Positions 1 through 64,000 of a stretch of DNA of 64,000 bases are shown one piece after another. Under the pieces are notes generated by a model that saw only the letters and a program-made list of their open reading frames with translations, had not been told where the DNA came from and made no database searches. Within the stretch, counting starts at the first letter, position 1. Each line of letters begins with the position of its first letter. The stretch comes from Lunularia cruciata. Lineage: Eukaryota > Streptophyta > Marchantiopsida > Lunulariales > Lunulariaceae. Both the position numbers and the translations under genes were made by a program. The stretch is from the NCBI GenBank assembly GCA_948567375.1, contig OX419757.1:52263665-52327664 (forward strand), written 5' to 3'.

Positions 1-518
1 TGTGACAAGAAGTACAACACCTTCTTCTTCAAGGAAGACCTTCTATTCTATGAGAATTAGATTTATGTTCCAGCTAAGGCTGATCTTTGACTTGTGCACG
101 TCCAAGAAGCCCATGATTTACCAATTGTTGATCACATGGGTGTGGACAAGACTTTGGGTACCCTCCAATGCCAATAGTGGTAGCCCAACATGGTATTAGA
201 TGTTTGAGAGTTTGTCCAATTGTGTGAGAGTTACCAATGTAACAAGGCCAACAACCAAAAACCAAGTGGACTCTTTCTACCATTCTCCATTCCATCTGCT
301 CAATGGGAACATGTGAGCTTGGATCTCATCATATCCTTGCCCAAGGCAAAGCAAGGTCACACAACAATAATGGTGTTTGTGAATAAGCTTAGTAAGCAAA
401 TCCATTTGGCACTAACCTTTAATATCGTGGATGCTCTAACATTGGCGCAGATCTACTTCAAAATTGTCTTCAAGCATCATGGGATGTCTTCTATACTCAT
501 CTTTGACCGTGATCCTTG
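1..518 (+). mobile_element. Ty3/gypsy chromovirus fragment (family 2, copy A, left part)
   Basis: This is an integrase portion of an old Ty3/gypsy element, cut by the left window edge and interrupted at 518 by family 1 copy 1. What is visible is the zinc-binding N-terminal region (MGVDKT-like and CNKANNQKPSG stretches) and the start of the catalytic core (EHVSLDLIISLPKAKQG). The same protein and DNA sequence occurs at 22620-23130 in family 2 copy B, and the element resumes at 11156 with the next part of the integrase. It is broken, with many decayed positions. Identification as Ty3/gypsy rests on the integrase core; the family link rests on close similarity to copy B. Confidence 0.85.
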
Positions 519-1644
519 TGTCATGCCATTTGTAGTGCCGCATCTAGATGCTCGGACACTAGAGTTCCAATGATAGTAGTTAGAGTTATTTCAGCAGTTT
601 CTCAGAGACTAATTTCCGATGGTCAGATTTTGTGTTTGGGGTACCACCGTCACTTTACACCATTTGCACCGTCGAGTGTGCCATCAGTGGGACCGTTGGG
701 GTTTTAGAGCTAGCTTGAGTCCAGGGGGTATAGTTTTGAAGTGAGCTCTAGAGAGCTCACTTCCTTGATGTTGAGCCTTCGAGTTCTTGGCTATGGTGGA
801 CAGAGGTCTGTGAGCCGGCTTGTCTCTCACTCAAGATGAACCTCTGATGGCTATTATGGTAGCGCACCATGGACTAAGAAGGCAAGGAACCCCAACTCCA
901 TCATACTCCTCCAAGGCTAACACTCCAAGACTCAAGACATTGCTCACTAGAGAACTCAATGAGAGAGAGATAGTTGTAAATGAAAGGATGATGAGTACCT
1001 CCTCACCCCTTGTTTATATACTTGTGAAATAGTTACATACCAAAGTTACTAATTACCGTAGTAACTCAAGTTACTAGACTAAAAGTCAAGTAAAGTCAAA
1101 AGGTAGAAAGGAATATCCATTCACATGGGCATATTCCCTAAGCATGTGGTCTTATCTTGACCCAACCACTAAGTCAAGGATTCCTTCACATGGGCTATCT
1201 TTGGACTAAAGAAGAATCCAAAACAAAAAGGCTTGTGGGCCCAAGAGTTCTCAACTCTTTCCTCAAAGCCAAACACCTAGGAATAATACCAAGTCAACAA
1301 ACTAAAATCCAAAATAGTGGTGCTCATCTTTTCTACTTCCTCTAAAGTAAGGTCCCCTCTATCTTAGCTATAATTAACTTTAGCTAACCATGACTAATAT
1401 AGAACCATCCTTTATCTTTATATAAATAATATCTCTTAAATACTTGTAATACCAAGCTAAATATCACAATACCATACACATGCACAAATGGGTGTTACAG
1501 GCCGACAAGAGTCACCTGGATTCTCTATGCTTGAGTGGGTGCGACTTGACTGTAATAAGTGCCCAATTATTGATAGTTTATAGAGTGACAGATCAAGTAC
1601 TGATCTGAGTTGAGTTGAGTTGAGAGTGGTAAGCAATTTGATTA
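519..1644 (+). repeat. 5' terminal repeat (block B) of family 1 copy 1
   Basis: Block B begins TGTCATGCC and ends at GATTA (1644). It matches 10601-11049 near the 3' end, apart from a nested 691-bp insertion (809-1499) and a small indel. Immediately downstream is CATCAGAG, which shares seven bases (ATCAGAG) with the usual initiator-Met tRNA primer site, so the end of B behaves as the U5 border. Unlike an ordinary 5' LTR, it lacks the roughly 107-bp block A that precedes B at the 3' end. Confidence 0.85.
809..1499. mobile_element. Solo LTR nested in the 5' terminal repeat
   Basis: This is a 691-bp sequence starting TGTGAGCC and ending GTGTTACA, i.e. TG...CA ends, with no coding potential. It interrupts block B: the flanks GGTC (805-808) and GGCC (1500-1503) look like a 4-bp target duplication with one later change, and removing the insert restores the B sequence seen at 10601-11049. 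A TATA-like stretch lies near 1415-1430. No related internal region is seen in the window, so the family is unknown. A solo LTR is the simplest reading; a small TRIM-type element is the alternative. Confidence 0.7.
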
Positions 1645-2900
1645 CATCAGAGAAGTGAAGTCAGGGGGAAATCGGGTGCAAGAACTTTGAGTGTTGATGG
1701 TATCTCCAAGCTCGGTGGATCGTTGGTAGCTCGATTCAAGTTCAGTGTTTCCCTAGTGTGTAGAAGCTCGTTCAATTGATGCAGATTTGGCAGTTAGGCA
1801 GACGGTGTACGGAAGCACTGGCCAAATTTTGAGTAAAGAAGGAACAAATTTCGAGCAGTGGTTGTGATTATGAGCTCAAGAGGTGAAGGAAGGACCAATT
1901 TGCTGCGAGTTGGGCTCAGAAGGTCAAATTGAAGGTGGAGTTGTCAAGCTATTCTCATGAATTTGTGATTTGGAAAAACCCGTGTTGTCAATTTGGCTCG
2001 AGTGGAAAGTTAGCGGGGGATTTGGCAGGCAGCCAACTTTAGGGTTTATATCATATTTTACGTCAGATTTTGGTTGGGATTTACATCAGATTTTGGCCAG
2101 ATTTGGAGGAGTTCCACTATTTGGCCAGAATTGGAGGAGTTTTGCTAGTTTGAAGGACTTTCGTAGATTTGGATAAGTTTCACTAATTTTGGAGGAGGTT
2201 TGAAGTGGCAAGAAGAAAGGCCTCATTTGGCTGAATTTAGAGGCTTTGAGGCATATGGCTGCGGGCTATGAGAGGCTATGAAGGCCAGAAGGGCCAACAA
2301 GCCAGCTTGTTGGCGTGAGGCTAGCTAGTTTAGAGTAGATCTTGGTCATTGGTTGACAAAATCTGCCTTTCTTGCTAGATTGTGCGCAACAGGGTTTGAC
2401 CCCTAGATCTCTTGTTCCTAGACTGGTGCTCTAGCCAATTGGTCCACCCTCACTTGTTGTCCTAGTGATTGTGCCACTGTTATCTATACACTTGTAGCTT
2501 TGGCTAAGAGAGGCAGTTTGATCCCATTCTTGGTGATCTTGGTAGCTTAGGACTTAGATACGAACTGAACTTCTCTTATGTCAAATGCCAAATGGTGGCA
2601 GAGTCAGTCCCATGTTGTGTTATGAGATGGAGGGTTTTCGTTTAGATTTCTTGTGATTGGACCTCCTCCATTCTCTACTTCTTGTTTGTGCACCACGTTT
2701 GTGTGAGGTGCCATGACTTTTGAGCATTGGTGCTTTGGTATGCTCTTGGTAGTGAGGCTAGAATAATCACCCGTCAGACTACCTTTGTTTCTCTGCGGTG
2801 AGGCAGGAAGTGATGACCTGCAGACTGTGAGAGTGTGTGTTATGATGGCAGGTTACAGGTTTCTCTTTCCCCTAGTGTAGTTATCTCGGTTAAAGTTACA
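1645..2900 (+). other. Untranslated leader of family 1 copy 1
   Basis: This stretch of about 1.25 kb between the primer-site region and gag has no long open frame. The same leader is found in copy 2 (52500-53730, inverse). It carries a tRNA-like sequence in antisense (2384-2453) but no other recognisable element. A long leader is common in plant Ty3/gypsy elements. Confidence 0.6.
2384..2453 (-). other. tRNA-like sequence in the element leader
   Basis: Read on the minus strand, the stretch has a D-arm-like CCAATTGGCTAGAGCACCAG, a CTAGGAA anticodon-loop-like segment and a B-box-like GGGTCAAACCC. The anticodon stem does not pair well, so it is not a working tRNA gene. The same stretch lies at 52951-53024 in copy 2, so the element carried it before the copies separated. 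It may be a captured tRNA or SINE piece. Confidence 0.5.
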
Positions 2901-4700
2901 TTAGTGGGTGGTGCTTAGTTGGTATTGGCACGTGGTGGTGTTGGCGCATGGTGGTGTTGGCACTTGCGGTTGCAACTTACGGTTGCAGTTGAGGGTTCGG
3001 GTTTGCTGTTGTGGTTACTTTGTCACGACAAAGTTCTTTGGAGATTCCAGAGGAGTTAGCCCTGCAATATGTAGTAGCTTTACTCGGAGTGGTGCTTGGT
3101 ATCAGCCTATATCTCAGGTCCCAGTGAAGGAGGAGATTGACTCTGAGTTGGAGTTTGACACAGGAGCTGATTCAGTTGAGAGTGCACTTGGTGTGTCCGC
3201 ATTGTTGTTGTGGGACATGGACGAGATTTATGGGGCCTCCAAAGGCCCTAGGCGTTACTCTGGTATAGTGGGTACCATTGAGTTGGATGACTTCATCCAG
3301 GAGTTCAATAGTTGGTGTGATCTGTAGTAGATACGGAACCCAACTTTGTTCATACCCTTCATGGCATGGAAGGGGTTGTTTCAGTATCTGGAGGGTCCAC
3401 CGATGGATGACTACCATGAGTTGAGGAGAGCTCATTTGGAGGAGATTGAGTTATGGAGACAGTATTGGTCTCCACACTATGTCTCCATCACTTCAAGCCC
3501 GATGGCCAAGAGTAGATCGAGTGTACCTACAAGTTCTAGCTTGAGTAGTGTGGGTGGAGCTAGTGAGGTGCACTAATTGGAGATAGTGCTACTACGAGTG
3601 GAGGTACCGCTGCAGGAGGTGGTGTGGTACCGGGGTTTAACCCCATGGTGGAGTTCTTCCTATGTTGAGGTAGAACTACTAGGGAGTGCGGATTGACAAG
3701 CTGAGGAGCTTGTAGGAGTTCCAACGGAAGGCTAAAGAGAGCCTACGCAAGGCATACACTCGTATGAGACGGCTGATCAGTTTCACTCAGGGAGTTACTG
3801 AGGCCCATGCAGTCCAGTTTTGGTATGGGATATTGGACAGGGAGTTACTACATAGAGTTTGTGATGCTACGTTGTTACAGGCTACTTTGCCTACTTTGGC
3901 AATGGTCTTTGGTTTGGCTGAGCGTATTGAGCTCAACATGGTGGAGGAGAGAGTGGTGACATCTAGATTTGGTAGGGAGACCTCATCCACAATTGTGACT
4001 TCTTTTAGAGTGCAGCAGAGTGCACCACGCCCAGTTGGTTTTTGAGGACAGGGTGGACAGCCCAGATCCTATGGAGCGAGTGGAAGGCCTAGTGGAGTTA
4101 GACCTTTACTCTCATTTTTGGGTCAGCAGTAGCCAGTGAGTGGTGGTGTTGCTTGTTGGACTTGTGGTGGACCTCACCATCGGAGAGAGTGTACTCAAGG
4201 CAATGGACCTGATACCTTAGGTGCATCACAACCAGCACAGAGGCAGTGTGAGCATTGCCACAAATTTGGTCACACTAGTGACCGGTCTTTTGACCTACAC
4301 CCGGAGTTACGGAGTGGTAGGGTTGCTATGGCTGGTAGTAGAGGAGCTCCAGTTCATGGAGGACGATGTGGTAGAGGTGGTGGTAGAGGATCTACACCTA
4401 ATAGGGGTGCAGTACTTGCCCTTACTTCTGACATAGCTATGGCTACTCAGATTGAGCAGTTGGAGCAAAGATTGGCTAGTATGGCTATTGCTCAGAGGAG
4501 ATCAGATTTGGGTGCTGAGGCTTCCACCTCATATGCTAGTGATAGAGATGCTTTGGACTTCATGTGCAGAGCAACACAGGTGGATGTATGTGCAGCAGTG
4601 ACTAGGAGTGCAGTATGTGCTCTAGAGCCTAGAGGAGCATCAATGGAGTTGGACCCACAGAGAGGAGAGGTTGGGAGACAGGTCAGACTTCCCTAGTCTT
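2900..4700 (+). pseudogene. gag remnant of family 1 copy 1
   Basis: Gag packages element RNA. Recognisable parts are an acidic N-terminal segment (about 3110-3330), a central helical capsid-like region (3600-4040), and a nucleocapsid with two Cys/His knuckles at 4150-4310 (CWTCGGPHHRREC and CEHCHKFGH), followed by a Gly/Arg-rich basic stretch. The knuckle followed by a DLHPE-like sequence is typical of plant Ty3/gypsy gag. The same order is seen in copy 2 at 50690-52500. The region is decayed and not translatable as it stands. Confidence 0.75.
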
Positions 4701-5710
4701 TCACGCTATCTGAGGCATTGCAGACAACATCCATGGTTCCTAGGCGTCCCAGTGCAGGTGTGGTAGGTGGTGATGGAGTGCATGATGGACTACCTACTAG
4801 TCAGCCACCTACTACTACACAGACTAAGTCTAGCATGATGTTGGGGGCGGCTCAGCTGATTATGCGGCATCCTTTGTTTTTGGCCAGTGATATGTTTACA
4901 TTGGGAGTTGACCTAGCCCTAGTATTCCGGTTGGCTGCCACGTTGTGTGAGAGTAGGGATGGTATGGTTCCTACTTCCAATGTAGAGGTGGTTGGTAGTG
5001 GAGCTGACTTGGTTGAGGAGCATGGGATCCGTTCAGCGACCAGTGGTTTATGGCAATCAGCAACGGCTGGACTAGAGGAGTTGCCAACTAGACTGGCCTT
5101 TGAGAGAGCACGATTCACACCTGGTGTTGTCCTATTGGATAACCAGAGGGGGATTTTTTGTTTGGTGGGACCTTCAAGGAAGGTCTATACACCATAGAGA
5201 GTCTTGTTAGACTCTGGTGCGCAACCCCTTATGTTGGGGAAGGTTGTAGTTGTCGGTCTGGAGTTATAAAAGACCAATGTGGAGAGGTGTCCATTTTAGA
5301 TCTAGACATCTCTAGGTGGTGGTTCAATACAGTACATCACACGTGGGGAGCTTGTTATCTAGGTTCAGCCTGGTCATCTGACTGATAGCTTGGTGGTGAG
5401 AGCTTAGGCTATTGCAACAATAGCTTAGTCATATGATGTGCTAGTTGGGGGAGCAGTGTTATACCCCATGGGTTTCAGCATTGACTATTGGGAGGAGACA
5501 ACCTCTTATAGACCTGGTTGGCAGTTTGGTGAGGGACGGGTATGTCGTCTACCAGTACGCTTCAGTAGTGGCAGTCTTGGCTCACTACAATCCAAGACCA
5601 TAGCAGCATCAGGTTTAGCTTTCAGTGGTGCAGTTACTTGGCCTTGTGACTTGTTGGAGGGGAACGCCCATGTAGAAGATACTCCAGTACTAGAGGAGAT
5701 CACTTGACTT
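4700..5710 (+). pseudogene. Protease region of family 1 copy 1
   Basis: This is the retropepsin-type aspartic protease region, with the active-site signature LLDSGAQP clearly readable in copy 2 (about 50170-50220) and its counterpart here near 5200-5230. It is preceded by a conserved linker and followed by a spacer (YPMGFSIDYWEE) that leads into the methyltransferase. The family role is cutting the gag-pol precursor. Decayed. Confidence 0.7.
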
Positions 5711-5879
5711 TGGAGTACGAGTAGGATTGTTCCATCCACTTTGGATGTTCCATGTGGAGTTCAGAGGAGGCATTGCAGCAGCATGTAGATCAGTTGGTGC
5801 AGCAGGCTTGGAGTGGAGCCTTCGTACCATCAGGAGATGAGTGTGAGGATGAGCCTCTAGAGGCGATTGCTTTGACACC

Positions 5880-6860
5880 TCTGGATACCACACTCATTGC
5901 TTGGCAATATCCATTAGAGGAGATATGCCTATTGGAGTTGTTTGGTGGGATCAGCACCGGACTAGCTGCGGTGTTACAGGCGGGTATACGAGTACAGAGG
6001 TACTTGTATGTAGAGAGAGATGAGACTGCTAGGCAAGTTTCTCTACATCATGTGGCACACTTGGCCTATTGATATCCAGAGTTATTACCGATGTCAGCAG
6101 TCAGAGGTTACCAGAAGGCCCTACCAAGAGACATTTCCTTACTGGGGGCGCATGACCTAGAGAGACATAGGCCTATTCACTTGGTGATTTCTGGATGGCC
6201 ATGTTAGGGACATACACGTGCGGGCCGCGGTTTGGGTCTTCAAGATCCTCGTTCTAGTGTGTTTTGGGAGATGTTACGAGTACTACAACATCTCTAGGTT
6301 CATTAGTCTGTTTCTCTAGCTTACCTTTTGGAGAACATTCCTTTGATGGGTGATTCTTGCACCAGAGTGGTGGCGAGTACACATCAGGTCCACTCTTAGA
6401 TGGGACCTGTTGTATTGTTAGATGCAGCCAGAGTGGGATCACGGGCTCATCGTCTTGGTCTTTGGTGGACAAACCTCTTACCCAAAGAGGTTCTACATCG
6501 TGCTTATGATGGGATTCAACGACTTGACCACATCTTTGTTGCTGATATCTTGGATATTGAGCGTCAGTCTCAGACAATGGTAGTGGCTGATAGGTCACCT
6601 ATGGCAGTGGTGAACCTAGTTGGACAGCCTAGAGTTGCATTTCCCACACTCATGAGTTTCCTAGGCTCTCATGCTTTTCAAGAGGGAGGATCTGGACTTG
6701 TTTGGGACTCACAATTATAGCAGTTGGTGGAGCCCAATGCTGATGAGAGAGAGCGGGCAATGGGTTTTTGCATCAAGGGTTTAGGGTTTTAGAGACATCT
6801 AGGTGTTAGAGGCATCTAGGTGTCAGGTGTTAGATCAGGCTATGGACCTAAACTATTTGA
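5880..6860 (+). pseudogene. Cytosine-C5 DNA methyltransferase domain within pol (family 1 copy 1)
   Basis: This domain lies between protease and RT. Visible motifs are motif I, LLELFGGISTGLAAVLQAGI (about 5932-5991), which resembles the DNMT3/DRM form LSLFDGIATG; the motif IV SGWPC core with its Pro-Cys (about 6191-6206); a motif VI LLEN sequence (about 6327-6340); a motif VIII-like segment, LDAARVGSRAHR (about 6418-6455), close to the DAKEVSAAHRAR pattern of DNMT3; a motif IX-like ERERAMGF (about 6748-6771); and a motif X-like QAMDLN. Known family role: transfer of methyl from S-adenosylmethionine to cytosine. A C5 enzyme fits better than the adenine methylase of DIRS elements because of the PC and ENV motifs. 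Decayed; both copies carry the domain. Confidence 0.8.
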
Positions 6861-7225
6861 CCTGGATTGTGAGCCTTGGCTTGGTAGAGCAGTGTAGGAT
6901 GTGCTTGATCGGTATCACCACTCAGACACTGATGAGCCATGTGCCTATCGAGACGATTCAAGCACATGCTGGGGGCGATGGACCGAGTGGACATGGTATT
7001 CTTGCGACACATCTAGTAGCTACTAGGGAGAGTGGTCTACTTGGAGTCCATCTAGGTGAGCATGAGCTACTTGGATTACACCCTTGGTCCACATGGGATG
7101 CAGCTAGAGGACGTGTGGAGCTTGCAGCCAGAGTGGAGGGAGTTTTTCACACAGAGGTTGGGACCTCTAGTGGTCAGGAGCATGACACTATTGCTCCCAA
7201 GGGCCCAGTATAGCAGCCAGTCAAT

Positions 7226-8680
7226 ATGTCTTCCACTCTTACTACAGTTACAGAGGATACTTGGGAGCCAGATCTTGGACCCAAGCTTATTGGAGAGGAA
7301 AGATGGGAGGTTTGGAGGTTCTTGAGGAGTCACACGAGTTGTTTTGCCTTCAGTATGAAGGATTTGGGTGCTCTAAAGGGACCTAGTATACGGATTGAGC
7401 TGACTAGCGATACACCAATTTTCCGATGTCCATATTGTTATAGTGACATGGAGAGGACATTGATTCAGAGCCGGAGTAGTGACCTTTTTGAGGTTGGGTT
7501 GGTGGAGATTTCACATGGAGAGTATGCATCAGCAACAATGATGCCAGCCAAGAAGGATATGCATGGCAACTATACCAATAGGCGAATGTGTGGAGATTAC
7601 CGTCCTATCAACCGATAGACCAAGGCTGATTGGTATGTCATGCCTACATCGGAGGAGATTTTTGATACAATTGTGCATGCAAAGATCTTCAGTACTTTGG
7701 ATCTTCGAGCGGGATATCATCAGTTGCCAATCAAGGAGGAGGATAAGTCCAAGACAACATTTTAGGCTATTGATCCTCACGGCAAGGATGTGTTATATTA
7801 GTGGCGATTCTTACCATTTGGGTTAAAGAACGCTCCTGTTGAGTTCTAGAGGGTCATGGATAGGATCCTAGCTGGATTGGATTTTGCTCGGTGCTATATT
7901 GATGACATTTTGGTTTATAGTACTACTGTGGAGGAGCATGAGAGACAATTGTTGGAGGTGTTTGAGAGGTTGAGATCTCATGGACTCAAATTACATCCTG
8001 GGAAGTGTAGGTTCTTCCACAAGCAGGTTGAGTATTTGGGTCACACTATCTATCCCGGAGGACTTGGTGTTTAGCAAACCAAGGTGGAGGCTATTGCATG
8101 TATTCTTTGGCCTACGGATGTGAGCAAAGTGTGAGCATTCCTTGGGTTGGCAAACTTCTATCACCGCTATGTTAGAGGATTTAGTGCCATTGCCAAGGCC
8201 TTGACAAAGCTGACCAAGCTTACACAGGAGTGGTGTTGGGGAGATGAGCAAGAGAGAGCTTTTGTAGAGCTCAAGGAGAGGTTGACATCTGCTCCTATTT
8301 TGAGGAGACCGATCAGGGGACGACCATTTCATGTTCACACTGATTGGAGTATGTTGGGGCTTGGAGCAGTGCTCACCCAACATGATGATGAGGAGAAGGA
8401 GTTTGTGGTGGCCTATGCTAGTCGCTCCAACAATTCAACGGAGGCAAAGTATAGTTCATATGAGGGGGAGTGCTTGATAGCAGTTTGGGCAGTAGCACAT
8501 TTCTGATGTTACCTATTTGGTAACCCCTTCACTCTCATCATTGATCATCAGCCACTGAAGTGGTTGATGGAGTCCGACAAGCTTTCAAGGAAGCTTGCAC
8601 GATGAGCTCTGATTTTACAAGAGTATGATTTCACGGTTGTTCACAGACCTGGAGTGGTGAACCGTGATGCAGATGGGTTG
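7226..8680 (+). pseudogene. Reverse transcriptase and RNase H of family 1 copy 1
   Basis: This is Ty3/gypsy-type RT: CGDYRPINR (about 7590-7616), FSTLDLRAGYHQLPI (about 7690-7735), LPFGLKNAP (about 7810-7840), and the catalytic YIDDILVYS (about 7897-7923). Then come HPGKCRFF and a VEYLGH stretch, and an RNase H beginning near HTDWSMLGLGAVL (about 8336-8375), with an SYEGECLIAVWAV block. The order and motifs are those of Metaviridae pol. Decayed. Confidence 0.85.
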
Positions 8681-8929
8681 AGTAGAAACCCATGTCCCAA
8701 CCAGCAGGATCAGACCGGAGCACGTTGGCATGGTGAGACAGATGAGGAGATGGTGCCAGGTTGGCATGCATCGGCCTTTCTGTGTATATTTGCAGAGGCT
8801 TTGGTGGTATCTCTCAGCGCATACATGAGGAGTTATTGAGGTCACAGATCTAGAGAGTGAAGATATTGGTACAGTTCAGCAAGACATTCATGATGGTGTC
8901 TTAGTGATGGACTATCTTTGCACTGGTGT

Positions 8930-9920
8930 TGTGGGTGGCGCAATTGAGGCCAAGGAGAGAGACCATGTTCTTCAGCAATCCAGACAGTTCAGATTGGAGG
9001 GTAGACACCTTTTGCGTGTATAGGAGAATGGTAAAGTGCAAGTAGTACCACTTCCATCCCAAAGACCACAGTTGGTCCGTCATGCTCATAAGGAGCTAGG
9101 ACATTTTGGAGTAAAGCATATGTATAGCTTACTCTAGAGTCATTATTGGTGGCGCGGTATGCAGACCAAAGTACAATAGTTTGTTGCCAGATGTGTGGTT
9201 TGTGATCGAGTTAGAGCATCATTCAATGCTCCTATGCCACATTTACACCCATTACCTATCATGGGATTGGGTTACCGTTGGAGTTTGGACTTCGCCGGAC
9301 CTTTACCACTTATTGTAAGACATCATCGGTATGTTTTGGTGATGGTGGAGCACTTCTCCAAGTGGATTGAGTTGGTGGCACTTCTTGACAAGTCTAGTGA
9401 AGAGACAACTTACTCATTTCTGGATCGAGTTCTTAGTCATTTTGGTGCACCAGTTGAGGTTTTCACTGATCAGGGTACAAAGTTCTTGGGGGAGTTTCAA
9501 GTCTTGTGTGACAAGGCTTTGATTGATCATTATACTACATCCCGAGATCACCCTAAGGCAGATGGCTTAGCAGAGAGAGTGGTTCAGATGGTGAAGAGAG
9601 GATTGCAAAAGTATGGTTTGCGGAGAGGCCACTTGGGAGATTGGGATCTCCAATTACCTTGGTTGGCCTTGGGCTATTTGTTCAGCCAGCAAGCCTCCTT
9701 AGCATCCTTCTCTCCATACTTTCTACTCTATGGACGAGATCCAGATTTACCTACAGCCATTTGTCGAGATGTTACTGTAGTTTTGGACTTGATGACCCCG
9801 ATGTATGGATAAGCGCATGTTCTCAGCGGGCAGAGATCTTTTGGAGAGTGATGCCGATGGCCTTTGAGAACTTGGCGATTGCTCAACATAGACATACTTT
9901 ACGCTATGCTACCATTTGAG
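8930..9920 (+). pseudogene. DDE integrase of family 1 copy 1
   Basis: Retroviral-type integrase. The HHCC-like N-terminal region is near 9080-9210. The catalytic core begins YRWSLDFAGPLPL (first Asp, about 9270-9310), continues to VEVFTDQGTKFLGEF (second Asp, about 9453-9495), and on to the ADGLAERVVQMVKRGL segment (Glu, about 9560-9605). A DDE integrase makes short target duplications, consistent with the 4-bp CTTG pair at the ends of this copy. No tyrosine recombinase is seen. Decayed. Confidence 0.85.
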
Positions 9921-9984
9921 GAGGAGGTTATAGACCCTTGATCCGTCAATTTCATCCAAGCAATTATGTATATCTATAGCAGAC

Positions 9985-10323
9985 AGCACCGATGACACTT
10001 GATGTTTCTACATGCCGCACTATCTTGAGAGTGTGTGAGGTTTTGCCATCTCGAGTCCTTGTATTAGAAGGACATGATGGTGTTGTTTGGAAGGATCATG
10101 TGCACAATTGTGCGCCATGCCACCTCTCGAACATTGATGGTACTATGGACCCAAGCTTGGCACTTGTATGTGCAGGCTTGAGGTGTATGTTATGTGGCTC
10201 TTCTGGTGGAGCTGCTACTATGTTAGTGTGTGATAGCTGTTTGAGAGGATGGCATATGGCATGTAGGACTCCTCCCCTCATGGTGGTTCCTCAGGGACAA
10301 TGGTTATGTTCTAGATGTACTTG
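9985..10323 (+). pseudogene. Integrase tail with C-terminal PHD finger (family 1 copy 1)
   Basis: After the integrase comes a short SH3-like tail (LPSRVLVLEGHDGVVWKDH, then CAPCHLSNIDG), and then a C4HC3 zinc finger at about 10188-10322: CMLC, VCDSC, GWHMAC, WLCSRC. The spacing and the Trp before the last Cys pair fit a PHD finger, a reader of histone H3 tails. In chromoviruses the same place is usually taken by a chromodomain that guides integration. Copy 2 has the same finger (45145-45310). A targeting role is inference. Confidence 0.8.
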
Positions 10324-10481
10324 ACCTATAGCTAGTTCATTCTTTATATGATATAGATTGCAGACATGCGACTAACGATGGGGCTCCATAGCATCCGGCC
10401 TCCTGATCTTTGCCTATTAGAGGGTATACCATATACTTAGAGTAGATGGCTATCTGGAGTTAGAGGGGCCTAACCGCCAGC

Positions 10482-11155
10482 TAGGGGGGCAATTGTGGCA
10501 CTTTAGAGTCTATGTATGACTTATGTGTGAGTTGTGCTTCTATAGTGTATGATGTTGACAGCGATGTATGTTGTGTAGCAATGTATATACGCACGATAGC
10601 TGTCACGCCATTTGTAGTGCTGCATCTAGATGCTCAAACATTGGAGTTCCAATGATAGTAGTTAGAGTTATTTCAACAATTTCTCAAAGACTACTTTTTG
10701 ATGGTCAGATTTTGTGTTTGGGGTATTGACTTCACGGTGGGGCCCACCATCACTTTGCACCGTTTGCACCGTCGAGTGTGCCATCAGCGGGACCGTTAGG
10801 GTTTCAGAGCTAGCTTGAGTCCAAGGGGTATAGTTTCAAAGTGAGCTCTAGAGAGCTCACTTCTTTGATGTTGAGCCTTCGAGTTCCTGGATATGGTGGA
10901 CAGAGGCCGACGAGCGTCACCTAGATTCTCTATGCTTGAGTGGGTGTGGCTTGATTGTAATCAGTGCCCAGTTGTTGGCAGTTTATAGAGTGACAGATCA
11001 AGTACTGATCTGAGTTGAGTTGAGTTGAGAGTGGTAAGCAATCTGATTATTGTGGCACTTTAGAGTCTATGTATGACTTATGTGTGAGTTGTGCTTCTAT
11101 ATTGTATGATGTTGATAGCGATGTATGTTGTGTAGCAATGTATATACACACGACA
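10482..11155 (+). repeat. Polypurine tract and compound 3' terminus A-B-A' (family 1 copy 1)
   Basis: An AGGGGGGCAAT polypurine tract (about 10483-10493) is followed by block A (10494-10600, starting TGTGGCACTTTAG), block B (10601-11049, starting TGTCACGCC and ending GATTA) and A' (11050-11155), a second copy of A ending CACGACA. A and A' differ at only a few bases. By tract and primer site the expected LTR would be A+B, but the 5' end of the element has B alone and the 3' end carries an extra A'. The outer edge meets the CTTG target duplication. Confidence 0.85.
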
Positions 11156-12529
11156 CTTGATGCATTGAAATTTTTTGGCAAGCACTCTTCTAGATACTCA
11201 AGATCAAGCTTACTTTGTCCACGGCTTATCATCATCAAATTGATGGACAAATTGAATATGCAAATTGCACTTTGGAGAATATGCTTCATGCTTTTATCAA
11301 TGTTCACCATACCAATTGAGATAAATGTCTTGCAATTGCAGAGTTTTCATACAATAATTCCAAACAAACAAGCACCAAATTCTCTCCTTTCTTCCTCAAT
11401 TTTGGCCAAGATCCACTTGTTCCAGATTCCCTTCTTACTCCTCCACCATCTCATATCCCTCATACTTCTACCTTCTTGACCACCATATTCCAATCCCTAC
11501 AACAAGCAGAATCTCATCTCCTTATTGCTCAAATCATCATAAACAATATGTAAAACGCCATCATCATGATCTCACCTTTCAAGTCAATTATAAGGTCATG
11601 TTCTTGTCTAGTAACCTACCCCTCTCACTTGATACCCAAGTTTGTAAATGTGCTTCTAATTAGATAGGGCCCTTTGATGTCACTCAAATCATTTTTGCTT
11701 ATCTACTTGCCTTGCCTTGCCTTATCATAAGCACATCCACCCCGACTTTCATATTTCTAAGTTGAAACTCTTTGTTCTTAATCCATCTTCTTTTTCCTTT
11801 TGTGTTCAACTTCTTCCTCCTCCCACCTTTTATCAATAATCATGAAAAGTATGAAGTTGATTGTATCTTTGCATATTGCCATATTCAAACAAAGCCATCA
11901 ACAACATATAGAGAACAAAATCCTCTAGAAAGGGTATCTCCTTCATGATGCCACTTGGGAGCCTCTTTCTCATCTACAGAATACACAAATGACTATCTAA
12001 GAGTTTGAAGCTTCAATGGCAACAAAAACATCATCAACTAGCAATGGGAGACTATGTAACAATATGGAGTTTAGTGACAAAGTTAGTCAAGGTTAACAAA
12101 GTTGAAAATAGGCCAAATTAGCCTAGAATATTTTAGAAGTATCTAGGAAGCTACTTGGTACCTCCCAAGTATTGAGTAACATGCATACCAAGTGGTGACT
12201 TCTAAGAGGAAGCTTCTTGAGAAGTCTCTTGGCTAGCTTAGCTTGCACCCCAAGTAAGTAGCTTCTAGAAGCTTTGAACTAGCTTCACTTGCATGCCAAG
12301 TAGACAACTTCTAGAAGGAAACTTCTTGAGAAGCTTCCCGATAACTTGGCTTGCATTCCAAGAAAATGGCTCAAGGAAGCTTCTTCAAAAGCTTCTTAAG
12401 AGCTTCGTAAACTCCATGTAAATACCAAAGTCAAAGCTCATGCTAGGTATTTGGAGTTTCCCATACACTTAAGTGTCCCAATATGATCTTCCATTTTCCT
12501 ATTTCTCTCCTTGGTCTTGGTCTTTTACA
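11156..12529 (+). mobile_element. Family 2 Ty3/gypsy copy A, right part with 3' LTR
   Basis: This continues the integrase gene broken at 518: about 11160-11530 matches the integrase of copy B at 23140-23520, and 11580-12000 matches the integrase tail and chromodomain-like end. The 3' LTR is 12055-12529 (475 bp), TGTAACAATATGG...CTTTTACA, matching 24060-24418. Broken, with many inactivating changes. Confidence 0.8.
12055..12529 (+). repeat. 3' LTR of family 2 copy A
   Basis: TG...CA ends. The middle of the LTR is an array of imperfect units rich in the palindrome GAAGCTTC and in AGCTTCTAGAAG (about 12130-12420). The alignment with 24060-24418 stops exactly at CTTTTACA, which sets the right edge. 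Confidence 0.8.
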
Positions 12530-13740
12530 ACCTCTATGTGAGGCTACATCCATGAGAATGCTTTAGGAAATCTTTTAATAACCCCAAGCTCACTGCCATA
12601 TTTGTCATACAAGGCAAGAGCTCCCACACCTCTCAAGTCCACTCCAACCAAGAACTTACAAATGAGAACTAACCAAGGCATAAGAGTAAATTCTAACACC
12701 TTAAAGAAATCTCTAAGATGTTCATATACCATCCTTGACAAACCTCTTGAAAAAAGGAGAGGGGTAGTACGTAATGCTTATGCAAAAAGCAACCTATGAA
12801 GAAATAAAGGCTGCTCAACTTGATAATCTAATACCTCTAGTGGTAATCCCTCATTTACAATAGGATGTAGTGAGATAGGATGTAGGGAAAAGATATTCTC
12901 ATCAATAATACTAGCCATAGACAAAGGGTGTAGTGCTCATACTGCTCTACTAAACTCTCCTCCTTGACCCAATGTCCTACACGATTGTAATCAAGTGGAG
13001 TTTGTGGTATCATGTGGCAAAACTTGTCTTCTAAAACGTGCAACTCTAATAGACTCCTCCTAAAGGGCCGCCCAATCCCCCACTCAAGATCAACAAAATC
13101 TAACATCCACCTCTCTATGCTCCACACATCCCCCTCTAGCATAACAAAGACACCATCGAGCGAATAAGAGGAATAGGAGCCATGCTAAATTGCTCAAGGG
13201 ATCCCGTACTAAACAATCAAGTGGTAGGAAAAAAAACCTATCTAACCTCATCATGGAGTGTATGGGGTAGCCTCTGAAATAGAAGTGAACATAGAAAACT
13301 AGTCTCAAATAACTCCAAAATGAAACCCGCTTGAGAAGCTAACCACTCCCATGACTCAATAGGTATCCTTGGAAAGGTCAACGAAAGGATAGAAGAAGCG
13401 TGCATAATCCGAGTGTCACTTCTATCAATGTGGTCACTCGTCTCACTTAGTGAGCATCCCAAGTAGTCCAATCATAATCCTTTTGCATCCGTCCCACTTG
13501 GGTCTTTACTCTTAGCAAGATAAAACATTGATGATACACTAGGCATGGTGTATCCCGAGCCGCTCTAGGCAACCTCGCATGGGCAAATGTACCTATGGTT
13601 AGTACGAGAATAATTATAATAATATATGATGTTCCTTTCCATCTCTTTCCATATTCACAAAACCACAACCAATCACATCCTAATTCATGGGAGTAAATAC
13701 TATCTCTCAAAAACCTAAAAACTATCATAAGTTTCAATTC
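12530..13740 (-). other. Unidentified stretch with broken minus-strand open frames
   Basis: Several minus-strand frames of 60-96 codons follow each other (13737-13447, 13471-13238, 13142-12855, 12741-12544), with residue use that looks protein-like (for example VDLEWGIGRPFRRSLLELHV). No family is recognised. They may be remains of a transposable-element ORF next to the family 2 LTR; there is no clear start or splice site. Confidence 0.3.
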
Positions 13741-14583
13741 TTATCTCTAAAATTTTTAAATTAAATTTTCAGGGAAATGTAATGTGAATACCAAGAAAAT
13801 AAAATAAAAAACTCATAAATTATTATTGTCAATGTATAATACTTATATATATATATATATATATAGTTTAATAATATTTTACTCAATTCTCTATAATAGT
13901 CCATAATAGATTTCAATAAAACGAAAATAAAAAATCCGAATAGACTCGACTAATCATCCATATGTTACATTCAAAACATATATATCTTTCCTCACCCGAG
14001 CCTCCAAGAACGTCTCTCCTTAATGCTACTACACTTCGTAATTTCGTCCTTAGGGAGGAGATTTAGCAGAAATTAGTCCCTAACTAAGGACGACATAACA
14101 GGACAGTGACAGGTTGGAGACAGCTGGAGACAACCCGCACGTGATAGCCCGACGACAGCGAGGACAAAACTAGCCGAAATGCCACATCAGTCCTGACAGC
14201 TCCCATGATGTCACCCGGCGGCGTGCCTGTCCTGTCTTAATGCCCCTCGCAATATACATGCAACGTGCATGCACTTATACGTACGTCGTACTTCCCCATG
14301 CACAGCTCCCACCCATCTCATCCCGCCATTCAATTTTTACGCCCTAATTTTCCAGCTTCACCAGAAATTTGTAAGTTTAAATTTTGTAATAACTACACGA
14401 CGAATGTGGCCTGAAACTCCCACTGCGGTATGAACTCGCGTTAGAATATGGTGGCTGTCTCGTATTCTATGATTGCACTCGTCATTTCCCTCTTCTTTTG
14501 TGACCTCGGATTCTACTGTATTTTGCACGATTTTCCTTCTTCGACTTTGGTTCCCTCCGTCCTCAGCCCACCCCCTCGTTCTC
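13741..14583. other. Non-coding spacer and upstream region of XTH
   Basis: AT-rich to about 14000, with a (TA)n microsatellite at about 13845-13865, then more GC-rich with a CACGTG-like ACGTGATAG near 14140 and ACGTACGTCGTAC near 14281. No gene is seen. The GC-rich part probably holds the XTH promoter. Confidence 0.4.
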
Positions 14584-14585
14584 GA

Positions 14586-14602
14586 TCCGTGTCTATTTAA
14601 AC
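14586..14602 (+). promoter_or_regulatory. Probable TATA box of XTH
   Basis: A TCTATTTAAACC sequence lies about 340 bases before the XTH start codon, inside a pyrimidine-rich promoter-like stretch. If used, transcription would begin near 14620-14630, leaving a leader of roughly 300 bases. Inference from sequence only. Confidence 0.4.
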
Positions 14603-14928
14603 CGTCCCCACAGCAGCGACCTTTCCTCCAAGTGCAACTAGAGAGGAACTGGTGGGTAGTTGAAGAGCGCGAGTAATTTGGAACGAGCTGATCGTCCACC
14701 TCTTCTCAGTATGTGAAGGAACACTCGCATAGGACTTCAACAGCATGGCGGGCGACTTGTAGTCCAGTTACTTAGCAGCAGCACAGGTAGTTTGTGGCAT
14801 TGGAGTGTGTGCCGATTGAAGTGGTGGTATCTGGATACTGTTGGGTTTAGTTCCAGGACTGGTTAGCCGGAGGTCTCTCGACGTGTTCTGCTTGGAGCAG
14901 GTGGTGGAAGAGCTGGTAGTTCCCGAAG

Positions 14929-16662
14929 ATGGACCCAGCTCGGAAATGGCGAGGGTGCAGCCGAGCATCAAGTGTCGCTGTTATTCTGTGGGCAGTTTTC
15001 TTGTCCCTGGTGGTGGCACAGACTGCACCTTCCGCCAAATCGAAGTTCGACGACTTTTACAAGATTACTTGGGGAGACGATCACGTTTCATTTATTGACG
15101 GTGGTTCCGCAGTCAATCTCGCTCTCGATCAAGCTAATGGTCAGTAGTCTCATCGGTGCGTTTTGCTGTGGGTTTCAAACCAATGTGATGAGTTGTGACT
15201 TACTACTCACAAGTGTACCTGTGTTACGAAGAAGACAACTATGCTATGTTCATCGCTTACTAATGTTCTTCTGAACTCCTGATTGGCCGCAGCATCATCT
15301 TTCGCGTCGAAGACCAAGTATTTGTTTGGTTACTTCAGCACTGGCATCAAATTAGTACCTGGCAACTCGGCTGGAACTGTTACAGCCTACTACGTACGTT
15401 GTTCAAACCATCGATTTCACTGGCCACAGTCTGTGGTAGCGCTGAGTTTTGGCACTCACTAGTCTTAGGAAACTGTGGGTTTCGTGCAGCTGATTATCTT
15501 TCGAGCGAAAGTACAATTGGGTCATTTAGGCGGCTGAAGCTTTTAGCTTAGTACGAGTTGTATTCCTCGTCTGTTAAATGGCATTTGAGATGGTGTGCCA
15601 ATGTTGTCTTTACCCCAGCTGTGCCCACCTCGTCTTCCACACAGACGCCTTGGTTTTATCAATTCTGTACACTGCACATTATGGATATAGTTTTGGGAAT
15701 ATCCGTTCACCTCTATGACTGATCAACCTCTCCCCCCGCAGTTCTCGTCGGAAACTGGGGATGTTAGAGATGAATTGGATTTTGAGTTCTTGGGGAATAG
15801 CAGCGGTCAGCCTTACGCTCTACAAACGAATGTCTTCGCCAATGGAGTTGGGAGGCGGGAGCAACGAATTTACCTGTGGTTTGATCCCACTGAAGATTAC
15901 CATCAATACTCGGTTCTCTGGAACCGCCACCAGATTGTGTGAGTACCATCCTCTCTGCATCGTAGGCCACGATTAAGTCATTGCTAGGATATTATCGGCC
16001 CGACATCCAAGTTCGAGAGTAATATTTTCACTGTCATATGGGGCTCGCTCGAGGTCATAGGGCAGGTCACCTCAATGGTGTTCAAAACTTGTAAACATTT
16101 GGCTTGATAATTCCTGCGCGCTTCTTCTCGGCATAGCATAGGTAGTAAAGCTGAGGGGACTTTTTTACGTACGGATGTATCGAACCAGAAGTTCAGTTGG
16201 GATTAATCGACTGACCAAAATATGAAAACGTTCATCTCTGGAAACTAATTTTCGGGTGGTTGCAGGTTTTACGTAGATGATTACCCTATTAGATTCTTTG
16301 AAAACAACGAGGCAGAAGGAATTGCATTCCCCACGTCACAGTCGATGGGTATTTACGCCAGCATCTGGAACGGTGACATTTGGGCCACGCAGGGTGGTGC
16401 GGTGAAATTGAATTGGACTTACGCACCTTTTGTCTCTTCGTTCGGTAACTTCGAAATTCAAGCGTGTGATGCAGTGAATAATGTCAACTGCGCTTCTGCT
16501 ACTGAAGGTTGGTGGGCAGGATCCGACTATCAGAACATGAATGCAGCTGACATCACCAAGCTGAAGTGGGTGCAACAGAACTACATGGTTTACGATTACT
16601 GCTTTGACACCACCAGATACCCAACTCCCCCTCTCGATTGCGTTCCGAAGAAGGTGCCATGA
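14929..16662 (+). CDS. XTH: Xyloglucan endotransglucosylase/hydrolase (GH16), four exons
   Basis: This enzyme cuts and re-joins xyloglucan chains in the cell wall. Exons: 14929-15139, 15293-15393, 15742-15938, 16266-16662; every intron is GT-AG and the frame is continuous, giving 301 aa, the usual XTH size. Residues 1-31 form a hydrophobic signal peptide ([16 protein letters not shown]). The GH16 active site is [11 protein letters not shown]: Glu115 is the likely nucleophile and Glu119 the acid/base, and an N-glycosylation site follows (Asn123-Ser-Ser), as in most XTHs. The canonical form is HDEIDFEFLG, so His is Arg and Ile is Leu here, both mild. The acceptor-site stretch [14 protein letters not shown] is in exon 2. 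The C-terminal XET_C domain has the conserved Cys pairs (Cys237/Cys245 and YDYC...LDC). The start codon is the only ATG that gives a signal peptide. No disruption is seen. Transferase versus hydrolase activity cannot be told. Confidence 0.93.
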
Positions 16663-18990
16663 GGTAGTACAGGCTGTGGTGTGTTCACTTCATCAACCCC
16701 TGACCCCTTCAGAGGGATGCGCTAAACCCGTGACCATTATTGGTCTCTCTCATTTCTGAGTGGTCTGTAAGACACTTAGTTATCTTTTTGCAACGTTTGG
16801 ACGCTCTCAAGTAACTGTCCTAAGATCTCGAGTATGCTCATGCGCGGGAGTCTGGTTGGAGAGTGGCTCTGAGAACTGCAGACAGGACAGGGTGTGGCGT
16901 TGTAGATAAAGTTACCCATAGGAAAGATGATTTGATTTGATTTGATTTGATTGACCAGCGCAGCTTGGTTATTTTTCAAATCAGCTTGGACTCTCCGATT
17001 ATAGAGCGGTCCAGTGATACCCATTCTATGACAGTGGGCTAGTCCTTCATTTCCCGATATTTCTAACTACTGATTCCATCTCCATTGCGTCTGATATGTT
17101 CTGCATGTTGAATTTTCAATCCTGTTCTTGACTTCTCTTCTGAACACTCGCTCTCTTCCTTAATTGCAACTAAATTGCTTTAGTGCTTCGTGCTGATCAA
17201 ATACTTTGGACTTGCAATATCCCCGATGTCGAGCACAAATTACATCATGCTTGTCTTGTAAACCATGCTTTATCAGCATCCATGCAGATATTAATTCAAA
17301 GTCTGGCGCACGGTGGGACCGGCACTGGCTTAATTTGGAGTGCTCCGTTCGCGTAGGGACTTGAATTGCTCAGCCTCAAGCAAGATGTACCACATCGTCA
17401 CGCCTGAAGAGTGACGTTGTACTTAAAAGCTTTAAAAGTTTTAAAAGCCTAAAAGTTTTACTTTAAAAGTAGATACCGGTAATATGAACTATTATAGATC
17501 CTGACAATGTGGTCAATGTGAAGTCAAGTTTGCACATCTGCTGCACTGTATACATCACAATCAAAATCGAGGAATCTTTTAAAAGATATCATCGCAATAC
17601 GGCAATTGTCAATTTTGAACCGCAGCAATGTAGACCCGCTCAGGACCGTACATTTAACAACCGTGGCAGACCGATCGTACGGTGCAAGTTCTCTTCATTT
17701 CTCAAGCTACGATAAGAAGGGCAATGAATTATCGCTTTTGCGGAAGAAATACTCACTTCTTGAGACACTTCATTTCCATGAAAATCGCAGTGGCAACAGA
17801 AATGTAGTTGGGAAGATGTTATAATCACACCATCAAATTATCGTAAGATACTACAATCACACCATCAGATTATCATCTCGCTTACAACTCAATCGCAGAC
17901 TGGATCAAATTGTATTGGTATCTTACATATGAAGGTAGTTATCCTCAACAAATTCTATTCCCCTTGTCTCCAACTCCAACACTGTCGCTCCTCTCTTCCC
18001 AAATCTATGTATGAAGTACGATAATAAATCTCTTCGCTTCATCACATCCGTTTGTATACTCGCAAAGTCATTTTGCGGAGTGGATAGACCGGATCCATCA
18101 GCCTTATCCTTCTCTCTGGCACAAAATGATGCTCTAAATGCTCAACTAGCCATAGATACGATGAAGTTGTAATGTTAACTCTCGACCAATCAAAAGGAAA
18201 AATAATGTAATTATCATTAAGCTTGTGAATTAAAGCTTGTTCTCAGAACAGAAGAAAAATGTGAAGATCAATTGGAAAGGAGAAAAATAAGAAAAAATAA
18301 GGCTAGACCCCAAAAAATTGATACGAAAAATTTACCCTACTGCAAATATATAATTAAGTGACTAAATTAATTAAATACTAAATAAATCGTATTCATTTAA
18401 AAATAGTTATTTTGAAAATTTATTAGAAATATCTAGAACTTTTTAAAGAAATGTTTTCACTTACTTTAATTTGCATGAAAAATAATCTTTTAGAAACATC
18501 TAATTAATTTAATTTGTATGTCTAAGTAAATAATTTCCAGAAGATAATTTTTTGAAAATTTTTAATTAATTTGATTGATACGCCAAAGAATTGACTTTGA
18601 AGGAAATTTTTTGATTTTTAAAATTTTTTTTTATATATTATTTATAAATATCAAAATCAAAACTCATGTTACACATTCAAAGTTTTCACATACTTAAATG
18701 TTTTATTGTGATATTTTATTTTTGTATTTCTCTCATCGGTTTTTGTATTTTACATTGATAAAAAAGCAAGAATTGGACAAATTGAATTTACAAACCATTA
18801 AATCCATTTGCATCATACCATCAGGATTTACTTTCCTGTATTATCTCAACATCATTTTACAATTTATCACCTCATGTTTTAGATAAGATTTTTTGAATAC
18901 AATCACCCTGTCCGACCGACATACTTACAATTGTAATTTATGGAAAACTATGTATATGTTATATCGAAACGTTAATAAATTAAATATATT
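16663..18990. other. Intergenic spacer downstream of XTH
   Basis: No gene recognised. It contains a (GATTT)n run at about 16928-16952, a small AAAAGCTTT/AAAAGTTTT repeat at about 17425-17470, and an extremely AT-rich stretch from about 18180 to 18990. Confidence 0.5.
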
Positions 18991-21412
18991 ATGGATGGAA
19001 TGATAGAATAGTAACCATGGTAGAAATGCACAAGGTTATCATTCCTATGTCACAAAACATCAAACACCTTACTCGAGTGTTGGATGACGAGATCATCAAC
19101 AACAAGAGAACGTAGAGAGAGTACCCATCTGAGAACGGAAAGATTGAATTTGATTTCCAAAACCTAAGGTTTCTGAAGACAAAAATCTCTCGAGCGTAAT
19201 GTATAACTTTGTATTTGATTGCAAATATTATTTTGAAGCTACCAATCTTCAAGATGAATGGAAACAAATTCTCTTGGCTCACAACTAATAGGATGGAGTA
19301 GCAAAGCTATGGTGACAATTTTGAGCAGAGCGAGTTGAACGACAAATTGTTGCACCAATCTTGACACGTGTAGAATTCAAAAGTACAATAATTGGTCGAT
19401 TCCAAGTTATAAATGATGCATGAGTTGCACAAGATAAGTTGGTAGAGTTGAAACAAATTGGCTCTATAAGAAGTTACATAATGTAATTCCATAACACAAT
19501 CTTGCAAATTCCAAATATACTAGAAGGTGAAGCTTTGGATTGATTTGTGAATGCTTAAAGTCACAAACCAAATAAGAAGTAACTATGCAAGAGCCACAAC
19601 ACTTGGAGGGAGCCATGAGGTTGGCCGAACACTTTGATTCCTTGGTTGCATCAACTTGGTCTCGACCTCAACCTCCACAGAACCTACCAATACACTACAC
19701 ACGGGTGGAAGAGCCGGCATCCATAGAGATTGATGTCATTCAACCGAGGCCACTTGGCACTATAGACATAGAAAAATTACGATAAAATAGTGGTTATTTC
19801 TATTGTTGCCAAATTAGACATTGCATCGTTGAATGTATGCTCAAGAATGGGCAATCTTGACAAATTGCCCAAATGGAGTTTGTGGAGCAAAATGATCAAG
19901 GAAATGAGGAATCCGAGTAGTAGATTTTGAGCAACCTATTGTGAGCTTGATTAGTTTCAATGGGATCAAAGGCTCAACCTATACAAGTTTGCTTCACTTG
20001 TAAGGTTTAATATCTTATCATAGTTGTATCAAAGTCCATGTAATTAGAAAATTAATTATATATTCCTATCAAGTTAGTAAATGGAAGTAGATTGATGATG
20101 GCGGATAGTAGAAAGGATTCTGTATTCCGTACCTTGCATCATGTTACACTCAAGATTTGAAAAGAGTATTTGGAGTGTATGAGGTTTGTAGTGACACCTC
20201 TACACTATGATGCCATTCTAGGTTTGCCTTGGTTTGAACATCATAAGGTTCAATTTGATTAGAGCCGATGATAAATTCAAGTAGAACACCAAGGTAGAAA
20301 TTTCTAGTTAGGTCATCTGGCACCTCTGAGTAAGACACCTAAGAATAGTCAATCTCAAGATGGAAAGTTTGTTGGGAAGGCAGTCATAGAGCAAGCTTTG
20401 GAGGAAAATGAATCTCAATATGAGAAATTTGTCAATGAAACAACCATAGAGCAAAATTTGGAGGAAAATGAGTCCCAAGATGGAAAATTTATCAGTGAAT
20501 TAGCCATAGAGCAAGTTATGGATGAAGATAAGTCTATTTGTGTGGTGTGAATCAAGTTGATTATAGATAGAGGATCTAAGGAGGATCAAAAACCTCATCA
20601 AGCAATGGTTGATCAAATAGTCCAAGAGTTTTCATATATATTTCTTGATGATTTGCCAAATGGATTACCCTCTAATTGTGGTATACACATCAAGATTGAG
20701 TTAGTGAGTAGACAAATCTATCGGCTCTCACCAAAGGATTTAGAGGAGTTGCGAATAACCCTTATGGAGTTATTAGAGAAAGATTTCATACAACATAGTA
20801 CATCTCATTGAGAAACACCGGTTTCTTTTTTTTCCAAAGAAGGATGGAGGACTTCATTTATGTATTGATAACCGTGGGCTCAATAAACAAGCAATGAAGA
20901 ATGCATATCCCTTGCCTTGAATTGATGATTTGCTTGATCAATTGAGTGGAGCACGATACTTCTCCAAGTTGGATCTTTCCAGAAGCTATTGGCAAATCAC
21001 CATTGATAGGGAGGATGGGCAAAAGGTTATCTTTCACACAAGGTATGGCATTTTGAACAGAGAGTTATATCTTTTGGGCTCACTAATGCTCTAGCAATCT
21101 TCATGGAATAGATGTATAGGGTGTTCAATGGCTATTGGATCACTACGTGGTGGTGTTCTTGGATGACATTTTAATCTATAGCAAGATAGAGGTAGAACAT
21201 GCAAATCATGTGTGAGAAGTCTTAAGATGACTATGACAATGTGAGTTTTACTGCAAGAAGTCAAAGTGTACCTTTTGGTAGAAGGAAGTTATCTTCTTGG
21301 ATCAAAATGTCTCATCAAAGGAGATCAAGATAGAAGAGGAGAAAATCAAGACCATCTCTGATTGGCCTACTCCAAAGGATGCTACAAAAGTACGGGCATT
21401 TAATGGATTTGA

Positions 21413-21947
21413 TTCAGATTGTTTTAGACTCAATAGAAAACCTTTGAGATAAATTCCCCAATGATATAAAATAGAGCTCAACTTGACCATTATATCTCCT
21501 TTCACAAGATTTAAAATTGGCTAGATTTTTATAGTTCTAACTTAATTTTGAAATCCTAAGTAGTGCTCAAGTCATGATTCTTTTATTTGGCCAAATTTTT
21601 CATGGGATGCATATAAAATAATAGGAAACACTTTGAGAAGTTGCAATAATTCTACTCATGACTTCAAATTAGAGATTTGACATTCAATTGTAATTGGACA
21701 TGGAATTGCTCTACTATGCTTACAATCTTTTTTAGTATAGTTTGTTGCATCAACTCTCATTCTCTATAATTTTGAGCTAACCAAAGATTATGTAGTAATC
21801 TTTTGTACTTCTATCTAAGCTTTTATGAATTTTGAAGGCTTAATCCATCTCCAATCCCTAGATATGGATCAATTCTTGGGTTGAGCTAAGTTGTGAACTC
21901 TACAAACCCAAGTATATTTGATCCAAACCCCTAAATTCTCTATTTGA
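21413..21947. mobile_element. 535-bp insertion inside the pol region of family 2 copy B
   Basis: The pol sequence stops after ATTTGA (21407-21412) and resumes after a second ATTTGA (21942-21947), where the usual NFYRQFIHYYAHV stretch of Ty3/gypsy pol continues. The segment between is non-coding, without clear terminal inverted repeats or TG/CA ends. A small non-autonomous element with a 5-6 bp duplication fits; the class is unknown. Confidence 0.6.
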
Positions 21948-24059
21948 CCAATTTTTACCGACAATTCATCCACTACTATGCTCATGTAACCGCACCATTG
22001 ACCGATCTTTGGAGAAGAACTCAAGCTTTTAGTAGACCAACAAGTATGAAAAAGCATTTCAAAAATTGAAACATATGGTGTCTTCAAGACCCATTCTCCA
22101 ACCATATGGTCCTCAAGGTAAAACTACCTTGTGTGGTTAATTTTAATGCTTCTAACTTTGCAATGGGAGTTGTGTTGCAACAAGAATTCCCAAATGGGTT
22201 ACATCCCATTGCTTTTGTGTCTTGTAGACTATATACAATAAAAAAGAACTACTCAGCTCAAGATTGAGAACAACTAGCAATGGTATATGCGACCAAGGTA
22301 TGGAAGCATTATCTTTTGGTAAAACAAGTGATCATGCAAACTGATCATAAACCTTTGTTGCACACATAACATTAAGAACACATGAAGAGTCTATATCATT
22401 GGTGGAAGGAACAATTAAAAAGTTTTGATATCAAAATTGAGTATAAACTCGGTCGGTTCCACATAATTCTTGATGCACTATCACGATGACTTGATTTGAA
22501 GTCTCTTCCTCTCATCATAGTGGCAAATATGATGATATCAATTGACTCAAAGTCCAACTTGAGTTTAAGACCACTTTATAGCAAGATCATTTCTTTCAAA
22601 TGGTATAAGGTTATCTTGCAGCATGCAATAAAGAGTACAACACCTTCTCCCTCAAGGAAGACCTTATATTCTATTAGAATCGGATTTATGTTCCAACCAA
22701 AGGTGATCTTTGACTTGTGCGCCTCCAAGAAGCCAATGACTTACCAATCATTGGTCACATGGGTATAGACAAGACCTTGGGTACTCTCTAATGCCCATAA
22801 TGGTGGCCCAATATGACACAAGATGTCCGAGAGTTTGTCCAATTGTGTGAGAATTGCCAATGCAACAAGGCCACCAACCAGAGACCGAGTGGAATCCTTC
22901 AACCACTCCCCATTCTATGTGCTCAATGGGAACATGTGAGCTTAGATCTCATCACGTCTTTGCCCAAGTCAAAGCAAGATCACAAAATGATCGTGGTGTT
23001 TGTGGATAAGCTTAGTAAAAAGATCTATTTGGCACCAAACTTTGATATTATGGATGCTCCAACATTGGCACATATCTACTTCAACATTGTCTTCAACCAT
23101 CATGGATGCCTTGTGTACTCATCTCTAACCGTGATCATTGGAAAATTTTGGCAAACACTCTTTTAGATACTCAGTACCAAGCTTGCTTTGTCCATGGCCT
23201 ATCATCCTCAAATTGATGGACACACTAAATGTGAAAATTGCACCTTGGAATATATGATCCGTGCCTTTGTCAACATCCATTATACCAATTGGGATGAATG
23301 TCTTACAGTTATGGAGTTTGCATACAATAATTCCAAATAGACAAGCACAAGATTCTCTCCTTTCCTCCTCACTTTTGACCAAGATCCACTTGTTCCATAT
23401 TCAATTCTTGTTCCTCTTCCATCTCATGTCCCTCATACTTCTACTTTCTTGACCACCATATCCCAATCCCTCCAACAAGCCAAATCTTATTTCCTTGTTG
23501 CTCTGAATCAACAAAAATAATATGCAAACCACTATCATCATGATCTCATCTTTCAAGTTGATGATAAGGTCATGCTTTCCTTTAGTAACCTACCCCTCCC
23601 ACTTGATACCCAAGTTCATAAACTTGCCCCTAATTGGATAGGACCCTTTAATGTCACCCAAATCATCTCACTTGTTGCTTATCTACTTGCCTTGCCTTGT
23701 CATATGCACATCCATTCTATCTTTCACATTTCCAAGTTGAAACCCTTTGTTATTAACCCATCTTCTTTTTCCTCTTGTGTCCAACCTCCTCCTCTTCCAG
23801 TCCTTATCAATGATCATGAAGAGTACAAAGTTGATCGTATCCTTGCGTGTCGCCACATTCAACAAGGCCGTCAACAACATATGGAGGTACAAGGACCTTT
23901 GGAAAGAATATCCCCTTCATGATGCCACATATGAACCTCTTTCTCATCTCTAAAATGCACAAACAGCCATCCAAGAGTTTGAAGTTTCAATGGCGACAAG
24001 GACATCATCAACTAGCAATGGGAGAATATGTAACAATATGGAGTAGCAATAGGGGAATA

Positions 24060-24418
24060 TGTAACAATATGGAGTTTAACGATGAAGCTAATTAGGGCTA
24101 ACAAAACAACAAATAGTCCAAATTAGCCTAGAATATTCTAGAAATATCAAGCACACTTCTTGGGAAGCTTTTTGAGTAGCTTAGCTTACACGCCAAGTAG
24201 GTAGCTTCTAGAAAGAAGCTTCTTGAGAAGTTTCTTGGTTAACTTGGCTTGCACTCCAAGAAAGTGGCTCAACAAAGCTTCTTGAGAAGCTTCTCAAGAG
24301 CCTTGTATGCTCCCTATAAATACCAAAGCCTAAGCTCATGCTAGGCATTCAAAGTTTCCCAATGTCCCAATGTGATCTTCCATTCTCTTATTTCTCTCCT
24401 TGATCTCGGTCTTTTACA
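24060..24418 (+). repeat. 3' LTR of family 2 copy B
   Basis: It runs from TGTAACAATATGGAG to CTTTTACA. Just before it is a 31-base tandem echo of the LTR start (24029-24059). It contains the same GAAGCTTC-rich units as the 12055-12529 LTR, though fewer, and a good TATA box, CCCTATAAATACC, at about 24312-24324. Confidence 0.8.
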
Positions 24419-26400
24419 TAAGATATCTCAACTATGCAAGTCCTAAAGTCTATAAAGTACTGGAGTATCCTAAGAAATATTACCTAGAGTGATTGCTCTC
24501 CAATGGATTGCACCAACCAATGCTCTTTGTAAAGCAATAGACACATGTTGTCTAAAATATACTACAAGTATGAGAGTGAGAGTGGTACCCCTTGGCATCT
24601 AATATGATAAAATTTTGCACACTCCTTGACAAATGTGTTGAACGCCATGTCCATTGTTCCATATAACTCCAATGCTAGAGGAACAAAGAGGTGACCCCGC
24701 TGCATACTCCTATACTTGGAGACCTTGTGTGTTGTAGCACCACTCACCACCCATCCAAGAGGAAGAGTAATCACTCCATGCAATAGGGTTTGTAACCACA
24801 ACATCTACCATTGTCACTTGATCATCTTAGACCAAGTATAAGTCAGCTTTGACCCTTTGCAATAAATATGAATGCTCCCTCCAAGCAAGGTACCACTCTC
24901 TCGTGTGATAGCAAACACTATATCCTTGATGGCACCATGGTAGCTATCATTTTTCCTCCTTAAGGACACGATGCCATATGGACCGTTGCTGCATCTAATG
25001 TAGAACAACACTCACAAGTGAGTAACAAAGATGCACATGTGTGGACCAAACCTAGGCGGAACCTCATTGTTGTGGAGAAAGTGATTGTTGCAAGTCAAAA
25101 TGCTCTAATGCACGATCAAGCTAGGATCCAAGAGCAGGCACCCTTGCCGGAGCAAGAGCAAAGATGTGCTCTAGTGGACCAAGGAATGGACAAGTCAACT
25201 AAGAGAGAATGTAGCATATGCTGACATCGTCGCTCTATCAAGGAAGACTGCAAACCTATGGTCCAATCTGACGGTAGTGAAGCAAATGATGGAAGGTCAT
25301 CATGTGCCCATAGTAGACCATCTCTCGTTTGCCGTAATAACACATGAAGAGAAAAGGATCCCTCCTCTACCTTGGTCACATAAGTCTCCCAAATTGGCCT
25401 ATCATCAACCACAAAATGGGAGGAAAGTAGGGGTACTGAGAGAGCCCAACTACCAAAAAATGTTATAAGTGTAATCTCCTCCATAGATAATAAGCCTACT
25501 CCTTTGCACAAGATCTATAGATATGACTATCTACAAGCTAAATCCCCCATCACACACTCAAATGTCCTTAGTCCGATGATATTACCAAAGACTCCTATGA
25601 TCCTCTTATCAAAAACTCTCAAATGTGATAGGAAAGTCAAGGAAGGGGAAGCGTGTGGAGAAGGCAAGTCGGTACACAAGCTATACTAGAGGAGAGTATA
25701 CCAAAAGCCTACTTAGGATCTCCTAGTAGAGGAAGGTCATCCACGTAGAGAATATTATCTACAAGGGTAACATGTAAGAAGCATGTGACAAAATCCTCGG
25801 ATCCTACGGGCACTCCAAGAATATGTAGTCTATATGTAGATGTGACACACCCTTCTCGATGCTCAAGGTGGGAAGGGATACCTGAAGGGAGCCATGCTCT
25901 TCACTTTCATACCTTGACTCTCAAGCTCACAAGATATAGCTCGGTAGTCAAGTGATCAAAAGCCTACCTAATCTGATCTATGGGGCACACAATGTGTGCA
26001 TTGTTTGTAAGGGAGGGAAATATGCAACCTGGCATGGCAAAAACAGTAGATAAGAGAGTTATAAAATGAACCATGGAAAACAAAGGCCCCCTAAAGGATC
26101 TCCATGTCGTGTATTGACAACTGACTCCAAGACGGTGACTCCCTCTTGTGACCACTCATGCTCGTAGTAAAGGGAAGTAAGAGAGCCATAGAATAATCAC
26201 ACAAAGGGTATGAGACTCGCCAAGGATCCACTGACTTCGCTAAGCTCTCTAAAGATAGAGGTTATTAAAAACGTTCTCAACCTCCACTTGGAGGACAACC
26301 CGCTCCTTATTGGTATCTAGGAGTGCCATGATGCCTAAGGAAATAGCCTCGCTGCCTGGGGGTGTAGCTACACCAAGCTGATGAAATAAGAAAGACGCTT
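24419..26400. other. Spacer with degraded element-like sequence
   Basis: No intact gene. Short frames on both strands look like remains of an older element, but only the LINE-like scrap at 24562-25011 could be tied to a family. The rest is unidentified. Confidence 0.3.
24562..25011 (-). pseudogene. Possible LINE-type ORF2 C-terminal remnant
   Basis: Minus-strand frames contain DDQVTMVDVVVTNP and, further on, RGHLFVPLALELYGTMDMAF followed by VKECAKF. This pair of blocks (acidic-Val-Asp-Val-Val-Val-Thr, then F-x-P-L-A-x-E-x-Y-G) resembles the restriction-enzyme-like region found at the end of ORFs linked to some non-LTR elements. The blocks are in different frames and carry stops, so it is a fossil. 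The family call is tentative. Confidence 0.35.
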
Positions 26401-29400
26401 TGCGGGAACTCAAGTTTAGTAACAGTCAGAATCATCGCTAGACAAGAGGTGCAGACCTATCCAGAATTCTCTACCTCCATCATAATTTCGTCCAAAGTTC
26501 AGATAATGCATTTGCGTAGGATAAGAAGAAGGATGGGAAAACAAGGATAAAACATAAGAGATAAAATGGGCCGCTGAGCCCCAATAGTATATCGGTAAGA
26601 GATTTCGTCCAAAGTTCTACAATTTCTGATACACATGTGCAAGAATCGTTCCCTGATGATCTTTGGAGAGTTCAAAATGTTCATCGAGTTTCTGCCGACC
26701 AGGTACCTGGGAAGGTGTCAGTCGCATGCGGAAGACTCTCTCTTTGAACCTGAAATTGACTGCCCCTCGCGACTGTAGTCAGGGGAGTCAGGGTACTCCT
26801 TCCGATCTGCTATGCATTGGTAAGGGATATGGCACATAGGTCTACCAGCTGTATCAGGCTGTGTTTAGTATCTTCCCGGAAGCAGTGTCCTTCCTTACTG
26901 GCGTTAGCTCTGCAGCTTAGTTCCTATCATTGAGGGCAGTTCCTGTCAATGAACAGTTATGAAGATGTTCGACATGATCTCGGGACGGTCAGGAAGCGTA
27001 CAGTCATCGGAAACTAACTACACAACTGTACATCACGCGATTATTTTATTCATGAAATTCACATCCTCATTTCGTTCTACAGCTGTGAAGAGATCGGTGT
27101 CGCATTCATGTGATGGAGCAGAGATGTCGTAGTGCCTGGAGCTCAAGCATCTCAAGAGAAATGCAACCGACATGGAAATCCGAGAAGTCACATGAAAACC
27201 TAGATTGTGAGGGCTGGACATTCAAATCGATAGTCAGCTCCACGAAGAGAATCAACCGACATGATGTAATGAGAAGTACAGAGAGGATCCAAAAATCGCT
27301 TTTACTGTAAGGTTTCGTTGAAGACTACCGAAATTAGGCTCACGAACGACCATAGGGGAAACTGGACTTACTACTGTATCTGGTGGACTTATGGAACCAC
27401 GTTAGTTCCACCACTTTGCATGAAGTGAAGGAAACCCTGCTTATCCACATGCACGAACATGGGGCATAAGATAAGCTTTGTCATTACTACTAGGAAATGC
27501 CCTTGTGATGTAGCATGCAACAGGTTATGGAAGGGAGGGGCTGAAACCTGCATGAACTGCCGAACGAGCAGGAAAAGGAATCGGAAATGCCGACAGGCTG
27601 CGTAACTTGAGAGGTTTTCAAATCACTGCTGTACTAGTCATTTGAGACGTTAATGGGTGCCAAGAAGAGGACGATATGAGAGGAAATCAGGATATCCGAA
27701 TGGGAAAATTCGGAGTAGTAAACTTTATTATTGATGAGATGTGGGTTAGCGAGCAGTTGTTCGAGATGGGAACTTTAAATAGACCTCCCAGGTGGTAAAC
27801 TCTGGATGGAGGAACTGTAATTATAATGCAATTCAAACGAAATAAGTCACCCTAAACTGGTTATCGGGCCGGAATCTTTAATGAGATAGTGATAGCAACT
27901 GCTGTAAAGTTACAGTGTCATTGAACCTCATGTGTAACATTGAAGTTTATTGTCGAGTTGATGGCTTTTAGTATTCAGACCTCATCGAAATCCAGTTTAG
28001 CTCTTAGGTATCTTAAGAGTAGTGAGACCATTAGTTCGTTCAGCTCTTATTTGCCGATGTTAAGAATAGATAGACCAGCCAATGAGAAAGATTAAAAAAA
28101 CTGTAAAGAGCTGAGCGGGAAACTCTATAGCACAAGTTATAAATTCTGCGACAGTAAGAAGATAATTATGTATATTAAGACACGAGAGTCGTTATGTGAA
28201 CACCAATAACAACTGATAATTTCTTGTTAAGCGATTTAAGTGATACACGCATAAACGGGAAGAATATGCTTGTGCAACTTCCGCCGGCATTTCCGGAAGG
28301 ATCTTTGGGTGACGACCAAGTCTAGCACATCAGACAATATGTTAAGGCACGGTCAGTGCAAGGATGGATCTGACGAGAATCCAGACTCTACTTGGAGTTC
28401 TTACAGTTGGCTCTATGCCTACTAACGAAAATTTCGTGCTCGCATGGTTTCCCTTGATATCTTTCAATACACCTCTTAACTCTAATGGGTAGTGAGAATG
28501 CTCACTATGTCTGAATTTTAAACCTCAACAGACCAACGATCTGAGGTCTTATCACTTCAACCTTCCGAGTATCATGGCATGAAGGTCAGCAATACATAGC
28601 ATGGTATTGATATTGACAAACAAGTTGCATGTCTTCAACAACCAACTTGAAGGGTCGAGAAGAAATTCTCCCATTGTGAGATTAGTTGAGAATAAACATG
28701 AATAAAGCAAGATACTAGAGTATGAAGTCTGAGAATGAGATCATAATTTGAAAAGATCATATCTGGACATATATGTCACCAAGGAGCACCAATCGTCTCA
28801 AAAGAAATAATGAGTACCAACTTCTACAAATGGTCCTCCAGAAAATTAGTCGGGTGGTACTAGAAACAGCGACAAATAGTCTTTCTATGTCGCAAACTCA
28901 GTCGAATCAGGAGTTCTGCAACTTAACTACCTCTATGTTCAAACGATTGGATAGAGCTGAATCTCAAGTCCGCGCGGATGTAATCTTTAAAGATATAGCC
29001 ATATAGTGTACTGCGGAGTTTTCCAAACAAAGTGGATCTTATCCGACTCGGTGACTCTCTCGAATAGGAACTCGCAAGAGTTTGTTATTTTCAGCAGATT
29101 GCACGTATCATTTGATGTAGCCCACACAAACAAGATATGCTTCAAAATAATGTCGGTAGAATATACACAAAGAGCAAATCTTGTCAATTAGAAGGTGGAA
29201 AATTGGCCTGGATTTGACAAACTCTTCAAGTTGATCCATGCGGAACTGATTGGATCCTTAGATGGCTCGAAAATATGCATCACCTTTTTGGAAGATAGAT
29301 ATCTTCCAATTGGGTGATTTGCTTCAACAGTACTGTACCAGCTGCCACTACAGTTTCCGGCCCCACCAATTATTGGTAGTAGATTGACAATATCCCTGGT

Positions 29401-31045
29401 TTGCTTGATCACAAGAGGGAAAACAATGATGAAACCGTGAGACATGAGGATTCAGCGGAATTTGGTCCCTACTGAAAGTCAGAGAAGTGTCACAATATCC
29501 TGCAGAATTGTTGCTGATTTTTGGTACAAGTTTGTCTATGATCCGATCTTCCTTTATGACCTGCCAAACCATAGATTCTCTTATCTTACTATTGAACACT
29601 AACTTTTGTATTGCTGTCTACAGTGGATCCCATCGCAGTGAGTACAAGGAGACACAGAAAAACCAGAACTATGGAATTGTCAACTTGTTCCATGTGTGGC
29701 TGAGTTGTGGATATGTGTACGCTCCTTCTTGTTCATGGTACTCATTTTGCCGCCATCATCCCAATCCAATCCTAGAGTCCAAGTCAGGGCTATGAAACAC
29801 GAGGTAGAGATGCAACTTCTGATGACTGTTCAAACCTCAAAATCAATAACGAGTCGAAATAAGGGGTCGGGTCGGAAACGCGGCACCAGCTAATGTAGAC
29901 TATATCATTGTTCGGGTCTAAGACCTGTGAACATCATAACCAATCCCGTTACCTTAGGCTACTAACTTGAACTCGAAGTTGTCAATGAGCTCAGGCTAGG
30001 GAGCTACAGAGGCTTTTTGAGTAGGAGGAACCTGATGAAAATCGGCAATCGCTAGACTGCAGATGACAGTCCTTTTCCCGTCCATCTCATGTCTTTTTTA
30101 ATGGTCAAATTCTTCCCCCAGGTTGCCCATGTCGCATCAAACGAGGTCGGGTTTCTTGAACGAATCAAATTTTAACAGTACTGTAAAGCACAGGGAACGT
30201 ATGTGGTCGATGAAGGCAAGAGCCATGCGAGACCGATAAAGGTGGAAACTCATCCCACGAGACTCATCCCGCTTTCAGATCACAACTACCAAATTGAGAC
30301 AAATTTGGCAAGTTGGACCTGTGGACTCTGAGTCAGCCCCAATTGACACTGGCTGGGGTGGGTCCGACCTCGTTCTCATCCTCTGTCGTTACCCGGGGTG
30401 CCATGAGTCTCATAACCTCATATTAAACCACAAGGACGTCAAACTGGAAATGCTTCCATTACTGCTGAGCAAAAACAGCTGCCACTCTACTCCACTCCCA
30501 TGTTTGCATACAAAGCCCAGTGAATGGCTGTCTCACATCAAAGTGCAATCCCTTCAACCCTCAGATGGTACAGGGATAGGCTTTTGGTGTTGTCACACAA
30601 ACAGAACTTCTTTCTTAACAAAATAGCTGTTGGAAATTGAGATGAATCGAAGTCACATACCGTACATACTGGAACTCAACAAGGACGAGGTGTTCGCTTC
30701 TCTACTACTGCCCTGCTAACGGCGTACCAACGAGTTGACGACCTGAACGGACCATACAACAATAAATGTTTACTTTCAAGCCATCCATTCAAACTGTACG
30801 CTCCTTCAGTGCAGATTGTGGAAGACAGACAAGCAGTCAGAGGCTCTGACTTTACTGCCGCTCGCGCGACTCTTCGATCACAGACTGATCTCTGTTTCAC
30901 TCTGGCTGTGCACGGAGCCTTTACTCACGAAGAAATTACGAATCATACACTCTCACCCACCCAATTAAGATTGATTATCTCGAGTAGAGCGAGCAATAGA
31001 AGGTCGACCTGTTCAGTAAGTGCGTGTTCACAACCGTGTGCCCCG
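26401..31045. other. Long spacer without a recognised gene
   Basis: Only short open frames on both strands, none with a recognisable motif, splice context or sustained coding bias. The stretch 26700-30600 has mixed composition and could include very old element remains or untranslated sequence. Confidence 0.4.
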
Positions 31046-31049
31046 CTGT

Positions 31050-31217
31050 ATGACGATGGCGAAGACGGTCCAGACGTTCGACTCCGCGTCGTCGTTACTT
31101 GCGGGGGAGAAATATTATGAACTGCGGCGTCTGTACATCAAACTCAATTTAGAAATTTCCGGTTTATTGCCGCATATATTTTACTTCTGTACCGGAACGG
31201 AATGTCCCAAGTACAAG
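31050..31217 (+). CDS. Candidate first exon of an unknown gene
   Basis: A 56-codon open stretch begins MTMAKTVQTFDSASSLLAGE and ends ...CTGTECPKYK, just before a good donor site, AAG|GTAAGG, at 31218. It is GC-rich and codon-biased compared with the AT-rich sequence that follows at once. It contains an YELRRLYIKLNLEISGLLPH helix-like segment and two Cys near the end. I do not recognise the protein, and no convincing downstream exon was found; the next 600 bases are AT-rich and then hold an organelle-type fragment. It may be the 5' end of a gene cut short by insertion, or chance. Confidence 0.35.
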
Positions 31218-31854
31218 GTAAGGTGGTGTAGATCAGTCTGATACTTGATGAATTTGGTTGCGCGGTTTAAACGCTGATTTAGAGGTTGTAAATAAATAAA
31301 TAAATATATATTTATAAATATAAAGAGCTGATATACAAGCAATTAGATTAAATGCTGTGAGTGTGTACATATGTAACGAAATATATTATGTAAAATTAAA
31401 CTATCTAAATGAATTAGCAACCTAAAACTCTAAAGTCATCCTTCATCCTTAAAACCATCCTCCATGTGTTCTACGTGGTCGCCTTTTAAACTCTAAAATA
31501 TAAATGGATTTGGAGAATTACATTAACATGATTATCCTTTGTGTCCTATAAGAGAGAATTGATAACTGCTCTATTTTAATATTCCGTTTGTAAACAAGAT
31601 TGCAATTATGATAGAACGGACCTCAGACTGTATTTTAGAAAACCTCAAAATCCAATCTATACAATAACAAGGAGTGTAGCTACAAGGTGAGAGTGTATAG
31701 GACATGACTCTATATACCGGGAATCAATCCATCAGGGAGAAATACTCTAGATAAGTTACAAAACATATTAGAATAAAATTTTACCAAATCTAATTTAATC
31801 AATTTAAGTTTACCGTCTCTAAATATTTCAGTTCATCAGGGCGTATTACGGTTT

Positions 31855-32160
31855 TTCACGGATGAGGTTGCAGCGAGCAATTGATTTTAAACGAAGCACT
31901 TCGTCCCAAACCAAATGGAGATCCACGTCCCTTCGGGGTATACCATCTCCACGCGATGAAGTTGTACAAGAAGCTACAGGGGCAATTATGAAAACCTTTG
32001 CCCCCTAATCATGGGGTCCGTCCAAGCACCGCACTGAGAGAAATAAGAAGCAATGGAAGCGAGTAAACTGGGCGATCGAAGGCGACATCAAAGGATACTT
32101 TTACAATATCCACCACCACAAACTAGCGTCGTTGCTCGATGCGGAACTTCGAGACCCATA
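31855..32160 (+). pseudogene. Group II intron reverse transcriptase/maturase fragment (mitochondrial type)
   Basis: Frames on the + strand give PKPNGDPRPFG, then GIPSPRDEVVQE, then WAIEGDIKGYFYNIHHHKLA (about 32068-32127) and SLLDAELRDP. These match, in order, the RT0-RT2 blocks of group II intron-encoded proteins (PK.NG..RPLGIP..RDK..Q; IEGDIKGFFDNIDH..L..LL). Such ORFs occur in plant mitochondrial introns, so this is probably a nuclear copy of mitochondrial DNA. The blocks sit in more than one frame, with a stop between, and no intron RNA domains V/VI were recognised. Not functional. Confidence 0.75.
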
Positions 32161-32235
32161 GCTTTACAACGGACATATCACGGAGAATTAATTTAATTTT
32201 AATCGATTCTATTATAAGTACATATATTGCAAGAA

Positions 32236-32341
32236 GGCGACGGCGGAGGAAAAACGAAGGATGGGAAGACCCCATCAAGCCATACAAGGGACAGACAAAA
32301 ATCAAGGTAACATGGGGCTAAACCCCAATAGAGTCTATATG
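32236..32341 (+). repeat. Dispersed repeat, copy 1
   Basis: About 105 bases (AAGGCGACGGCGGAGG ... GGGGCTAAACCCCAATAGAG) nearly match 60053-60158, which lies inside the last intron of the UGT gene. The first 35 bases also recur at about 32925-32960. The family is unknown. It follows the group II intron scrap after about 75 bases and could share its origin, but the UGT copy has no such neighbour. Confidence 0.65.
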
Positions 32342-35300
32342 AGAAACATATAATGCATTGGTAGTTGATAACAAGTAATATAAAAATTTATATCAAAAGA
32401 TACACTTTCCCTAAAGGGAATAATTTGGAGGAATTTATCTATACTTATTCGTTTTATTCATACTTATTCATCCTTATGGAAAAAATTAAATTTATTCTAG
32501 ATAAAATTTTTGTTATTTTAATTGGTCATTGGATACAATAAATTTCATTTTCTTATTAATTTTCATATCATTTTATTTTTCAATAATTTGAATTATTTTT
32601 CTTTCTATTCATTCCGAAATTATCATCAAGAGGAATGGATATTTAAATAGAGAAATCTGAAGAAATTGAATTTTAAATGGATGAAAGAAATATTAAAATT
32701 ACAACTTAATTTAAATTTTAAGATCTAAAGATAATAATTTATCAGAATTTACCGTCCAATAAACTAGGTAAAATTCTTGTGGTGATTAAATTCTTATCTA
32801 TGATTCTTTTGATTCAAAAAATACTATGAAATTTATATTATACAAAGCATATAAAGTAAGATATTAATGTTCAACAGGAATTGATTGATAGCATAATAAA
32901 GCCTGCATATCATGCTAATGGAAAAAAGGCGATCGCGTAAAGAACACGAAGGATGCTAAAAGATAAAAAGAGCATATTCAGTTCCATTTTGATAAAAGCA
33001 TTCCTGGTTATTTGCATGGAGTATTGTTTTCTATAATTGTTCATGTATGGACTTTGATCATTGTATTCATTTTCAAATATTAATTATATACAAGTACGAT
33101 TAATGAAATTAGTATTAAATTAATATTTAAATAAAATTAATTAAAAATTAAAAATTTGAAATAATCTTTTATTTTCTCATAGAGTCCAATTTGAAATTGG
33201 ATTTTGAAATATGTGAGGCTCTATAATTAACTATTCTATATATTAATGTAATATTTATGAATATCATTTATTTGAATCTATTTCTTATATTGGATTAGAA
33301 TTTTCTTACAAAGGAGTATTTATGTGTGTGTATAAAAATATAGCTTGTTTCAAATTCAATCAAGAACAACATTAAAAATAAAAATTTCATTTTATTCTGT
33401 TTATTTTAAATATATTTATTGATAATAGTCCATGGTAAAATTAGATAAACTTATTTTATTATTTTAAATGATATCTCAAATAAAAGGAAAACATGTAATT
33501 ACAAAAAGGACTCCTCTATTAGAAAACTGGAATTGTACAACTTTATAGATATATCAATAATTACTTTATCAAAGGAATATAAGATGGATATTTGCAGACA
33601 AACTTAGAAAGGCAAACCTTCCACGATCTCTTTCCATTTCACTAAAATTGCAATGGTTTAAATAATTCATGGCTTAAATCTCATTTCTTCCTAAAGTTGT
33701 AGCTATAGGAGGGTCTGATTTTAGTATAGCATAGATAAAGCAATATATCTTAATAGGGAGCAGAGTTTTTAATGGTCATCTTGTTACTTGGTTGGCTTTT
33801 ATATTAGGGTTATCCCTTTGTCCTTAAATCTGTTGTAATAAAATAAGTTGGAGATTTTAAGTTGTATGAATTTATTTTTTATTTGTAGTTCTATCTACTT
33901 ATGGCTTAAGATGAGTTTTACTTTTATTACCGTCTTTCTATTCGAACATCTTTTATCTCTAAACTCTACTATATAGATATCAATAAACTCATACATTCTC
34001 ATACACATATTAAGACATTAATTGGTATTCCTAACGTCAATAAGAATAAATTAATACTTCTTTGTAAAAGGAGAGCTTGTCACAGTAAATGAATTTGTTC
34101 TCATATTTCTTCTAGCACACTTAGCATCCAAAATGATTTGCTTATTTCTAACAAAGTCTGTCTTGAAGGAAAAGGGACGTTGAAGCTCAGCTATACATTT
34201 TTCTTGTAATTGAGGACTTTGGAAATGTTTTAAAGGTAACCATTGCAATATATCTACCGTTCTGATTATCCTGTAACTACCGAATAACTGTACATGCAGG
34301 GTTCATTTGATACTTATTTATAAATATTATCGTGCGTGTTTTAGGTGAGGAGGCAATTATATGATGTTCTTAGAGATGCCAAGTAATCATTATATATCAA
34401 GCGATTCTATCTTTTATCCTTTACTTGTGATTTTAGTTATTGTGAAACCTTTTTATCTGCCAAATTAAATATTCCTTATCTTAGATACTCATCTCTGGGT
34501 ACAATATCTGGAAGGGAATTCCCTTTGTGACTTCTCACTTGCACCATACTTTGGATCCGGATCTACAACTAGAACTCAAGTTAAGTCAAATCGAGGATTT
34601 AAGATGATAACACGTAATTGAATCAACTCGTGATCAAATGATGGCTGTGAATTGACAGCGACGAAGTAGTTGGCAAAAGCCGAATTTTACAGCTGTCTTT
34701 CAAATATAACTTTCCATATCCACTCGATAAGGTAGCTTTCCCACCAGCAAACCTCGCGTTCTTTTCCAACAGTTGTGGACCCTCCTAAAGGGACCCTTCT
34801 TCCGAAACCTCGCTTTAAATGCCCTGATTAAAAAATGTTACTTTTCTCCAATCAGTACAAAACACCATTCAATAGGTGAGAGTAACTCTTGTTAGAGTAC
34901 AACTTAGAGTAACTCTGTTGTAAATTTTTTATAAGATACGCTGATAACAAGTTTACACTTCCCAATCAGTATAAAGACCATCCAATACGAGTCAACTTCT
35001 GTTTGAAGTATCAGACAGCCAAGACAGGTGAGAGGAACTCCTGTTGTAAAACGTACATCGTTTGAGATGAAGTGATAGGTCTAAAGCTCAGTTTCTGAAC
35101 TAAGATCAAGCGTGAAACATGGATCTAAGGGTAAGACTAATACTAAGACTTTTGTCGTTCGTATGGGCTGCGGGCTTCTCATACTTCATGAAGTATAATC
35201 AGCGGTTTGAGCTGACTAGCAAGAAAGAGCAGAAAGTAATGTGCTACTGAGCTTGGACAATATTCTTTATAGTGAGGCGTTTATTGAATTGGAGTTTCAA

Positions 35301-36163
35301 GTGATCGAACTAGTCCTTCTCAGAGTGATAAAAAGCACCAGATCTGGTGACTACGAGTTGTAGCAACATGCATCACATTCCACTGATGTACGGGGTTCCA
35401 ACAGAAGGCACAAGCATGAATCTCAGTATTTGTCTACAACTTGCTTCTCGTAGAAGCCAGCTTACAGTTTGATCAAGGACGGAACAGAATTTCCAAAGAA
35501 TAGGCAAGAGATGCAGACAGAACGCAGAAAGGCAAGAAAGATCAAATTGTCACATTTTGTGCTAGTTTTTAGTTAATTCAGTGCAGAACCTGGTTGCCGG
35601 ATCACATTATGTAATCTAAGAGTATATCAGTTACACTGCTGAAATTTTCCTACTCCTGGAAACGAATGATTGGATCAATGTATATCATGCTTGCTTTGAC
35701 ATGCCAAAATCAAATTCGCAGGACAGCAAAAGGGTACCTGTATACCTGCAATACACGAAGCCGAAAGCCTTATAATGGATAAGGAAAATGAAATCCTCTG
35801 AAACAAGGTCGATTAAACTTCGCGCAATGCATCCATCCACGGCAAGGGCGGATTATTAAAATAAGCAAACGAATATATATATATATGCATACGCAAAGTT
35901 TAATACCGCCGAGAACTAGATTCACTCAATTGTTTTTGAGCACACCCCACCATAGGAACTCAGCCTCAATGGAAAACTGTACAATCGTCTTTTTACGGGA
36001 TAGCTTTGAAATCCTTATCAGAAACCATTTACGTGAGGAAAGTAACGGGTGTCAACCTAGTCCTCATACTCAACACCATGTATTTGTAGGATATGAAGAT
36101 GGTGACACAGCCTTAGAAATCGAAACTCTGCACGACAGCAAAACATCAACTTCTGGCATGTTT
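32342..36163. other. AT-rich spacer
   Basis: Very AT-rich from 32340 to 34500, with no gene recognised. At 34850-35060 two related blocks share CCAATCAGTA-A-A-ACCAT-CAATA and GAG-AACTC-TGTT, suggesting an old duplication. A short (AT)n run lies at 35873-35886. Confidence 0.45.
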
Positions 36164-39100
36164 TCATTCTGAATTCTGTCTCGGTAGCCTTACATGCTCC
36201 CAGCCTGCCTCTTCTTCCAGGTCCTGTGATTGGATGATATTTTTCACTGCTTCTGCGTCAGAGCTCAGCGACTCTGGCAGAAAATCAAGTTCATTTTCTC
36301 GTGGTTGCCTGGGACTGGTCTTGCGAGTCAAAGCTGGCTGAGGGTTTTCCACATCAGCATCCAAAAGTCTTACAAGACATATTTCATTCAGCGTTTCGAA
36401 CCTATCATTCCTTGACGAGCCTGAGCTCATAGAATCTCTGCGTGACGGCTTGTGGTCTAAGCTACCAGCAAAGTTCCCAGAGCTGCTTTCCACTCCATCA
36501 ACCTCTACCCAATTGGGTCTGGATCTGATCATAAGCGCTCGTGCCTCGATACTCTGATTGTTATCATACGCTTGAACTGCAGAGTCTTTCTGTGTCTCTT
36601 TCTCTTCCACCTCCCTCTTTGATTCCAATCTCAACTCCTGCGACTCTAAATAATCATAACATTGGCTCCAAGCCGCATCCATGTTGGAAAGAACCTCAGA
36701 CTGTATAAGGATCTGAGAGTTGAGATATGATGAATTTTCTCCGAAGCCCACTCGCTCATCATGGATCCCTGCAAGCATGAGAACATTGTGTGAGGCATTG
36801 AAGTAGCTGCACATAGATTATTATTCTCATGGACATTCGTCGGCTTCCATTAGACTTTGCTGTCCATTTTCCGTTCTAAATTTAGTTGGCACGATAGCAG
36901 GTTCATACACACTGACACAAACGACATCCAGAAAATAGTCGAGAGTCTTAGTCCTTCTGAGGTGAATTTTCGATAGAGATCCATTATAGGATCCAAGGTG
37001 CTCACCCAAGGATGACGACCCGCTGATATCCTCTCTGCCATGATTCAAGTCTGATGAGGCAATCTTATAAGGTGTGCATGGCTCTGTTTCAGTGAAGACT
37101 CCAATTTCCGTATCCCAGCTTTGCCGTCCCCGGAGAAGTGCCAACCGTGCTTCCACTCCACCCAAATCTGTAAATCCACAAATTTTTTATCTTTCTTGCT
37201 TTCTAGGACTGTATTCCTACGATCTAACAGTTCCCGTTGACATAGCTTCAAAGAGTGGATTTGTCAATGTATTTATCATACACCCTCCGAACGTCAACCC
37301 TACCATGATTGTATCAAAACATGATCAACACTACTGCTTCTAATGCCTGACTAAGTGAGAGTCAATGCTCTAATTCAAAGAAGTGGGCGTGGGGCCTGAG
37401 ATCAGACAGAAAATAAGAAATTACTAGCAACTCCAGATACCGTAAAGGTATCGGGTAAGAGGTCTCCTGCTCTAACCTACATTGAATTAATAACTTACAA
37501 GCTGAATAACACACATACTCTTGCCTGCAAGGGAAACCAATGATAAATACGAGAGAGAAGCAAGCACTACTTTGCCGTACTAGAAAGTTAAATTGCCCCG
37601 GTATATTAATTTCGACGTTGCTCATTCAGCACCTAAGAATTGAGTTCTTAGTGATACAACACACCACTTATCAACCACTAAACGCACTCACCCGGACTGA
37701 ATCAAAGCTCTGATCGTATGAAATCTGCGACTAAACAAAGACATGTAGAGTTGTACCATTTGACGATGATTGTGCTTTGAGGACGGTTGGAGGGGGACTC
37801 AGGGTGGTCTTGGACAACGAACTCGCTGACTTTCCGTCCCTAGAAGCATTCGCTCTTTCTGCAGCCAACCTTGCTTCCGCTTGTACCTTGACGGTATGCG
37901 CTTCTGCCTCCTGCATAATCCTCTCACATAGGAAAGCAGTACCTTTATTCTCTTCCCTCTCAAACTCAAGTTCCTCTTTAAGGTCCTCGATGATGACTAT
38001 GAGCCTTTCTTCTCTTTCTTCTGCGGCAACCATTTTCTTCAGTGCTCGAAGATCAATATCTCGATGTCTCAAAAAATCAAGAATGTCCTTTACATCCCCA
38101 GAAAGTAGCTGAGAAGAATCTGTCTCTTCTGACACTCCAGTCGAGTCATTGTGACCGAGATTGGCTGAACTGTCCATAAGAAAGTTCTTGAAGCTATCAT
38201 CAGCGTTGCCCCTTGAACCAACAGTTCCTTGAAAACCATTAGCTTCCACAAATGTCGTGTTCAAATCAGCATTCTCTGAGCTAGTGTTCATGATCTCGGG
38301 TGAACTGTGGACTTCCTTGGCCCTACCTCCGGGCTGTATTTCCACCAATAAACTACCTTCAGATGGCTGTCCATATAAAGAAGCACCAATCAAATTCCAT
38401 CCACGAAATACCAATCCGTAACTTCGTTATACAGCACTGCTTGTACTTTACCAATAGGAAGGAACTATTTTGAGAGATAAAACACTGTGTCAGTGTTGTG
38501 TTGACAACATATTGCTGGGCTGTCAGACTCTTATTGAGCACGTCATAATTTGGACATATACACCGATTGAAGAGCTTTGATGGAGGTGAAGATAATAAAC
38601 AAGTAAAATCTTAAAAGCTAAAGACTGAATCATCTCATCAACTGGCCAGAACTTGTTCTGCAGTTATACCTTCATGCAGCTCCGATTGCTGTTGTCAGTA
38701 GCTCCAGCTCCGCTAGTCATGTTTAGAACCCCCAATGATTCACCAGTAGAAACACGTTCCTCCGGAACTGACTCATTGACAGGTCTTGCTCCAACAATAT
38801 CTCTTGCTAGAGACCGGTCATTAAGCCTCCCCTGCTCAAGAAGAAGGCACTCCGAAAGCCTTAAAATGGCACTTTGTAGGGATTCTTGAAGCCCTGCGGA
38901 GTCACACTGCGGCAAAGCTGAAGTATCAAAAGCAAGCAAGACCTTACTCAGATTCGAGATGCTAGTCGTAAGCGACTGGAATCCCGAGGTCTGGTTCCGA
39001 GGAGTGTGCATTCGACTGGAAGCCTGAGGACTTGACCAGTTTAAACTGGCAAGAAGCCTTGCAGCTACTCCGTTAGCCATTGTAGACATGGAGCCATTAG

Positions 39101-41727
39101 GTGGATCTTGGGATATCGGGGGAGAAGTACTAGTCCGTACAGAAGTCCTTGGTGAATGAGCATTGTGTGAGGTATCCACCAACGCTTGATTAGAGGAGAC
39201 CTCTTGAAATGGTCCAGATATGCATGGCCCAGATGGAAATGCATTAGCCCTAAAAGGACCGGCGATTGAAGTCTCATCCTCAGACGACAGAGCACCAACT
39301 GGCTGTGTGGTCACCTTCCTATGTCCTCCTGATTCTGTACTCGGTGAAACATCGAGGGATTGTGTAAATAGACGATTTTGATTCTGAGAAGTCCCACTTT
39401 CCTGGTTCGGTTCTTGAAGAACCCCACAACCTGTGGAGTCCGCGGAAGCAGTTTGTGCCGTACCTCCAGAAGCCTCATTAACGGGGTTCTGACCTCCAGA
39501 AAACACACCATAAGCCCCAGCAACTAGAGGGGCTGTGTGAAGGAACCAGCTGGGCCGAGCATTCGTGGAATTCTGGCTTTGTCCAGAGGCATTCAGTAAT
39601 GCCGATACATCGTCCTCATGATCAGCACTTCCCCTATCATTTGGGATCTGTAATCCGGACGAATGGGGACGACTATGAGAGCCCTCCACAGGAGGCACTC
39701 TTGAGTGTGTTTCGCGTTTAAAGATGACGGAAGCATCGCTTGTCTCCTTCTGCACAGCAACTGACCCACTTGAAGAGCAGCAGTCATCGGGCAACCCTTC
39801 CTGGCGCCGGGGTAATAGAAAGGCTTCACCTAAAGCACCGCTAACTGGAAAAGGAACGTCAGCCGCTGAAAGTGATGCTATTCGTGCCATCATGCTTTGA
39901 CCAGTAGAACTTGTTGCACCACTTGAATTCAAAGCAAGCATTTCAGCCAAAGCCGACGCTGCCAACTTCAATGAAGAACCAGACTGATTTTGAGTTCTGG
40001 ATCTCTCTAAAACATTTAGTGCAAATACAGAGTTTATGTCTCCACCTGCTGCTCCACTCGCACCACTTAGTCCTGCACGATCCACGCTCTGAAAGTGATT
40101 GTAAGTTGGACGACGACCCCTTGATATGTAGCCGGCTGGATCCATCATTCCTGCTTGCAAACACATGAATTGGATCAAATATCGTATGACTACTTGTCAC
40201 CAAGAGTTATTGGCACGGGGTGCCAATAACTTTCTATCTAACGTGTTATTATTTTCTCCATGACGTGACGAAGATGTTAAATTCCAGATGTGACAGTTAA
40301 CTTTAACGCCGTGACCACTGCAAGATGAGACTAGAATTGAAAAAACTGAGGGATATACGTACCGTCGTACCTTGGGCATACAAATGCTCGTACTGTTTCC
40401 AGCGCCATTCCTCGGGGCTCATGTGCTGGTGATATAGAAGGATACCAGATTCACTGAGAATTTTGTCGTCCTCTTCAATTCCAAGGCTTTTGAACTTACC
40501 GGCTAAAGGTGAAGTAGCTGTCGTGTTGTAGGGATTGAACAATGGCGCTGATGCTTGAACAATCGGCTTTTCAAAGGGTCCTGAAGAAACCAGTGAAAAG
40601 TCGCACGAGGACTCTCGTATTCCCGATCCCTCAGAAGAACACACAGGACCGTAACAAGTGCTACGGGGGGAAAGGGAATGTGTAGCAATCATCGGGTTAG
40701 ACGAAGTGGCAGAAGCACCAGAGAAAAGTGAAGGTGAAGTGGACTTTATTGGCCGAGGTGCAGTTTCTGGAGAATGCATAGGTCGGGATGAAGCATCATG
40801 AAAACTGTCCACCCCATGAAGATTTGCGGAAGCCATACGAGAAATACGACTTGGAATTGGGTCACCGTATGCAGAAAAGTCCTCACTGCAATTACCAAAC
40901 GTGGGTGGATGATCCTTACCGGGGTAGAAGGCTGATGCGTAAGGATTAAAAGAGAAGCGGTTAGATAAGTGCGGGAAATCGGAAGGAACATTTGGAGGAG
41001 GAAAAGACGAGAAATGAGGAGAGGATATTGACGCAAAAGACGTGGATGATATAACAGCATTTGGCGATGAAACGGCAGAATTGAATTCACGGGAGGGAGG
41101 AGAAAATTTGGAGGCGAAACTTTTACTCGTAGAGTCGCACAAAGGGTATTGAGGTGATGCTGATACAGCTGGATAGAATGCTTCTGATTTTCCAGAACTG
41201 TAACTGGAATTGTTTTGGTTGCCATTATAACCAGGAAATGGCCAGTATGAGACCAATTTCGAGCTGTTGTCCACTCCATACGCAGGTGCAGAATTTACAT
41301 TTCTTTCAGACCATCGATCATAAGAAGAAGGATGAGCTTCACCGGAGTAATGAGGTGCAGGTTGACCTTCAAAAAAAGTCATGTTAGGATGATAACTCTG
41401 TGAAAAGCAGGAATTGGGAGGTGGTGGAAACCTTGCTGGAGAAAGCACCAGAGGAGGATAGCTTCCTGTGGGAGAGTAAGGAGAAACTTCTGGAGGGCGA
41501 CACGTTCCTAAGGGAGAATATGGGGCAGCTTCTGACAAAGACAATGGAGGAGGAGGTGGCAAATTAAGCCCGCTCTCAAACATGTTGTTCATGCTAGCTT
41601 CACAAGCTACATTTGGTGCGCAGGATGCCTCCGAAGCCAGAACACTCGACATAATACAGGAAGACGGGGAAGAATTCACAGGGAGCGGAATTGGGTCCCA
41701 TAAGAAGGCATTGACGACTCTGTTCAC
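36164..41727 (-). CDS. Large Pro/Ser-rich protein with a coiled coil, five exons; function unknown
   Basis: Proposed exons on the minus strand: 41727-40371, 40150-38670, 38366-37757, 37167 to about 36835 or 36856, and 36768-36164, predicting roughly 1,450 aa. Donors and acceptors are GT-AG and phases agree (0 after exon 2, 1 after exon 3, 1 after exon 4); the exon 4 donor is ambiguous between two sites. Exon 1 encodes a low-complexity Pro/Ser/Tyr-rich region with repeated SPTGSYPP/YSPLGTC-like units, ending in MSPEEWRWKQYEHLYAQG, perhaps a conserved block. Exon 2 is Ser/Thr-rich with a helical ALNVLERSR/LAASALAEMLAL part. Exon 3 has a charged coiled coil (DIDLRALKKMVAAEEREERL to RLAAERANAS). 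Exon 5 is acidic and ends SQDLEEEAGWEHV. No enzyme domain, signal peptide or membrane segment is seen. I do not recognise the family; a scaffold or regulatory protein is a guess. Exons 4-5 could be a separate gene. Confidence 0.7.
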
Positions 41728-43920
41728 ACAACCACCTCGTTCGTCTTGATCCCCAAACTCAGAATTGAGCCGGTGACACCAATTAGAAATACGCCTCCCC
41801 TAATACTGCACATGGCTCTTCGTCACTATAAAGTCACTCCCCCTGGGAAAGAAGAAAGAGTGCTCAGACTACACAACGTGCGCACAGCTCAACAAACTCT
41901 CCAACAGGCGCTTCGCTTCACAGTCCACCTTGATTCAGATCTACAACACTAAACCTTCACGACCTGTAATTGCAACTACCGGTCGACTGCTTCAACTCGA
42001 ACCTACACGACCTACCATCCCCTGCATTGCCACACGCAAATCGATCCCTTAATCACACCCAAACACAGACGCATCAAAACCATTCCACTCAACAATTGTC
42101 CACCTTTTTCTTTTCTATTCTTTTTCTTTCACACAAAGACCACCGACAATCTCAATTCTCTCGAACGAACGCTCGAGAAGTCTCCTGCACTCAAAAAATT
42201 GGAGACCCTTCTTCTCATTCGACATCTCAATTGGACCAAACAGCACTCTTCCCTCCCCCCAACCTAAACTCTTCAGTCCCGACCAGAGTAGACGTGATAA
42301 AAGCCGACTCCGTCACCGCGAACCGTCCGTGGTTACTCCCCTCACTTCTGATTCATCCATTTTGGCTTCCGATTGAGAATTGGACAGAAACCGCTCCGAA
42401 TTGGACCCCCTCCTTCCCTCCCCTCCCTCCCTCCCTCCCTCAATCGATCGATTGAAGAGAGAGAAGCTCTAAAAGCCAACCATCACCTCAAGTCGTCTTT
42501 CTCGTGTGTACAGGAAAGGCGTCACAGTAACTCGTAAAAGGTTATGGTAAACTTCTGGAACTACCTTGGGTGATTTCATTTACCAGGACCCACCAAAAGG
42601 TCACGACGGTTGGGATTGGCTCCAATGTCCAGGATAGTGTGGCTTATGTGGCACGTGGTGACCTTACCAGGTTTTCAATCATTGACAACCCTGTAGACCT
42701 CCCGATGTTTACTTGGACCTCAAGCTTGGTCACTTGATCCTAAGCAGAACTGGACTTAACTTTGGCGATTCAACTTAACGGCACCCGAAGTTAGCAGAAA
42801 GATTTAACAGGTTGACGTGGACCTAGTGAGTCCATTTTGGAATAAGTACATCTCGAAAGAGGTGATGTAAGCTGGGAAAAAAAATATCAACATCGGATAT
42901 TGCATGCTTTTTTGGAACGTGGTTTATAGAAAGTATAAAGAATCTAGAGGTGTTTAACTTTCACTCACTTGTCACATGGCTTATCAAATTGCAAGCTATC
43001 AGGTATACGGAGCGACGTTGTTTAGGGTCTCCATTAGAGACATGGAAATGATCATCGAGGAAGATCTAATTACAAGTAAGCCAGGAAATATTGAAGATAC
43101 CAGTAGTTTTGAAAAATATCAGAAATTGAAATTATTTGAAGATCGCGAGAGACAAACTAATAGAACGGCAATAGTCGGGATGCCTGAATTTGTCAAGGAA
43201 AACTAGAGATACTAGAAATTATTATGATGATAATATGAAGAAAGGTAGAATTGAAAAGGTGTCTCGTATACATAAGTCGTGAATAGATAAGAGATATATC
43301 TATATTTATGTTTCGGTTATGTTTTCAAAAGCTTTGATGTTTGCCTACGCATTGTATTTAGCCCAAACTTCGGGCTTAAACACATTAACTGGCAAAGACC
43401 TTGCTGCTGACGCTTGGGCTTGAACTCCCAAGCCTTTTTCTTTAAGTCTAAACTTTTGGGCCCAGACTCTTAAGCTCAAACAAGACCTGCAAACTTCCAA
43501 GCCTTTTCCTGGGCCCGGGCATCCGAGTCTAAAGCTTTTCTTGGGCTGGGCATTTGAGTATGAACATAGATCCAAAAGTTGGAGAAAGTCTCTAGATGGA
43601 ACCTTTTTATGTTGTTTTGATCCAAATTTCTTAGGAATTTGGACCCGATTTACTAGAGGAGAGAGATTTACACTTTGGGACGTCATTGGATTAATTATTT
43701 GTAAGTTCAAAAAAGGTAATGGAGAGATGGAAGCATATTTTTGGAGGTGCAAATATACTATTGCATACATTACATATACATACCTACAGATTGATCTACA
43801 CAAATTTGCACAATATTAAACCAAATTCTTTTACCAAGGTAAGGTATGTGAGTGCTATCACAAACTCGGCGTAGTTTGTGAATGAAGCTTTGAAAAAGAT
43901 TCCACATCTTCTAGAAATCT
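41728..43920. other. Upstream region of the five-exon gene and spacer
   Basis: Pyrimidine-rich leader-like sequence to about 42450, with a (CCCT)n microsatellite at about 42414-42440 followed by CAATCGATCGATTG, a perfect palindrome. Beyond that no gene is recognised; 43345-43560 contains repeated CTTGGGC/AAGCCTTT-type words. Confidence 0.4.
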
Positions 43921-44062
43921 GATTGTATCAAATGACAAACAATTTTGCATATAGAATAGAGGGTGAGAGAAGGGTAGGAAAATCTACATATGATTGTATC
44001 AAATGACAAACAATTTTGCATATAAAATAGAGGGTGAGAGAAGGGTAGGAAAATCTACATAC
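43921..44062 (+). repeat. 71-bp tandem duplication
   Basis: Two head-to-tail copies (43921-43991, 43992-44062) starting GATTGTATCAAATGACAAAC and differing at only two or so bases. It is recent by that measure, and lies 240 bases left of family 1 copy 2. Confidence 0.9.
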
Positions 44063-44306
44063 AATCACGCTAGACGGGAGGATGAGATTAACTTTAGGAG
44101 ATACGATTGCATAATCTCTTGTGAAACCTTGGTCCAAAAAGACGATGGTGTGAAACAATGGATATCAAAAGAAGATGGCAATTTTTTTCCTTGCACATGT
44201 TATGAGATGTAAGAAGTGAGGTGGACATGGCACAAGATTGAGTCCAAGGAATAGATTCAATTGATAGTATTGATCGTGTCTACGGCCTTCAAATATTATT
44301 TAAATA

Positions 44307-44965
44307 TGTCATGTGTATATACATCACTATCTACATCATCCACTATAGAAGCACAACTCACACATAAGTCATACATAGACTCTAAAGTGCCACAATAATC
44401 AGATTGTTTACCACTCTAAACTCAACTCAACTCAGATCAATACTTGATCTGTCACTCTATAAACTGCCAACAATTGTGCATTGATTACAGTCAAGCCACA
44501 CCCACTCTAACTAAGAGAATCTAGGTGATGCTCGCCGGCCTCTGTCCACCATAGCTAGGAACTCGAAGGCTCAACATCAGAGAAATGAGCTCTCTAGAGC
44601 TGCACTTCGAAAGTATACCCCCTAGACTCGAGCTAGGTTTGAACCCTAATTGTCCCGCTGACGACACACTCAACGGTGCAAATGGTGCAAAGTGATGGTG
44701 GGCCCCACCGTGAAGTCAGTACCCCACACACAAAATCTGACCGTCGGAAAGTAGTCTATGAGAAACTACTGAAATAACTCTAACTACTATCACTGGAACT
44801 CCAATGTCCGAGCATCTAGATGCGACACTACAAATGGTGTGACAGCTATCGTGCATATATACATCGCTACACAACATACATTGTTGTCTACATCATACAC
44901 TATAGAAGCACAACTCACACATAAATCATACATAGACTCTAAAGTGCCACAATTGCCTCCCTAAT
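44307..44965 (-). repeat. Compound 3' terminus A-B-A' and polypurine tract (family 1 copy 2)
   Basis: On the + strand this is A' at 44307-44394, B at 44396-44844 and A at 44845-44952, then the complement of the polypurine tract (ATTGCCTCCCTAA). A' is slightly shorter than A. The A/B border reads GCACGATAGCTGTCAC in element sense, the same as in copy 1. Confidence 0.85.
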
Positions 44966-45144
44966 TGGCGGTTAGGTCCCTCTAACTCCAGATAGACATC
45001 TACTCTAAATATATGGTATACCTTATAATGGGCAAAGATCAGGAGGCCGGGTGCTATGGAGCCTCATCATTAGTCGCTTGCCTCCAATCTATACCACATA
45101 AAGAATGAACTAGCTATAGGTCAAGTACATCTAGGACATAATCA

Positions 45145-45483
45145 CTATCCTTGAGGAACCACCATGAGGGGAGAAGTCATACATGTCATCCATCCTCTCG
45201 AACATCTATCACACACTAACATAGTAGTAGCTCTACTAGAAGAGCCACATAACATACACCTCAAGCCTGCACATACAAGTGCCAAGCTTGGGTCCATAGT
45301 ACCATCAATGTTTGGGAGGTGGCATGGCGCACAATTGCACACATGATCCTTCCGAACAACACCATCACATCCTTCTAACACAAGGACTCCAAATGGCAAA
45401 ACCTCACGCACTTTCAAGATAGTGTAGCCTGTCAAAACATCAAGTGTTGTTGGTGTGTCTATTGTAGATATACATAGTCTCAC
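45145..45483 (-). pseudogene. Integrase tail and PHD finger (family 1 copy 2)
   Basis: In element sense the tail reads LPFGVLVLEGCDGVVRKDHV and CAPCHLPNIDG, then the start of the PHD finger with CMLCGSS, VCDRC and RGW blocks. It matches copy 1 at 9985-10323. Presence in both copies shows that the finger belongs to the element rather than being a local capture. Confidence 0.75.
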
Positions 45484-45573
45484 GGGTGAAATTGACGGAT
45501 TGAAGGTTCATAACCTCCTCCTCAAATGGTAGCATAGCATAAAGTATCTCTATGTTGAGCAATTGCCAAGTTC

Positions 45574-46500
45574 TCAAAAGCCATCGACATCACTCTCCAA
45601 AAGATCTCTGCCCACTGAGAACATGTGCTCATCCAAGTCCAAAAGTATAGTAGCATCTCGACAAATGGCTACAGGTAAATTTGGATCTTGTCCATATAGT
45701 AGATAGTACGGAGAGAAGGATGCTAAGGAGGCTTGCAGGCTGAACCGATATCCCATGGCCAACCAAGGTAACTGGAGATCCCAATCTCCCAAGTGGCCTC
45801 TCTGCAAACCATACTTTTGTAATCCTCTCTTCACCAACTGAACCACTCTCTTTGCTAAGCCATCTGCCTAAGGGTGATCTCGGGAGGTAGTACGGTGATC
45901 AATCAAAGCCTTGTCACACAAGACCTGAAACTCCCCCAAGAACTCTATACCTTGATTAATCAAAACCTCAACTATTGCATCAAAATGACTAAGAACTCGA
46001 TCCAAGAACAAGTAAGTTGTCCCTCCACTAGACTTGTCAAGAAGTGCCACCAACACAATCCACTTGGAAAAGTGCTCCACCATCACCAAAACATACCGAT
46101 GATGTCTCACATTTAGCGGTAAAGGTCCGGCAAAGTCCAAACTCCAACGGTAACCTAATCCCATGATAGGTGATGGGTGTAACTGTGGCATAGGAGCATT
46201 GAATGCTCTAACTCGATCACAAACCACACATTTGGCAACAAATTGCTATACCTTAGTTTGCATACCGCACCACCAATAATGGCTCTGGAGTAAGCTATAT
46301 GTACGCTTTACTCCAAAATGTCCTAGCTCCTCATGAGCATGACAAACCAACTATGGTCTTTGAGATGGAAGTGGTACTACTCGCACTCTACCATCCTCCC
46401 ATACACACAAAAGGTGTTTGCCCCTCCAATCTGAATCGTTTGGCTTGCTGAAGGACATAATCTCTCTCCTTGGCCCCAACTGTACCACCCACAACACCAA
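45574..46500 (-). pseudogene. DDE integrase (family 1 copy 2)
   Basis: Core blocks YRWSLDFAGPLPLNVRHHRY, FLGEFQVLCDKALIDH and VQLVKRGLQKYG match copy 1. Retroviral-type integrase; decayed. Confidence 0.8.
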
Positions 46501-46539
46501 TGCAAAGATAGTCCATCACCTAAGACATCATCATGAATG

Positions 46540-48180
46540 TCTCACTGAACTATACCAATATCTTCACTCTTTGGATATGTGACCTCAATAACTCCTCTTG
46601 TATGCGCTGAGAAAGATACCACCAAAGCCTTAGAAAAAATAAACAGAAAGGCAAATGCATGCCAACCTGGCACCATCTCCTCATCTATCTCACCATGCCA
46701 ACGTGCTCCGGTCTGATCCTGCTGGCTGAGACATGGGTTTCTACTCAACCCATCTGTATCACGGTTCACCACTCTAGGTCTGTGAACAACCGTGAAATCA
46801 TACTCTTGTAAAATTAGAGCCCATCGTGCAAGCTTCCATGAAAGCTTCCTTGTCAAACTCCATCAACCACTTCAGTGGTTGATGATCAATGATGAGAGTG
46901 AAGGGGTTACCAAATAGGTAATATAAAAAATGTGTTATTTCCTAAATTGTTGCCAAGCACTCTCCCTCATATGAACTATACTTTGCCTCCGTTGAATTGT
47001 TGGAGCGACTAGCATATGCCACCACAAACTCCTTCTCCCATCATCATGATGGGTGAGCATCGCTCCAAACCCCAACATACTCCAATCAATATGAACTTGA
47101 AATGGTCGTCCTCTGATTGGTCTCCTCAAAATAAAAGTAGATGTAAACCTCTCCTTGAGCTCTACAAAAGCTCTCTCTTGCTCATCTCCCCAACCACTCT
47201 TGTGTAAGCTTGGTTAGCTTCATCAAGGCCTTGGCAATGGCACTAAATCCTTTAACATAGCGGCGATAGAAATTCACCAACCCAAGGAATGATTGCACTC
47301 TGCTCACATCCGTAGGCCAAGGAAAACGTGCAAAAGCCTCCACCTTGGTCTGCTAAACACCAAGTCCTCTGGAGTAGATAGTGTGACCCAAATACTCAAC
47401 CTGCACATGGAAGAACCTACACTTCCCAAGATGTAATTTGAGTCCATGAGATCTCAACCTCTCAAACACCTCCAACAACTATCTTTCATGCTACTCCACA
47501 ATAGTGCTATAGACCAAAATGTCATCAATATAGCACCAAGCAAAATCCAATCTAGCTAGGATCCTATCCATGACCCTCTAGAACTCAGCAGAAGCATTCT
47601 TTAACCCAAACGGTAAGAACCTCCACTTATATAACATATCCTTGCCGTGAGGATCAATAGCCTAGAATGTTGTCTTGGACTTATCTTCCTCCTTGATCGG
47701 CAACTGATGATATCTTGCTCAAAGATCCAAAGTACTAAAGACATTTGCATGCCCAATTGCATAAAAAATCTCCTCTAATGTAGGCATGGCATACCGATCA
47801 ACCCTAGTTTGTCGGTTCATAGGACGATAATCTCCACACATTTGCCTATCTATGTAGTTGCCATGTATATCCTTCTTGGCTGGCATCACTGTTGTTGATG
47901 CATACTTTCCATGTGAAATCTCCACCAAACTAGCCTCAAAAAGGTCACTACTCCGGCTCTGAATCAATGCCCTCTCCATATCACTATATCGATAAGGACG
48001 TCGGCAAACTGGTGTATAGCTAGTCAACTCAATCTGTATACCAGGTCCTTCAGAGCACCCAAATCCTTCATATTAAAGGCAAAAAAACTCGTGTGGCTCC
48101 TCAAGAACCTCCAAACCCTCCGTCTTTCCTCTCCAGTAAGCTTGGGTCCAAGGTTTGGCTCCCAAGTATCCTCTATAACT
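46540..48180 (-). pseudogene. RT and RNase H (family 1 copy 2)
   Basis: Blocks seen include MCGDYRPMNRQTRVDRYAMP and FSTLDL (about 47720-47830), the YIDDILVYS-equivalent near 47510-47535, an HIDWSMLGFGAML RNase H start near 47080, and LARWALILQEYDFTVVHRP near 46780. Same layout as copy 1; decayed. Confidence 0.8.
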
Positions 48181-48539
48181 ATCATAGGAGTGGAAGACAT
48201 ACTAATTAGCTACTACACTGGGCCCTTGGGAGCAACAGTATCATACCCCCGACCACAAGAGGTCCCAACCTCTGTGTGAAAAACTCCCTCCACTCTGGCT
48301 ACTAGCTCCACACATCCTCTAGCTGCATCCCAAGTGGACCAAGGGTGTACTCCAAGTAGCACACGCTCACGTGGATGGACTCCAAGTAGACCACTCTCCC
48401 TAGTAACTATTGGTTGTGTCCCAAGAATACCATATCCACTCAGTCCATCACCCCCATCATGTGCTTGAATCGTCTTGATAGGCAAAGGGCTCACAAGTGT
48501 CCAAGTGGTGATGCCTATCAAGTGCATTCTACGCTGCTC

Positions 48540-49535
48540 TGCCAAGCCAAGGCTCACAATCTAGGTCAAACAGTTCAGGTCCATAGCCTGACCTAACACC
48601 TAATGCTTGGATGCCTTTGACACTATTGGAACAGCGGTAATACCGGTGAAAAAACCCATTGCCTACTCTCTCTCATCAGCATTGGGTTCCACCAATTGCT
48701 GTAATTATGAGTCCCAAACAAGTCCAAGTCCTCCCTTCCAAAAAGCATGAGAGCCTGGGAAACTCATGAGTGTGGGAAATGTGACTCTAGGCTATCCAAC
48801 TAGGTTCACTACTGCCATAGGTGACCTATCAGCCACTACCATTGTCTAAGAATGACGGCCAACATCCAAGATATCATCAAGAAGGATGTGGTCAAGTCAT
48901 AAGCACGCTATAGAACCTCTTTGGGTAAGAGGTTTGTCCACCAAAGATGAAGACAATGAGCCTGTGATCCCACTCTGGCTGCATCTAATAATATAGCAGG
49001 TCCTATCCAAGAATGGACCTGATGTGTACTCACCACCACTCTGGTGCAAGAATCATCCATCAAAGGAACATTCTCCAAAAGGTAAGCTGGAGAAATGGAT
49101 TGATGAACCTGGAGATGTCGTAGTATATGTAACATCTCCCAAAACACACCAAAATGAGGATCCTAAAGACCCAAACCTCTACTAGCACGTGTATGTCCCT
49201 AACATGGCCATCCAGAAATCACCAAGTGAATAGGCCCAATGTTTCTCTAGATCATGCACCCCTAGTAAGGAAATGTTTGTTGGTAGGGCCTTCTGGTAAC
49301 CTCTGACTGCTGATATTGGTAATAATGCCGGATATTGATAGGCCAATTGTGCCACATGATGTAGAGAGACTCGCCTAGTAGTCTCATCTCTCTCTACATA
49401 CAAGTACCTCTGTACTCGTATACCCGCCTGTAATATTGTAGCTAGTCTGGTGCTAATCCCACCAAACAACTCCAATAGACATATTCCCTCTACAAGATAC
49501 TGCCAAGCAATGAGTGTGGTATCCACAGGTGTCAA
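48540..49535 (-). pseudogene. Cytosine-C5 methyltransferase domain (family 1 copy 2)
   Basis: Element-sense blocks: CLLELFGGISTRLATILQAG (motif I, about 49420-49480), VERDETTRRVSLHH, PAYLLENVPLMDDSC with the ENV motif (about 49060-49110), ILLDAARVGSQAH and WWTNLLPKEVL (motif VIII region, about 48910-48995), then AMGF and VLGQAMDLN-like blocks near 48650 and 48590. The order matches copy 1 and the DNMT3/DRM class. Decayed. Confidence 0.8.
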
Positions 49536-49599
49536 AGTAATTGACTCTAGAGGCTCATCCTCACACTCATCTCTTGATGGTACAAAGTCTCCACTCCAA

Positions 49600-50600
49600 G
49601 CCTATTGGACCAACTGATTTGCATGATGCTGTAATGGCTCCTCTAAACTCCACAATGGAACATCCAAGGTGGATAGAACAATCCAACTCATACTCCAAAT
49701 CCCTGTGATCTCCTCTGGTACTAGAGCATCCTCTACATGGGCGTTCTCCTCCAACAAGTCACCAGGCCAAGTAATTGCACCACTAAAAGCTAAAATTGAT
49801 GATACCATGGTCCCGGACTATAGTGAGCCAAGACTGCGACTATTGAAGCGTACTGGTAGGCAACCTATCCGTCCCTCACCGGATTGCCAACCTGGTCTAT
49901 AGGAGGCGGTCTCTTCCGAATAGTCAATGCTGAAACCCATGGGGTATAACACTGCTCCCTCAACTAGCACATCATATGACTAAGCTATTGTTGCAATAGC
50001 TTGAGCTCTCAGCACCGAGCTATCAGTCAAATGACCAGGTTGAACCTGGACAACAAGCTCTCCACGTGTGATATACTGTGTCGAACCACCACCTAGAGAT
50101 GTTTGGATCTGAAATGGACACCTCTCCCCATCGGTCTTTTGTAACTCCAAACCGACAATTGCAGCCTTCCCCAACATAAGGGGTTGTGCACCAGAGTCTA
50201 ACAGGACTCTGTGTGGTGTATAGACCTTCCTTGAAGGTCCCACCAAATAGAAAATCCCCCTTTGGTTATCCAATAAGACAACACCAGGTGTGAACCATGC
50301 TCTCTCGAAGGCCGGTCTAACTGACAACTCCTCCAGTCTAGTTGTTGTTGCCTGCCATAAACCACTGGTCGTTGAACTAATCCCATGCTCCTCAACCAAG
50401 TCAACTCCGCTATCAACCACCTTTGCTCTAATAGTAGGAACCGCATCATCCCTAAGCTCACACAGCGTGGTAGCAAACCGGAACATTGGGGCTAGGTCAA
50501 CTCCCAATATAAACATGTCACTGACCAAAAACAAAGGACGCCGCATAATCAGCTGAGCCGTCCCTAACATCATGCTAGACTCAATCTATGTAATAGCAGA
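49600..50600 (-). pseudogene. Protease region (family 1 copy 2)
   Basis: A continuous frame (50573-49980) covers VYTPHRVLLDSGAQPLMLGK, with the retropepsin Asp-Ser-Gly-Ala active site, then LELQKTDGERCPFQIQTSLG and a C-terminal flap-like region. This is the clearest view of the element protease in the window. Confidence 0.75.
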
Positions 50601-50689
50601 TGGCTGACTAGTAGGTAGTCCATCATATACTCCATCACTACCTACCACACCTGCATTGGGACGTCTAGGAACCATGGATGTTGTCTACA

Positions 50690-52500
50690 ATGCCTTAGAT
50701 AGCGTGAAAGACTAGGGAAGTCTGACTTGTCTCCCAACCTCTCCTCTCTATAGGTCCAACTCCACGGATGCTCCTTTAGGCTCTAGAGCACGTACTGCAC
50801 TCCTAGTCACTACTATAGATGCATCCACTTGTGTTGCTCTACACATGAAGTCCAAAGCATCTCTGTCACTAGCATATGAGGTGGAAGCCTCAGTACCCGA
50901 ATCTGATCTCCTTTGAGCAATAGCCATACTAGCCAATTTCTACTCCAACTGCTCAATTTGAGTAGCCATAGTTGTATCAAAAGTAAAGGTAGGTACTACA
51001 CCCCTACTAGGTGTAGATCCTCTACCACCACCTTGTCCACCATGAATTGGAGCTCCTCCACTACCTGCCATAGTAGCCCTACCACTTCGTAACTCCGAGT
51101 GTAGGTCAAAACACCGGTCACTAGTATGACCAAATCTGTGGCCATGCTCACACTGCCTCTGTGCTGGCTATAAATCACCCAAGGTATCAGGTCCATTGCC
51201 TTGAGTACACTCTCTCTAATGGTGAGGTCTACCACAAGTCCAACAAGCAACACCACCACTCATTGGTTGTTGCTGACCCAAAAATGAAGGTAAGGGTCTA
51301 ACTCCACTAGGCTTTCCAATTGCTCTATAGGATCTAGGCTGTCCACCTTGTCCTCAAAAACCAACTGGGCATGGTGCACTCTGTTGCACTCTAGAAGAAG
51401 TCACAGTCATGGATGAGGTCTCCCTACCAAATCTAGATGTCACCACCCTCTCTTCCACCATGTTGAGCTCAATACGCTCAGCCAAACCAAAGACCACTGC
51501 CAAATTAAGCGAAGTAGTATATAACAATGTAGCATCACAAACTCCTTGTCTAGTACATTGCAACTCCTACATCTACATTGCAACTCCTTGTCTAGTATCC
51601 CATACCAAAACTGGACTGCCTGGGCCTCAATAACTCCCTGAGTGAAACTGATCAGCCGTCTCATGCGAGTGTATGCCTCGCGTAGGCTCTCTCTAGCCTT
51701 CCGTTGGAACTCTTGCAAGCTCCTCAGCTTGTTAGTCTGCACTCCCTGGTAGTTTTGCCTCAAATACTGGAAGAACTCCACCATGGGGTTAAACCCCGGT
51801 ACCACACCACCTCTTGTAGTGGTACCTCAACTCGTGGTAAGACTATCTCCAGCTAGTGCACCTCCACTAGCTCCACCAACACTACTCGAGCTGGAACTTG
51901 TAGGTACTGCCAATCTACTCTTGGCCACCAAACTTGAAGTGATAGAGACATAGTTCGGAGACCAATATTGTCTCTATAACTCTATCTTTTCCAAATGAGC
52001 TCTCTTGAACTCATGGTAGTCATCCATCAATGGACCTTCCAGATACTGAAACAACTCCTTCCATGCCATGAAAGGTGTAAACAAATTTGGGTTCCGCATC
52101 TACTACAGATCACACCAACTATCAAACTCTTGGATGAAGTTGTCCAACTCAATGGTACCCATTGTACCAAAGTAATGCCTAGGGCCTTTGGAGGCCCCAT
52201 AAATCTCATCCATGTCCCACAATAACGGTGCGGATACACCAAGTGCACTCTCAATTGAATCAACTCATGTGTCAAACTCCAACTCATAGTCAATCTCCTC
52301 CCTCATTGGGACCTAAGATACAGGCTGATACCAAGTACCACTTTGAGTAAACCCATTGCATACTGCAAGGTTATCTCCTTTGGAATCTCCAAAGAACTCC
52401 ATCATGAAAAAGTAACCGCAACCGCAAACTGCAATAGCAAACCAGAACCACAATTGCAACTGCAAGTACCCCACCAAGTGCCAACACCAACTAAGCATCA
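50690..52500 (-). pseudogene. gag remnant (family 1 copy 2)
   Basis: Capsid-like region 51440-51805 (MVEFFQYLRQNYQGVQTNKL), nucleocapsid near 51080-51250 with Cys/His knuckles, acidic N-terminus near 52200-52310. Counterpart of 2900-4700 in copy 1. Decayed. Confidence 0.7.
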
Positions 52501-53730
52501 CCCACTAATGTAACTCTAACCAAAATAACTACACTAGGGGAAAGTGCAACCTGTAACCTGCCATCACAACACACACTCTCACAGTCTATAGGTCATCACT
52601 TCCTACCTCACCGAAGAGAAACGAAGGTAGTCTAATTGGTCATCACTCCAGCCTCACTACCGAGAGCACACCAGAGCACCAACGCTCAAAAGTCAAGGCA
52701 CCTCACAAACGTGGTGCACAAATAGGAAGTAGAGAATGGAGGGGGTCCAATCACAAGACATCTAAACAAAAACCCTCCATCTCATAAAACAACACAAGAT
52801 TGACTCTGCCACCATTTGGCATTTGACATAAGAGAAGTTTGTATCTAAGTCTTAAGCTACCAAGATCACAAAGAATGGGATCAAACTACCTTTCCTAGCC
52901 AAAGCTACATATAAGTATAGATAACATTGGCACATTCACTAGGGCAACAAGTGAGGGTGGACCAATTGGCTAGGGCACTAGTCTAAGAACAAGAGATCTT
53001 GGGGTCAAACCCTATTGTGCACAATCTAGCAGGATGGGCACATTTTGCCAACCAATGACCAAGATCTACTCTAAACTAGTTAACCTCATGCTAGGCTTGC
53101 TGGCCCTTCTAGGCCTTCAAAGCCTCTCATAGCCCACATCCCTATGCCTCAAAGCCTCTAAATGCCATGAGGCAGCCAAATGAGGCCTTTCTTCTTGCCA
53201 CTTTGAATCTCCTCCAAAATTTAGCAAAACTCCTCTAAACTAGCAAAACTTCTCCAAATCTGGCCAAACATCAAAACTCCTCCAAAACTGGCCAAAATTT
53301 GACATAAAATCCAGCCAAAATCTGACGTAAGCCCTAAAGTTGGCTGACCGCCAAATCCCCCACTAACTCTTCTCTTGAGCCAAATTGAAACACGGGTTTC
53401 TCCAAATCACAAATTCCTAAGAATAGCTTCCTAACTACACCTTCAATTTTACTTTTTGAGCTCAACTCGCAACAAATTGGTCCTGCTTTCACATCCAGAG
53501 CTCAAAATCATAGCCATTGCTCAAAATTTGCTCCTTTTGTGCTCAAAAAGTGGCCAGCGCTTCCGCACACCGTCTGCCTTACTATCAAATTTTCCATCAA
53601 GCAACGAGCTTATGCACACTAGGGAAAAATTGAACTTCAATCGAGCTACCAATGATCCACCGAGCTTGGAGATACCACCAACACTCAAAGTTCTTACACC
53701 CAATTTCTCCTTGATTTCACTTTTCTCATG
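52501..53730 (-). other. Untranslated leader of family 1 copy 2, with tRNA-like sequence
   Basis: Matches the copy 1 leader. The tRNA-like sequence (52951-53024, here reading on the + strand) has GACCAATTGGCTAGGGCACT and GGGGTCAAACCC. No long open frame. Confidence 0.6.
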
Positions 53731-54179
53731 TAATCAGATTGTTTACCACTCTCAACTCAACTCAACTAAGATCAGTACTTGATCTATCACTCTATAAACT
53801 GCCAACAACTAGGCACTAATTACAGTCAAGCCACACCCACTCTAGCTAAGAGAATCTAGGTGACACTCGCCGGCCTCTGTCCACCATAGCCAAGAACTCA
53901 AAGGCTCAACATCAGAGAAGTGAGCTCTTTGGAGCTGCACTTCAAAAGTATACCTCCTGGACTTGAGCTAGGTCTGAACCCTAACTGTCCCGCTGACGGC
54001 ACACTCGACAGTGCAAATAGTGCAAAGTGATGGTGGGCCCCACCGTGAAGTTAGTACCCCAAACACAAAATCTGACCGTCGGAAAGTAGCCTTTGAGAAA
54101 CTGCTGAAATAAATCTAACTACTATCATTGGAACTCCAGTGTTCAAGCATCTACATGCGACACTACAAATGGTGTGACA
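53731..54179 (-). repeat. 5' terminal repeat (block B) of family 1 copy 2
   Basis: A 449-bp block, exactly the length of B at 44396-44844 and at 10601-11049. It starts TGTCACACC in element sense and ends GATTA at the leader. No block A is attached at its inner end and none lies outside it before the AATA target duplication. Confidence 0.9.
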
Positions 54180-55090
54180 AATATGATGTTGTGTGTATAC
54201 AAACCATCTGTTTGCTAATCTTTTCGTAAACCTTCATGAATTGAATGCGTGGACTTCCTCTATCCACCATCAAGAATGGTAAACCTAGACAGGTTTGTAT
54301 CCCAAATGGCGGTGGAAATGAAGGTTAGGCAATAGATGGTATAGAACCAAAGAGATGCAGGTGAAACACAAGATAAAAATAAAGATGACGGAAGAGGAAC
54401 TCCTAATAGAGATAATGCAAGCAAGTTTAGCTATGAGGTTTAAAGTTTGAATATCTTGAGGATGACAAGCCTAACCACATGCTTATAGTTTATGTTCTTG
54501 TTCCTAATTCAAAAGATGAACTATTAGCTGTAAAGCATTTAGAGAATCTGCCACTACACTAATTGCATTGCTAAACACTTCTCTTTATTTGGTAATATTG
54601 GAATTCTATATCATTAGTGCATTTTATCAACTCTAATTTCCACAAACTCTCTAACATTTTATTCTTGTGGACTAAATTTGGTACTACTTCAACTAGATGA
54701 GTATTGATACGCTTGATAGAGTTGACAATTGAATTGCCAAAATCTACTCTCTTTTACCTTCAACAATACTCTACCCGAAGCCACTTATTGTTATATCAAT
54801 CAAAGCTTCTTTAGCGGATAGACTACACTTTTACAAACTTATTGGCACTCATTCAAAATATTGTAGATCATTCATTGTTATCTTTTCTACGCTAAGATTG
54901 GATACTTTCACATAAAATGCATACTCATTAACATACTCAACATCTATATATGAGCATCCCTTCAATTTGCATAGTCCTATCTAGCATCATTGCCATTGCC
55001 ATTATTAGACTTTAAATATATTTGCTTGCTTTGCTTAGAGAGATAACCACATCCTTTGCGCGTTCGCAAATACTCTAATCAGCACATAAC

Positions 55091-55320
55091 CATCAAATTC
55101 TCTTTTTGCTTTAAGGTCATCAATTAGTTTTAATAAGCATTGAAGTTGTGTATAATGAGCACTATCAGGTTATCCCTTGGAGATGTTATACAATTAACAC
55201 GTATCCATCAAATTCCCTTTTTGCTTTTAGGTCAGAATTTAGTTTTATTGAGGATTGAGGTTGCTTACAATGAGCACAGTCTACTCATCCATTGGAGATA
55301 TGATGCAATTTATAAGTTTA
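55091..55320 (+). repeat. Imperfect 115-bp tandem duplication
   Basis: Two copies beginning CATCAAATTC (55091 and 55206) share CTTTTTGCTTT, AATGAGCAC and TTGGAGATRT words. They are clearly diverged, so old. Confidence 0.7.
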
Positions 55321-55460
55321 TCTTTCTTAGCGTGATGGATTAAGTTCATTTGTTTCTCTACTACTGTAATCTAAACTTTATTATGAAATGCAAGAGAAAA
55401 TTCAATCAATGGTCCCGTTTATTTTTGTATAATGTTCCTTCTAGTCACACAGTTCATAGC

Positions 55461-55676
55461 TCATAGATGTGTCAAAAAAAAATTACAAATAACTGCGTAG
55501 CTAAAATACCACACAACACATTTCCGCGTTGATGAACGTGATGCCAACTAACACAATCGGCTGCCACAGTTCATAGATGTGTCAAAAGACCTTACCAATA
55601 ACTACGTAGCTCAAATACCACACAACACATTTCCGCGTAGATAAATGTGATGCCAACTAACACAATTGGCTGCCAC
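55461..55676 (+). repeat. 110-bp tandem duplication
   Basis: Copies start TCATAGATGTGTCAAAA at 55461 and 55571 and end GGCTGCCAC. Differences are few, so it is younger than the 115-bp pair just upstream. Confidence 0.85.
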
Positions 55677-57096
55677 CTGGGCCTGCGAGAACCATTTGGG
55701 TACTTTTAAGTCTTTCTCCCAAGTTAGGGTAGCGTTAACTCGAATTAAGATCTGTTGCGGGTACTATTAAGTCTTTAACTGTGATCCTGAGTCCGGTTGC
55801 TGACCTGTACTCCAACGCTGGGAATTGACGAAAGGCGAGGTGAAGACCGCCGAAACCCCACATGTTCAGCACAGGAACTCTCGCCGACAAGAACGTTCCG
55901 TCGATTGCCATCCGACAGGCGACTCTGTTGATGACTGGCCGACTCAGTTACATACTACCGGTAGATTTGTGTAAAAGTTACCTTGGGTCCCAACGACGTA
56001 CGTAGCAGCAAAATCTGTTTGTTGACCGAATTATACTTTAGTGTGAGAAGTGGAACAAAAGGGAAAAGGGCGAGAAGTGGAACAAGGACAAAGTTAGAAT
56101 TTCTTAATAAATAAATAAATAAAAACTGTACACCTATACAGCTAGGAGAACCTGAGTATATAAATATAAATTGAAATCACGCTGTGCATAAATTTATTAT
56201 AACAAGGATATGCAAGTATTTTTCTACTGAGTCCTAATATAACCATCAAAATGGTCTGTGCCCACTTTTGCATTATTCCGCATATTGCGTATTGCCCTAC
56301 AGGTATGAAAATAACAAATTTCTGCAAATTGATGAGCATTGGAATATATTCCAGTATAGATTCTCAAAAGACGTATTATTCTTCAAACTATATGAATACC
56401 TCAAGATTGAGGTTCTTTTGTACTGAATTTTCTCATTCGGCATAATCTTAACGAAATTAATTCAGTCAAACATACATACACTTTTAGTTCATACACTTTT
56501 AATTATGATTATAACGAATAAATTGCTACTCTTACATTATATATTTGTCTCCTCATGTCCAAGTGTTAGCCAGCTTAGGTCATGTATATGCATTGTTTAG
56601 TAGAATTTTTCTGAAAGAGGAGCATAATAGAAATGGACTTTGGAGCTTTGTTTCCTGATGATTCTGTCATTGACTAAACCATAGCTCAGCAATCAATCGA
56701 ACACATTTTTATCTAATCAATTTATGAAACTCTTTAACTTGTTGTTAACTCCAAAATGGATACTAAAGTCTGATCTCCCCCATGTATTGTTGACAAAATC
56801 ATAAATGAAAATAGAAGATGTCAGTAAAATTATTTTACCCGACATAATTGTAATTTCGTATTAAAGAAGGAAAGCGACTGCGTAGCAAACACGATAAAGT
56901 AGTCAGATACAATAACCCTGCACGTATACTCCATTAAAATGTCATAAATAATGTGGACAAACATTTCATGGTTGAGCAAACAAAGCAAGGTTGAAAAACC
57001 ATGGACGTGAATTAAAATTCTGGGAGTAAGATCAATGAATCATCTTAATATATAAAATATAATTTATATTTATATTTATTTAATAAAGATACTAAC

Positions 57097-57284
57097 CGTG
57101 TCTGCCAACGCCCCAACCGGTCAAGGACGGGAATCTCACATGGACGGGGAATATGTCCAGCTTTTTCAAGCTTTTGCAGCCCGTCCGTTGTTGCAGCATC
57201 CCCAGTACCGCCTGGTGCTGTCAATGTGACTACGTCGTGGTCTGGATGATTGCTCGAAGCTACGTGGTCCGGTCTATGTCGCCG
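57097..57284 (-). CDS. Candidate internal exon, unknown protein
   Basis: A 188-bp open stretch bounded by acceptor CTAAAG and donor ACACG|GTTAGT on the minus strand. It reads RRHRPDHVASSNHPDHDVV, then TLTAPGGTGDAATTDGLQKL and EKAGHIPRPCEIPVLDRLGR. It is GC-rich compared with its flanks and looks coding. No family recognised, and no partner exons found within reach. It could be an exon of an unannotated gene or a scrap of an element. Confidence 0.35.
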
Positions 57285-59560
57285 CTTTAGTCAGTGGGTG
57301 CATCAACGCAAAAGCTTAACTATGGAGGAACTCACGAGGAATCTCGGTCAACGTATAATGTTGATCATGTAAAGCAAAATCTTGCAGGTCCACAGTAGTT
57401 GGAGTTTCACTTGTACTATAAGCTCAAACTTGACTAGCTTTAGAGTTACTTGATGATTATGAAAGGTTACCACCAGAAGGTTGATATCCAATTGGGCAGT
57501 TGATTGGGATGCCATGCTCTCGATCTTTTTGGAGAATATTAGGAGAAACAGTGATGCTTTGGTATGCTACACTTCCCAATGAGATGGGTTCCCTACCAAA
57601 GCGATTGTTGGATGCTTTTGTCCAGTACTGGCAGAAGGGAAGCCAGCCGAAAGCTCACCATGATCTGGTTTGATTCCAACTACATCAAACTATGAGAAAG
57701 GGGCATCATGAGTCGATTTGCTCCCGGTTGAGTATGCATTACTACTGTCTGCCTTTCTGTCTTATGCATAATTATAACCACGTCAACACATAAACTGTTT
57801 GCACACTCGCAGATGCAACGACTCATACAGAACACGACACTGCAAAATGCTAGCACCTGCTCATTCAAACTAAGACAAGAAGTATATTACTGACTTACGT
57901 ACTCTCTATCTCATTATGATCAGCTTTCGCCAGCAAGAAACACGTTCATCCGCTATGTAGTGTAGTGTAGGTAGAATTCAAGGGCACCAAGTCAATATTG
58001 GACCGGAGACGAAAAGATGAAAGGCAAAGACGAAAAGCTTGGAGTGCCATTGTACTAGCCCACCCTCTTATTACTTACTGCACGGAGTCTATCACATCCA
58101 CGAACACCGACCACAAAACTACACTGGGTAGACACGGATACCACCAAACTTTTAAGCTCTTCAACCACAATTGTTGGTTGAATGAGAGTGGACCGACTTC
58201 ACCTGGTATACGCGAGGACTGCAGGATCTTTTCGCTGTTGACATCTGCTGCAACTGGGAAAAAGTTTATTGATTTTGTGAAGTGAGTCGAAAAAGTTTCA
58301 CACTTGTCAAAAGGGTACTTATCACCATTCGATGACGGTTTCGTGTTTCCTCAGGACGTGCAACCAAATATTAATCCTCAATTTGTTGCCCCCGTGAACG
58401 TGATAAAAGAGGGTCTTCACCGAAAATAAGATCATGGAAAAGAAGTAGGTAAGCAGTTATGTGAGGTCATCGTTATGCCTTTGAAGATTTCAAAGGACCT
58501 CAATGAAAAGTAGGTGGACAAAACTGGTACTCAAGCTACTATGCACACAAGAATTTCCCGCAACTTGTTGAAGTACCTGTTTGAAGTATTGGAGAAATGG
58601 TAGAAAATTAGAGAATGTAGTGATATTGAGATACATTTGAGTGAAGAGAATTACCATTCAATAATTTATGGTACAGAAGATAAGCGGATTGGTTTTGGCA
58701 TTGTCCGAATCATCGACTGAAGATAGCTACTGTTATCCTGCAGCAAATCTACAGATATTAGACAAACTAAGTGCAGTATCTGTTGTTGGACGCTTGCTAT
58801 TTCTTGACATTACAATTGGCTTGCAATGAGCCATGTCGATGGCGGAGTCTTTCGTTTAATCTCGCAGTTTGAAAGATGATCTTTCCTACTGGCTATGTTT
58901 GGCTAGATAGATGATTCTGTTTAATTTTAGATTTTTTGGGGAAGTTTTGTTAGATATGTATACCCAATACTTACCGCAACGTAATGAGAAATTAGCCGAA
59001 TTAGGATTCTAGATATAGATATATATATATATATATATATATATATCCATTTTGACGAGGAAGTCTTCTGTTCTGTCGAAAATAGAAGTGCACACGGTAG
59101 TACAAAGAATGCGAGGCACCCGCTTGCGTGGAAGTTTTCTCTTCCTGGTTCACTTGAACAACAATAAAAGAGGGCATTAAACTAGTCCACAGAAGATAAA
59201 CAGTTGTGGTGTAATAACGGAGAATGCGGGTGAAGTCAAACAAATTTGGTTAAATACCTACTTACATTATATATAGACAGATTATCCCCAAGGAGAAGGG
59301 AAAGGAGTACAAGGCACAAACAAATGCGAAAGAAAATAGAGCGCTAGGTCCAACAGTCCCAAGCGGGCTAAGAAAGATAAACAGAAACAGTGCTCGAAGG
59401 CACTGCTTAAGTTTGTATTGCTTTTAAGGCTCCTACTGTGGAGGAAAATGAAACATGGACGTTAACAAATGTCTGAAGTCACACGAGCATTAGTTTTGGA
59501 ACTAGTGGAATCGATCACGTTATGCAAGTAGCAGACATCTCATGTTTGAGAAAAAGGATG
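57285..59560. other. Spacer
   Basis: No gene accepted. A 95-codon + strand frame (57998-58285) shows no recognisable motif. An (AT)n microsatellite lies at about 59019-59046. Confidence 0.4.
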
Positions 59561-62315
59561 TTAATTATCAGACACACTTCTTAATCCGTTACGTTGATGA
59601 GGCATGTGATGAACAAAGACTAGAGCGCTAGGATAGGCCTCGTAATCTCTGTGCAAGAATGAATAAAGAGCAAGATAGGATGATCCACCATCGGCCACAG
59701 CCGTTCTAACCAGCTCCTGTACTTTCTGGGAATCTCGCTTAGCCTCCTGTCCTTCTTCTTGGAACATGAGTAGTTTTATCGCCCTCGCCAGGTCTTCAGC
59801 TTCAACGTGGTTGGCATCTTCGCCGACTTTCTCGACTCCCACCGCAACTTTTATCACGTCCACTATGAACCTGGCACCTCCACAGACAATGCTAACCAAG
59901 TCATAAGTTGCCACACTAGATGTCAAGTCGCCGTGATCTTGAACAAGTCATGAAATTTCGTCAGCGTCTTCCGTGCGGACCTTGATGTTAGCTTAAGAGT
60001 CGCTTCCTTTTATCTAATTCATCCTTCTTTCTCTTGTCTACCAAGAAAGATAAAAGGCGACCGCGTAGGAAAAATGAAGGATGGAAAGACCCCATCAAGC
60101 CGTACAAGGGAGAGACAAAAAAGGTAACATGGGGCTAAGCCCCAATAGAGTCTGTATGCCACCCTAATCTATCAATCTGCGCTATTTCAGGAACAAATGG
60201 AACAGCGCAGTACTGATTGACTCCGAGTCCATACAAAGTCATAAGCGAACATGATCTATCTCTGCAAGACTAACGGGCCTGATATGATTTTGTAAGTTGA
60301 ATCATCTCTGCATTTTGATCTTCACATGTAAGAGGTGTGGCCTGGTACTTAACGATTACTTTCCTGCTTATCAGTATAGTGACGGTAGAAAGTATTGAGA
60401 TGTGTAAATTTTATTCATGTGCTCGTTCAAGGTCTCATTGGAATCCTAGTTGTGCTGATTTCACAACACTCGTAAATCAGAAAAGACTAAAAAGAAGGTT
60501 TAAAGTTTTGGGGCAGAACAATCCGATCCATTAGCCAGAAACAGTTACGCAAGATTAAATCTATCAACTGCTACATTGAACAGTTGATGGTTAAGAACAT
60601 GCATCTGACAGCCAAGAGGCCGAGCAAGTCAAACGCCAGTAATACCACAACAGAACCAAAGAATGTTTGTGGGACAGGAAAAGAAAAAGACGACATACCG
60701 GGCATTCTGTGGCTCATCGTTCACCAAGGGCAAGGCAATGAAGGGTACTCCAGCACAAATTCCTTCCAATAGAGAATTCCAACCGCAATGAGTCATGAAC
60801 CCACCAGGGGAAGAGCACATCAGGATCTGGGTCTGCAGAGCCCATCTTGTCAAGAAACCCCTACCTTTTGTACGATCTTCGAAGCCTGGTGGCAAAATAT
60901 CTGAGAAGGGAGTTGACGATGGAACTTTTAGCACCCATGAGAAATTAACTTTGCTAATTTCTAGAGCGTGTGCCAGATTGAGCACTTCCTGGGGAGTTAT
61001 GTCGATGAGGCTGCCAAACGCGATGTATAGTACAGATGTTATTCTCTACCCATTGCAAACACTCGGATGCCAACTCTCCTGAACCTTCAATTGGTTTGAA
61101 CTGAGGAATAGTTGAAAATCCTGTGAGCTGCACCACAGGACCTATAGCCAATACCTTCGGCACCTGCGGAATCACAAGTTATGAGAATTTTTCAATGTTT
61201 TCTCAGACCATGTCTTTACATCCTATTTCATATTCGAAACTTGTGATTTAGCAATCTAACGACGTAACAAATTGAAAATGATCGGTCTCAAGGGAAGCGT
61301 CTCTGTTCAGTTGCAAGGAATAGGATAATTTGATAAGTTTGAGAGAACCTGGAGATTTCTCCCACGAGCCATGGACGAAAGGTGGACCCGAAGTCCGTTC
61401 AGACCCCCTGTGGGTGAATCTAGTTCTTCCGCAGTGTTTACCAAAATAGCGCGTGCCTTTGCCAATCGTTCAGAATTGTTAATGCAGAACTCTGGAATCT
61501 CCAGAACATCCGAGGGAAAATCTGAAACTCGAGAGAAGGGGATGCCAGGAACTGCATCTGATTTCCTTTCTGAATCTTTCACATCAAAAACCCCCTGTTT
61601 CTGGAGTTCTGGCCCTATCATACTGCTCAATGCATACCACGAAGCCGTGGCAAATATAGGATACCAAGGAATTCTCCAATTTCTCGGCTATCTCCTGCCG
61701 ATTCCAAAATAAGAAATTTATCATGTACCTTCTGATGGTGATCTCAAAACAAAGTTGCTTCCAGATTTCAAAGTACTTCAATTACATCCTACTGTGACAA
61801 ATATTTGAAGGAAGGGCTATCACTATTCAGAGTAGCTTCTGTTCCTATATGCTTTTCACTCAAGTGAAACGAATCAAATGTGAGGCCGATTTCATGTGAA
61901 CAAAGGATAAGAATGTCACTAACCTGAATCCAACACATAAACATATCAGAGATGATACAGGTAGGGCCATCAGCGTTGTTTTTCGTCAGCATCAACTTCT
62001 CCTTGTAGATTTCAAATCCTGCTTTGTTCGTTCACTGAATGTCGAAGCTTTCGGTGTAACCTGTGGATCGAAAGGACGTTTTCTAAACACCTCCTGAAAT
62101 CGAAGATCCAAGCCATCGAAGCCACCTCTGAGTTTCAGTTCTGAGAGCTCTGCGATGCATTGCTGGGAGCTTACAGTTGTCACCTTGATATCTCTGTATT
62201 TCCTTTCAGATAAGTAAAACAAGAGCTGACGAAATGTAGGCAAATGACCTCTAGAATCAGCAGGCACTAAAAGCAGATGAGCTGAACGATTGTGGACCAA
62301 AGTATTGGACTCCAT
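59561..62315 (-). CDS. UGT: Family-1 UDP-glycosyltransferase, four exons, apparently frame-broken
   Basis: Family role: transfers sugar from a UDP-sugar to small molecules in the cytosol. Exons (minus): 62315-61924, 61694-61349, 61163-60699, 59870-59561, all GT-AG, about 500 aa in total. The N-terminus AHLLLVPADSRGH has the expected catalytic His (His24). Then CIISDMFMCW, VPKVLAIGPVVQL, VLYIAFGSLIDITPQEVL, and the PSPG sugar-nucleotide box at 60844-60713 with THCGWNSLLEG; it ends LVNDEPQNAR, unlike the usual E/D-Q. The last exon gives FIVDVIKVAVGVEKVGE and GGSSYLALYSF, a normal UGT C-terminus plus about 35 extra residues. Each of exons 1-3 holds one apparent single-base frame change (near 62020 one base short; near 61673 and 61038 one base extra). 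So it is a young pseudogene, or the assembly has base errors. Three introns is unusual for angiosperm UGTs. Confidence 0.88.
60053..60158 (+). repeat. Dispersed repeat, copy 2, in the UGT intron
   Basis: Nearly matches 32236-32341, sharing AAGACCCCATCAAGCC and GGTAACATGGGGCTAA. It lies within the 828-bp third intron of the UGT gene. Confidence 0.65.
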
Positions 62316-63500
62316 CTGCCACAATAATTTCAACGCCCTGAATGAATTGGCAAGAAAACCTGCTCCGACGGGAAGCAAGAATCGGATATTCTAAATATCA
62401 GTCGATCTCACGGATAATCCATTTATTGCACCTAGCTTGCAAAGCATATTATGTTGTGACAGGTATTGTCTTCGTAAGCAATTCTGGAAACAAGTTCAAG
62501 ACTGAAATTGCGCGGCATGTACGCGTTGCAGCATCAAAATTCTTTTCAATCAACAATCACCCTGTGACAGATTGATGCATTCTCTTCGTTGTGTAAGTTT
62601 TCGACCAAACGCGATGTTTAAAGTAAACTAATTTTACTCATCATGGGTGGTAAGTGTTTTAAAGCCGTATGAGCAAGGAAGCTCTTTCGCGGATCCTCAT
62701 AGAACCTGGTGGGCAATATGCGATACAGAACCTGATGACACCAATAATGCAAACATCAATCTACTATTATAGGTTCTCTACTTGGTTCGTCTCATCATCG
62801 AGACCATCAAAACATTTTCGTCGGAGAGGAGGGTCAAGGAACCCAATCAGAATTGGCGCAGTTGCTTTACTGTAAAGAGCCAGAAAGCACATGCGGACAG
62901 GGCATTGACGGTAAGACACCGCACTGAATGGAGTCTCTTCTTCTCTTGTTTGTGCTTTTTACTCCTTTCACTTATCCCTTTGGGGTATTATTTATATTTA
63001 TACTTCTGCACATCTGACTGAGCCCATCTGATCAACTTATCGACCAAATAGGAACTTCCACCACAATCCACTGCAAACGAATATCCAGAATTTCAATCAG
63101 GGTTAGTGATGAGATTGCACTTGAGCTCAGTGGCTTTTGAACCTTGTTTAGACTTTTGCATCCCAGTATCCTATTCATTGTGTTTTATCGATTCAGTCTT
63201 CCAAGAATAGAAGTCTGCAGTCTTCCCAGAAGTCGAGGCTACCGGTCAAACAAACCTCTTGGTCATTTCAGTGGCGGCCATACCAGCGAGAGTCTGGGTA
63301 CGTGAGTCTTGGGGCTTTGGAGCTCTTGCTGAGTGGATCTTCCTCAGTCAAGATATTCTATGTTATTTCTTCACGTTTCCGTGCTACTCGTGACATCCTC
63401 TTTGATCTGCAATCAAGCATAACCACTCACTCAATGAGACTGACTATATAAAAGCTGCAAAAGTCAAATCGGAAGAAGACATATCCTCAACAGCAAATTA
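62316..63500. other. Spacer upstream of UGT
   Basis: No gene recognised. It should include the UGT promoter, but no clear TATA box or start site can be chosen. Confidence 0.4.
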
Positions 63501-64000
63501 TCATGAAAGGTAAATGAACTCCAGAGTAAAAAACTACGACAATTTTCGCCCTTAGTTCTAGATGACTCCTTGACTTTCCTTTACACCATAGAATGCCTTA
63601 AAACCTTTCTGTAGAACTCATTACGGAGTGGAAAGGGAGAGGTGTAGATACTAAAGTTCATCTAAGAATGGTCTGCCGGACACAAATCCTGCTCCAATAT
63701 ATATAGGAAGAGAAAAGTATTCTAGTGCGTTCAGTCTCTCTTCCCCATAAATTTGAAATTGTGACTTAAGATTAAATTACCACTTACAATAGCTGTTAGG
63801 ACATAAATTTAAAATTGTGACTAAAGATTAAATTACCACTTACAATAGCCGGTAGGAATATTAGCTTGTGACACTTTATCAACGCTTTCCCTCAAGCTGA
63901 CATCAATATCTTTGACGCTAGATGAAATGAAATATTCAAATTTATCTCTATGAAAACCTTTGGTGAAAATATCAGCGACTTGCTGAACTGTAGGAATATA
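63500..64000 (-). mobile_element. Ty1/copia element, 3' end (cut by window edge)
   Basis: On the minus strand, 64000-63882 encodes the last part of a copia RNase H: YIPTVQQVADIFTKGFHRDK, then FEYF and SLRESVDK. VADI(F/L)TK is the standard copia ending. A purine-rich GAGGGAAAGCG follows, then the 3' LTR begins TGATAAAGTGTCAC at 63881. The LTR contains a TATATATATTGG promoter-like sequence (about 63697-63708) and a 56-bp tandem duplication (63746-63801, 63802-63857). The far LTR edge near 63500 is not resolved. Whether the rest of the element is intact cannot be seen. Confidence 0.8.
63746..63857 (-). repeat. 56-bp tandem duplication within the copia LTR
   Basis: Two adjacent copies, CATAAATTTGAAATTGTGAC and CATAAATTTAAAATTGTGAC, each followed by the same 36-base tail. 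Few differences. They lie in the U3 part of the LTR upstream of the TATA-like box. Confidence 0.85.

Follow-up and report, generated by a model that had tools for sequence, protein, structure and literature searches.

The textbook substrate of retroviral and LTR-element integrases is the linear cDNA end. How an element encoding a DDE integrase could come to carry unlike repeats at its two ends is the question raised by this locus. The window, i.e., the whole 64,000-nt stretch of DNA analysed, contains two related Ty3/gypsy-type elements of about 10 kb each, e1 (519-11155, plus strand) and e2 (54179-44307, minus strand). The initial annotation had described a split-repeat layout, B...A-B-A', in both, and self-comparison of the window together with reading of the sequence gave the same order, B - internal - A-B-A'.

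Layout and boundaries of the two elements

515..518, left target duplication of e1, CTTG
519..806, plus strand, first part of e1 5' B, starting TGTCA (self-comparison and reading)
near 757, plus strand, predicted RNA start of e1, in 5' B
809..1499, nested solo-LTR-like insert in e1 5' B, with ends TGTGAG...GTTACA (TG...CA) and flanks GGTC/GGCC
1500..1644 (from 1499 by self-comparison), plus strand, second part of e1 5' B
10493..10600, plus strand, e1 A block (self-comparison)
10601..11048, plus strand, e1 3' B block (self-comparison)
11050..11155, plus strand, e1 A' block, ending CGACA (self-comparison)
11156..11159, right target duplication of e1, CTTG
22631..24418, plus strand, paralogous empty site for e1, junction near 23140
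44303..44306, target duplication of e2, AATA on the plus strand (TATT in element sense)
44307..44396, minus strand, e2 A' block, with a 17-bp internal deletion, ending TGACA
44397..44844, minus strand, e2 3' B block (self-comparison)
44845..44953, minus strand, e2 A block (self-comparison)
near 53923, minus strand, predicted RNA start of e2, in 5' B
53732..54179, minus strand, e2 5' B block (self-comparison)
54180..54183, target duplication of e2, AATA on the plus strand (TATT in element sense)

Full like LTRs at both ends were absent from both copies, the 5' end consisting of B only and the 3' end of A-B-A'. Both elements started with TGTCA and ended with CGACA (e1) or TGACA (e2). A short target duplication (4 bp) and Ty3/gypsy-type TG...CA termini were present in two of two copies; the duplications were those annotated earlier, CTTG for e1 and AATA on the plus strand for e2. 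When 400,000 pairs of positions were drawn at random from the window at distances of 9-10.8 kb, a 4-bp duplication occurred in 1,871 of them, and in 5 it was combined with a 4-bp inverted terminus. The split-repeat layout of e1 and e2 was confirmed as real.

e1 sits within the integrase gene of another element. A single paralog near 23,140, which carries no such interruption, aligned with both flanks, 211 out of 259 columns being identical, with 9 gap positions. Since most of these gaps fall near the joint, the empty site is not exact to the base. After joining of the e1 flanks, one integrase-like frame ran through the joint (DRDP*CIEIFWQALF); it contains stop codons, including one at the joint itself. 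The paralogous empty site and the continuing host frame show that A' belongs to e1, and exact duplications lay outside A' in both elements, in agreement with the earlier placement of A' inside the element. No empty site for e2 was found within the 64,000-nt window. Self-comparison revealed no flanks common to e1 and e2, indicating two separate insertions, each with its own 4-bp duplication; given this independence, which had also been claimed, the layout was probably heritable.

Coding content and comparison with known systems

5923..6396, plus strand, probable DNMT3-like C5-methyltransferase motifs of e1 (FGGISTG, GWPC, ENI), broken by stops
7850..8071, plus strand, reverse transcriptase piece of e1, RVT_1
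8135..8503, plus strand, RNase H piece of e1, RT_RNaseH_2
9180..9809, plus strand, DDE integrase piece of e1, rve; D, D-34-E
10184..10318, plus strand, PHD finger of e1, C-terminal to the integrase
45871..46245, minus strand, DDE integrase piece of e2, rve

The Ty3/gypsy domain order RT - RNase H - integrase was present, and rve matches in both e1 and e2 bore out the reported DDE integrase. None of the 40 ORF pieces of at least 70 aa matched a tyrosine recombinase (PF00589) at E 0.1, although broken pieces could hide a decayed one, and none of the 40 matched a chromodomain at E 0.1; a PHD finger was found instead. The methyltransferase motifs were read by eye, with no Pfam match in six of six pieces. 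In two PDB searches with this region, all matches (17 of 17 and 16 of 16) were to DNMT3A/3C and were weak (best E 0.087 and 0.038, respectively), whereas the two e2 pieces alone gave no PDB match. These weak matches suggest that e1 and e2 probably carry a DNMT3-like domain. Scans of viral contigs with integrase, RNase H, and methyltransferase pieces yielded no confirmed relatives (three of three scans), and Rfam and tRNA scans of the window gave no matches.

The same layout is found in PAT/Ngaro/DIRS elements, whose split direct repeats are described, in the material consulted, as A1 - ORFs - B1-A2-B2. PAT/Ngaro/DIRS elements use a tyrosine recombinase and are not known to make a target duplication, whereas 4-bp duplications and a DDE integrase mark e1 and e2. 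Ordinary LTRs are typical of Tf1/Sushi and Tcn1 elements. Their self-priming mode may have a counterpart in the putative priming sites of e1 and e2, and they have a chromodomain, whereas e1 has a PHD finger. Self-priming instead of a tRNA site has been described for Tf1/Sushi and plant Tcn1 in the part of the survey used here (PMC6317226). The initial annotation had raised a possibly undescribed replication or integration mode for Ty3/gypsy. The layout itself is not entirely new: in 2018, de Mendoza et al. noted DIRS-like repeats for KnitGypsy-Dnmt3 of Klebsormidium nitens, a Gypsy element that includes a Dnmt3 domain (PMC5890265, Fig. 4c legend). That element has Gypsy domains and a DIRS-like repeat structure in common with e1 and e2, and it carries a Dnmt3-type domain in Pol, for which the weakly matching e1/e2 region is a probable counterpart (PMC5890265). 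Neither target duplications nor a priming site, a junction, or a mechanism are given in the part of its description used here (PMC5890265). Judging by the host genes in the window, e1 and e2 probably reside in a land plant and not in that alga. No further Gypsy element with this layout was among the matches listed in our literature search, most of them taken at listing level.

Histories of the repeats and signals at their junctions

In the B alignment, 16 columns separated the elements, 3 separated the positions, and 2 crossed; outside CG/CHG transitions, the ratio of element to position to cross columns was 9:0:0, indicating that B is recopied each cycle. B thus evolves in concert within each element, as an LTR does, which is a new observation here. 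Recopying extended to column 442, and the robust columns 336-341 lie downstream of the predicted RNA start. CHG transitions in B amounted to 18% of cells.

For the A alignment, columns 1-2 were left out (outside the repeat) and columns 108-111 were handled apart as the terminus. Outside CG/CHG transitions and block ends, one column, a transversion, grouped A with the A' of its own element and none grouped by position. Position-type differences between A and A' common to both elements were columns 70, 102, and 108 and the bases GC. The patterns of A and B differed at p = 0.04 (Fisher) with the terminal column and at 0.12 without it. Columns 70 and 102 are CG/CHG transitions, where decay was about nine-fold faster than at CHH; this weakened our first reading of the site patterns, that A and A' were inherited apart.

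1644..1658, plus strand, putative self-priming primer-binding site of e1, complementary to B 257-271
10483..10492, plus strand, G-rich polypurine-tract-like run of e1, directly before A
10596..10605, plus strand, A|B junction of e1, GATAGCTGTC, proposed closed att site
53717..53731, minus strand, putative self-priming site of e2, 2/15 mismatches to its own 5' B

A putative self-priming site of 15 nt is located at the B/internal boundary, beginning in e1 on the last repeated base of B. Compared with B 257-271 or its equivalent, the e1 site showed no mismatch to e2 5' B, two to e1 5' B, and one to each of the 3' B copies of e1 and e2. Of 6,000 control 15-mers compared with the four B copies, none had fewer than 2 mismatches and 8 had 2; with 4,000 controls against e2 5' B alone, 0 mismatches occurred in none, 1 in one, and 2 in four. 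The e2 site, complementary to its own 5' B at 13 of 15 positions, is weaker than that of e1. The priming partner in B starts 28 (e1) or 29 (e2) nt past a TATA-like motif chosen by eye. By exact run, the 60 nt after B were not exceptional: their longest exact complements to the two 3' B copies were 9 and 11 nt for e1 and 9 and 8 nt for e2, and 24 of 3,000 controls reached 11. Folding that brings the RNA 5' end together with the priming site scored z = -0.68, which is not significant.

Two other primer sites were considered. ATCAGAG after B has 7 nt in common with the initiator-Met PBS, but TGG is missing; it was dropped for the 15-nt self-complement. The last 18 nt of B, read as a PBS copy, were dropped as conflicting with the tRNA rules, the rule invoked being C61.

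Between the tract preceding A and the first TG stands CAAT. The self-complement at the B/internal edge and the G-rich tract, both new observations here, would predict an ordinary cDNA, A-B-int-A-B. The initial annotation had argued that ordinary LTR replication gives identical ends; this stands for the finished insertion, whereas the signals fit ordinary LTR-type reverse transcription.

The A|B junction read GATAGCTGTC in both elements, one transition from the palindrome GACAGCTGTC. A perfect palindrome at A|B may be inferred from a C-to-T change at a would-be CHG site. In its 12-mer form, four other places in the window were as close (2 mismatches) as the two junctions. An 18-nt stretch across B|A' was identical in both elements. 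In both, A' finishes with GACA, whereas A runs GATAGC up to TGTC; neither integrated end retains the bases GC, a loss expected from cleavage after CA with a 2-nt stagger. No terminal CA is present at the right end predicted for the linear cDNA (GATTA). Palindromic joined ends are also a feature of retroviral two-LTR circles, and foamy-virus and HIV-1 integrases are reported to cut their cognate LTR-LTR palindromes in vitro (PMC1180852, PMC1905944); HIV-1 integrase cut mostly with 4-base overhangs, not 2, in the part of the report used here (PMC1905944). Titles cited in PMC1180852 speak against circles as integration substrates. The retroviral junction joins LTR end to LTR end, whereas the near-palindromic att site proposed here is internal to A+B, at a distance of roughly 108 bp from the predicted left cDNA end.

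Proposed route and alternatives

On balance we lean towards a Ty3/gypsy-type element that combines LTR-like reverse transcription, with A+B as the LTR, and circularly permuted integration. Transcription would begin within 5' B, around position 257, and the leading ~15 nt of the RNA would prime at the site directly after B in a Tf1-like manner, setting the right end of the cDNA where B ends. Plus-strand synthesis would start at the G-rich tract before A, and the resulting cDNA would be A-B-int-A-B. Because the right cDNA end would coincide with the end of B, A' could lie beyond it only by end joining; the two ends of the cDNA would meet at B|A', much as LTR ends do in two-LTR circles. The DDE integrase may cut the near-palindromic A|B junction to produce CA-ended termini, and B-int-A-B-A' would be inserted with a 4-bp duplication. 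The integrated form would again have R, PBS, and PPT and so be able to replicate. The signals would fit a departure from the LTR norm at the site where the product opens for integration, not in reverse transcription.

That A' stems from the flanking DNA or from faulty assembly is hardly credible: nothing was found in favour, the duplications outside A' are exact in both copies, and the e1 empty site has a continuing host frame. Unequal recombination between LTRs was set aside as the source of the layout by argument, as it cannot put A' between element and duplication twice. Quite unlikely is a family in which the LTR consists of B alone and A and A' are inherited independently, A' lying at the RNA 3' end and being copied by an extra step; we are aware of no mechanism that would copy sequence on the 3' side of the strand-transfer site. 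The distinct ends (GATAGC in A, GACA in A') favour it, as do the identities: e1 A matches e2 A and its own A' almost equally well (94.6% and 94.5%, respectively), and e1 A' matches e2 A' at 93.5%, more than the 85.9% between e2 A and e2 A'. However, columns 70 and 102 are of the fast-decaying class, and the sole other informative column inside A groups by element.

A DIRS/PAT-like route, in which the RNA runs from within 5' B into A' and the internal A-B copy templates both missing ends, would make columns 336-341, past the predicted RNA start, independent in 5' and 3' B, whereas B was recopied to column 442. The primer-like site at the end of B and the lack of a recombinase match in all 40 pieces also render it improbable, although the layout is that of split direct repeats and the fixed positions at which A departs from A' recur in both elements. 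Likewise unlikely is a family with ordinary A+B LTRs, of which e1 and e2 would be rare insertions derived from tandem cDNA or aberrant circles. The predicted A-B-int-A-B cDNA and a family seen in two copies only are compatible with this; however, both copies show the same cut and the same junctions, GATTA lacks the terminal CA, and the same layout class is reported, in the description used here, for KnitGypsy-Dnmt3 (PMC5890265).

Several observations weigh against circular permutation: it is based on two copies only; a fresh A' copy each round would need parallel decay for the A/A' differences shared by position; and the A' identities given above run counter to recopying of A' within the same element. 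A circle would also hold two A|B sites, and a cut at the other would give B-A-B-int-A, yet both copies are of the replicating type. The exact-run and fold results, the CAAT before the first TG, the unlike patterns of A and B, the inferred state of the palindrome with four equally close places elsewhere, the 4-base overhangs of HIV-1 integrase, and the titles cited in PMC1180852 count against it as well.

More tentatively, it is possible that circular permutation marks a lineage whose normal, heritable integration proceeds from closed or joined cDNA, its integrase recognising a palindromic att site inside the LTR rather than the cDNA ends. If so, this would be a natural case of circle-junction integration, with split repeats kept without a tyrosine recombinase, and a family always opened at the inner junction would make the question of circles as integration precursors testable in nature. 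It would also suggest a stepwise origin of split repeats from an LTR element, with the priming site and purine tract in one frame and the integrase site in another. In a plant survey of 13,566 elements, the prediction rule, as given in the part used here, was like LTRs with TG...CA at the element ends (PMC6317226); copies such as e1 and e2 break this rule and may be overlooked by such surveys.

Two copies with split terminal repeats

Self-comparison of the window showed that e1 (519-11155, plus strand) and e2 (54179-44307, minus strand) are copies of one retroelement of ~10 kb in opposite orientation, 87.6% identical over 9.7 kb and both decayed. Self-comparison and reading gave each copy a 5' end made up of terminal repeat block B only and a 3' end with the order A-B-A', confirming in two copies (n = 2) the split-repeat layout described in the initial annotation. 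Both copies start with TGTCA, end with CGACA (e1) or TGACA (e2), and are each bordered by their own 4-bp duplication, as had been claimed; a 4-bp duplication with 4-bp inverted termini was found at 5 of 400,000 random position pairs in the window. The flanks of e1 and e2 were unrelated in self-comparison, indicating that they are two separate insertions, which bears out the independence also proposed there. The 5' B of e1 contains a nested solo-LTR-like insert (809-1499), which has TG...CA ends and is flanked by GGTC/GGCC.

e1 interrupts the integrase gene of a different retroelement, whose integrase region was found twice by self-comparison:
7-518 and 11158-12529, copy interrupted by e1
22631-24418, uninterrupted copy

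The e1 flanks aligned side by side to the uninterrupted copy, with 9 gap positions mostly near the joint, and the joined flanks gave a single reading frame, stops included, through a DRDP...FWQ motif. Therefore, A' is part of e1, and its earlier assignment to the element holds for this copy on the evidence of a paralogous empty site.

Coding content and relation to a described element

All 40 between-stop pieces of at least 70 aa (21 from e1 and 19 from e2) were scanned with Pfam at E 0.1. Along e1, matches occurred in the order RVT_1 (3.9e-15), RT_RNaseH_2 (2.1e-28), rve (5.6e-12), and PHD finger (1.4e-09). In e2, RT_RNaseH_2 (2.3e-11) and rve (1.4e-08) were matched; the PHD, gag, and aspartyl-protease matches of this copy fell under the cut-off. 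The D, D-34-E residues were present in the integrase piece, and Phage_integrase matched none of the 40 pieces. The reported pairing of a DDE integrase with split repeats stands. Whereas chromovirus Gypsy elements carry a chromodomain at the integrase C-terminus, e1 has in that place a PHD finger, possibly a chromatin-targeting module. The Pol features were as follows:
10184-10318 (e1, plus strand), PHD finger at the integrase C-terminus (Pfam)
5923-6396 (e1, plus strand) and 49601-48911 (e2, minus strand), probable DNMT3-like cytosine methyltransferase domain

The latter segment, placed between a protease-like stretch and the reverse transcriptase, is probably a DNMT3-like C5-methyltransferase domain, with the motifs FGGISTG, GWPC, and ENI/ENV recognized by eye. 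Its PDB matches were weak and all to DNMT3A/3C (17/17, best E 0.087), as were those of a profile of both copies (16/16, best E 0.038). Two e2 pieces had no PDB match, none of the six methyltransferase-segment pieces matched Pfam, and another e1 piece gave sirtuin matches at E 0.5.

KnitGypsy-Dnmt3 of Klebsormidium nitens was reported to combine Gypsy domains, Dnmt3 in Pol, and a DIRS-like repeat structure (De Mendoza et al. 2018, PMC5890265); the passages describing its repeats give no mechanism. e1 and e2 likewise join Gypsy domains to DIRS-like repeats. The split layout is therefore a known oddity, and the view that it was undescribed was not upheld. What is new is a second setting for the layout, beside host genes of land-plant type (XTH and UGT), 4-bp duplications with an empty site, evidence on which blocks are recopied, a putative self-priming site, and a proposed mechanism.

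Recopying of the repeats and putative replication signals

Among the four aligned B copies, 16 columns split e1 from e2, 3 split 5' from 3', and 2 crossed these groupings. At CG and CHG sites, 18-19% of cells showed C-to-T/G-to-A changes, against 2% at CHH; across the four copies, decay at CG/CHG was about nine-fold that at CHH, as expected of plant-type methylation. Outside CG/CHG transitions, 9 columns grouped by element, 0 by position, and 0 crosswise, indicating that B, judging by these columns, is copied from one template per round in an LTR-like manner. In the A block, the sole informative inner column outside such transitions, a transversion, grouped by element; columns 70 and 102 (both CG/CHG) grouped by position, as did the terminus (GATAGC in A, GACA in A'). 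The A and B patterns differed with Fisher p = 0.04 when the terminus was included and p = 0.12 when it was not. Identities were 94.6% (e1 A-e2 A), 93.5% (e1 A'-e2 A'), 94.5% (e1 A-A'), and 85.9% (e2 A-A'), values that lean opposite to within-element recopying. The A block is short, and the evidence on its recopying is mixed.

Over the 15 nt that begin on the final base of 5' B, e1 reads ACATCAGAGAAGTGA. This site is the complement of B 257-271, the number of mismatches ranging from 0 to 2 among the four B copies. Among 6,000 control 15-mers from elsewhere in the window, compared with any B copy, none had under 2 mismatches and 8 had 2; alternate 15-mers across the e1 internal region gave 0 and 5, respectively, and 4,000 controls against e2 5' B alone gave 1 mismatch in 1 and 2 mismatches in 4. 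Complementarity was 13/15 at the e2 site. Judged by the longest uninterrupted complement to the 3' B copies, the match was unexceptional, at 11 in e1 (reached by 24 of 3,000 controls) and 9 in e2. The partner, TCACTTCTCTGATGT, begins 28 or 29 nt downstream of a TATA-like GTATA. Site, partner, and TATA-like motif match the geometry of Tf1-type self-priming, which is described in PMC6317226 as predicted for the plant Tcn1 and TAR lineages. In a fold of the predicted e2 leader, the first bases pair with the site, and overall stability was ordinary (z -0.68). The tract directly before A (CTAGGGGGGCAA in e1, TTAGGGAGGCAA in e2) is a plausible plus-strand primer. Because these signals would set the left edge of A and the right edge of B, textbook reverse transcription would give the cDNA A-B-int-A-B (int, internal region).

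Proposed route from cDNA to insertion

The integrated form would correspond to this cDNA with its left A shifted to the right end. The B|A' joint, GATTA|TTGTGG, was identical in e1 and e2 and equals the right end of the predicted cDNA joined to its left end, and the insertion edges fall at A|B, which in e1 as well as e2 has the sequence CGATAGC|TGTCA. If A|B had the C that is still seen at the A' end, it would contain the palindrome GACAGCTGTC; the 12-base palindrome form is matched equally closely at four other places in the window, so the resemblance alone is no proof. Cutting after CA on each strand of A|B would leave 2-nt overhangs on two termini that end in CA; GC is missing from both integrated ends, as expected of such cuts. 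Foamy virus and HIV-1 integrases were reported to cleave their own LTR-LTR palindromes in vitro (PMC1180852, PMC1905944), and the foamy virus authors proposed that a single palindrome cut yields both processed ends (PMC1180852). Against the proposed route, the HIV-1 overhangs are given as mostly 4-base (PMC1905944), which counts against a 2-nt cut here, and work cited in PMC1180852 describes such junctions, by its titles, as poor integration substrates. The two copies are best read as an LTR-type retroelement in which the site used by the integrase has shifted to a closed, inner junction; its insertions would then be circular permutations of the cDNA.

Elsewhere in the window, 36164-41799 holds several long ORFs on the minus strand, the longest of 510 aa, which are possibly exons of one plant gene; the three scanned had no Pfam match at E 0.01. 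Self-comparison also revealed short two-copy tandem duplications:
20351-20534
24013-24075
43917-44061
55077-55310
55455-55676
63746-63860
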